From Nitrospirota bacterium (lineage in GTDB: Bacteria > JACPQY01), in contig JACPQY010000030.1 in the NCBI GenBank assembly GCA_016190245.1, forward strand, positions 1 through 36,884: a DNA stretch of 36,884 nucleotides. Direction: 5' to 3'. A program made the translations under genes and the position numbers. Shown piece by piece: positions 1-36,884 of this stretch. Under the pieces are notes generated by a model. That model saw only the letters and a program-made list of their open reading frames with translations, was not told where the DNA came from and did no database searches. Positions within the stretch are counted from its first letter, which is position 1; each line of letters starts with the position of its first letter.

Positions 1-2
1 GG

Positions 3-176
3 GCGTTTGGGAATACGGTTTATGCGGTGGCTCGGGGCGAGTCTGGGAGTGGCGGGTGCGAGATGGTGGGGACCGGCTCGGGTTCATCGGGTATGCTGAC
101 GGTGTTGCTGGCGCTGGGCGGCCTCTTCGCCGCCCGGCGCCGCGGTGCCCGCCCGCCGGCGGGGTTCGCGGCGTAG
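3..176 (+). CDS. C-terminal end of an exported protein with a Gly-Cys sorting tail (partial)
   Basis: The reading frame is open from the window edge to TAG at 174-176, so only the last 57 residues are present. They end in a tripartite tail: a Gly/Ser-rich stretch with a Gly-Gly-Cys motif, a short linker, a hydrophobic helix (MLTVLLALGGLFAA) and a basic cluster (RRRGAR), then about eight further residues. This is the architecture of bacterial C-terminal sorting signals such as MYXO-CTERM and related Cys-containing tags. Those tags are cut by a dedicated membrane protease and the protein is left on the cell surface. The rest of the protein, and so its function, lies outside the window. No rhombosortase or CPBP-type sorting protease is seen nearby. 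Assignment to one named tag family is not possible by eye. Confidence 0.65.
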   Translation, partial: AFGNTVYAVARGESGSGGCEMVGTGSGSSGMLTVLLALGGLFAARRRGARPPAGFAA

Positions 177-551
177 GTCTGAGCCAGTCCGCAACTGGCG
201 TGTCGCTGCACGTTCCACTAGAATCCTCCTCCACAGACGCATGAGAATGCCACGTAACATGCCCCGCATCCCCTTGCCGAGGAAGGCATGGGGTCATGCA
301 GTGTCGCCGCGTCCGCCGCGGCGGAGATGGCGCGGCATGGACCATGGCCTGCGGGGCTTTATCTCGTGGCACCATGCCATGTTGCATGCGGCCCATCCTG
401 GGCCGCCACATCTCATGGCACCATGCCTTCCATGGCAAGGTGCCCTCAGTGGCAAGGTGCGTCCCTACGGACTGATCGTAGGGCCCGATTCTCACCTGCC
501 CGTCCGTCCGCCGTGGCGGACTGGACAGGCGGGTCGGTCCGTTTGCTGAGC
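177..551. repeat. Hairpin-rich intergenic region
   Basis: No credible gene lies here. The stretch is a stack of short inverted repeats: the core palindrome TCCGCCGCGGCGGA at 312-325 and TCCGCCGTGGCGGA at 507-520; GGCCCA/TGGGCC near 390-405; GGCACC/GGTGCC arms around 417-443; and CCCTACG/CGTAGGG arms at 463-469 and 477-483. The copy at 507-520 sits inside imperfect outer arms (ACCTGCCCGTCC against GGACAGGCGGGT). An open frame runs through from 288 into the next gene but codes for Cys/Trp/His-rich sequence of no recognisable kind, so I treat it as chance. Confidence 0.6.
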
Positions 552-1205
552 ATGTCGTCGAAAAAAATCTATCTGGCGGCTGCGGCCGCAATCGTGGTTG
601 GCTTGGCTGTCTTGGTCTGGGTCCGCGGAGGGCCTGGAAAGCTGTTCAAGCGGCAGGATCCCTCGAAAGACGTCAACAACGGGATCAAGGCGAGCGAATG
701 GAAGCCCGAGGCGCTCAAGCCGATGATCCAGCGGGTCGCGGCCGAGCATGAGGCCCTCAAACCGCCTGAGGGCGAGGCACCTCCGACTCCGCCCGGAGAG
801 CCTCCATTGGAGGAGATCCTGGAAGTGACCATGAACGGGTGGCGGGAGGCGATCCTGAGTCGAGACCCGACCACGCTGGCGGCCGTGGATGCGGAGATTG
901 AGTCAAAGCCCGAGACCTACAAGCCGCTTCTTATGGAGCTGGCGAAGAACGAGCCCGATCCGCGGGTGCGTGCGTTTTCCGTCCGGCTGCTGGGCAGATA
1001 CCGTTTCCCCGAATGCTTCGATCTCCTCGTCGCGCTTCTCGGAGGGGATCCCAGCCGGTACGTCCGCGAGAACGCAGCCTGGGCCTTGGGAGAGCTGGGG
1101 GATTCCCGCGCGGCGGATGTGCTCGATCGAGCGGCGGATGACGATGAGGTGGAGAAGGTTCGGGAAGAGGCCCGCGGGGCACTGGCCAAGCTTGGCGTGA
1201 AGTGA
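552..1205 (+). CDS. Membrane-anchored HEAT-repeat protein
   Basis: This is a 217-residue protein. The ATG at 552 is chosen because the sequence then begins with a classic signal anchor: MSSKK, then a helix of about 20 hydrophobic residues (YLAAAAAIVVGLAVLVWV). A Pro-rich linker around residues 70-85 (PPEGEAPPTPPGEPP) follows. The C-terminal third carries two or three HEAT/PBS-lyase-like helical repeats, seen in D-PRVRAFSVRLLGRY, RYVRENAAWALGELGD and VREEARGALAKLG. HEAT repeats are protein-binding scaffolds, so a periplasmic scaffold role is inferred and the partner is unknown. Its TGA stop overlaps the GTG start of the next gene (GTGA), so the two are probably co-translated. Longer frames upstream run through the hairpin-rich repeats and are unlikely to be translated. 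Confidence 0.75.
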   Translation: MSSKKIYLAAAAAIVVGLAVLVWVRGGPGKLFKRQDPSKDVNNGIKASEWKPEALKPMIQRVAAEHEALKPPEGEAPPTPPGEPPLEEILEVTMNGWREAILSRDPTTLAAVDAEIESKPETYKPLLMELAKNEPDPRVRAFSVRLLGRYRFPECFDLLVALLGGDPSRYVRENAAWALGELGDSRAADVLDRAADDDEVEKVREEARGALAKLGVK

Positions 1206-2230
1206 GGCGGCCGGCCGCGGGGCCAGGCCCGCTGCGAGAGCTCCTGGCGGCCGTGGATGCCCCACCGCCAGGGGATCTCTGCGTGACGGCCCCCGTATGG
1301 GCGCTGGCCTATCGGTATCGGCTCCAGGACCGGTTGGCTTGGCGTGTGGCCGAGGGATCGCTCAATGCCGATCCGAGCCTTTCCGCGGAGATGCACCACG
1401 TCCGCGCGGTGACGGCGGGACGAAACACCGCGCTTGAGCCGCACCAGTCGCGGCTGCTCGAGGGACTCGATCGGGAGGGGATTCCGGTCCTCCAGTTGAA
1501 GGGCTTGTCGCTCAGCCGCCGGCTGTATGGAGACATCGGCCACAGGGACACATCGGATCTTGACCTCCTGGTTCGGCGCGCGGATGTCTATCGCGCTCTG
1601 CAGCACTTGGCCGAACTGGGCTACTTGCCCGTCGAGGACGTGCCGCGCCTCGATCGTTTCCATCAAGTCCCTCTGGGCTACCGCGGCATCGGCGGGTGGC
1701 GGCCCTCGATCGATCTGCACTGGGCCCTCTGTGCCGACGAATTCGGCCCGCACGCCCGTTTCGATTTCTCGATCCCCGAGGAGGAGGTGTGGCGCCACTC
1801 GGATCCGAGTGCCCATGACTTGGACGATCACATGACCCTGACCGGACTGGTGCTCCACGCGTTCACCAACGCGTTCTCGCGTCTGCGCGACTTCGTGGAC
1901 GTGTTGCATCTCGTCCACCGGGCGGCCCCTTCGCTGGATTGGCCGGCGTGGGGGGGGGATATCGCCAGATTCCGGCTCACCAAGGTGGCGGCATTCCTGT
2001 TCAGCCGCCTCGGGGAATGGTGGCGGATGGAGCTGCCGCCGGAGGTGCACGGCCTCGCGGACCGTGAAGCCGGGCTGGGGGGCCGTCTCGCCTATCTTCG
2101 GAACGCCCCCTTTCGCGGCGATATTGGGGGCTGGCGGGAGAAGTTGAGCACGCCTCTGTTTTTCGAGCCGGCGCCGAGGGTCGTCCGCGCGTATCTCCGG
2201 TTCGTTCCGTTGCTCGGGCGCGCATGGTAG
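1202..2230 (+). CDS. Nucleotidyltransferase family protein (PF14907-like)
   Basis: This is a 342-residue protein starting at a GTG that overlaps the previous stop. The motif at about residues 98-124, Q-LKG.SLSRRLYG....R..SDLDLLV, is the signature of the uncharacterised nucleotidyltransferase family PF14907: a Lys-Gly loop, then Asp119 and Asp121 as the metal-binding pair. The middle has the usual family continuation (DLHWAL, a helical region, RLRDFVDVLHLV). Members often sit with capsule, glycosyltransferase or peptide-modification genes, and their substrates are not established. Here the only neighbours are a HEAT-repeat protein upstream and a reductase-like gene 28 bases downstream, so no pathway can be named. 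The family call is firm; the function is open. Confidence 0.78.
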   Translation: MRRPAAGPGPLRELLAAVDAPPPGDLCVTAPVWALAYRYRLQDRLAWRVAEGSLNADPSLSAEMHHVRAVTAGRNTALEPHQSRLLEGLDREGIPVLQLKGLSLSRRLYGDIGHRDTSDLDLLVRRADVYRALQHLAELGYLPVEDVPRLDRFHQVPLGYRGIGGWRPSIDLHWALCADEFGPHARFDFSIPEEEVWRHSDPSAHDLDDHMTLTGLVLHAFTNAFSRLRDFVDVLHLVHRAAPSLDWPAWGGDIARFRLTKVAAFLFSRLGEWWRMELPPEVHGLADREAGLGGRLAYLRNAPFRGDIGGWREKLSTPLFFEPAPRVVRAYLRFVPLLGRAW

Positions 2231-2258
2231 GATCGCCACTCTTACTCGGGAGGTGATG

Positions 2259-3113
2259 ATGTCCAAGTTCGAGCAGACGACGTTGGGAAGCACCGGTCTC
2301 AAGGTGGGACGGCTGGGGATCGGTTCGAGCTATGGCGTGGGCGCGGCCGAGATCGAATGGGCGGTGGAGCGAGGGGTGACCTATCTCTATTGGGGTTCGG
2401 CGCGTCGCCCCGGGATGCGTGATGCCATCCGGTCTCTCGCGCGGAAAGATCGTACGCGCATCCAGGTCGTGGTCCAGAGCTACACTCGTCTTGCGACCCT
2501 CATGGAGTGGAGCTTGGACCGGGCACTGCGGGACGGACGGATCGACCATGCGGATGTGCTTCTTCTCGGCTGGTGGAATGGTGAGCCGCCCCGGCGGATC
2601 GCTGACGAGGGGAGGCGACTCAAGGAAAAGGGCAAGGTTCGCTTCCTGGCCCTTTCGAGCCACCACCGTCCGTTTGCCGCGCGGGTGCTCCGGGAAAAGT
2701 TAGTGGATGTTCTGCACGTTCGCTACAATGCTGCGCACCGCGGCGCGGAGAAAGAAGTGTTCGCTTTTGCCAAGCCAGGGGGGCCGGGGATCGTGACCTA
2801 CACGACGACGCGCTGGGGGTCGCTCCTGCGCCGGCCCAAGGGGCTGGAGGATTCCGTGCCGGTGCCCGGCGCGACCGACTGCTACCAGTTCGCGCTGACG
2901 AATCCGATCGTGGATGTAGTCATCTGCGGCCCTGCGAACCGCGCGCAGCTCGAGTCGGCCGTGGCGGCGCTCAAGAAAGGTCCCATGCCGAAAGACAAGA
3001 TCGAGTGGATGCATCGCGTGGGGGAGGCCGTCCACAAGCAACCTCCGAGCTACACATGGTTCATGAGGACCGTCGCCGCTCTCGATCTCAGGAAAGGCGC
3101 CAGCCCGCCGTAG
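2259..3113 (+). CDS. Aldo/keto reductase-like protein with altered catalytic site
   Basis: This is a 284-residue protein. The ATG at 2259 is preferred over 2256 because GGGAGG at 2248-2253 is then five bases away. The N-terminus (TTLGSTGLKVGRLGIGSSYG) and the C-terminal half (DCYQFALTNPIVDVVICG...QLESAVAAL) follow the aldo/keto reductase TIM barrel. The catalytic tetrad (Asp, Tyr, Lys, His) does not: Tyr44 of VTYLYWGS stands where the Asp is expected, Gln73 replaces Lys, Gly104 of LLLGWW replaces His, and the usual Tyr is not evident. The fold call is good. Ordinary NADPH-dependent carbonyl reduction is doubtful, and a different chemistry or a binding role is possible. Confidence 0.8.
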   Translation: MSKFEQTTLGSTGLKVGRLGIGSSYGVGAAEIEWAVERGVTYLYWGSARRPGMRDAIRSLARKDRTRIQVVVQSYTRLATLMEWSLDRALRDGRIDHADVLLLGWWNGEPPRRIADEGRRLKEKGKVRFLALSSHHRPFAARVLREKLVDVLHVRYNAAHRGAEKEVFAFAKPGGPGIVTYTTTRWGSLLRRPKGLEDSVPVPGATDCYQFALTNPIVDVVICGPANRAQLESAVAALKKGPMPKDKIEWMHRVGEAVHKQPPSYTWFMRTVAALDLRKGASPP

Positions 3114-3205
3114 GGCACTCGATCTGTCCCGGCTGGCCCCTGGCTTGCGCCGCCAGAGAGGGCGTGGGGGGACGGCCCGCAGCAATGCGGGCGCAGGACC
3201 TACGG
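3108..3205. terminator. Dyad at convergent gene ends
   Basis: CCGTAGG at 3108-3114 and CCTACGG at 3199-3205 form 7-base inverted arms that include or abut the TAG stops of the two convergent genes. Between them CCCGCA-GCAA-TGCGGG forms a 6-bp stem with a tetraloop near 3176-3191. No T-run follows, so a Rho-independent terminator is only a guess. This is the one convergent junction in the window without the TCCGCC-NN-GGCGGA palindrome or the 70-bp repeat. Confidence 0.35.
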
Positions 3206-4258
3206 TAGGTGGGCTTGGGCCAAGGGTTTTGAACCAGACCGCAGGCGCCAGGGCGGCAGAAGCTCTTCCTTGGCGAGGTCCTGCAAGAGCAGTTCGGAAA
3301 AACGGTGGCTTCCCTTTTCGTTGAGGTGGCCCCAGTCCGAGAACAGGGCCGGATCGGAATTGATTTCGCCGACGCGTTCGCCGTTGTAGTTCAAGTAGGG
3401 AAGGCGTGTTCGGTGGACTACCTCATCAACCACGGTGGGACTTTCGCCCTGAATGGATCGGCCTCCTAAGTACTCGGGCACCTGGACAAATACCACATCG
3501 AGACCGTCCTCCTGGATCATGGAGAGCAGGGTCTCGAGAGCCCTGACCTGATGTTCGTCGTGGTGCAGGGCAATGGCGCGCGGCGCGAGGCTTGAGCGGT
3601 GCTCGAGCGGAGCGTAGCCATGATAGAACTTCTCCATCGCGACGTCGTGGTAGTCTGTTCGCGCAACAAAGATGGTTTCGAAATAGAACCTTTCCTTGAT
3701 GAGTGGATAGCGATTCATGATCAGTGTTCTTCTGGAGGTATCCGGACTGACGAGGAGCCGGAGGAATAGTTCGACCGGGAAGTACTCACTGTCATCCTCG
3801 AATTGCCTTTTCCAGAGGTTCTCGTCGAACATGAACCAGTCAACGGCGTACAGGATCGTCGAGGGCCGGTGGGGGGATCTGCGGAAAAGGTTCTCGTACC
3901 AGTTCAGATAGTACCGGGGACTGCTTCCGGCGATGGCGAAGTTATAGACCTCCACTCCCGCCCGCTCGAGCACTCCGGGATGTATGCCGTAGCTCGCGTG
4001 AGAAGAGCCAAAGATAACAAGTTCCGCACGAACTTCCGGGGTCAGCAGCTCCGCGAACTGGAGCTCGGTCGACGTGGTGACGTTACCAGCCATTCGGGCA
4101 TTCAGCAGGATGGCGAGGACGAGGAGCGAGGCGGCCACTCCACCTGCCCGCAGGAGGAAGCGGGCGACGCTGGCCCGCTGGCTCGGGTTTGGAATAGCAG
4201 GGTTTCCAAGAGGCTGCTCCGACGTCCGTCGGAGCCAACCCCAGTGTCGAGCCGACAT
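3200..4258 (-). CDS. SGNH/DltD-like membrane-anchored partner of the O-acyltransferase
   Basis: About 352 residues from the ATG at 4258, which leaves a basic N-terminus and one membrane helix (about residues 38-56). The extracytoplasmic domain carries an SGNH-type first block, VIFGSSHASYGI (residues 81-92, serine and histidine as in DltD-like proteins), an AGSSPRYY block, and a final D308-W-G-H311 block that supplies the Asp and His of the triad. Such proteins move or remove acyl groups on cell-surface polymers with an MBOAT channel, as in DltB/DltD and AlgI/AlgX-J. The MBOAT gene lies just upstream on the same strand. The frame is open further upstream, and an ATG at 4360 would overlap the MBOAT gene by 35 bases, so the start is uncertain. 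Local base composition is less GC-rich than the flanks. Confidence 0.75.
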   Translation of the reverse strand: MSARHWGWLRRTSEQPLGNPAIPNPSQRASVARFLLRAGGVAASLLVLAILLNARMAGNVTTSTELQFAELLTPEVRAELVIFGSSHASYGIHPGVLERAGVEVYNFAIAGSSPRYYLNWYENLFRRSPHRPSTILYAVDWFMFDENLWKRQFEDDSEYFPVELFLRLLVSPDTSRRTLIMNRYPLIKERFYFETIFVARTDYHDVAMEKFYHGYAPLEHRSSLAPRAIALHHDEHQVRALETLLSMIQEDGLDVVFVQVPEYLGGRSIQGESPTVVDEVVHRTRLPYLNYNGERVGEINSDPALFSDWGHLNEKGSHRFSELLLQDLAKEELLPPWRLRSGSKPLAQAHLP

Positions 4259-4325
4259 CAGGCGGACAACCAACCATGAACGGACGCGTCCAGCTTCCCG
4301 GGAGGGTCCCCGTGACTTCCGGCCT

Positions 4326-5792
4326 CTAAAACTGAAAATAGATGAATGAGTTGCTGTCATAGTTGCCCCAAAGCAGGATCGCAAGGACGATGGCGTCGTA
4401 GCTCGCCCATCTGAACCACACGGGTTTCTGAGTGAACCAGACATGGACGGAGAAGCGGCTTTGGAGTTTCTGCACGTAGACCATGAGGCCCGTCACAAGG
4501 ACGGCGACAAGCAGGCCCCTTCTCCCAAGTCCAATCTGGGTGACAAGTCGGTCGATACCGGCCAAGCTGGAGACCTCCAACCAGCCTGTGGTGAGATTCC
4601 TCGCGATGTAGAGCGCGTCCGGTACCGTATTCGCCCGGAAGAAGATCCACGCAAAGCACACCAGAACAAACGTCACACCGATCCTGATCCGCCTGTGAAC
4701 ACCGGGATGACGCGAGAGCCCGCAGCGCTCGGCCCACGTCGTGCGGTAGGTCTGTGTAACGCGAGCGCCGACCATGTACAGGCCGTGGAGTCCGCCCCAG
4801 ATCACAAACGTCCAACTCGCTCCATGCCAAAGGCCGCTGGCAAGAAAGACGACAAACACGTTAAGGGACCACCGTGCGAACGAGACCTTCCGCCCTCCCA
4901 GCGGCAAATAGACGTAGTCCCTGAACCAGGCGGAGAGCGACATGTGCCACCGGCGCCAGAAGTCAGAGATCGACTCCGCGGCGTACGGCCTTTCGAAATT
5001 CGGGCTCAGGTGGAAGCCGAGAACACGCGCCGAGCCGATCCCGATATCCACATAGCCCGAGAAGTCACAGTAGATTTGCAGGGCGAAACAGAAGGTGGCG
5101 AGGACGAACTGAGGGCCGTTGCCGTCCGCCGGATTGGCATAGACGTGGTTCACGACCACGCCAAGACGGTCGGCGATGGCCAACTTCTTGAAGAAGCCCC
5201 AGGCCATCAGCGAGAGCCCACTCGTTGCGAGTGTGTAATCGAACCTTTGGCGGTCACGGAACTGTGGGAGCAACCTGCCGGCCCTCTCGATCGGCCCGGC
5301 CACGAGTTGAGGGAAGAAGGACACGTAGAGCGCAAAGATGCCGAGATGCTGTTCGGCTCGTTGGGTGCCGCGATAGACGTCGAATGTGTAGCTTAGGGTC
5401 TGGAATGTGTAGAAGGAGATCCCGACGGGCAGCAGGAAGTTGTGTTCAGGCAGGCTGACCGTAGAATCGGCCAAGCGGAGCACCGAGTTGAGTGAATGGG
5501 AGAAGAAATTGTAGTACTTGAAGAAGGCCAGCATGCCGAGGTTGGAGAAGAGGCTGAAGAAGAGGAACAGTCGGCGAGTGCGGCGGTTCTCTATGCGCGA
5601 GATGCGCAGCGCAGCGTAGTAGTCGATGAGCGTGGAAAGGAGGACCAAGAGGCCGTACGCGGGCTTCCAAGCTGCGTAGAAGTAGTAGCTGGCGCCCAGC
5701 AGAAGGGCCCATCGAAGGCGGTGGGGTGCGGCGAAGAAGAACACCACGACCATGGGAAAGAACACCAGGAAGCCCAGCGAATTGAACTGCAT
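4326..5792 (-). CDS. MBOAT-family O-acyltransferase (AlgI/DltB-like)
   Basis: This is a 488-residue polytopic membrane protein, the usual size for AlgI-type MBOAT enzymes. The signature blocks are LPVGISFYTFQTLSY (121-135), SFFPQLVAGPIER (158-170), ISDFWRRWHMSLSAWFRDYVY (275-295, His283) and ASGLWHGASWTFVIWGGLHG (318-337), in which His323 is the expected catalytic histidine. AlgI-type proteins carry acetyl groups across the inner membrane to acetylate exopolysaccharide or other surface glycans. The SGNH protein encoded next on the same strand would finish the transfer. No polysaccharide synthase is in the window, so the acceptor is unknown. The start gives the canonical N-terminus MQFNSLGFLVFF, although no clear Shine-Dalgarno is visible. 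Confidence 0.92.
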   Translation of the reverse strand: MQFNSLGFLVFFPMVVVFFFAAPHRLRWALLLGASYYFYAAWKPAYGLLVLLSTLIDYYAALRISRIENRRTRRLFLFFSLFSNLGMLAFFKYYNFFSHSLNSVLRLADSTVSLPEHNFLLPVGISFYTFQTLSYTFDVYRGTQRAEQHLGIFALYVSFFPQLVAGPIERAGRLLPQFRDRQRFDYTLATSGLSLMAWGFFKKLAIADRLGVVVNHVYANPADGNGPQFVLATFCFALQIYCDFSGYVDIGIGSARVLGFHLSPNFERPYAAESISDFWRRWHMSLSAWFRDYVYLPLGGRKVSFARWSLNVFVVFLASGLWHGASWTFVIWGGLHGLYMVGARVTQTYRTTWAERCGLSRHPGVHRRIRIGVTFVLVCFAWIFFRANTVPDALYIARNLTTGWLEVSSLAGIDRLVTQIGLGRRGLLVAVLVTGLMVYVQKLQSRFSVHVWFTQKPVWFRWASYDAIVLAILLWGNYDSNSFIYFQF

Positions 5793-6367
5793 GGCGAACT
5801 GGGCTCGGTCAGGGATTCGTGTCTGGTGTCGAGTAGGTGCCTTCTATCAGCCAGGAAGAGCCGTGCTTGGTGCGCGTGTAGCTCTGCCGGCGGCAGCCTG
5901 AAGAAGTCCAAACGACGCCGAGCCGGGACCGGCCAGGCCGGGACAGGCAACGGTTCACGAAGCCGAGATTGGGTCGCCGAGGCGCCCGGCTGGATGTTGC
6001 TTCACTCATCGGGATCCCCCCGTCAAAGCGGAACCCGTAGCCCAGCTTGCATCACGCAACGGGGATGCCAGAGTGTGATCTAGATCGCAATTCAATCAAT
6101 ACGGATGTGGTTTTGAGAAGATACGACACATCGCCCGTTGCCGATCGCAGGAGTCAGCAGGGGCGGCGCAAGGAAGAGTTTCAACACGGGTGCCGATTCT
6201 TCTGACACCGACTCCAGCGACTGTTGCCCCTCCCGCGCTCCTGTCATCAAGGGAATTCCCCCCGCCTCCGGGGGCTGGGCGGCTGCTCAAAATGGCGGAC
6301 GTGCGGTTGGTGCGGATTCGGCAGGGTGTTCCATTCCCGGCGAGGGAGCGGGAGGGCCCCTTGGGGC
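5793..6367. other. Long intergenic region upstream of the O-acyltransferase
   Basis: No convincing gene. This stretch of 575 bases lies between the MBOAT start and the 3' end of the isochorismatase-like gene, so it should hold the MBOAT promoter. It includes an AT-rich patch (about 6085-6120) next to a CRP-like dyad. A 66-codon minus-strand frame (6009-5809) starts after a G-rich run (GGGGGGAT) that could act as a ribosome site, but its product is Ser/Arg-rich, resembles nothing I know, and is left uncalled. None of the dispersed palindromes occur here. Confidence 0.5.
6074..6089. promoter_or_regulatory. CRP/FNR-like dyad
   Basis: TGTGATCTAGATCGCA matches the CRP-type consensus TGTGA-N6-TCACA with one change, and contains the perfect palindrome GATCTAGATC. 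It lies about 280 bases upstream of the O-acyltransferase start, beside an AT-rich segment. That distance is long for direct activation unless the mRNA has a long leader. Binding by a CRP/FNR-family protein is inferred from the consensus alone. Confidence 0.35.
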
Positions 6368-6940
6368 TCAGGCCAAGTCTCGGACGAGGGAGGAGATCTT
6401 CTTGAAGGCTTCCGTGCCCGCTTGGCGGGTCCAGCCGAAGATGAGCGTTTCAGTCGTGGTCAGGCAGGCGCCCTCTTCGGCCATGAGGGCGAGGGCGGTC
6501 TCGTAGTCGAGGAGCTTCCGGGAGCAGACGGCGTCGCGCAGGACGTACGGCTTGTAGCCGCCGCGCAACAGGCCGGCCACTGTCTGGTAGACGCAGACGT
6601 GCGTTTCCATGCCGGCCACGACGATGTGGGGGCGGTCGAGATCTTGAAGCTTCTGCATGAACCCGGGGACGTCGGAGCAACTGAATGCCAGCTTCGTCAC
6701 GGGTGGGGTTTCAGCGAGCAACGCGCGAATCTCAGGGAGGGTGGGGCCGAGTCCCTTGGGGTACTGCTCGGAATGGACGATCGGCACACCGTACACGGCA
6801 GCGGCCTTGAGGAGGGCCTGGGTATGCTTGAGGACCCGCGGCTTGAGCGACTCGTTCATGGCCGGCCAGAGCTTCTCCTGGAAATCTATGAGGGCCACTA
6901 CCGTGTCCTCGGGGGTCGGGATCGAGATCGGGCGCATCAT
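6368..6940 (-). CDS. Isochorismatase-family cysteine hydrolase
   Basis: This is a 190-residue protein, typical for the family. The catalytic triad is readable: Asp19 in VVALIDFQEKL, Lys83 in PPVTKLAFSC and Cys116 in AGMETHVCVYQT, the last preceded by the family cis-peptide region. The sequence resembles the YcaC-like and nicotinamidase-related branch rather than true isochorismatases, which carry an extra carrier-protein interface. The substrate is probably a small amide or ester and cannot be read from sequence. The second Met (6937) is an equally good start. The gene stands alone on this strand, with the promoter presumably in 6941-7140. Confidence 0.87.
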   Translation of the reverse strand: MMRPISIPTPEDTVVALIDFQEKLWPAMNESLKPRVLKHTQALLKAAAVYGVPIVHSEQYPKGLGPTLPEIRALLAETPPVTKLAFSCSDVPGFMQKLQDLDRPHIVVAGMETHVCVYQTVAGLLRGGYKPYVLRDAVCSRKLLDYETALALMAEEGACLTTTETLIFGWTRQAGTEAFKKISSLVRDLA

Positions 6941-7150
6941 GGGATCAAGGGGAACGCGTGGGGCCCTGGGCTAGCGGAGGCGTGAGCCGCATCCCGTGAG
7001 CGTATCACGAAGAGCCGACGATGCAACGCGCGGAGGGAGTGGTTGCCAGGGGAGGGTGCGGGGCTGTGGCGCTGCCGTGCTATGCCATCGGACCGGTTCT
7101 TTGTGGTTCGCCGGGTCGGGGTGTAGGCTAGGGGCCGAAAGGAGGCGAGG

Positions 7151-7186
7151 ATGCGGCGGGATGGCCCACGCGTGACCTCACCATGA
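7151..7186 (+). CDS. Possible 11-residue leader peptide
   Basis: The strongest Shine-Dalgarno in this gap, AAAGGAGG at 7138-7145, sits five bases before an ATG that opens only 11 codons (MRRDGPRVTSP). Its TGA at 7184-7186 overlaps the ATG of the methyltransferase as ATGA. The methyltransferase has no ribosome-binding site of its own at that start. The arrangement suggests an upstream ORF whose translation delivers ribosomes to the main gene by re-initiation. It has not been tested, and an unnoticed start of the main gene elsewhere would remove the need for it. Confidence 0.4.
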   Translation: MRRDGPRVTSP

Positions 7187-7839
7187 CGTCAATGGCCGAT
7201 CCTGCGGCGATGTTCACGGAGCGGAATCGCAGCTACGTCCGTTTCGTCCGATCGGTCTTGTACCCGCAAGGGCTCCGATCCTACTTTCTCCGATCACCAC
7301 GCCTGCGGACGGGGCTCCGCGTCCTCGATGCGGGCTGTGGAACGGGCATCCTGACACTGGCGCTGCATGAGGCTTGCCTTAGGCGGGGCGTTCCACCGGT
7401 CGCTCTCGACGCCTTCGACCTCACGCCCGCGATGCTCGATCGCTTTCGGGAAACGCTCGCCGCGAGAGTGATCAACGGTATCGCCACCACCCAGGCCGAT
7501 GTTCTGCACCTGGAGGCCCTTCCCCCTTCCTGGACAGGGTACGATCTCATCGTTTCGGCCTCGATGATGGAATACCTGCCGCGCCCGAGCTTGCCTGACG
7601 CCCTTGCCGGCCTGAAGGCTCGCCTCAATCCGGGAGGCAGCTTGGTGCTCTTCATCACGAGGCGGAACTGGCTGATGAACCTGATGATCGGACGCTGGTG
7701 GGAGTCGAATCTCTACGACGCCGGGGAGATCGAAGGGGCGTTCCAGCGCGCCGGATTCTCGAGGGTGGTGTTCGGGAGTTTCCCGGGCTTCTTCCGCTAT
7801 CTGGCTCTCTGGGGCTACATCGTCGAAGCGGAGGCATGA
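7183..7839 (+). CDS. SAM-dependent class I methyltransferase
   Basis: This is a 218-residue protein with a Rossmann methyltransferase fold. Motif I is VLDAGCGTGILTLAL (residues 47-61), an acidic residue follows after strand 2 (DAFDLTPAMLDRF), and the post-motifs are DLIVSASMMEYL and LNPGGSLVLFI. The C-terminal part is consistent with small-molecule methylation. The substrate is unknown. The ATG at 7183 overlaps the stop of a short leader ORF; an ATG at 7192 is the alternative. The next gene starts four bases after the stop and encodes an NAD(P)-binding epimerase-like protein, so both may act on one metabolite. Confidence 0.85.
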   Translation: MTSMADPAAMFTERNRSYVRFVRSVLYPQGLRSYFLRSPRLRTGLRVLDAGCGTGILTLALHEACLRRGVPPVALDAFDLTPAMLDRFRETLAARVINGIATTQADVLHLEALPPSWTGYDLIVSASMMEYLPRPSLPDALAGLKARLNPGGSLVLFITRRNWLMNLMIGRWWESNLYDAGEIEGAFQRAGFSRVVFGSFPGFFRYLALWGYIVEAEA

Positions 7840-7842
7840 GGA

Positions 7843-8811
7843 GTGGGCGCGGGTTCGGCCAGGGTTCACACCGTCACCGGGGCGTTCGGATACTCCGGGA
7901 AGTACATCGCCGCGCGCCTCCTTGACCGCGGGATCGAGGTCCAAACGCTCACTAATTCCGTGGATCGCGCCAACCCGTTTGGCGGCCGAGTTCGGGCGTA
8001 TCCGATGAACTTCGACGACACGCGTGGGTTGGTCAAGGCCCTGTCGGGAAGCGACGTCCTGTACAACACCTATTGGGTGAGGTTCAACTACTCGGGTGGG
8101 AAAGTCTCGTTCCTTCATTCCGTGGCCGTTGAAAACACGAAGAAGCTGTTCGCAGCGGCGCGGGAGGCGGGGGTTCGGCGTGTGGTCCACGTGAGCATCA
8201 CGAATCCTTCGAAAGACTCGCCCTACGAGTACTTCCGGGGCAAGGCGGAATTGGAGGAGGCGCTGATCGGGTCCGGGCTGTCGTATGCCATCCTCCGCCC
8301 GACCGTCCTTTTCGGGGAGGAAGACATCCTGATCAACAATATTGCCTGGCTCCTGAGGCGATTCCCCGTGTTCGGCGTGTTTGGGGGCGGCACCTACCGA
8401 TTGCAGCCCATCTACGTGGACGATCTCGCAGAGTTGGCCGTGCGATACGGGGCGTCTCGCCAGAACCTCGTCGTGGACGCGATCGGGCCGGAGACGTTCA
8501 CCTATCGGGAGCTGGTGCGCACGATCGGCGAGATCATCCGAAAAAGGCGGCCGATCCTGTCCATCCCGAATCGGTTGGGGCTGCTCGCGGGGAGGCTCGT
8601 GGGCGCGTGGGTGGGTGATGTGACCATCACCGGCGAGGAGATCCGCGCCTTGTCCGCCGACCTACTGCACACAAGTTCACCACCTGCGGGGAAGACGAGA
8701 CTGACGGAGTGGGCGTGGGCCCACAAAGACACCTTGGGTGTTCGATATTCGAGCGAGCTTGCGCGGCGGAGGGACCGGCGGAAGTCGTACGAGGAGTTGC
8801 GCGGGCGCTAG
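7843..8811 (+). CDS. NAD(P)-binding NmrA/extended-SDR-like protein
   Basis: This is a 322-residue protein beginning at GTG, with the stop of the methyltransferase only four bases upstream. The N-terminus has the dinucleotide-binding pattern VTGAFGYSGKYIAARLL (G-x2-G-x2-G, residues 13-19). Later come VRRVVHVSITNPS, a YxxxK pair (Tyr130, Lys134 in YEYFRGKAELE), SYAILRPTVLFG and QPIYVDDLAELAV, as in NDUFA9-like and NmrA-like atypical short-chain dehydrogenases. It may reduce or epimerise a sugar or quinone-related substrate, or act as a redox sensor; sequence alone does not decide. The GAGGAG before the GTG is too close to be an ideal ribosome site, so the exact start is slightly uncertain. Confidence 0.83.
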   Translation: MGAGSARVHTVTGAFGYSGKYIAARLLDRGIEVQTLTNSVDRANPFGGRVRAYPMNFDDTRGLVKALSGSDVLYNTYWVRFNYSGGKVSFLHSVAVENTKKLFAAAREAGVRRVVHVSITNPSKDSPYEYFRGKAELEEALIGSGLSYAILRPTVLFGEEDILINNIAWLLRRFPVFGVFGGGTYRLQPIYVDDLAELAVRYGASRQNLVVDAIGPETFTYRELVRTIGEIIRKRRPILSIPNRLGLLAGRLVGAWVGDVTITGEEIRALSADLLHTSSPPAGKTRLTEWAWAHKDTLGVRYSSELARRRDRRKSYEELRGR

Positions 8812-8886
8812 CACGCGGGATGGGCGCGGCTGGAGTGGTTGGCGGAAAGGGCGAGACAGAGGTGGCCAGGCCTTCGGGATGAGGTT

Positions 8887-9720
8887 ATGATCCCGGCCGT
8901 GCGTCGAGCACGCTCACGTCAGATCATCACACTGACGACGGACTTCGGGGACCGAGACTGGTTCGTGGCTTCGATGAAGGGGGTGATCCATTCCATCGCG
9001 CCGGGTTGCGAGATCGTGGATGTGAGCCACCAGATCGCTCCGGGCGACGTGAGGGCCGCGAGCTTCATTCTGGCGGCCGCGGCGCCATGCTTTCCGCAGG
9101 GGACGATCCACGTGGGAGTGGTGGATCCGGGGGTAGGAAGCGCGAGACAGGCCATCGCCATCGAGACCGGGCGGGGAATCTACGTGGGGCCGAACAACGG
9201 GATCTTCACGCACGTGATGGCCGCGGAGGGGCTCGAGCAGGCCGTGCGTCTCGACCGGCCCAAGTATTTTCGCCGTCCGGTCAGCTCCACGTTTCATGGG
9301 CGGGATGTTTTCGCCCCCCTGGCGGCGCAGCTCGCCCACGGGGTGCCTCTGGGCCGCTTGGGGTCGGTTGAGGGTGAGATTCTGTTCCTGGATCAGACGA
9401 CCCCAATCCGCGCGGACAGCGGATGGCGGTGTCGGATTCTCTACGTGGATCGCTTCGGGAACGCGATCACGGAGATCAGCCGGGGGTGGTTGGGAAGCCA
9501 CCGGATGCGGGCGAGCGACCTGGAGGTGAGGGTCGGCCGGCGTGTCGTGCGCGGCCTCGCGAGATCCTATGCCGAGGGATCAGCGAGCGAGCTGTTCGCG
9601 ATCTTCAACTCGCTCGACCTGCTCGAGCTGAGCGTCAGGGGGGGGAACGCCGCTCGCCGGTTCGGGTTGCGAGTCGGGCAGGAGGTACTCGTCCGCCCGA
9701 GGCGGGGAGGGGCGGCCTGA
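8887..9720 (+). CDS. S-adenosyl-L-methionine hydroxide adenosyltransferase (DUF62)
   Basis: This is a 277-residue protein from the ATG at 8887, with GAGG just upstream; the in-frame TTG at 8839 adds unconserved residues. The family blocks are ITLTTDFGDRDWFVASMKG (about 14-32), IVDVSHQIAPGDVRAASF, IHVGVVDPGVGS, YVGPNNGIFT, STFHGRDVFAPLAA and ILYVDRFGNAITEI. This fold includes fluorinase and chlorinase, but members without the halide-site insertions hydrolyse SAM to adenosine and methionine, with water activated by a conserved Asp-Arg-His set (H-G-R-D here). The hydrolase role is therefore the likely one. It may trim SAM used by the methyltransferase upstream, although 75 bases separate it from the preceding gene. 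Confidence 0.9.
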   Translation: MIPAVRRARSRQIITLTTDFGDRDWFVASMKGVIHSIAPGCEIVDVSHQIAPGDVRAASFILAAAAPCFPQGTIHVGVVDPGVGSARQAIAIETGRGIYVGPNNGIFTHVMAAEGLEQAVRLDRPKYFRRPVSSTFHGRDVFAPLAAQLAHGVPLGRLGSVEGEILFLDQTTPIRADSGWRCRILYVDRFGNAITEISRGWLGSHRMRASDLEVRVGRRVVRGLARSYAEGSASELFAIFNSLDLLELSVRGGNAARRFGLRVGQEVLVRPRRGGAA

Positions 9721-9750
9721 ATTGTCCAGCGTGAAGACGCGGGCTGCCTG

Positions 9751-9764
9751 TCCGCCACGGCGGA
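9751..9764. repeat. TCCGCC-NN-GGCGGA palindrome at convergent ends
   Basis: This is a perfect 14-base palindrome, TCCGCCACGGCGGA, extended to 16 by flanking G and C. It lies 30 bases past the stop of the DUF62 gene and about 100 bases from the end of the convergent Tam41-like gene. A copy of the 70-base dispersed repeat follows directly. Confidence 0.75.
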
Positions 9765-9834
9765 CTACCGGGAACTGGAATCCGGGGTAGGCGCACCCGT
9801 GGAATGGGGCACAGCAGGCGTTGAGCCTGCGAGC
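9765..9834 (+). repeat. 70-bp dispersed intergenic repeat, copy A
   Basis: This copy runs from CTACCGGGAA through GTAGGCGCACCCGTGGAA and GGGGCACAGCAGGC to GAGCCTGC-GAGCC. It aligns without gaps to 12766-12835, with a handful of substitutions, and to the reverse complement of 32161-32231. The 3' half folds as a hairpin (GCAGGC with GCCTGC). It lies between convergent genes, immediately after a TCCGCC-NN-GGCGGA palindrome. Confidence 0.8.
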
Positions 9835-9867
9835 CTCGCACGACGGGCGATCATTCCGCCACACCTC

Positions 9868-10824
9868 CTATCTGAGGCGGTCCTCGCGAAGGAGGCGGAA
9901 GAAATGCCGCCAAGCGAAGATGAGCGGCAACCGGCGTTCGAGCGGGGTGAGATGGATTCTCTCGCCTTGACTGCGCTCGATCTTGTCCACGAGGTACTCC
10001 GTCCAGTTCTTGAAGAGCAGGATGTATTTCACGAGCCGCCATTTCCCGTTCCGGCGGGAGCGGGCAATCAGAGGATCGGCTAGGCTGTGCAGGTCGGTGG
10101 GATCCGCGGCGACCCGGTAGGACGATCCGACGCCGGCCACCCAGCCGCAGCGTTCGAGATGCCGTAGGATCGTGCCATACGCGCGCGCATAGAAGTCGCG
10201 CTCCGCGGCGAGGAGTCCCTCGATTTTCCCTTTCTCCACCATCCGGAACTCGGCTCGGTAGCTGGCGCGGAGTGCGCCCAGGATGAAGACGTCGAGGTCG
10301 AAGATCTCGGGGAGGTCCGACAGGGCGAGGATGCCGTTGAGCGCCATGCTGCGCGCCCAGGCTTGGACCAGGTTACTCCGGTACGCAGCGTCGGCGCGGA
10401 GAATCGCGACCCGCTTCCCCAGCCGCCCGGCGATGGCCAGGTCGGGAGGGCTCGTCGAGGTGGCCCGTTCGAAATCGTCGCGGGTGAGGATGTAGTACTT
10501 GCACCGGCTGGGTCCTCCCGCTCGTTTCGAGATCGTCTCGGAAAGCGCGTGGGGAGGGAGGAAGGAGTAGAGGCACCGCTGGCCGAAAGTGAGGTTGACG
10601 GACCGTTTGTCCCGCCCGATGAGGATGAAGTCCGGGAAGCTTGTAGGCTTCCGGAGAGCGGGGGAGAGGTACGATCCATAGAGGATTAAGGCGTTGATGT
10701 TACTGTCGTACTTACGGTAGAATAAGTCTATATATTCATGTAATACATCATCATCAGGACCGGCGGAGGCCGTGTCAAGTAGGGGGGGCAGCTCCTCGGG
10801 AGGGTCCGGCAGAGGGGAGAGCAC
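9868..10824 (-). CDS. Tam41-like CDP-diacylglycerol synthase
   Basis: This is a 318-residue protein, close to mitochondrial Tam41 (about 330-390). Family features recalled from human and yeast Tam41 appear in order: the nucleotidyltransferase loop ALILYGS (Gly50, Ser51) followed by PDFILI with the acidic Asp65; DLAIAGRLGKRVAIL (129-142), matching the Tam41 AGRLxKPV block; and SYRAEFRMVEKGKI (188-201), matching its SYxGDFRM block, then a YGTIL helix. Tam41 makes CDP-diacylglycerol from phosphatidate and CTP as a peripheral membrane enzyme. Activity here is inferred. The start is a GTG 32 bases after the ruvB stop, so the two are probably one transcript. An AT-rich codon island covers residues about 22-48. 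Confidence 0.75.
   Translation of the reverse strand: MLSPLPDPPEELPPLLDTASAGPDDDVLHEYIDLFYRKYDSNINALILYGSYLSPALRKPTSFPDFILIGRDKRSVNLTFGQRCLYSFLPPHALSETISKRAGGPSRCKYYILTRDDFERATSTSPPDLAIAGRLGKRVAILRADAAYRSNLVQAWARSMALNGILALSDLPEIFDLDVFILGALRASYRAEFRMVEKGKIEGLLAAERDFYARAYGTILRHLERCGWVAGVGSSYRVAADPTDLHSLADPLIARSRRNGKWRLVKYILLFKNWTEYLVDKIERSQGERIHLTPLERRLPLIFAWRHFFRLLREDRLR
10681..10760. other. AT-rich codon island in the Tam41-like gene
   Basis: About 51 of these 80 bases are A or T, against roughly one third in the flanking coding DNA. On the coding strand the codons switch to forms rare elsewhere in the window (TTA, GTA, ATA, GAA, GAT, TAT) while the frame and protein stay intact. A similar island lies in pyrG at 26121-26200. 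Confidence 0.6.
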
Positions 10825-10856
10825 GTCAGAACGGCTCTCTGCTCACGGCTCGCGCC

Positions 10857-11894
10857 TCACGAGAAGAGCGGCCCCTGCGCCGGTGAGGGCGGCTTCCGGC
10901 CGAGGTGGGCATACGCCTGGGGTGTGGCGAGGCGGCCCCGCGGGGTGCGATCGAGGAAACCGATCTGGATGAGGTACGGCTCGTAGATGTCCTCGATGGT
11001 CCGTTTCTCCTCGTGGAGGGCGGAGGCGAGCGTGTCCACGCCCACCGGCCCGCCCCGGAAGGTTTCGATGATCGTAAGAAGGAGCTTTCGGTCCATCGGG
11101 TCCAGCCCGAGCGCATCGATCTCCATTCGTTCGAGGGCCTCGGTGGCCAGCGTGTTTTCGATGACGCCCTGGCGCCGGATCTGGGCGAAATCGCGGACCC
11201 GCCGGAGATAGCGGTTGGCGATGCGCGGCGTGCCGCGGGAGCGGCGGGCGATCTCGTGGGCGCCCTCGTGGGTGACGGCCACGCTCAGGAGCTTCGCGGA
11301 TCGCGTGACGATCTTTTCGAGGTCGGCCACGGTGTAGTAGTCGAGCCGAAGGAGGACGCCGAACCGGTCGCGCAAGGGCGAAGTCAGGAGCCCCGTGCGT
11401 GTCGTGGCGCCGATGAGCGTAAAGGGCTTGAGGTCCAGCTTGATGGTGCGGGCGGATGGCCCCTGGCCGAGTAGGACGTCCACCTTGCGATCTTCCAAGG
11501 CGGGATAAAGCGTCTCTTCCACAACTTTCGGGAGGCGGTGGATCTCGTCGATGAAGAAGACGTCCCGGGCTTGGAGGTTGGTCATGACGGCCACGACGTC
11601 GCCGGGTTTTTCGAGAATGGGCCCGGCGGTGGGATGGATGTTCACACCGAGGGCGTGACTGATGATGTGCGCAAGGGTGGTCTTGCCGAGACCCGGCGGG
11701 CCGTGGAAGAGGATGTGGTCGAGGGCCTCGCCTCGCTCGAGGGCGGCGGCGATGTAGACGGAGAGGTTCTCCTTGAGCCGGTCCTGGCCGATGAATTCGT
11801 CCAGGGTCCGCGGCCTCAGGCTCGTCTCGAGGCTACGCTCTTCCTCGATGGGTTCCGGGCCGTAGGCGAGAGGATCGTCGGCAGGATCCTCCAT
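10857..11894 (-). CDS. ruvB: Holliday junction branch-migration ATPase RuvB
   Basis: This is a 345-residue protein, the standard RuvB length, from the ATG at 11894; the frame upstream is open but unrelated to the family. It shows the N-terminal [12 protein letters not shown], Walker A GPPGLGKT (65-72), Walker [11 protein letters not shown], sensor region [19 protein letters not shown] and the winged-helix end [21 protein letters not shown]. RuvB hexamers drive branch migration with RuvA before RuvC cuts the junction. No ruvA or ruvC lies in this window. The Tam41-like gene follows on the same strand. The divergent DUF218 gene starts about 145 bases away. Confidence 0.97.
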
Positions 11895-12039
11895 TGGACC
11901 ACCCGAGGGGCCACGCTGTTTCGGCACGGGGTGGAGTCTACTGTGGGGGGGGTGTCGCTGCAACGGTCCGTCGTTCGACTTCCAGGTGCGCCGGCGGTCA
12001 CCGGTTGGTATAGTTCGGCGCATCGAAGGATCAGGTCAC

Positions 12040-12690
12040 GTGCGTCGGGCGTGTTTACGTGTCTTCATCGTGGGTGCGGTGCTCTGTGCGGCCGCGGGGC
12101 TTACACTCTATCTTGCGCGCGGGCCGGTCGTGCGGGCGATGGGGCGGTTTCTTGTGGTGGAGGATCCGATCGAGAGGGCGGATGCGATCAAGGTGATGGC
12201 CGGCGACTTTCCCGGCGTCATCCTCGAGGCGGCCGATCTCTATGCGGAGGGGTACGGGCGAGCGATCGTGCTCTCGGGCGAGACGCGGCCGGCGGCTTGG
12301 GATGAGCTCGAGCGGCGGGGCCTGCGCGTGCCGTATTCGGCACAGCTCAACCGGATGACGGCGGAACAGCTTGGGGTCCCGGCCGCTGATATCTGGGTGC
12401 TCGGCCCGCCGGTGCAAACCACGAGGCAGGAACTGACCGTGCTCGTGGGGCCGCTTGTGGAGCGGGGTGTGAAGAGCCTACTGCTCGTGGCCACGAAACC
12501 TCACACACGTCGCTGCCGCATGATCGCGCGGGAGGTGATGGAGCCGCACCTGCGCGTCATCGTCCGCGGCAGCCGCTACGATGGCTATGACCCGGGGGGC
12601 TGGATCGAAGACCGGATCCTGTTCAAGAGTGTGTTCGTGGAGTACCAGAAGCTGGTGAACGACGCGCTGCGGATATTGGTGAAGGAGTAG
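12040..12690 (+). CDS. DUF218/ElyC-SanA-like envelope protein
   Basis: This is a 216-residue protein from the GTG at 12040, chosen because AAGGA at 12026-12030 is nine bases upstream and TATAGT at 12009-12014 could be its -10 element. The N-terminus has one membrane helix (FIVGAVLCAAAGLTLYLA) after a basic start. The DUF218 core follows: ADAIKVMAGDFPGVILEAADLYAEGYGRAIVLSGE, then TTRQEL and LLLVATKPHTRRCRMIAREVM. Members such as SanA, ElyC and YdcF are linked to envelope integrity, peptidoglycan and lipid carrier metabolism, with chemistry mostly unproven. It is transcribed away from ruvB and converges on the DUF4340 gene. Confidence 0.85.
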   Translation: MRRACLRVFIVGAVLCAAAGLTLYLARGPVVRAMGRFLVVEDPIERADAIKVMAGDFPGVILEAADLYAEGYGRAIVLSGETRPAAWDELERRGLRVPYSAQLNRMTAEQLGVPAADIWVLGPPVQTTRQELTVLVGPLVERGVKSLLLVATKPHTRRCRMIAREVMEPHLRVIVRGSRYDGYDPGGWIEDRILFKSVFVEYQKLVNDALRILVKE

Positions 12691-12885
12691 GGGGACAGCC
12701 ACGCGGGCTGCCTGCCCGCCGAAGTCCGTCCGCCGTGGCGGACTGGACAGGCGGGAAGCCCGCGGCTACCGGGACCGCGAATCCGAGGTAGGCGCACCCG
12801 TGGAACGGGGCACAGCAGGCTTTGAGCCTGCGGGCCACTCGCAGGGGACGGTCATGCCGTCAGGCGTTTTCTGAATCGGGCCGGT
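12691..12885. repeat. Repeat cluster between convergent genes
   Basis: This gap holds nested inverted repeats: outer arms CGCGGGCT near 12703 and AGCCCGCG near 12758, and inside them the core palindrome TCCGCCGTGGCGGA at 12729-12742. The core is followed by GGACAGGCGGG, which is also present beside the copy at 507-520. Copy B of the 70-bp repeat comes next (12766-12835). No gene is visible. A terminator role for both flanking genes is inferred from position. Confidence 0.7.
12766..12835 (+). repeat. 70-bp dispersed intergenic repeat, copy B
   Basis: Same unit as 9765-9834, in the same orientation on the window. It includes GGTAGGCGCACCCGTGGAA and a GCAGGCT-TTG-AGCCTGC hairpin at its end. It sits in the convergent junction between the DUF218 and DUF4340 genes. 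Confidence 0.8.
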
Positions 12886-14277
12886 TCAGGGAACCGCGCC
12901 CTCGGGTTTCAGTTCCGTGACAGGCTCGCGCGGGTCCTCGAGATCGGGCAGGAGTCTCTCCAGATCCTCGGAAGGGACGAGATACGCGACGGCCTTCTGG
13001 TCGTTTTTCAGGTAGGCGTGCGCCTTGCCGTCCCGGTCCACGCGGGCGCCCACGAGGAGGGGCGGATGCGTGGTGGCTCCTTCCTTCAGCACAATCCGGA
13101 GGCGCGGCGAGTCGAGGCCGAATTCAGGTTTCACCCCTCGCTGGATGTCGCTCGCCTCGGCGTCGTCGAGGAACCGCAGGAGGTTCGAGACGAGGTCCTT
13201 CTTGGCCTTGCCGGCCCCGGGCTGCGTCACGCGCCACTCGCCGTCCTTCTTCTCGAAAGCGAAACTTCCTTTGGGTGTCGTGAGGTCCACGGCGGTTACA
13301 TCGAACCGGCTGAAGCGTAGCGGGCGTTTCTGGATCAAGTTGGAGGGTGACTTCCTCAGGTTGTCCACGCTGTACTTGTCCAACTCGAAGACCGTCGCCC
13401 TCGACGCTTGGCGTGCGTAGAACCGTTCCTTGTCCTTCACGGCCCGGCCGATCTCGACGGTTTCCGTGGCGACGCCTTGGGGGCTTTCCCATTCGATGGC
13501 GTAGCTCGCGGAGGGCTTGGACAGACCGTAGCGGCCGGGATCGCCGGGGTGCTCGTCCGAGAACTCGCGGATGCGGAGGTTGGCGAGGTCGCGGACGAGG
13601 TTCTTGACGGTCTCCTGATCCAGATCGAGCGTGGGATCGGCGTCGAGGACCCATGTTTCACCCGACCGTCGGAGTTTGGTTTCTCCCTCGGTCTTTTCGT
13701 TCTGGAAGCGGATGGCCTGGACCTTCTCACGATCGAGCTTCAACACCTCCTTGTTCCGCAGGCTGAATACGTCCCGGTCGAACACGCTCTTCACGGCCGA
13801 GCTGACGAGGAGGACCCGGGGCTCATCGCCCCGCTGCGCGTAGTGGTTGTAGCCGATCGGCGTCTTCTCCCCGAGCAGGAGAAAGGAGGGCTCGGTTTGG
13901 CCCTTCGCGCGGAAGGCGACACGGATCTTGTGGGGATCGAGGCCGAAGGCTGCCGGGTTGTCCGCTTGCTCGGCGATGACCCGCTCGTACTGCGCCTCCT
14001 CCAGCTTCGTGCGCATGCTCTTGACCGTGGCGTCATCCGCGAGGTCTTCGACCGGCGCAGTGAGGCGCCACGCGCCGTCCTCGGCCTTTGCGAGTCGGAT
14101 CTCGGCTTCCTTCTCGCGTTGAACGGAAAGTTCGATGAGGTCGTCCGCCTTGACGTTGAAGAGCAGGGTTTCCTCCTTCTTCCGGGTCTCCTTCCGGTCG
14201 GACCACCAGCGGTCGAATGCCACATACCCGAGGAGGAGGGCCAGGAAGACAGCGGAAATGACAACGCGACGGGTCAT
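12886..14277 (-). CDS. DUF4340 protein, membrane-anchored
   Basis: This is a 463-residue protein. The ATG at 14277 gives a signal anchor ([21 protein letters not shown]) and overlaps the stop of the preceding LarA-like gene as ATGA. The rest is the DUF4340 pattern: repeated blocks of the type LFNVKADDLIELSVQREK, WRLTAPVEDLADDATVKSM, RFSRFDVTAVDLTTPKGSFAFEK and GEWRVTQPGAGKAKKDLVSNLLRFL. DUF4340 proteins usually stand beside GldG-like ABC-transport auxiliary proteins; none is here, which makes the pairing with LarA unusual. An extracytoplasmic location is inferred. The same frame stays open upstream to about 15171, but that part only shadows the LarA-like gene. Confidence 0.85.
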   Translation of the reverse strand: MTRRVVISAVFLALLLGYVAFDRWWSDRKETRKKEETLLFNVKADDLIELSVQREKEAEIRLAKAEDGAWRLTAPVEDLADDATVKSMRTKLEEAQYERVIAEQADNPAAFGLDPHKIRVAFRAKGQTEPSFLLLGEKTPIGYNHYAQRGDEPRVLLVSSAVKSVFDRDVFSLRNKEVLKLDREKVQAIRFQNEKTEGETKLRRSGETWVLDADPTLDLDQETVKNLVRDLANLRIREFSDEHPGDPGRYGLSKPSASYAIEWESPQGVATETVEIGRAVKDKERFYARQASRATVFELDKYSVDNLRKSPSNLIQKRPLRFSRFDVTAVDLTTPKGSFAFEKKDGEWRVTQPGAGKAKKDLVSNLLRFLDDAEASDIQRGVKPEFGLDSPRLRIVLKEGATTHPPLLVGARVDRDGKAHAYLKNDQKAVAYLVPSEDLERLLPDLEDPREPVTELKPEGAVP

Positions 14278-15536
14278 GCGGCGGCGGGGACGAAGGGCAG
14301 GATTCGGCTCCCTTCGGGGACGACATAAAGGGCGTCTTCGGAGGCAAGCATGGAGCGGCAGTAATATAGGGCGTCCCTCAGCGATGCGCAAGGCACGATG
14401 CCCATGCGCTGCAGGTCGGTCGGGCGGAGGGACGATACGAGAAGCACACGGTGTGACTCGGCCTTCCGCATGATGCTCCACGCGGTGCGGCCGTAGGGGT
14501 GGAATCGCTTGCGCAGCGCGGCCAAGAGGGTGCTCGGCGAATCGTAGGAGAACCACTGGAGGAAATCGGGAATGCCGAAGCCGTCCCCGCATTCGGCCAG
14601 GAGAATGAGAGCGCCGCCGGGGCGGAGCGCGTGCAAGCCGGAGGCCAGGGCTTTGTGGGCCTGGATGAGATTGAGGTCGCGCGGATATCCGCCGGTTGAG
14701 ACGACCGCGGCCTGGGAAGTTTTGGCGATGGGAACGCGGTAGCGCGACTGCACATAGGCGCAGCCGCGGGCGTGGGCCTCGGCGACGGGCCCCGAGAAGG
14801 CCGCCTCGGGCCGGCCCTCGGGCGAGAGGACCGTGTTGATGAGGTAGAACCGGCCCGTGAGAAGTCTTCCGAGGGAGGAGATCTCCTCGAAAAAGGGGTT
14901 GCCTGCCGTTAGTCCGATGTCCACGCGATCCCCTTCGTCGAGGGTGAGCCGATGGAAATCGAGGATGGTGGCTTCCGAGGCCACCCCGGGCGCCACGATC
15001 TTCCACCCGCCGCTCATGCCGGCGAGATAGTGGAAGGCCACCGTTCCCGTAAGGATCACGCGATCGGCCTCGATCACGGAGCGGTTGATTTCGACGCGGA
15101 TTCCCCTTGGCGAGGTCCCCGCCTCGGCGAGCGCGGTGGCGTCGCGGCAGTCGTGATTCAGCAGGGAGCATGAGGTGGGGCCGGTGAGGCCGAGGATCTG
15201 GCGCATCTCGGGGGGCCGCAGCGGCCGGTGGAGGCCGTTGGCGAACAGGACACTCACGCGGTTCTCGGGAATTCCCGCCGCCGCGGCCCGCCTCAAGAGG
15301 AGGGGGAAGTACACCTGGAGTCCGGCGGGGCGCGTGACGTCCGGCGCGACCACGAGAATCTTCCGTCCGCCGCTCAGGAACTCATCCAGCGAGGGTTGAA
15401 GGATGTCGTACTGGGTGAGGGGGGGCGCGCTGGAGGGCGGGGCGGCCAGGACGGTGGTGCGGTTTTCCCGATCCTCCCAGAAGAATGTCTTTCGACCGTA
15501 CCGAAGCCGGATTCGCATGGGATGGCGGGAAAGCAT
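14274..15536 (-). CDS. LarA-like (DUF2088) nickel-pincer racemase/epimerase homologue
   Basis: This is a 420-residue protein, the usual LarA length. The start at 15536 is favoured by GGAGGG upstream; 15518 is the alternative. Family catalytic positions are kept: Asp66 and Arg69 in [11 protein letters not shown], His103 in ANGLHRPL, and His169 and Lys179 in [16 protein letters not shown], with the ten-residue spacing of His174 and Lys184 in lactate racemase LarA, where the lysine holds the nickel-pincer cofactor. LarA relatives racemise or epimerise 2-hydroxy acids. The cofactor-making larB, larC and larE are not in the window and would have to be encoded elsewhere. It overlaps the DUF4340 gene by four bases. 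Confidence 0.88.
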
Positions 15537-15573
15537 AGCCGTTCGCCCTCCGCTTGGGAAGAGAAAGGGGGCT

Positions 15574-15602
15574 TTGACAGGAGAGGCGCGAGCCGACATA
15601 CT
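15574..15602 (+). promoter_or_regulatory. Sigma-70-like promoter for folE
   Basis: TTGACA at 15574-15579, a 17-base spacer, then CATACT at 15597-15602. The -35 is perfect and the -10 keeps four of six bases. Transcription would begin near 15609, about ten bases before the GTG taken as the folE start. Confidence 0.6.
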
Positions 15603-15618
15603 CGGGGCCTACCGTAGA

Positions 15619-16221
15619 GTGGAGAACACATCAGGTGGGCGATTGAGCGGGGAGGCGCGGTCGCGGATCGAGACGGCCGTGACCGGAATCCTCGAGGCGA
15701 TCGGCGAGGATCCGCGACGCGAGGGACTCGTCAAGACACCGAGTCGCGTGGCGAGGATGTTCGACGAGTTGACGGCCGGCTACGACGTGTCCCCCGAGGC
15801 GCTCATCAACGGGGCGGTGTTCGAGTCGCCCTACGACGAGATGGTGGTGGTGAAGGACATCGAGTTCTATAGTCTCTGCGAGCACCACCTGTTGCCCTTC
15901 TATGGGCGCTGCCATCTGGCCTACGTGCCCGACGGCAAGATCATCGGGCTGAGCAAGATCCCGCGCATCGTGGACGCCTTCACGCGGCGTATCCAGATTC
16001 AGGAGCGGCTCACGTGGCAGATCGCGGACTTCTTCAACGTGGCTCTGCAGCCGCACGGCACCACGGTGGTGATGGAGGCCATGCATCTGTGCATGATGAT
16101 GCGCGGCGTTAAGAAGTGCACCTCGAAGATGGTGACGAGCTCGATGCTGGGCGTGTTCAAGAAAGACGAGCGCACCCGCGCCGAGTTCATGTCCATCGTG
16201 CGCGGGAAGGACGGGGGGTAG
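15619..16221 (+). CDS. folE: GTP cyclohydrolase I
   Basis: About 200 residues from the GTG at 15619; the frame is open further upstream, but the predicted promoter lies there. The zinc ligands are Cys87 and His90 in [12 protein letters not shown] and Cys158 in [11 protein letters not shown]. The region [23 protein letters not shown] is characteristic of FolE, and the C-terminus [16 protein letters not shown] is family-typical. FolE converts GTP to 7,8-dihydroneopterin triphosphate, the first step to folate, and in many bacteria it also feeds queuosine synthesis. A TTG at 15643 is another possible start. The large membrane protein begins 28 bases after its stop. Confidence 0.96.
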
Positions 16222-16249
16222 GCGTTTCTCTCGCCTCAAGGCGGGCCTG

Positions 16250-18835
16250 ATGACCCCACCCGAGTCACGGATCAAGCCCCCCCATTTCGCCGACGCCTTC
16301 GTGATAGTCGTGCTGGCTGGGCTTGCCCTGCTTCGCCTCGGCTTCTTCTCTTCATCTCCCGCCCTTTTCGATAGTCCCCTCTACCTTCACCATCTCAGCT
16401 TCGACGATCTCCGTTTTCACAACATGATGCCGGACGCGCCCCGCCGGTACTTCTTTGTGCTGCTCGTTCAACTGGTGCGCAAGGCGGCCGCCCCGCTTGT
16501 CGGCCTCTCCCCCGAGACCGCGATGGGCCTGCTGGCCGCGCTTGGCGGTTCCATCGCCCTTGCGTTCCTCTACCTCACCCTGCGGTCCCTACGCATCGAA
16601 CGGGGCACGGCCCTGCTTGCCACTCTTGTGGCGGGCCTTCTCCCGCGCGGCCTCGTTCTTGATCTGATGGGGAATCCACACCCGGTTTCCTACATGTTCT
16701 ACATGATCAGCCTCTGGGCCTGGGGGCTGGCCTGTTCCTTTGATCCACGGCCTGCCGGAGGCGGCAGCAGAGGCCGACCTTTGTTGAGTGTGGCAGGTGG
16801 GTCAGTTGTCGCCGGCATGGCCTTTGCATCGGCCTTCGCCGCCCACGTTTCCGTGGCACCCTGGGCGATGGCCCATGCGGGGGTGGCCCTTTTCCATGTC
16901 TCCGGCTCGGGAGCGCACCGGGGCCACGTGCGGGTTGTCACGGGAGTTCTTCTGCGTGCGGCCACGGCAATACTGGCCGCAGGAGCCATGCTTGCTTTGC
17001 TCGGGGCCGTGCAGATGGCCACCGCCTCTCCCCCAAGGTCTGTGGGAATAGGAGGGCTCGTCTCCGCCTACTTCACGACCACCGGGACAAGCCCACGGGT
17101 TCTCTTGGTCGCGGGCGCTGCCGAATCGGTCGTTGCTGGAGTTGTATCCTCCACCACCTGGCTTGTGGCGCTGCTCGGGCTGATGGGTATCCTCGCCTGT
17201 CTTCCGAACGTCCGCCTCTTTCTTGTTCTCCTTCTATGGCTTGTGCCTCTTGCCTACGCGCAGCTCAGCCCCCACGAGTTCAACTGGCAGGGCCGATTCA
17301 CGATTCCTGGTTTGTTCGTGCTCGCCCTCGGAGCGGCTCACCTTTCGAGGGCCCCGGCTGGCTTTCTCCCTCCGTTCGGGCGGTGGCTGTCTTTCCTATT
17401 GACGACACTGCTCCTTGCCGATCTTGTCTTCCCCACGGCGGGAATCATCCGCGCTTTGCGAGGAGATGCTCCGGCCATGCGGCTGCAGGCTCTCGCTCGG
17501 ACTCTTCCCGGGGCCGAAGTCCTGCTCTTCCCGGAGTATCTCCGAATGTTCTTTCAACCCCCGATGTTCGTGCAACCCGGAATCCACATGGAGGTGAGCC
17601 AGGATGGGCCAGCCAACACGGAACTGGTTCTCGATGCTATACAACAGGGCAAGCGGGTGTTCTCTGATTTCGGCAGTCTCAACTTTCCCGCGCGCGGTTA
17701 CGACGGGTGGTTCAGTCCCCGCCCTTTTCAGCGCGACCGGGCAACGACCACGCACCCTGCAACGGCGTCCCTCTGGAGGAACCATGTGGTCGAACCGGTT
17801 CGTGTGGATGATCCCAGGCTGGGTCTCGTCTACTACGAGATCAAGGCGGCCGACCCGGAGCACCGCCGGCCGATCGGCTTTGCATCCGGCTTCTCCAGCG
17901 GGGTGCAAGGTTCGGTGGTTGTCCGCGTTTCGTTTCTGGACGCGGGTGGCATCGCGGTCCGCGGGGCCGTCGTTTGCCTGGAGATTCTGGAGCCGGGATT
18001 CCGGTTCTCACCCCTTGATTTTTCGCGCCTGGATCCTGCGGTTCATCTGATCTACCGCCTCCGAGACACATTCGACGCCTACGGTTGCGCTCGAACGGAC
18101 AAGCGAGGCATCGCCACACTCCTCGTCCCGGACGGTGTGGTGGGGAGGATCCGGCCGCTGGTCTACTGTGACCTGATGAGTCGGCGTGAGGAGACCTCCT
18201 ATCCGTTTTTGCCTCAGGGAGGCCTGCGTTTGAGGGAAATCGCGGCGAACACCGTCGACCCGAGCGAGTCTCTCAACCTGCCCGGCGTCAGCGTTGTTGC
18301 CTTCGGACCTGATCTGGGCGAGTCTTCCATTCGGTCTCCGCGGCTTCTCGGGCGTTTCGTACCGGAGCTGCCGCTCGATACCTACACGATGGAAGCCGAG
18401 ATCTCATCGTTTCATCAGGGCCGGGTGGTCCGTGACCCGAGTGCGTCGAGTGGGCAGGCCCTCCAACTTTCAAGGGCGCTGTCTGATCAGGGGCCGGTCT
18501 GGGGGCCCTATGTGGATCTTCCCCCGGGGAGTTATACAGCCCATTTCAGATTGCGCTATGAACCGATGATACTAGGGGTGGGGTACCGCTCCGGCGCACC
18601 CATTACGACTCTGAATGTGGCCGATGTCGCCGGTTTGGTGGATATTTCGTCTGAGGTCTGGCCTCGGTCACGGCGCGAATCAACAGAGTACCTAGAATTG
18701 CCCATCGCTTTCGAGGCGAGAGCGCCCGGCGTGTTTGAATTCCGCCTGCTGGGCCGAAACGCGCGTGCGGTCATCTACTTGGACACCATTCGAGTGGAGC
18801 CTGTGGGAGAAACCGCGGTTCGTGGCGGACCGTGA
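16250..18835 (+). CDS. Large membrane protein with Ig-like and carbohydrate-binding-like C-terminal domains
   Basis: This is an 861-residue protein of unrecognised family. Residues about 1-405 form a polytopic membrane region with around ten helices and an early acidic loop (FDSPLYLHHLSFDDLRFHN), the general plan of GT-C glycosyltransferases or related lipid-sugar enzymes. Residues about 410-530 are soluble. Residues about 555-650 look Ig-like (VVVRVSFLDAGGIAVRGAV...RTDKRGIATLLVPDG). The last 150 residues resemble a CBM6/35-type sandwich (TMEAEISSFHQGRVV, DPSASSGQALQL, YVDLPPGSYTAHFRLRY, IYLDTIRVEP). A role in making or reading a surface glycan is an inference from architecture. The start has only a weak ribosome site. 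Confidence 0.6.
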   Translation: MTPPESRIKPPHFADAFVIVVLAGLALLRLGFFSSSPALFDSPLYLHHLSFDDLRFHNMMPDAPRRYFFVLLVQLVRKAAAPLVGLSPETAMGLLAALGGSIALAFLYLTLRSLRIERGTALLATLVAGLLPRGLVLDLMGNPHPVSYMFYMISLWAWGLACSFDPRPAGGGSRGRPLLSVAGGSVVAGMAFASAFAAHVSVAPWAMAHAGVALFHVSGSGAHRGHVRVVTGVLLRAATAILAAGAMLALLGAVQMATASPPRSVGIGGLVSAYFTTTGTSPRVLLVAGAAESVVAGVVSSTTWLVALLGLMGILACLPNVRLFLVLLLWLVPLAYAQLSPHEFNWQGRFTIPGLFVLALGAAHLSRAPAGFLPPFGRWLSFLLTTLLLADLVFPTAGIIRALRGDAPAMRLQALARTLPGAEVLLFPEYLRMFFQPPMFVQPGIHMEVSQDGPANTELVLDAIQQGKRVFSDFGSLNFPARGYDGWFSPRPFQRDRATTTHPATASLWRNHVVEPVRVDDPRLGLVYYEIKAADPEHRRPIGFASGFSSGVQGSVVVRVSFLDAGGIAVRGAVVCLEILEPGFRFSPLDFSRLDPAVHLIYRLRDTFDAYGCARTDKRGIATLLVPDGVVGRIRPLVYCDLMSRREETSYPFLPQGGLRLREIAANTVDPSESLNLPGVSVVAFGPDLGESSIRSPRLLGRFVPELPLDTYTMEAEISSFHQGRVVRDPSASSGQALQLSRALSDQGPVWGPYVDLPPGSYTAHFRLRYEPMILGVGYRSGAPITTLNVADVAGLVDISSEVWPRSRRESTEYLELPIAFEARAPGVFEFRLLGRNARAVIYLDTIRVEPVGETAVRGGP

Positions 18836-18836
18836 A

Positions 18837-18998
18837 GCCAGGAGCGTGTTGGGATAGCTGCACGCTCATGGTTCGATCCGCCGCGGCGGACTCACCATGA
18901 GCGGAATGTTCAATCGTGGCAAAACAGGCCGCTCGCCCTGTCCGCCATGGGCGGATTGTCGAAGGGCGAAACACGACCTATCCCAACACGCTCCTGGC
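18837..18998. mobile_element. MITE-like element with perfect 21-bp terminal inverted repeats
   Basis: The left arm 18837-18857 (starting GCCAGGAGCGTGTTGGG) and the right arm 18978-18998 are perfect reverse complements over 21 bases. Inside are two further hairpins. Arms CGCTCATGGT (18863-18872) and ACCATGAGCG (18894-18903) enclose the palindrome TCCGCCGCGGCGGA (18877-18890). Arms TCGCCCT (18933-18939) and AGGGCGA (18963-18969) enclose TCCGCC-ATG-GGCGGA. There is no ORF of note. It begins two bases after a stop codon between convergent genes. It may be a non-autonomous mobile element, a large bidirectional terminator, or a palindrome of the REP/BIME kind. Confidence 0.6.
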
Positions 18999-19123
18999 CC
19001 ATGGGTCCCGCTCATCTCGGAGTCGCAGGGGTTTGGTGGGGGTGGGGTGTGCGTCGTAGGCGATGTTCGTGCATTCGCCTCACGCCGGGTGCGTCTTGCC
19101 TGGGTCGTGGGTGCAGATGGACG

Positions 19124-19459
19124 TCACGCGCTGAAGGACGAGCCGCAGCCGCAGGTGCTCTTGGCGTTAGGGTTGGTGATGCTGAAGCCGCCGTCAACGA
19201 AGCCGTCCTTGAAGTCGAGCTTCAGCCCCCTCAGATAGGGCTGGCTGAAGGGATCTATCGCCACGCGGACTCCGTGCGCCTCGACCACCGTATCGTCGGG
19301 GCGCGAGCCGTCCTCGATCGCCATTCCATACGAGAAGCCTGAACAGCCCCCCGTTGTGACCTTGAGACGAAGGACCGGGTCTTTGAGCCCGCCCTCGGCG
19401 GATGCCATTCGTCGCACTTCTTCGGCGGCTTTTTCGCTGAGGTAAACGATCGGTTCCAT
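19124..19459 (-). CDS. A-type Fe-S cluster carrier (IscA/ErpA/HesB family)
   Basis: This is a 111-residue protein. The second of two adjacent ATGs (19459) is preferred because AGGAGG is then six bases away. The three cluster cysteines are in place: Cys39 in TTGGCSGFSY, and Cys103 and Cys105 in the C-terminal STCGCGSSF. The family accepts Fe-S clusters from a scaffold and passes them to apo-enzymes. The gene ends a three-gene run with a Rid protein and a multihaem cytochrome, a combination I do not recognise as a standard operon. The subfamily (ErpA or IscA) is not resolved. Confidence 0.93.
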   Translation of the reverse strand: MEPIVYLSEKAAEEVRRMASAEGGLKDPVLRLKVTTGGCSGFSYGMAIEDGSRPDDTVVEAHGVRVAIDPFSQPYLRGLKLDFKDGFVDGGFSITNPNAKSTCGCGSSFSA

Positions 19460-19480
19460 CATGGACCTCCTGGGCCTACA

Positions 19481-19978
19481 TTACCGCCTTTTCGGGCGCG
19501 TTTCAAGACGGGTTCCAGCTTTCCGTGACCGTCGCGAGGGGCGGGTTGTCCGCCGGCAGATGGCGATCGCCTCGATCTCGACGAGGAGGTCGTCCCGGCA
19601 GAGGCGGGCCTCGACGCACGTGCTGGCGGGGTAGGGACGGATCGCCTCGCCGTCCAGGAACGCGCGGCGATAGCGGTTGAACTCGTGGTATCGGTCCATG
19701 CTGCGAAGGTAGATCCGGGTGTGGGCGACATCGCGCCAGGTTGCCCCCTCGGATTCGAGCAGGGCCTTGATGTTCGCGAAGGTGCGGTGCGTCTGTTTTC
19801 CGAGATCTCCCGCATGCACCGTCTCGCCTGCCTCGTTCACGCTCGCGGTGCCGGAGATGAAGATGAACGTGGCCCCCGCGATGTCCACCCGCATCCCCCG
19901 CGAGAACGGGACGGGCTTCGGGTAGTCGTACGCTTCACATAGAACGCGCGGGGCGTGGAGAGGTCTCCCGCTTTTCAT
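19481..19978 (-). CDS. Rid-family (YjgF/YER057c/UK114) protein
   Basis: This is a 165-residue protein whose ATG overlaps the cytochrome stop (ATGA). Family blocks are FIFISGTASVNEAGETVHAGDLGKQT, ALLESEGATWRDVAHTRIYLRSM and YPASTCVEARLCRDDLLVEIEAIAI. In RidA a conserved arginine (Arg105 in Salmonella) lies in the P-A-R-S-C-V-E segment and is needed for enamine/imine deamination. Here Ser119 stands in its place, which puts the protein among Rid proteins without that activity, whose functions are less clear. There are about 30 residues of basic tail beyond the core. The downstream Fe-S carrier follows after 21 bases. Confidence 0.88.
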   Translation of the reverse strand: MKSGRPLHAPRVLCEAYDYPKPVPFSRGMRVDIAGATFIFISGTASVNEAGETVHAGDLGKQTHRTFANIKALLESEGATWRDVAHTRIYLRSMDRYHEFNRYRRAFLDGEAIRPYPASTCVEARLCRDDLLVEIEAIAICRRTTRPSRRSRKAGTRLETRPKRR

Positions 19979-21828
19979 CTCGCTTCCTCCGCGCGCACCT
20001 CGAAGCGATGCGCGGCAGACGCAACCTCGCTCACCGGGGCATGGAAGTTTCCGTCGCCGTAGGCCCAGTCGGTGAAGTCAGGATTGAGCTTCCGGTAGCT
20101 CCAGCGGGCTTCGACCTGGATGAAGGGGCCGGGATCGGCGGGCACCGGGATTTCGAACGCATCTTCCACGGTTTGGCCCTGCGCGATGGCCCGCTCCGTC
20201 ACCTTCTTTGCGGTCACCCAGACGCGGTTGCGCTCGATCCGCTGCCCCTCTGCATCGAGCATGTAGCCCCCGAGGCGGTGAGTGCCCTCTGCGAGCCGAC
20301 CCGTGGCGTCAGGGATGCCGCGTTCGAAGAAGCGTGCCCCATTCGTCGTTGTTGCCGTGATCTGGAGCCACGCTTCAACCAAGTCCAACGGGGCGGAGGG
20401 GAAATTGTGGCCGATCCCCACATTGGACGTCATCACTTTCAGCGCGAACGTCGAACCCGGTTCCGGAGGGGCGGACGCATCGAACGTCATCACGAGCCAG
20501 AAGGCCCTGCGCGGTTTGGCCTGCGCGGCGTCCCGCAGTTCCCAGAAGGAATCCCGGAAGCCCGTCAGGAGATCGCCTCGGAGCCAGTCTTGCAACAGCC
20601 TCACCGTTTTCTCGGCGCCGAGGGACTGGGGCAGGGCGGTATTGGAGCCGGGGAAGAGGTGGTTCATCCGGCTTCCCGACGCGCCGAGCAAGTGCCTCGG
20701 CTGCATGTGGCAGTCGCGGCAGGTAGGCTCCACGAACTGGCCCTGCCGCGCGGGCGGTCGGATCTGGAGGTGGTGGCACGCGAGGCAGAATTCATTGGTC
20801 TTGTAGAGCGGGCGCGAGAAGACACGCGCGTGGCCGCGCGGATTGAGGCGGACGAGGCGCCGGGCCTCCTCGCTTGGCTCCGATTCGCCATCCGCGAACA
20901 GGTGGAGGTGGTTCACGTTCGGATCGAGGAGGTAGGCCGAACGAGCGGGGTCCGGACCGATCGTGACGTCGGTGATGCTGTGGCAGAATGCGCAGGAGTA
21001 GGTTTCCCCTTCGGCCAACTCGCTGTGCCCGCGGCCGCGAAGCACGCCCACGGGGAAGTGGCAGGCGCCGCATATTCGATCGTGCCCCGGGCCGGTCTCG
21101 GCTTCGAGCAGATCGAGGTTCTTCTGGAAATACGGTGAGCGGGGCGAAAGGAAGTGGCCGGACTGCCGGAAGTCCTCGAGGAGTTCGGCGTGACATCCTG
21201 ACGCCCCACATGCGCGAGAGCCGCCGACCAGCCCGGCGACCTGCGAGGGCCAAGGCGTCCGCCAGTTTTCCTCGAAGTTCTTCAGAAGGGGGGAGAGTTT
21301 CATCTCGACAGCCAGGGAAGTCGGGCCGGTTCGACCAGCGGCGGTGAGGATCGCTGGAGGTGCGAGGCATACTGCGGCCCAGGCGGCGAGCGGCACGATG
21401 GAGGAGAGTCCATGGCGGGCACGGCGGATCCACGCGACTCCGAACGCCGCGAGCGTCGCGTAGCACCCGATCCCAAGCCATGCGTGCGCGAGGAACCAGG
21501 GTGTGGCGCGGTTCGCCGGGTGCCCGAGGACGCCGAGGATTCCCGAGAAGAGGGCGAGGGCGACGAGGGCGGCGCTCGGGTAGGCCAGATGGGACGGCGT
21601 CCTGCGCCCACGAACAATCCACCACAGCGCGCCGATCACGGCCGCACCTCCCAGAAGCGGATGCAGCCGGATGTTGAGACGATACAGAGGAGTCCATGAA
21701 GTGGAGAGTGATTCGTAGAAGCCGGTGATGCACGCTGCCAGGGCGAGGCCAACGAAGATCCTCGTGAGAAACAACTTGGCGGGGCCGCCTTCCGGGGCTG
21801 ATGCAGGTGCGGCGATCGGCTCCGTCAT
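19975..21828 (-). CDS. Membrane-anchored five-haem cytochrome c
   Basis: This is a 617-residue protein. The N-terminal 165 residues hold about five hydrophobic helices (for example 22-36, 58-72, 86-102, 115-133, 145-163). The exported part carries haem motifs C253-GAC-H, C279-AFC-H, C348-LAC-H and C370-RDC-H, plus an atypical C207-GASGC-H with four residues between the cysteines. The final 200 residues form a beta-rich domain (TFALKVMTSNVGIGHNFPSAPLDLVEAW) of the type found after haem domains in cytochrome c-554-like proteins. An electron-transfer role at the outer face of the inner membrane is inferred; donor and acceptor are unknown. It leads a run with the Rid and A-type carrier genes. Confidence 0.87.
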   Translation of the reverse strand: MTEPIAAPASAPEGGPAKLFLTRIFVGLALAACITGFYESLSTSWTPLYRLNIRLHPLLGGAAVIGALWWIVRGRRTPSHLAYPSAALVALALFSGILGVLGHPANRATPWFLAHAWLGIGCYATLAAFGVAWIRRARHGLSSIVPLAAWAAVCLAPPAILTAAGRTGPTSLAVEMKLSPLLKNFEENWRTPWPSQVAGLVGGSRACGASGCHAELLEDFRQSGHFLSPRSPYFQKNLDLLEAETGPGHDRICGACHFPVGVLRGRGHSELAEGETYSCAFCHSITDVTIGPDPARSAYLLDPNVNHLHLFADGESEPSEEARRLVRLNPRGHARVFSRPLYKTNEFCLACHHLQIRPPARQGQFVEPTCRDCHMQPRHLLGASGSRMNHLFPGSNTALPQSLGAEKTVRLLQDWLRGDLLTGFRDSFWELRDAAQAKPRRAFWLVMTFDASAPPEPGSTFALKVMTSNVGIGHNFPSAPLDLVEAWLQITATTTNGARFFERGIPDATGRLAEGTHRLGGYMLDAEGQRIERNRVWVTAKKVTERAIAQGQTVEDAFEIPVPADPGPFIQVEARWSYRKLNPDFTDWAYGDGNFHAPVSEVASAAHRFEVRAEEAR

Positions 21829-21938
21829 TGGGGGTCAGCGGGGTACACAAAAGGCCCCCAATCCAGCGACCCGCGGAGGATGCAAAGTCTCCTCTCCCCC
21901 GCGACGTCCGCGGTGGGCGTGTGTCGGTTCAGATGCGG

Positions 21939-24900
21939 CTATCGTACCACAGGCAGGGGACGCTTGTCCGAGGCGGGGCGCGTGCCTGCGGAGGTTGCCG
22001 ACAGAACCTCTCCCCAGTTCACGGCGACTTCCACTTCCCCCAGTCTCTCGCGCTGAATACGGACCCGGCCCTCGCGCGCGCCGAGCAGAAACAGGTCCCG
22101 CGTGCCCGCCACATCGTCCTTGCAGTAGCTCACCACCTCATCGCGACGGCCTTCTTTCCACCATGCCACCGCTTGGAGGCCGTCCGCGCTTTTGCCGTGG
22201 CCGAGGTTGACGCGAAGGAGGTGGTCGAGGCTCACGCGGTGGCCGAGCCGTCCCTTGAGGTCCTCCAGCATGTCGAAGCTGTGGATCGCGTCGCGGAGGT
22301 CGAGGCCCGTGTAGGCGCCGAGCACGCGGTAGTCGAAGCCGTGGTTATTGAACCCGATCACAAGATCGGCTGCTTTCAGTGCCGCCAGGAGATCTTCAAC
22401 GTGGCGTTCATCGTACACGCCAAACTCACCGGTCGAGCTGTCCCACGTGATCCCGATGGAGAGACGCATGAGCTGGGCGTTGTCCCATCCACCCACCTCT
22501 TCGGCCGTGCGCTGGGTTTCGAGGTCGAAGTAGAGAATGCGCGGTGCAGCGGGCCTGGCCGCTGCGGCGGGTTCGGGTGCGAAGCGGGGTTCGGGCGTCT
22601 CTGCTCGCGCCGCGACGGGGATGGGGTCGGTGTTGGTGAGCATCCGCAGAATCCGGATGGAGGCGGCCTTGTCGAGCGGGTAGTTGCCGGCGCCGCACCG
22701 CCCCGAATGAATACAGGCCGGGCAGCCGTCATCGCAGGGACAATCCGCCACGAGTTGAAGCGTCGCGGCGAGGGCCTCGTCCATTACGTCGTAGGCCTTC
22801 TCGGCCAGGCCGATGCCGCCGGGGACGTTGTCGTACACGAAGATGGCGCCCTTGCCGATCTCCGGATGCTCGGGCAAGCAGATGCCCCCCAGATCGAACG
22901 GTTCGCAGAGGATGTAGAGAGGAAAGACCGCCTTGAGCGCGTGCTCGATGCCGTGCAGACCGCCCATGTAGTGCAGGCCCGCCTCGCGCGCGGCCTCGCG
23001 GATGGCGGGTTCCACCTCGATCCAGGTGCCCATCGTCTCCATGATGTCGGGTGGGAGGTCGAGTTCGTGCGTGCTCAGGAGCGAGCGATTGGCCGTGCGT
23101 CGCTTCTCGTAGGCGATGATCCGCGTGGTCACGCGCAAACGCCCCGCGCGCAGGACGCAGTTGCCGCTCGGGCGGGCGCGATCGCGGCTGAGGATGCCGG
23201 TATCTTTCTCGGCGCGGGCCATCGTGTAGTAGGGGACGTCCGCCTCGCGCACTTCGATGCGGTGGTTCTCGAGGTCGAGACGCGTGACTTCGTACGTTGC
23301 CCCCCTGTGGAGATAGATCGCGCCCGGATGGGCCTCGGCCTTCGCGCGGATCGCGCCCATCGTGCCGATGACCTCGTGGCGGTCTGTCTCCGAGATCGTG
23401 TAGGTCTCCCCGATCGAGCGCAGGCCCACGCCGCGGTGGGGCAGGCGGCGATTGGAAACCCACAGGCCGGTCTGGACCTGTCGCAGGAGCTCGCCTCGCT
23501 CTTGGAGACGATCCAGCGCGCCCCTGAACGCCGGGCCGGAGAGGAAGGGATCGTTGGCGGCGAGAGGGAGTTCCGCCGCCGCGCAGGCCACGTGACTCTC
23601 GGCGATGTAAGGGTTGGCGGGATCCACGTGCGCCCGCTCGAAGGCCATCGTGAAGAGGCGGTCCGGGTGGTTCACGAAGAACTGGTCCAGTGCGTCCTGT
23701 CCGCTCACGAGCGCGATGACCGCTTCCCGGTCGGTGCGGCCCACGCGGCCGCCGCGCTGAAAGGTGGCCGTGAGCGTGCCGGGATAGCCGACGAGGATGC
23801 AGCAGTCGAGTCCGCCGATGTCGATCCCCATCTCGAGCGCGCTCGTGGAGACGACCCCGTCGAGCGATCCTTCGGCCAGCCCCTGCTCGATCTCGCGCCG
23901 CTCCTCGGGCAGGAACCCCGCCCTGTAGGCGCTGATCCGGTTGCGAAGGGCCGGCCGGTCCCGCGCGGCCCATTGGTAGATCAGCTCGGTGAGCTTGCGC
24001 GCGGGGGTGAAGACGATCGTCTTGAGACCCAGCTCGATCGAGGCGATCAGGAGATCCACGGAGACCGTGAGGTAGCTGGAGATCGGATCGAGGACGAGGA
24101 AGTGCCGACGGGGAGCGGGGGAAGTTGCGCGGTCAATCATCTCGAAAGGGACGCCCGTGAGCGCCTCGGCGAGTTCGGAAGGGTTGTGGATCGTGGCGGA
24201 CGTGGCCACGAATCGGGGGTCGGACCCGTAGTGATGGGCGACGCGCCGCAGGCGGCGGAAGAGTTGGAGCGCGTGGCTCCCGAAGATCCCCCGGTAGGCG
24301 TGGAGTTCGTCCACTACCACGAGCTTCAGGCGGCGGAAGAACTCGACCCAGCGGTCGTGGAAGGGCAGGAGGCCCACGTGGAGCATGTCCGGGTTGGAGA
24401 TGAGGATGTGGGGAGGGGACTTGCGCAGCTTTCGCCGCTCGGCGTCCGGCGTGTCGCCGTCGTAGATCGCCGCGCGTAGATCGCCGCCGCCGGTGAGGGC
24501 GGCGGTCAGTCGCGTCAGGGTGCGCAGTTGGTCCTGGGCGAGAGCCTTGAGGGGGAAGAGGTAGAGCGCCCGGGCTTCGGGGTCGCGGTGTGATATCTCG
24601 AGGGCGGCGAGGTTGTAGATAAGCGTCTTGCCGCTGCCCGTGGGCGTGGCCACCACCACGTTGCGGCCCTCGCGCGAAGCTGCCAGGGCGTCGGCCTGGT
24701 GTTCGTAGAGCCCCTCGATTCCGAGGTGACGTAGCGCGGTGGCGGTCTCGGGTGCGAGACGCTGACTCCCGGCGATCCGGCCGTCACGCGGGGGCAGTAT
24801 CTCGTGGTGGGCGAGGCGTGCGGAGACCCGGGGGCGCCGTCCTGCGAACAGGGAGAGAAACGCTCCGATCTCGAACCTGCGCGGATTCGACTCCCGTGGC

Positions 24901-24947
24901 GTGTCGCGTCGCGCATGGCCGTTGCCTTTCCCTGGCTCCCGTTCCAT
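21939..24947 (-). CDS. Fused MrfA-type DEAD/DEAH helicase and MrfB-type exonuclease
   Basis: This is a 1002-residue protein. The N-terminal helicase shows Walker A ATPTGSGKT (100-108), motif II VVDELHAY (211-218), SATIHNPSELA, SALEMGIDIGGLD and motif VI QRGGRVGRTDR. A DUF1998-type cysteine cluster follows (Cys736, 738, 742, 745, 751), as in Bacillus subtilis MrfA (YprA). After a Pro/Ala linker, residues about 804-960 form an RNase H-like 3'-5' exonuclease: YFDLET (Asp808, Glu810), IGFNNHGFDYRVL (Asp872) and SYCKDDVAGTRDL (Asp944/945), as in MrfB (YprB). In B. subtilis the two are separate proteins that act together in mitomycin C repair. The ATG at 24947 has no ribosome site and lies just after a TATCTT -10-like element. 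Confidence 0.92.
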   Translation of the reverse strand: MEREPGKGNGHARRDTPRESNPRRFEIGAFLSLFAGRRPRVSARLAHHEILPPRDGRIAGSQRLAPETATALRHLGIEGLYEHQADALAASREGRNVVVATPTGSGKTLIYNLAALEISHRDPEARALYLFPLKALAQDQLRTLTRLTAALTGGGDLRAAIYDGDTPDAERRKLRKSPPHILISNPDMLHVGLLPFHDRWVEFFRRLKLVVVDELHAYRGIFGSHALQLFRRLRRVAHHYGSDPRFVATSATIHNPSELAEALTGVPFEMIDRATSPAPRRHFLVLDPISSYLTVSVDLLIASIELGLKTIVFTPARKLTELIYQWAARDRPALRNRISAYRAGFLPEERREIEQGLAEGSLDGVVSTSALEMGIDIGGLDCCILVGYPGTLTATFQRGGRVGRTDREAVIALVSGQDALDQFFVNHPDRLFTMAFERAHVDPANPYIAESHVACAAAELPLAANDPFLSGPAFRGALDRLQERGELLRQVQTGLWVSNRRLPHRGVGLRSIGETYTISETDRHEVIGTMGAIRAKAEAHPGAIYLHRGATYEVTRLDLENHRIEVREADVPYYTMARAEKDTGILSRDRARPSGNCVLRAGRLRVTTRIIAYEKRRTANRSLLSTHELDLPPDIMETMGTWIEVEPAIREAAREAGLHYMGGLHGIEHALKAVFPLYILCEPFDLGGICLPEHPEIGKGAIFVYDNVPGGIGLAEKAYDVMDEALAATLQLVADCPCDDGCPACIHSGRCGAGNYPLDKAASIRILRMLTNTDPIPVAARAETPEPRFAPEPAAAARPAAPRILYFDLETQRTAEEVGGWDNAQLMRLSIGITWDSSTGEFGVYDERHVEDLLAALKAADLVIGFNNHGFDYRVLGAYTGLDLRDAIHSFDMLEDLKGRLGHRVSLDHLLRVNLGHGKSADGLQAVAWWKEGRRDEVVSYCKDDVAGTRDLFLLGAREGRVRIQRERLGEVEVAVNWGEVLSATSAGTRPASDKRPLPVVR

Positions 24948-25020
24948 GAACCAAGATACTCTGGCAAGGCCGTGGAGGTGTCAACCATGGTCTCGTGGGA
25001 GACTTGGAACGGGCAATCGG

Positions 25021-25049
25021 TTGACACGCCCGCCCGCGAGGCGTAGGAG
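25021..25049 (+). promoter_or_regulatory. Possible promoter for kdsB-pyrG
   Basis: TTGACA at 25021-25026, 17 bases, then TAGGAG at 25044-25049. The -35 is perfect and the -10 weak (three of six). The same TAGGAG can equally be read as the Shine-Dalgarno for the GTG at 25058; if it is the -10, the mRNA would be leaderless. Confidence 0.35.
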
Positions 25050-25057
25050 AGTTGGGC

Positions 25058-25774
25058 GTGGTTACCGTCGTGGGGGTCATCCCCGCCCGCTACGCGTCCA
25101 AGCGACTCCCCGGCAAACCTCTCCGCAAGATCCTCGGCAAACCGATGATCGAGTACGTCCATCGGAACGCCACGGGCGTGTCGCGTTTCGCCCGTCTCGT
25201 TATCGCGACGGACAGCGACGACGTGGCGCGCGCAGCCAAGGGTTTCGGGGCGGAGGTCTTGCTGACGTCTCCGAACCACACGAGCGGGACGGACCGCGTG
25301 GCGGAGGTGGCGGACCGGCTGGAGGCGGATCTCTTCGTGAACATCCAGGGGGACGAGCCACTGCTCTCGGCGGCCAGCATCAATCGCGTGATCGACGCCC
25401 TGCTCGACGAGGGCGCCGCACCCATGGCCACGCTCAAGTTCCCGCTGGACGGCAGCCTGAAGGCGCAGGATCCGAACGTGGTGAAGGTGGTGACGGACGA
25501 GGCCGACTACGCGCTCTACTTCTCGCGCTCGCTGATTCCTCACAACGGCTCGCCGTTCAAGCACATCGGCCTTTACGGGTACACGCGGGACTTTCTCCGG
25601 CGGTTTGCCTCGTGGGCGCCCACACCGCTGGAGAAGGCGGAGCGGCTCGAGCAGCTCAGGGCTCTGGAGAAGGGGGCGCGGATCAAGGTGCCCACGGCGG
25701 CGGAGGATTCATACAGTGTGGACACGATCGAGGATCTGATCTTTGTGGAGAAACTCATCCGTGATGCGGCGTAA
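25058..25774 (+). CDS. kdsB: 3-deoxy-manno-octulosonate cytidylyltransferase (CMP-Kdo synthetase)
   Basis: This is a 238-residue protein, near the usual 245-250. The GTG at 25058 is preferred to the TTG at 25052 because AGGAGA then has six bases of spacing. The signature [17 protein letters not shown] (CTP-binding loop) opens the protein, followed by [34 protein letters not shown] and [11 protein letters not shown] (metal-binding Asp). The later [12 protein letters not shown] and [12 protein letters not shown] are family-typical. KdsB activates Kdo with CTP for lipid A inner core synthesis in the cytosol, which points to a lipopolysaccharide-bearing cell. pyrG, which makes the CTP, follows after 59 bases. 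Confidence 0.97.
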
Positions 25775-25833
25775 TCCCTGGCAACCGGCGGGATGCCGGC
25801 AACGGCGTCCGATTCGTGCAAAGGAGTGCACCC

Positions 25834-27489
25834 ATGGCTAAACAACCGAAATATATCTTCATCACCGGAGGCGTCATCTCGTCCCTCGGAAAGGGGCTGG
25901 CGGCCGCCTGCGTTGGAGCGATCCTCGAGGCGCGCGGCCTCAAGATCACCTTCCAGAAGCTCGACCCCTACCTCAACGTGGACCCGGGCACGATGAGCCC
26001 CTTCCAACACGGCGAGGTTTACGTGACGCACGACGGCGCCGAGACGGACCTCGATCTCGGGCACTACGAGCGCTTTGCCGAGGTCCTGATGGGGCGGGCC
26101 AACAACCACACCTCGGGGCAAATCTACAACTCAGTTATACAGAAAGAACGAAAAGGAGAATACTTAGGAAAGACAGTTCAGGTAATACCTCATGTTACGG
26201 ACGAGATCAAGGGCGTGATCCGCGACGTCGTTCAAGATGCCGACGTGGCCATCATGGAGATCGGCGGGACCGTCGGCGATATCGAGAGTCTGCCGTTCCT
26301 CGAGGCGATCCGCCAGATGCGCTTCGACGTGGGTCGAGAGAACACGCTCTACATTCACGTAACCCTCGTGCCCTACGTCCCCGCGGCCCTGGAGCTCAAG
26401 ACCAAGCCGACCCAGCACAGCGTGGGAAAGTTGCGCGAGATCGGGATCCAGCCGGACATCCTCCTTTGCCGGGGCGACCGCGTCCTGCCCAAGCCGATCA
26501 AGGACAAGATCGCGCTCTTCTGCAACCTCTCGCCTGATTGCGTGATTAGCGCGCCGGACGTGAAGAGCATCTACGAGGTGCCGCTGAACTTCCACCAAGA
26601 GGGTCTGGACGAGAAGATCGTGGAGATGCTCAACATCTGGACACGGGCCCCGAGGCTGGACCGGTGGACTCAGATCCGCGATGCAATCGCCAACCCGCGC
26701 CATCGGGTCACGATCGGGGTGGTGGGGAAGTACGTCCAGCTCACGGATGCCTACAAGAGCTTGAACGAGGCGCTTACGCACGGCGGGCTTGCGAACCAGG
26801 CCGGCGTCAAGATCCAGTTCGTGGATTCGGAGGAGATCGAGAAGGGCGGCGTTGGCGAACGTCTGGATGCCGTGGACGCCATTCTTGTTCCTGGCGGGTT
26901 CGGGGAACGCGGGATCGAGGGCAAGATTGAGGCGATCCGGTACGCGCGCGAGAACCGGGTGCCGTACTTCGGGATCTGCCTCGGGATGCAGCTCGCGGTG
27001 ATCGAATTCTCTCGGCACGTCATCGGTCTCAAGGGCGCGCACTCGACGGAGTTCGACGCGAAGACGCCTCATCCCGTGGTCCACCTCCTCCCCGAGCAGC
27101 AGCGCGTGGAAGCCAAGGGGGCGACGATGCGCCTCGGCGCCTATCCGTGCGTGCTTCGGGAGGGATCGCTGGCCAGCACGATCTACGCGGCCCGCCGGAT
27201 TTCCGAGCGCCACCGCCACCGCTACGAGATCAACAACAAATACCTCCAGGCCCTCGAGTCGGCCGGTCTGGTCGTCAGCGGCGTGTATCCCCAGCAGGAT
27301 CTGGTCGAGGTGGTCGAGTTGCGCGAACATCCCTGGTTTGTCGCGTGCCAGTTCCATCCCGAGTTCCAGTCGAGACCGTTCGCGCCGCATCCGTTGTTCT
27401 CGCACTTCGTGAAGGCGGCGATTGACCACGTCAAGGATCGGGAGGCGGGGCGCTCGCTCCGCCTGGTCGAGGGACGCCCCAGCGCCTGA
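25834..27489 (+). CDS. pyrG: CTP synthase
   Basis: This is a 551-residue protein, standard length. The ATG at 25834 is preceded by AAGGAG (25821-25826) and gives [21 protein letters not shown], the canonical N-terminal synthetase start. The ammonia-ligase half includes [22 protein letters not shown] and LGHYERF. The glutaminase half has Cys382 in [11 protein letters not shown] and the His-Glu pair in [11 protein letters not shown]. It converts UTP to CTP with glutamine or ammonia. It is likely transcribed with kdsB. Codons for residues about 97-122 form an AT-rich island (26121-26200) inside otherwise GC-rich sequence, without any change to the conserved protein. Confidence 0.98.
26121..26200. 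other. AT-rich codon island in pyrG
   Basis: About 51 of 80 bases are A or T. Codons such as ATA, TTA, AGA-context AAA, GGA and GTT replace the GC-ending forms used before and after. The encoded segment (from IYNSV to IPHVT) is one of the most conserved in CTP synthases and remains in frame. Confidence 0.65.
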
Positions 27490-27637
27490 GGAAGCATTCG
27501 GCGGTCAGCCGTTCCGCCGATCGGCGGACACGGCAGCCGTCAGCCTCGGAACCGGAGACGAGCCGCGCGGCTTGTGCCCGTTTCGCGCGTCCAGCATAAT
27601 CCCGACTTGAAAATGCGACGACAAGGATAGGTGCGGG
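27490..27637. repeat. Palindrome between pyrG and cheR
   Basis: A perfect 16-base palindrome TCCGCCGATCGGCGGA lies at 27513-27528, 23 bases after the pyrG stop, flanked by GCCGT and ACGGC arms. It is a variant of the core found elsewhere, with four central bases instead of two. No gene is present. The cheR promoter should lie in the right half but I see no convincing hexamers. Confidence 0.6.
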
Positions 27638-28483
27638 GTGCAGCGGCCTCGCCTGAGCCACGCGGGTTTCGACTACCTCCGCGACCTCGTGTACGAGGAG
27701 ACGGGCATCCTGCTCGGCCTCGAGAAACGCTATCTGCTCGAATCGCGTCTCAAGGAGCGGCTCGATCAGCTTGGGCTCACCACGCTGGACGATTACACGG
27801 AGTGGATGAAGACCCGCCAGGAATCGCGGGCCGAACGCGAGCATCTGGTGGATCTTCTGACGACGCAGGAGACCAGCTTCTTCCGCCACGGGGCCCACTT
27901 CCAGACGCTGCGGGAGGGTGTCTTCCCGCGCCTCGTCGAGGGGATAACGGCGCGCGAGCGCCCGTTGCGGGTCTGGAGTGCGGGCTGCAGCACGGGCGAA
28001 GAGGCCTACAGTCTTGTGATGACCTTCCTCGAGACGCGGCTTCCCTTGCAGGGATGGAAGATCCGCGTGTTCGCCACGGATGTCTCCAAGCGGGCGCTCC
28101 AGAGGGCCCAGGCGGGCCTCTATCGCGTGTCCTCGCTCAAGAACACGCAGGAAATGTACGTCCGCAAGTACTTCACGCGCGAAGAGGACGGGTTGCTGGT
28201 CCTTCCTGCGGTCCGCGAGGCCGTGACCTTCGTGAACATGAGCCTCCTCGAGGTCCGAAAGGTAAGACTCCTCCCGGCGATGGACGTCGTCTTTTGCCGG
28301 AACGTTGTCATGTACTTCGATGACAAAGCGCGGCGCACGGCCGCGGAACACATGGCCGATCGGCTCCGCGGCGGCGGATATCTCTTTCTGGGCCATCAGG
28401 AATCCATCCCGATGCAGGATCTGCCGCTGCGGCCCGAAGACCACGGGCGAGCGCTTGTCTACAGGAAGGTGCAGGATGGGTAG
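27638..28483 (+). CDS. cheR: CheR-type protein-glutamate methyltransferase
   Basis: This is a 281-residue protein starting at GTG. The N-terminal helical domain (YLRDLVYEETGILLGLEKRYLLESRL) is followed by the TTQETSFFR block (75-83), SAM motif RVWSAGCSTGEEAYSL (111-126), ATDVSKRALQRAQAGLY and VVFCRNVVMYFD. CheR methylates glutamates on chemoreceptors, using SAM. No receptor, CheA, CheB or CheW gene is near, so a role in a non-flagellar or orphan chemosensory pathway is possible. The plsC ATG lies within the last codons of this gene, an eight-base overlap. Confidence 0.93.
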   Translation: MQRPRLSHAGFDYLRDLVYEETGILLGLEKRYLLESRLKERLDQLGLTTLDDYTEWMKTRQESRAEREHLVDLLTTQETSFFRHGAHFQTLREGVFPRLVEGITARERPLRVWSAGCSTGEEAYSLVMTFLETRLPLQGWKIRVFATDVSKRALQRAQAGLYRVSSLKNTQEMYVRKYFTREEDGLLVLPAVREAVTFVNMSLLEVRKVRLLPAMDVVFCRNVVMYFDDKARRTAAEHMADRLRGGGYLFLGHQESIPMQDLPLRPEDHGRALVYRKVQDG

Positions 28484-29210
28484 GGGAGGCGGATCGGGAC
28501 TTCTGCTCCACTCCCTGTGGGCCTTTGCCGTGATTTACGTGGCCACGCTGGTGTGTTCCAGCCTCTGCCTTCTCCTCTTGCCCTTCGACGGGCGGGGGAA
28601 CGTCATGAACCGGGTGTCGAGAGCGTGGGCCGTCGTCTGCCTCTGGGCGGCCCGCGTGAAAGTTGAGGTCGAGGGGCTGGAGAACGTCGTGCAAGGTCGA
28701 AGCTACGTTCTCGTGGCCAACCACCAGGGGTTCTTTGACATCTGGTCTCTCCTCGTCCGCTTGCCGATCCCGATCCGTTTCGTCGCGAAGAAGGAGCTGA
28801 TGCTCGTGCCGATCTTCGGCTCGGCCCTCAAGCGAGGCGGTCACATCGTGATTGACCGGTCCGACCGCGTGGCTGCCGCGGAGCAGATCCAGCGGGGTCG
28901 TGAGCGGATTCTCCGGATCGGCGCGTCGCTCCTGTTCTTTGCCGAGGGGACGCGCAGCGCCGACGGCAGGATCGGCCCCTTCAAGAAGGGGGGATTCGTG
29001 ACCGCCATCGAGATGGGATTGCCCATCCTGCCCATGGCCATTCGCGGCAGCTTCGAAATTCTCCAGAAACGGAGCATCCTGATCCATCCGGGGAGGGTTC
29101 GGATCCGCGTCCTGCCCGAGGTGGCCGTGGAGGGCTACACGTTGGTTCGAAGGGAGGAACTGATGGAGCGTGTGCGCGGGGACATCGTGAAGGCGTTTGA
29201 GATCCTATGA
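28476..29210 (+). CDS. plsC: 1-acylglycerol-3-phosphate O-acyltransferase (PlsC family)
   Basis: This is a 244-residue protein. The ATG at 28476 has AGGAAGG seven bases upstream and overlaps the end of cheR. One membrane helix covers residues about 9-36. Acyltransferase block I is ANHQGFFDIW (His83, Asp88; the H-x4-D catalytic pair), block II is KRGGHIVIDRSD, block III FFAEGTRS (154-161) and block IV LPILPMAIRGS. The enzyme acylates lysophosphatidate to phosphatidate at the inner membrane. Phosphatidate is the substrate of the Tam41-like enzyme encoded at 9868-10824. Its stop overlaps the next start (ATGA). Confidence 0.93.
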   Translation: MGRGGGSGLLLHSLWAFAVIYVATLVCSSLCLLLLPFDGRGNVMNRVSRAWAVVCLWAARVKVEVEGLENVVQGRSYVLVANHQGFFDIWSLLVRLPIPIRFVAKKELMLVPIFGSALKRGGHIVIDRSDRVAAAEQIQRGRERILRIGASLLFFAEGTRSADGRIGPFKKGGFVTAIEMGLPILPMAIRGSFEILQKRSILIHPGRVRIRVLPEVAVEGYTLVRREELMERVRGDIVKAFEIL

Positions 29211-30853
29211 AGCGGCAGGCTGCCGGTGAGGGCTTGGCGGATGAACTGGCGGGATGGGTCGCGTCCGTGCGCTACGAAGACCTGCCCTCGAGCGCGATCG
29301 AGCGGTTGAAAGTGCAGGCGTGTGGAATGGTGGGCGCTGCGTTTGCAGGTCTTCACTCGCAAGGGGCGCAGGCGCTCCTGCGAGCCCTACGGCGACCGTA
29401 CGAGCGGTCCGGCCGCGAGAACGGCAGCGCGGGGTTTGCGACCGTGGTCGCGACCGGCGAACGCTTCCGAACCGCCGATGCGCTGTTTGCCAACACGGGT
29501 CTCTCGATGGCGTTCGACTACGACGACTATCTCTTCATGGGCCACACGGGGCACTCCGCCGTTTTCAGTCCCCTGGCCGTGTGCGAGGCGCTCGGAAAGA
29601 GCGGCAAGGATTTCCTCTTGGCGGCGGCGATCGCCAACGAGATCGAGGGTCGCATCGGGGCCGCGGTCCTCCTAGGCCCCTACAACGGCCAGCTCTGGTC
29701 TTTCATTCATGCGGTGGGGACGGCGTGCGCGGCGGGCCGGCTCCTCGGTCTGAATCGCGAGCAGATCAGGAATGCGATCGGGCTGAGCCTCTATCTTCCG
29801 CCGTACCCGATGGTCCCCGGCTTCATGGGGCCGTCCTCGAAACTCCTCACCGCAGCCGTCCCGTCCACGATCGGGCTGCGCGCCGCCGAGCTGGCGGCCG
29901 AGGGCATGACGGGCGCGCCGGACATCCTGGAGAGCCGCCACGGATTCCTCAACGCGTTTTCGTATCTCCCCATGCCCGCGGTCATTTCCGGCCTGGGGAA
30001 GAGTTGGGTGACGGATTCGATCTGTTTCAAGGCCTACCCCGGCTGCGCGTACGTGAGCTCCATTGCCGAGGCGTTGCGCGCGGCGCTGGCCGAGCTCGGG
30101 CTCAAGGGCAGGGGACTGGAGCGGACGGGCGACCTGGAATCCCTTGAGATCCGCGCGACGTTGCTGACGCTCGGGATGGACGCGCTCTCCGCGCCGTATC
30201 GGAAGTCGCCGCCGACCTCGGTGAACGTGAACTTCTCTGCGGCGCTCAGTGCGGCAGTCGTTCTGTTGCATGGCGACCTGCGGCCGAGGTTGCTCGAAGC
30301 GGATCGCCTGACGAACGACGGCCAAGCCCTCGAAGACCTCACGTCGCGCATCCGCGTGAGGCACGATTGGGACATGACCGTGGCGCTTCAGAAGGGGATT
30401 GCCCAGGGGATCAACTTGGTGCCGTTTCTCTCGGGCGTTTCCTTTCGTCGCCTGCTGGCGCTGCGAGGGCGCGTGCGCGACCAGATCGGCGGGGCGTTTT
30501 CCCTTCGCGGCCTCCGGCCGGCCCACGCGCGGGAGTTGGTGCGCACGGCCCGCTCCGGCGTGCGAAGCCGTGGCCTGGACCGCGCGCGGTTCGACCGGCT
30601 CGAGATGCGCTTCACAAGCGAGGTGAGGCTGGCCCTCAAGGGGGGGCGTTCGGCCTCGGCGCGCGTTGATCTCCCACCCGGTTCGGCCGGCCGCCCGTGG
30701 GAGGAAACCGTGGCGCAGGTATCCGCCAAGGTCCGTGACGAGGCCCCCGAGCGGCTGGGGAAGGCCCGCGTCGAGGAGTTGCTGCGCTCGCTGATGCATC
30801 TGGATCGTGTGGGCAACGTGCGCGACCTGACGCTGGGCCTCGCTTCGACGTGA
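29207..30853 (+). CDS. MmgE/PrpD-family protein
   Basis: This is a 548-residue protein, rather long for the family (about 450-500). It carries the MmgE/PrpD pattern: ERLKVQACGMVGAAFAGL at the start, NTGLSMAFDYDDYLFMGHTGHSAVFSPLAVCEA (aspartates and histidines of the active region, about 97-130), ANEIEGRIG, GPSSKLLTAAVPSTIGLRAAELA, then KAYPGCAYVSSIAEAL. Relatives include 2-methylcitrate dehydratase, cis-aconitate decarboxylase and others, so the substrate is uncertain. No prpB, prpC or acnD lies nearby to support a methylcitrate pathway. It is translationally coupled to plsC (ATGA) and to the M48 gene (GTGA). Confidence 0.85.
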   Translation: MKRQAAGEGLADELAGWVASVRYEDLPSSAIERLKVQACGMVGAAFAGLHSQGAQALLRALRRPYERSGRENGSAGFATVVATGERFRTADALFANTGLSMAFDYDDYLFMGHTGHSAVFSPLAVCEALGKSGKDFLLAAAIANEIEGRIGAAVLLGPYNGQLWSFIHAVGTACAAGRLLGLNREQIRNAIGLSLYLPPYPMVPGFMGPSSKLLTAAVPSTIGLRAAELAAEGMTGAPDILESRHGFLNAFSYLPMPAVISGLGKSWVTDSICFKAYPGCAYVSSIAEALRAALAELGLKGRGLERTGDLESLEIRATLLTLGMDALSAPYRKSPPTSVNVNFSAALSAAVVLLHGDLRPRLLEADRLTNDGQALEDLTSRIRVRHDWDMTVALQKGIAQGINLVPFLSGVSFRRLLALRGRVRDQIGGAFSLRGLRPAHARELVRTARSGVRSRGLDRARFDRLEMRFTSEVRLALKGGRSASARVDLPPGSAGRPWEETVAQVSAKVRDEAPERLGKARVEELLRSLMHLDRVGNVRDLTLGLAST

Positions 30854-32076
30854 GAATCGCGCTGGTCCTCGGGGCTGCGGTGGCGTACATCGTCTTCGCG
30901 GTTCTCTCCTATCGCGAGCTGAGCCGTGAAACGGCTCGACTCGAAGCGCGCGTTCAAGAGCGGTTCGATCCGGCCTTCGTCCAGAAGGCGCGGGACTATC
31001 GCCGACAGGCCCTCCGCGTGTCCTGGGCGAGGGATGCGGCCGAGGCGCTGGTTCTGCTGCTCCTCGTGTTCGGTCCGATCCATCGGGCCCTGTTCTCCAC
31101 CGTCGCGCGGCTTGCCGGGGGTCGTCCTTGGGTCGAGGGCGCCTTGGGTGGGCTCGCCTTGCTCGTCGTCCTCGCGCTGATCGGATTGCCCTTCGCGTTC
31201 TACCGCGGCTACGTCATGGAACATGCCTATGGCTTCTCCCGTCAGTCACTGGGCGCTTGGTTCGAGGATTTTGGTAAGGCGTGGGGCGTTCAGCTCGCGA
31301 TCGGTCTCCCTCTGGTCGTCTTCGCCTTGGAGATGATGCGCCGGTATCCGATGGATTGGTGGTGGCGGACGGGCCTGATCGCCTCGGGTGTGATGCTTCT
31401 CCTCGTTTACCTCGCGCCCGTAGTCATCGAGCCCCTCTTCTTCGATTTCAAGCGTCTCGACGATCGAGCCTGGGAGGAGAAAATGCTCGGCCTTGCAGGC
31501 CGGGCCGGGCTTTCCGTCGAGGGGGTCTGGGTGGCCGACGCGAGCCGTCGCTCGACAAAGAAGAACGCCTACTTCACAGGTTTGGGGTCCACGAAGCGCA
31601 TCGTCCTGTTCGATACCCTTGTGGATGGTAGCCGGCGCGGGGACGTGGAGGGGGTTCTAGCCCACGAGTTGGGGCACTGGAAGCACCGCCACACGCTGAA
31701 GGGTGTGGTGCTCGGGATCGTGGCCGTTTTCATCACGGCCTATCTGGCCCAACTCGCTCTTCCCGTGGCGCTGCGCGTGGCCGGGGGGGGGGCTTTGACG
31801 CCGGGATCGGCGGGCCTGTTGCCGCTGCTGGGGCTCCTTGTGGGGCTGGCCGGCTTCTTCGCGACGCCGGTGGAGAACGCGCTATCGCGGCGGATGGAGG
31901 CCCAGGCCGACGCGTTCGCTGTCCGCTTGGCGGGGGACCCGGCAACGATGGTCCGGATGGAAGAGGATCTCGTCCGCTCGAACCTTTCCGATCCGTTGCC
32001 GCCTGCGTGGATCGAGTGGATGTACTCGTCCCACCCGGCTCCGCTCAAGCGGATTCAGGCGGCGCTCGGCGGGTAG
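30850..32076 (+). CDS. M48-family integral membrane metalloprotease (Ste24-like)
   Basis: This is a 408-residue protein starting at a GTG that overlaps the previous stop. The N-terminal region (GYVMEHAYGFSRQSLGAWFEDFGKAW) matches the CAAX-protease M48 N-terminal domain, with several membrane helices. The zinc site is LAHELGHWKHRH (His272, Glu273, His276), with the third ligand in NALSRRMEAQADAFAV. SSHPAPLKRI near the end is also family-typical. In bacteria such proteases clip or clear membrane and envelope proteins, since prenylated CAAX substrates are not expected. It is the last gene of the coupled cheR-plsC-PrpD-M48 series and ends facing the ABC gene. Confidence 0.93.
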   Translation: MRIALVLGAAVAYIVFAVLSYRELSRETARLEARVQERFDPAFVQKARDYRRQALRVSWARDAAEALVLLLLVFGPIHRALFSTVARLAGGRPWVEGALGGLALLVVLALIGLPFAFYRGYVMEHAYGFSRQSLGAWFEDFGKAWGVQLAIGLPLVVFALEMMRRYPMDWWWRTGLIASGVMLLLVYLAPVVIEPLFFDFKRLDDRAWEEKMLGLAGRAGLSVEGVWVADASRRSTKKNAYFTGLGSTKRIVLFDTLVDGSRRGDVEGVLAHELGHWKHRHTLKGVVLGIVAVFITAYLAQLALPVALRVAGGGALTPGSAGLLPLLGLLVGLAGFFATPVENALSRRMEAQADAFAVRLAGDPATMVRMEEDLVRSNLSDPLPPAWIEWMYSSHPAPLKRIQAALGG

Positions 32077-32338
32077 GGGTGGGTTTTTGCAAGGGCTGGG
32101 AGCCACGGATGCCGCACGCGGCGTGCCCGGGCACGAAGAGAACAAGCGTCCGGCATGAGGGGCCCGCAGGCTGAAAGCCTGCTGTGCCCCGTTCCACGGG
32201 TGCGCCTGCCTCGAATCCCTGTTCCCGGTAGCCGCGGGCCATGTTCCATGCCGCACCATCCGTGGTGCGGCGACATATCATGGTCCCATGCCCTCCGTGG
32301 CATGGGGCTTTTGCCCGCGAAGCTGCGCGGGAGCCCCC
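32077..32338. repeat. Repeat cluster between convergent genes
   Basis: The M48 gene and the minus-strand ABC gene converge here. The gap holds copy C of the 70-bp repeat (32161-32231, inverted), then CCGCACCA-TC-CG-TGGTGCGG near 32250-32270, and CCATGCC/GGCATGG arms near 32285-32305. The last two resemble motifs in the 331-440 hairpin stack. There is no gene in this stretch and no TCCGCC-NN-GGCGGA core. Confidence 0.65.
32161..32231 (-). repeat. 70-bp dispersed intergenic repeat, copy C
   Basis: The reverse complement aligns with 9765-9834 and 12766-12835 (CTACCGGGAA...GGCGCACCCGTGGAACGGGG...AGCCTGCGGGCC). The terminal GCAGGCT-GAA-AGCCTGC hairpin is kept although the loop differs. Confidence 0.8.
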
Positions 32339-33025
32339 TCAAGCGCTGCTGTCGTCCACGACCCGCCCGTCCCGGAGTCGCACCGTGCGCCGCGCCCTTG
32401 AGGCCACGCCGGCGTCGTGCGTCACGATCATGACGGTCGCGCCGTGCCGGCAGTTGGCCTGAACGATTGCCTCCATGACCGTGCGGGCAGAATCGCTGTC
32501 CAGATTCCCCGTCGGTTCGTCGGCGAGGATCAGTTCGGGCGAATTGGCGAGCGCCCGCGCGATGGCGACGCGCTGCTTCTCACCGCCCGAGAGCTGGTTG
32601 GGCAGGTGGCCCATCCGCGGCGCCAGGCCGAAGGCCTCAAGGAGTTCGAGCGCCCGCTCGCGCCGCCGTCTCTGACTGCGCTCCACGGTCAGCATCGGCA
32701 CCTGCACGTTCTCCAGGGCCGTCAGCGTGGGGATGAGGAAGAAGGCTTGGAAGACGAATCCGATCGCCCGGGCACGAAATGCGGCCAGATCCCCGTTGCG
32801 GGCGAGGGGAGCCCCCTTGAAATGGATCGTGCCGCCATCCGGGAACTCGAGCGCCCCGATCAGACTGAGGAGCGTGGACTTGCCGCTTCCGCTCGGGCCC
32901 GTCACCGCCAGAAACTCTCCTTGCCGTATGGTCAGACTCACCGCACGCAGGGCATGTACGCGGCCCTCCTCGTAGACCTTGTCCACGGACCGCAGTTCAA
33001 CCAACGCCCCCGAGGACTCCACCAT
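32339..33025 (-). CDS. ABC transporter ATP-binding protein (LolD/MacB-like)
   Basis: This is a 228-residue protein from the ATG at 33025; AAGGGA lies four bases upstream, but a well-placed promoter suggests that the mRNA may begin at the ATG itself. Walker A is [10 protein letters not shown] (42-51), Q-loop [17 protein letters not shown], signature [15 protein letters not shown] (145-159), Walker [13 protein letters not shown] (165-176) and the switch His in VTHD. The A-loop and the [11 protein letters not shown] segment are those of the LolD/MacB/FtsE-like group, which power mechanotransmission by FtsX-type permeases. No such permease is encoded next to it; its partner must lie elsewhere or to be shared. 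Confidence 0.92.
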
Positions 33026-33032
33026 ACGGTCC

Positions 33033-33061
33033 CTTATACGGGCTGGAGCGGCCGGGAGCAA
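33033..33061 (-). promoter_or_regulatory. Promoter for the ABC gene, likely leaderless
   Basis: On the minus strand TTGCTC (33061-33056), 17 bases, then TATAAG (33038-33033). The -10 keeps five of six consensus bases. The ATG follows after seven bases, where transcription would be expected to start. Confidence 0.5.
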
Positions 33062-33098
33062 CCCATCCCATCCGCTGCCCCATTTCATCTCTCAACAG

Positions 33099-33127
33099 TT
33101 GACTCCCAACGTGAAAGGCTACACAAT
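33099..33127 (+). promoter_or_regulatory. Promoter for the EAL gene, likely leaderless
   Basis: TTGACT at 33099-33104, 17 bases, CACAAT at 33122-33127, then seven bases to the ATG at 33135. Five of six and four of six consensus bases match. No Shine-Dalgarno lies before the ATG. Confidence 0.55.
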
Positions 33128-33134
33128 GCTTTAG

Positions 33135-34388
33135 ATGGCCTCGGAAGCGAACCTCTTCGTCTATGACGAGGTCACGCAACTGCCCAGCCTCCACGCCGCT
33201 CTACCTCGGGTGCGACTCCTCCTCGACAACTTCCGACGCCTCGGTCTGATCTACGTGGACCTGACCCACTACGGCCACTTCGAGGAGGCGGAGGGGGGAG
33301 ACAAGTTCGACGAGATTGTCCGCCGGGTGGCCAAGCGCTTCCAGAAGTTTGCCTCCGAAATCAGCCGGGAGTCGATTCTCGCCGTGGACTGGCCAAGCGG
33401 TGGGGATCTCGTTGCCTTTGTCGCGATGGACGACCCCGAACTCGACCGTGCCGCGATGCACGAGATCTGCCAGATGCTCGACATCGAGTTGACGAGCGAG
33501 ATGCACGAGCTCCTGAGAGGAGACGGCACGGGCCGCTACGCGGCCTACGTGGGGTACGACGTTGTGCATCAGAACTCGCTTGTCCGCTTCGAACGACTCA
33601 TACGGCGGGGGATCAACGAGGCTCTCAACATGGCGATGAACGAGGACGCACGCGAGCGGAACTACCGCATCGGCCGCCTCCGCGAGATCGTGAGACGCCG
33701 GGATCTGCGCCCGCTGTTTCAGCCGATCCAGCACCTCCAGAAGGGTCTCGTGGTTGGCTACGAGGTTCTGATACGTGGCCCTGAGAATACGAAGTTCAAT
33801 GACCCCTCCGTGCTTTTCTCCACCGCCCAGTCCTGCAACATGACGTTCCAACTCGAGGAGGCGGGACAGAGCCAGATGCTCGACGTCCTGCGCGCCAACG
33901 GTTCGCACCAGTACTTCCTGAATGTGGAGCCCGACATCATCGAGAAGGATGAACTGTACCGCCTTCCCGTGGTGCAGGACCGGGGGATTGACTCGCGCAG
34001 CCTTGTGATCGAGGTGACGGAGCGCGCGGCGATCACGAACCTCGAGGCGTTCGCAAGGTCCATCCAGCGCGTCAAGGAGACGGGGCTGAGGGTGGCCGTG
34101 GACGACGTCGGCTCCGGCTACGCCTCCATCGAGTCCGTGGCCTTCCTGAAGCCGGATTACATCAAGATCGATCGGCTCCTCATCCACGAGATCCACGAGG
34201 ATCCGACGCGTCGGGAAGTGACGCGGACGATCCTGGACTTGGCGTCGAGGATCGATGCCATGTGCATTGCCGAGGGGATCGAAAAGGCGGCCGAGATGGA
34301 GTGCCTGATCGATCTGGGGGTGGAGTTAGGTCAAGGGTTCTACCTCGGCCGGCCGAATCCGGCCCCGCCCGCGGCCCCGCAAAGGTAG
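33135..34388 (+). CDS. EAL-domain c-di-GMP phosphodiesterase with degenerate GGDEF-like N-terminus
   Basis: This is a 417-residue protein. The EAL domain (about 185-410) has the residues needed for catalysis: Glu210 in GYEVLIRG (EVL for EAL), Asn263 in FLNVEPD, Glu293 in VIEVTER, Asp323-Asp324 in VAVDDVGSGYAS, Lys344 in YIKIDR, Glu380 in IAEGIE and Gln400 in GQGFYLGRP. It should hydrolyse c-di-GMP. The N-terminal 160 residues keep the start of a GGDEF fold (DEVTQLPSLHAALPRV, LGLIYVDLTHYG) but have SGGDLVAF instead of the GGDEF signature, so cyclase activity is unlikely. No membrane segment is seen, so it is cytosolic. It probably starts on a leaderless mRNA. Confidence 0.9.
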   Translation: MASEANLFVYDEVTQLPSLHAALPRVRLLLDNFRRLGLIYVDLTHYGHFEEAEGGDKFDEIVRRVAKRFQKFASEISRESILAVDWPSGGDLVAFVAMDDPELDRAAMHEICQMLDIELTSEMHELLRGDGTGRYAAYVGYDVVHQNSLVRFERLIRRGINEALNMAMNEDARERNYRIGRLREIVRRRDLRPLFQPIQHLQKGLVVGYEVLIRGPENTKFNDPSVLFSTAQSCNMTFQLEEAGQSQMLDVLRANGSHQYFLNVEPDIIEKDELYRLPVVQDRGIDSRSLVIEVTERAAITNLEAFARSIQRVKETGLRVAVDDVGSGYASIESVAFLKPDYIKIDRLLIHEIHEDPTRREVTRTILDLASRIDAMCIAEGIEKAAEMECLIDLGVELGQGFYLGRPNPAPPAAPQR

Positions 34389-34436
34389 GGAAAGCCGCCC
34401 GGCGGCCGACGCGCGGGCGGAGGAGTTCGCGGCGAC

Positions 34437-35852
34437 ATGACCTCCCGGCGAGACGCTTTGCCGTTGTTCTCATCGCCGGGGGCGCGGGGAACCGGCCCGT
34501 TGGCGGATCGTTTGCGACCCGAGACGCTGGATGAGCTGGTGGGGCAGCCCGACCTCGCGGGGATCGATGCCGTCCTTCGGCGTTGGATCGATGAGGATGC
34601 GGTGCCTTCCCTCGTCCTGTGGGGCCCTCCGGGGTGCGGCAAGACGAGCGCGGCGCGGGTTGTCCAGCGGCACACTCGACGCCCCGTGGTTGCTTTCTCG
34701 GCGGTGGCCTCGGGGGTCAAGGACGTGCGTGCCGTTCTCGAACGGGCCGAGGCCGCATGGAAGGGAGGCGGTCCGCCCACCCTGGTCTTCATCGACGAGC
34801 TCCACCATTTCACCAAGGTCCAACAGGACATCTTCCTCCCGCATGTGGAGGAGGGGAGTGTCGTTCTGCTGGCGACCACGACGGAGAATCCGTCCTTCCA
34901 CGTCATCGGACCCTTGCTGTCCCGGTGCCAGGTCCTTATCCTCCGGCGCCTGTCCGAGGAGGACCTCTCGACGCTCCTGCGGCGCGGACTGACTCACCCG
35001 AGGGGGGGGCTGACCGAACGAAAGGTGGAGGCGGTGGACGAGGTACTCGGGGCCATTGCATCCGCGGCGGACGGTGATGCCCGGCGGGCGCTCAATGTCC
35101 TGGATCTTGCGGCGCGGGCGACCAAGCCCGGTGACGTGATCACCGCCGAGACGGTCCGGCGGGTCCTCGGTCGCCGGGTGTACCTCTACGACCGCGACAG
35201 GGAGGAGCACTACAACGTCATCTCGGCGTTCATCAAGAGTGTGAGAGGGAGCAATCCCGATGCGGCCATCTACTGGCTTGCCCGAATGCTGGAATCGGGG
35301 GAGGATCCGCTCTTCATCGCCCGCCGCATGATCATCCTGGCCTCCGAGGACATTGGGAACGCCGACCCGCGGGCGTTGCCGATGGCGGTGGCCGCGATGC
35401 ACGCGGTGGACTTCATCGGCCTGCCCGAGGGTACGCTTCCGCTCGCACAAGCGGCGGCGTATCTCGCCTCGGCGCCGAAGTCCAATGCAGCCTACCGGGC
35501 CTATCTGGACGCCCGGGCAGACGTGGCGCGCCACGGCTCGCTGCCCGTCCCGCAGCACCTTCGAAACGCGGTCACCTCGCTCATGGAAGGCGCCGGTTAC
35601 GGGCGGGGCTACCTGTATCCGCACGACGATCCGGGTGGGATTGTCGCCCAGACCTACCTCCCGGAGGCCCTCAGTGGGCGGTCCTACTATCGGCCCAAGA
35701 GCCACGGCGCAGAGAGGGAGATCGCGGATCGGCTGAGAGAGTGGGAGCGCATGCGGGCGGAAAGGGGGGCGGAACGGCCGGCGGCCGAAAGCGATGGAAT
35801 TGCCCGAAGCGGAAGTGCTCTGCCGCCAGTTGAGGGAAAGCCTCGGCGGTAG
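34437..35852 (+). CDS. rarA: Replication-associated recombination protein A (MgsA/RarA AAA+ ATPase)
   Basis: This is a 471-residue protein, slightly longer than E. coli RarA (447). It shows LADRLRPETLDELVGQ, Walker A LWGPPGCGKT (61-70), Walker B LVFIDELHHF (116-125), TTTENPSF, LLSRCQV and the C-terminal tetramerisation domain (EHYNVISAFIKSVRGSNPDAAIYWLARMLESGEDP, then RMIILASEDIGNADP). The Walker B helix reads DELHHFTK where DEIHRFNK is usual. RarA acts at stalled forks and single-strand DNA ends. The last 59 bases overlap the mutM gene in another frame, so two DNA-maintenance genes share one mRNA. Confidence 0.95.
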   Translation: MTSRRDALPLFSSPGARGTGPLADRLRPETLDELVGQPDLAGIDAVLRRWIDEDAVPSLVLWGPPGCGKTSAARVVQRHTRRPVVAFSAVASGVKDVRAVLERAEAAWKGGGPPTLVFIDELHHFTKVQQDIFLPHVEEGSVVLLATTTENPSFHVIGPLLSRCQVLILRRLSEEDLSTLLRRGLTHPRGGLTERKVEAVDEVLGAIASAADGDARRALNVLDLAARATKPGDVITAETVRRVLGRRVYLYDRDREEHYNVISAFIKSVRGSNPDAAIYWLARMLESGEDPLFIARRMIILASEDIGNADPRALPMAVAAMHAVDFIGLPEGTLPLAQAAAYLASAPKSNAAYRAYLDARADVARHGSLPVPQHLRNAVTSLMEGAGYGRGYLYPHDDPGGIVAQTYLPEALSGRSYYRPKSHGAEREIADRLREWERMRAERGAERPAAESDGIARSGSALPPVEGKPRR

Positions 35853-36651
35853 GCGGATCGCGTCCGTCCAGATCCTCACTCCGGCTTTCGTCGAGGGAAC
35901 CGCCCGGGCATTGGCGGGTGGCCGCATCTCCTCCGTCACTCGGTACGGCAAGGCCATCGCGCTGGACCTCGCCCGGGGGCGGGCTGCTGAGGTTGTGGTC
36001 CTCCTGCAGCTCGGCATGACCGGCCAGCTCCTGTTGCGCGAGGACGGCTCGGCTTTGCAGCCGCATACGCACATCGTACTTGGGTTCGAGGGGCACAACC
36101 GGGTCCTCCATGTCCGCGATGCAAGGCGGTTCGGTCGTATGGTGGTGATGTCGCCTCACGCGTTCTCGATGTGGCGGTTGGACAACACCGCGGCCGATCC
36201 GTTGGGGATGAGCGCAAGTGAGTTTTGCCGGCGCGTTCGAGTGCGCCGCGCCCCCATCAAGCGGGTTCTCCTCAACCAGCGTGTTGTCGCCGGCATCGGC
36301 AACATCTACTCGGACGAGGCGCTGTTCGAGGCCGGCCTGCACCCCATGAGCCCCGCCTGCTCCTTTCCCGACGAGGATCTAGGCCGACTGCACGCGGCCT
36401 TGGCGCGAGTGCTGAGCCGGGCGATCGCTGCCGGGGGATCGACCATCTCGGATTTCGTGGACCTATACGGCCGCAAGGGTGGCTTCCAGCGGCAACACCG
36501 AATCTACGGTCGCTACGGCCGGCCGTGCCCGGAATGCGGCACGGTCCTGAGGCGGATTCGCGAGACCAGCCGCAGCTTCACCTATTGCCCCCGCTGCCAG
36601 CCTGCAGGTGTTTGCCGCTCTGCGAGGCATGGGCGCCATAGGATCGTGTAG
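35794..36651 (+). CDS. mutM: Formamidopyrimidine-DNA glycosylase family protein (MutM/Fpg)
   Basis: This is a 285-residue protein. It has the Fpg/Nei fold: ELPEAEVL at the start, Lys53 in YGKAIALDL, LLQLGMTGQLLL, ARRFGRMVV, NQRVVAGIGNIYSDEALFEAGLHP (helix-two-turn-helix), and the C-terminal zinc finger Cys245-x2-Cys248-x16-Cys265-x2-Cys268 with RETSRSFTYC. In Fpg the residue after Met is Pro1, the nucleophile; here Met is followed directly by Glu, so the proline is absent and Met would probably not be removed. A base-excision role on oxidised purines is therefore uncertain. The start lies inside rarA. Confidence 0.9.
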   Translation: MELPEAEVLCRQLRESLGGRRIASVQILTPAFVEGTARALAGGRISSVTRYGKAIALDLARGRAAEVVVLLQLGMTGQLLLREDGSALQPHTHIVLGFEGHNRVLHVRDARRFGRMVVMSPHAFSMWRLDNTAADPLGMSASEFCRRVRVRRAPIKRVLLNQRVVAGIGNIYSDEALFEAGLHPMSPACSFPDEDLGRLHAALARVLSRAIAAGGSTISDFVDLYGRKGGFQRQHRIYGRYGRPCPECGTVLRRIRETSRSFTYCPRCQPAGVCRSARHGRHRIV

Positions 36652-36884
36652 GTCTGGGTCCTGTTTGAAAACCTTTAGCCGGCCACCGCAATCTTTGTAG
36701 GGGAGGGTGCTTGCACCCTCCCTCCCCCCGGGCGGGTCCATCCGCCACGGCGGACGGAAGGACCCGCCCCTACCACGGTCATTGCCCTGCCATCTCCGCC
36801 GCGGCGGACAGGGCCACACCTGGGCAGGAAGCCCTGGTGCCACGAGCGGAAGGCAGCCCACGAAGGGCTGCGATGAACGTGGCA
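36652..36884. repeat. Stack of four hairpins downstream of mutM
   Basis: No gene is visible. In order: GGGAGGGTGC/GCACCCTCCC (36701-36710, 36713-36722); GGGCGGGTCC/GGACCCGCCC (36730-36739, 36760-36769) enclosing TCCGCCACGGCGGA (36741-36754); GCCCTG/CAGGGC (36784-36789, 36809-36814) enclosing TCCGCCGCGGCGGA (36795-36808); and GCAGCCC/GGGCTGC (36853-36859, 36865-36871). The window ends within this array. Confidence 0.75.

Follow-up and report, generated by a model that had tools for sequence, protein, structure and literature searches.

A short palindromic core at the tips of unrelated REP-like hairpins in a Nitrospirota genome

Copies of a short palindrome, TCCGCC-NN-GGCGGA, recur between the genes of a contig from a Nitrospirota bacterium (JACPQY010000030.1; the whole stretch of 36,884 nucleotides is hereafter the window), and several are nested, as an earlier note on this DNA had described, within outer inverted repeats whose sequences are unrelated. 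The seven exact cores (TCCGCCNNGGCGGA) listed in that note lie where it placed them, and the eighth copy is a variant with a 4-nt spacer (Table 1). The note held that the palindrome is confined to gene 3' ends and offered a bidirectional terminator, an mRNA 3' stabiliser or a selfish element of the REP/BIME kind as explanations. Which of these is it, and how would so small a sequence come to lie inside other repeats?

The window is a single contig out of the 86 that make up a 3.29-Mb genome with a completeness of 85%. Across this genome the core occurs 128 times, against 2 occurrences of the reversed pattern used as a control, which puts the family far above chance. Patterns with rearranged arms were rarer as well: in a 716-kb sample TCCGCC-N(0-8)-GGCGGA was found 106 times, and eight such controls 2-20 times. 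The spacer is not random, being GT or AC in 76 genome copies and an R-Y pair (GT, AC or GC) in 118 of the 128. The core, TCCGCC-RY-GGCGGA, is thus a 14-bp palindrome, to which four extra bases are often added to make an 18-bp unit. Genes were called with a simple caller written for the analysis (87.6% coding), and sites were classed in the 716-kb sample and in a second, later-fetched set, giving 915 kb combined. In these 915 kb, 80 of 90 R-Y core sites fall outside called genes, and a recurrent host repeat could be assigned to all but 18 of the 90. The core is a short, high-copy and mainly intergenic palindrome, as REPs are. No known RNA family in Rfam matched within the window, and a search of the available literature found no published description of the exact core sequence.

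Does the core mark the ends of genes? With our own gene calls, the junctions of the window are as the earlier note had them, three of five convergent and none of five divergent junctions carrying a core, yet this pattern is not upheld in the wider sample. Among junctions of at least 80 bp in the 915 kb, an R-Y core is present in 15 of 49 convergent (31%), 38 of 198 co-directional (19%) and 11 of 69 divergent (16%) junctions; the stretches sampled were picked for containing cores, which raises the overall density but is not expected to favour any junction type. A convergent excess is present but weak (Fisher p=0.07 against divergent and p=0.12 against co-directional junctions). The 11 divergent junctions, in seven of which both neighbouring genes encode at least 150 aa, contradict the confinement to gene 3' ends and lend no support to the idea that only 3' sites are tolerated. 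Even in the window, the two leftmost copies (312 and 507) lie at the contig edge upstream of the first gene, where the left neighbour is absent from the contig, and their placement at a 3' end is not confirmed.

If the core worked at gene ends as an RNA or DNA element, terminating transcription in both directions or stabilising mRNA 3' ends, the very stable predicted hairpins and the weak enrichment in convergent junctions would fit. An intrinsic terminator requires a GC stem followed by a T-run, however, and T-runs within 45 nt of the core are found in only 4 of 180 flanks (2.2%), compared with 5.2% of random intergenic 45-mers. Because T-runs are so rare beside it, the core is not an intrinsic terminator, and none of the terminator-like sites that terminator scans returned in the window falls on one of the listed cores. 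The divergent junctions and the in-frame copies within genes described below also tell against a gene-end element, which we consider improbable. The mostly intergenic placement is instead probably due to selection against hits in coding sequence and promoters.

Two core-bearing repeats lie in frame within open frames, each between conserved domains. Taking distant solved homologues, not orthologues, as the reference, an ABC exporter (L021:15553-17412) has 67 residues between its aligned halves compared with 33 in 5mkk (about 34 extra, in the linker), and a MoxR ATPase (L031:3690-4958) has 51 residues where RavA has 12 (about 39 extra). Elsewhere, two 3-hydroxyacyl-CoA dehydrogenase segments share one open frame (L039:15041-16480) that runs through a complete hairpin of the type termed host A below; the repeat may have bridged two genes or have been inserted.

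The core forms the apex of several unrelated hairpins, including GTAG-tagged REP-like repeats, a CGTC-type REP, the TTCGACAAGCTCA repeat and others, and most of the hairpin types that bear it are also found core-less in the same genome. These hosts were defined by explicit patterns, automatic flank clustering having put 52 of 70 sites in one group. In the 716-kb sample, host A (GTAGYCGCGGGCTT/CAGCCCGCG) is filled at 13 loci by a C module holding the core and has a bare short loop at five; one further locus has a variant core and another, in the window, a D-type repeat. Part of the core copy number is due to amplification of entire host A and C units. The 18 loci of host B (GTAG-ended, GGCGGGTCCA/AGGACCCGCC) comprise nine of 38 bp and nine bare 20-bp hairpins. 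An 18-bp insert occupies the identical point in all nine filled loci, with nothing lost; six inserts are exact cores and three are degraded, and both orientations relative to the host are present, two of the nine being opposite. The right end of the window (36697-36884) and the end of L028 share the same repeat, with a core in host B in one and none in the other, and these contig-end repeats probably break the assembly.

In host E (CGTC-type REP, GCGATCCGCCAG/CCGGCGGAGAAGC) five loci have the core between two copies of CCAG, two otherwise identical loci have a single CCAG and no core, and 11 have other loops. Host D has the core at eight loci genome-wide (one degraded) and CTGRG in its place at seven. 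Two copies of the host F repeat (L075 and L078) have very similar sequences on either side of the loop and are distinguished by a core within it, while host H bears the core in the window and in a genome of the same family (G001, locus L087) and has a CAAG loop without it at L078:8458. Hosts D, F, H and K show no clean insertion, the core replacing 4-5 loop bases, and so one simple mechanism does not fit all hosts. By inspection, a four-base CMAG (CCAG, CAAG and complements) recurs in the loops of hosts B, D, E, F, H and K and is a candidate target.

Compared with flanks drawn at random from intergenic DNA, outer stems around cores are stronger (7 of 27 contexts exceed the 95th percentile, against 1.4 expected; Mann-Whitney p=1.6e-6), a comparison that used one representative per context and is supportive, not independent, since hosts were chosen after inspection. 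Roughly half of the contexts, and no more, have a strong outer stem. Of 53 distinct contexts, 7 have a direct repeat of 4 bp or longer immediately beside the core, some of the seven being related and thus not all independent; shuffling the flanks gave an expectation of 0.7 such contexts and a maximum of 5. In the window, hosts A, B, D, F and H are all represented (Table 1), together with an associated repeat that gave 19 blastn matches in 915 kb, 15 of them within 150 bp of a core.

Table 1. Core-bearing hairpins and associated repeats in the window, with predicted folding energies.
Positions	Strand	Feature	Core	Predicted fold (kcal/mol)
302..336	-	Host D hairpin, GCCGCGCCATC-core-CGCGGCGACA; core TCCGCCGCGGCGGA	312-325	
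495..533	+	C-type nested palindrome, CCTGCCCGTCCG-core-CTGGACAGGCGGG	507-520	
9736..9769	-	Truncated GTAG-tagged host A; minus strand reads GTAG, core, CAGG, CAGCCCGCG	9751-9764	
9760..9835	+	Associated 70-80 bp repeat adjoining host A		
12702..12769	-	Complete host A hairpin, GTAG CCGCGGGCTT (CCCGCCTGTCCAG-core-CGGACTTCGGCGGGCAGG) CAGCCCGCG	12729-12742	-45.5
12762..12842	+	Associated 70-80 bp repeat adjoining host A		
18838..18997	.	Triple nest: perfect outer 20-bp inverted repeat CCAGGAGCGTGTTGGGATAG (18838-18857, complement 18978-18997) around two inner hairpins	Exact in one inner hairpin, variant in the other	-96.7
18864..18902	+	Host H hairpin, GCTCATGGTTCGA-core-CTCACCATGAGC; core-less form has CAAG in loop	18877-18890	
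18941..18955	+	Variant core in second hairpin, TCGCCCT...AGGGCGA	Variant, TCCGCCATGGGCGGA	
27513..27528	+	Variant core between co-directional genes	Variant, TCCGCCGATCGGCGGA	
32157..32235	-	Associated 70-80 bp repeat without core		
32228..32319	+	Host A hairpin; loop is a D-type repeat plus a second hairpin, replacing the C/core module		
36697..36773	+	GTAGGGG...CCCCTAC composite with host B hairpin (36731-36768); less common insert orientation	36741-36754	
36784..36814	+	Host F hairpin, GCCCTGCCATC-core-CAGGGC; core-less form GCCCTGCCATCCTGGCAGGGC	36795-36808	

Beyond this genome the core is scarce. The R-Y core reached at most nine copies in any of 289 other genomes (the maximum being in G073), and a spread of the element across bacteria was rejected on these counts. 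The same-family genome, from a different genus, has six R-Y copies in 4.7 Mb; there the host B pattern, with its arm relaxed by one base, matched only core-less hairpins and the host E pattern had no match. Twenty contexts were inspected in five other genomes, and in the four GC-rich ones these are mostly coding-like by eye, unlike the present hosts. Several exact cores lie in AT-rich surroundings in G227 (about 39% GC) and G073, whose flanks look AT-rich (L096-L103, L201-L203). An exact 27-base pattern of the host A/C nest, compared with database genome contigs (from which the window's own record was perhaps excluded), returned no named relatives. The CTP synthase of this genome reaches at most 66% identity with named records, of which those from groundwater deltaproteobacterial MAGs are the closest.

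Could a RAYT-type transposase move the core? The earlier note had suggested looking for one, and the genome does encode such enzymes, eight Y1_Tnp genes in all (L056-L063); the cores that might have tied them to the palindrome were absent from their fetched loci, which extend about 1.5 kb on each side. A cognate RAYT flanked by core copies was thus not found at these loci, and a direct RAYT link was rejected. At least six of the eight genes appear by eye to be bordered by terminal inverted repeats of their own (GGGGTCA.../...TGACCCC or GGGGACGTT...), not by REP hairpins.

The suggestion of a REP/BIME-like selfish palindrome has fared best, as most cores sit in GTAG- or CGTC-tagged REP-like hairpins, core-less twins exist and some copies are intragenic. 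On balance, we favour the reading that the core is a very small, repeated and probably selfish module that has spread mainly by entering the loops of REP-like hairpins. The core would enter the loop of a hairpin made by another REP-like repeat and then be copied together with that host, giving nested, "Russian-doll" palindromes in which a REP-like stem lies outermost, a C module sometimes comes next, and the core forms the tip. Because the loci with and without the core are paralogues within one genome, not orthologous loci of sister strains, it is by inference that the core-less form is taken as ancestral and the event as an insertion, or gain, and not a loss. A single-stranded hairpin intermediate may have been involved, processed on the lagging strand by an HUH-type enzyme such as a RAYT, or arising as polymerase switched templates between hairpins. 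Weighing against this reading, the 4-bp duplications are confined to some contexts, which are not all independent, and no transposase is linked to the core. A stronger version, in which the 18-bp palindromic unit moves on its own, aimed at the loops of extruded hairpins, and ranks among the smallest mobile DNA elements known, is possible but doubtful.

Alternatively, the core may not move itself at all, the tips of extruded hairpins having been swapped from one REP-like repeat to another through template switching or gene conversion, with amplification of whole REPs afterwards. Such an exchange would account for the loops that are replaced, not interrupted, in hosts D, F, K and H and for the one identical nested tip in most host A and C copies, and published REP families do have long self-complementary loops, some common to several families (PMC3733652). 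It is harder to reconcile with the exact 18-bp insertion of host B, without loss and in both orientations, with the duplicated CCAG of host E and with cores that lie outside any recurrent host, and we judge it rather unlikely. One exact 14-mer, dispersed genome-wide in high copy, could also be a recognition sequence for a DNA-binding protein, such as an uptake or chromosome-organisation signal selected at many sites; its occurrence follows the repeat hosts and not an even spacing, and the few copies in the same-family genome also make this highly improbable. If the core truly inserts into hairpin tips, as we favour, mobile DNA elements would have a lower size limit near 18 bp, hairpin loops themselves would be a target, and the way in which REP families gain long self-complementary loops would be accounted for. 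The exact core-bearing and core-less pairs offer material for testing transposase against template-switch models.

Short GC-rich mobile hairpins whose units merge are known as mitochondrial double-hairpin elements, RHE and yeast GC clusters, the last with putative target-site duplications (PMC2800124, PMC4478555); these are organellar, and their likeness to the core is one of analogy. Rickettsia palindromic elements (RPE) lie in frame within protein genes (PMC3733652), but are longer, and the in-frame unit here is the larger repeat carrying the core. The GTAG/CGTC REPs (Di Nocera et al., 2013) are small, many-copy intergenic palindromes for which self-complementary loops, REPs within other palindromes and in-frame intragenic copies have been described (PMC3733652). 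Hosts A and B resemble them in their GTAG end and host E in its CGTC/TGTC-type end, whereas an unpaired GTAG or CGTC tag is missing from the core itself and belongs to these hosts. Published REPs are mostly found between co-directional and convergent genes (PMC3733652), unlike the core, which is also found in divergent junctions. The present case departs from the known kinds in that one untagged 14-18 bp palindrome is the tip of several unrelated hosts.

Cyanobacterial small dispersed repeats (SDR) reportedly nest in other repeats. They are about 20 bp long and thought to be mobile (Elhai et al., 2008, as cited in PMC3116915), and they are the nearest in size, although the core, at 14-18 bp, is shorter, is almost perfectly palindromic and comes from an unrelated lineage. 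An SDR-like trait is nevertheless found here, in that core-bearing and core-less versions of one flank occur, as paralogous copies, for hosts A, B, D, E, F and H.

Follow-up and report, generated by a model that had tools for sequence, protein, structure and literature searches.

Almost all phospholipids of bacteria derive from CDP-diacylglycerol (CDP-DAG), and CdsA is regarded as the general bacterial route to this precursor. In Escherichia coli cdsA is essential (PMC7018664). An open reading frame in the stretch of Nitrospirota DNA analyzed here (contig JACPQY010000030.1, 36,884 nucleotides; herein the window) raises the question of whether a soluble protein of the Tam41 type contributes to this step, beside CdsA or in its place. 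The product of this open reading frame is likely a CTP-dependent nucleotidyltransferase that is peripheral to the membrane (non-transmembrane) and belongs to a diverged Tam41-related clade; CDP-DAG synthase is the best prediction for it. Bacterial Tam41 as such is already known; in the literature searched we found no description of this diverged clade, of its lipid operons, or of the seeming disappearance of CdsA from genomes that carry it.

The boundaries of the gene and its conserved blocks are given in Table 1. A counterpart from the same taxonomic family (L011, genome G001) has an identical start position and encodes a protein with 53% identity to the window protein. Between the two genes, codon positions 1, 2, and 3 differ at 118, 96, and 193 of 318 codons; this predominance of third-position differences indicates a protein-coding gene under purifying constraint. 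Relatives were gathered by genome searches with the window protein, then with PF09139, and then with the alignment, giving full-length matches in 19 of 386 bacterial genomes sampled (the carriers). One of these, L029 from genome G105, is closer to canonical Tam41 and was set aside, leaving 18 genomes with a member of the clade. The plasmids searched gave no match, and the viral contigs searched held no true relative, L067 being a chance match within a phage gene.

Table 1. Position of the Tam41-like gene, its conserved blocks, and the adjoining ruvB in the window
Feature	Position	Strand	Basis or remark
ruvB	10857..12023	minus	Upstream, 32 bp gap; Pfam RuvB_N E 2e-74, NCBIfam NF000868 E 3e-150
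Tam41-like nucleotidyltransferase ORF	9868..10824	minus	GTG start, 318 aa; ORF call, 15-relative profile vs 7ECD/6IG2, hhalign 97.4%
Y49-G50-S51, nucleotidyltransferase loop	10672..10680	minus	Invariant in 15-member alignment; YGS kept in 7ECD and 6IG2; YGSG in canonical Tam41
D65-F66	10627..10632	minus	D65 is the acidic residue common with Tam41; aligns to D of IDL/IDF in 7ECD and 6IG2; invariant
K109 of CKY block (KYG in Tam41)	10498..10500	minus	Invariant in 15-member alignment; kept in both Tam41 structures
G133-R134-L-G-K137, GR(F/L)xK block	10414..10428	minus	Invariant positions; GRFQK in 7ECD and 6IG2
S188-Y189...R194, SYxxxxR block including FR of FRM	10243..10263	minus	Invariant positions; SYSGDTR / SYLGDIR in Tam41
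Basic C-terminal tail, residues 255-318	9871..10062	minus	Ends in hallmark ERRxPLIFxWRHFFRLLRxxxxR; absent from canonical-type L029 (alignments)

Kinship to Tam41, the central claim of the sequence-only reading, was expected to appear as a match to the Tam41 family model PF09139. Taken alone, the window protein does match it (E 1.9e-4, 21.4 bits), over residues 128 through 230 only and below the curated gathering cut-off of 24. L011 passes that cut-off at 31.7 bits, and of the 15 relatives 13 give a match with E no higher than 0.1 (best, 1.6e-14); PF09139-based annotation overlooks some of the Tam41-like family. On its own the window protein had no match in NCBIfam and no relevant phmmer match in the PDB, so a profile was needed. 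The 15-member profile retrieved the phosphatidate cytidylyltransferase 7ECD at E 3.2e-12 (profile positions 18 through 268 of 320) and the Schizosaccharomyces pombe Tam41 structures 6IG2 and 6IG4 at E ∼3e-11 (6IG2, 3.3e-11); we take 7ECD as the Firmicutes protein studied by Kimura et al. An hhalign comparison of the family with the two solved Tam41 proteins gave 97.4% probability (E 1.5e-11). The similarity spans both the nucleotidyltransferase and the winged-helix parts, and these profile results bear out the kinship. An AlphaFold2 model from a two-sequence input (the window protein and L003) reached a pLDDT of 38.7 and a pTM of 0.29, values too low for a fold to be read from the model.

Twelve residues that do not vary among 15 relatives recur in 7ECD and 6IG2 (Y49, G50, S51, D65, K109, G133, R134, K137, S188, Y189, R194, and K200), and all 12 are intact in the window protein. 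The open reading frame and the motifs first picked out in it are real: Y49-G50-S51...D65-F66, A132-G133-R134-L135-G136-K137, and F193-R194-M195 are all present. Of the three acidic residues that the nucleotidyltransferase fold normally carries, Tam41 reportedly retains one (PMC11646218), and the single invariant D65 agrees with this. K137 is absent from L069 and L070, which lack a PF09139 match and are the most divergent members in the tree.

The clade departs from canonical Tam41. It has a conserved tail of its own, ERRxPLIFGWRHFFRLLRxGxIR, which L029 lacks. The last residue of GSG is lost throughout (YGSx; YGSY in the window protein), and the WHxxN...(H/D)YS segment of Tam41 is missing clade-wide, a short LPPNxY stretch standing instead (LPPHAL/LPPNxY). 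With GSG altered and the HYS segment missing, the pocket for the phospholipid or for CTP could be different. The same changes would also suit a Tam41 relative that had lost catalysis and serves in this lineage as a lipid-binding or scaffold protein, a reading made extremely improbable by the 12 intact residues and by the purifying constraint on the gene. No transmembrane segment is predicted in the window protein, in keeping with its initial description as a soluble enzyme. Residues 251 through 318 carry 17 K/R and 7 D/E, but the highest helical moments fall in other parts of the protein.

In the window genome the Tam41-like gene adjoins ruvB, not lipid genes. No promoter-like site was found in the 32-bp gap between the two; one at 10778-10750 was disregarded because it falls inside coding sequence. 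The proposed co-transcription of the two genes is plausible, as a putative arrangement. The order of ruvB followed by the Tam41-like gene was seen only within the same bacterial family (L011, gap 143 bp), where the longer order LarA, DUF4340, ruvB, Tam41-like gene also looks retained. The LarA-type protein of the window (14274-15599, minus strand) is a homolog of nickel-pincer hydroxyacid racemases; its best NCBIfam match is malate racemase LarAH6, below the cut-off of that model. On the other side, a SAM hydroxide adenosyltransferase family gene (8839-9720, plus strand; PF01887 E 2e-54) is convergent with the Tam41-like gene. Farther away (3200-5792, minus strand), an MBOAT acyltransferase adjoins a DUF1574-like protein and resembles polysaccharide O-acetylation pairs.

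The position beside ruvB could point to a nucleotidyltransferase-fold protein with a non-lipid role, such as the modification of nucleotides, RNA, or small molecules, and possibly a connection to ruvB. The next nucleotidyltransferase in the same PDB profile search, the generic 9xbd, is weakly matched (E 2e-4), but over the core only, whereas the Tam41 similarity reaches through the winged-helix part. The ruvB link is moreover limited to one bacterial family, whereas compact lipid operons hold the Tam41-like gene in four others, and we judge a non-lipid role to be very unlikely.

These operons were seen at four loci. In L003 a DAG kinase gene is followed after 3 bp by the Tam41-like gene, an epimerase, and a PlsC-type acyltransferase; in L030 the DAG kinase gene overlaps the Tam41-like gene. 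A four-gene operon in L070 (8108-12483, genome G226) comprises a CDP-alcohol phosphatidyltransferase, a DAG kinase, a fatty acid desaturase, and the Tam41-like gene, and in L069 a PlsC-type acyltransferase precedes the Tam41-like gene, which is separated by a 1-bp gap from a CDP-alcohol phosphatidyltransferase. The product of DAG kinase is phosphatidate, the proposed substrate, and CDP-alcohol phosphatidyltransferases consume the proposed product. The most telling operons, those of L069 and L070, belong to the most divergent members.

A CDP-DAG synthase of this kind could act in place of CdsA, and replacement of CdsA in this lineage had been suggested from the sequence. A single ordinary cdsA, encoding 321 aa with SPKKTWEG and PGHGGVLDRLD (PF01148 E 1.8e-59), lies on contig C25 of the window genome (3.29 Mb; completeness about 85%), and the nearest relative, G001, also has cdsA (one PF01148 match); replacement in this lineage was accordingly rejected as unsupported. 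The window protein itself has no match to PF01148.

With CdsA present, bulk CDP-DAG would already be covered, which favors a lipid cytidylyltransferase that acts on a different or narrower substrate, for example in an inositol phospholipid branch running through the PIP-synthase-type CDP-alcohol phosphatidyltransferase and the inositol-phosphate synthase encoded in this genome, with CdsA serving bulk phospholipids. The CDP-alcohol phosphatidyltransferase of L069 is homologous (E 4e-37) to one in the window genome that lies beside an inositol-phosphate synthase, and both best match archaetidylinositol-phosphate or PIP synthase models, below cut-off. An INO1 match occurs in 12 of the 19 carriers vs 145 of 367 other genomes (p 0.04). 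At the level of bacterial families, however, the excess is small (8 of 13 vs about 40%), INO1 gives no match in several carriers, and the window gene lies apart from the inositol locus. We regard this narrower role as unlikely; the INO1 excess is marginal, and a general tie of the clade to inositol lipids was not accepted. The inositol locus of the window genome (L084 3748-7177; genome G000, contig C10) encodes an inositol-phosphate synthase, the PIP-synthase-like CDP-alcohol phosphatidyltransferase, and a third, bifunctional protein resembling archaeal inositol-phosphate cytidylyltransferase/di-inositol-phosphate synthase.

CDP-DAG synthesis remains our preferred reading for the clade, and in some relatives the Tam41-like gene stands apart from any detectable CdsA. 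PF01148 matches are present in 360 of 386 genomes overall and in 16 of the 19 carriers; G034, G179, and G105 have none, and G034 also lacks an INO1 match. Among high-quality genomes, CdsA is absent from 3 of 14 carriers vs 16 of 319 others (p 0.04), or from 2 of 13 carriers once the canonical-type G105 is left out (p 0.17), a weak excess. Gene order is stronger evidence for the loss of cdsA than these counts. The gene usually sits between uppS and dxr. In G179 (L078 6178-8138) and G034 (L079 7226-9180) a single contig carries the whole stretch rpsB-tsf-pyrH-frr-uppS-dxr-rseP, with a 4-bp overlap of uppS and dxr and no gene in the cdsA slot; uppS was identified as a PF01255 match, and the other genes presumably bear the names that we read from their protein sequences.

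A CdsA signature was not found in these two stretches by a pattern that detects CdsA in two controls, and CarS gave no match at E 1 in either genome. Both genomes retain PF01066 CDP-alcohol phosphatidyltransferases, the usual users of CDP-DAG or similar compounds. A badly diverged or unassembled CdsA may nonetheless account for its apparent absence there. In G105 the more canonical Tam41 gene (L029 4174-5061; PF09139 E 9e-21) lies upstream of dnaK/dnaJ, and uppS is followed by an unrelated 1050-aa open reading frame.

By analogy with Tam41 (reviewed in PMC7018664), the nucleotidyltransferase and winged-helix parts would form a cleft that binds CTP, with D65 as the single acidic metal ligand, and phosphatidate would enter from the membrane, on which the basic C-terminal tail may dock the protein. 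Transfer of CMP from CTP to phosphatidate would then yield CDP-DAG and pyrophosphate. We infer a division of labor in which the Tam41-like protein of the window genome would be a second source of CDP-DAG in addition to CdsA, perhaps serving one lipid branch in particular, and in at least two other lineages may be the sole source. That the diverged clade provides a working CDP-DAG synthase in several lineages, and in at least two has fully replaced CdsA with deletion of cdsA from the uppS-dxr operon, we consider quite possible and put forward tentatively. If true, CdsA would not be universal for bacterial CDP-DAG synthesis. A soluble, unrelated family that accompanies CdsA in many bacteria and seemingly substitutes for it in some would offer a clear and testable example in which a core step of membrane-lipid synthesis has been taken over by a non-homologous enzyme.

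Among known systems, the nearest comparison is with the Tam41 proteins themselves. In the tree the window protein and L011 pair at 100/100, and the clade is split from 7ECD, 6IG2, and L029 by a 97/92 branch; the branches are long and the finer order is unsafe. Within their aligned part, 7ECD and S. pombe Tam41 share 41% identity, and both lie across that branch from the clade. The Firmicutes enzyme being far closer to mitochondrial Tam41, the window clade says little about mitochondrial origin, on which it had been thought to bear; we rejected an origin of mitochondrial Tam41 from this clade, since 7ECD and 6IG2 fall outside it in the tree, long as the branches are.

The Firmicutes protein 7ECD shares with the window clade its character as a soluble bacterial protein, the same invariant residues, and the single acidic metal ligand. 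It keeps GSG and WHxxN...DYS, whereas the clade is marked by the short LPPNxY and a distinctive WRHFFRLL tail at the C terminus. CDP-DAG synthase activity is reported for bacterial Tam41 from Firmicutes and Proteobacteria (Kimura et al. 2022, doi 10.1093/jb/mvab154, as cited in PMC11646218); CDP-DAG formation is thus reported for the Firmicutes enzyme and proposed for the window clade. Mitochondrial Tam41/TAMM41 (6IG2, 6IG4) has the YGS, D, KY, GRFxK, SYxxxxR, and K positions in common with the window protein and is likewise a predicted peripheral membrane enzyme with a basic C-terminal region. The window protein differs in being bacterial, in having no presequence, in its tail, and in its distance, the two being linked by profile methods only. 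CdsA (PF01148) carries out the reaction that is proposed here for the clade, from CTP and phosphatidate to CDP-DAG, but is an unrelated integral membrane protein with the signature KDx5PGHGGx2DRxD; CdsA and the Tam41-like protein are both encoded in this genome.
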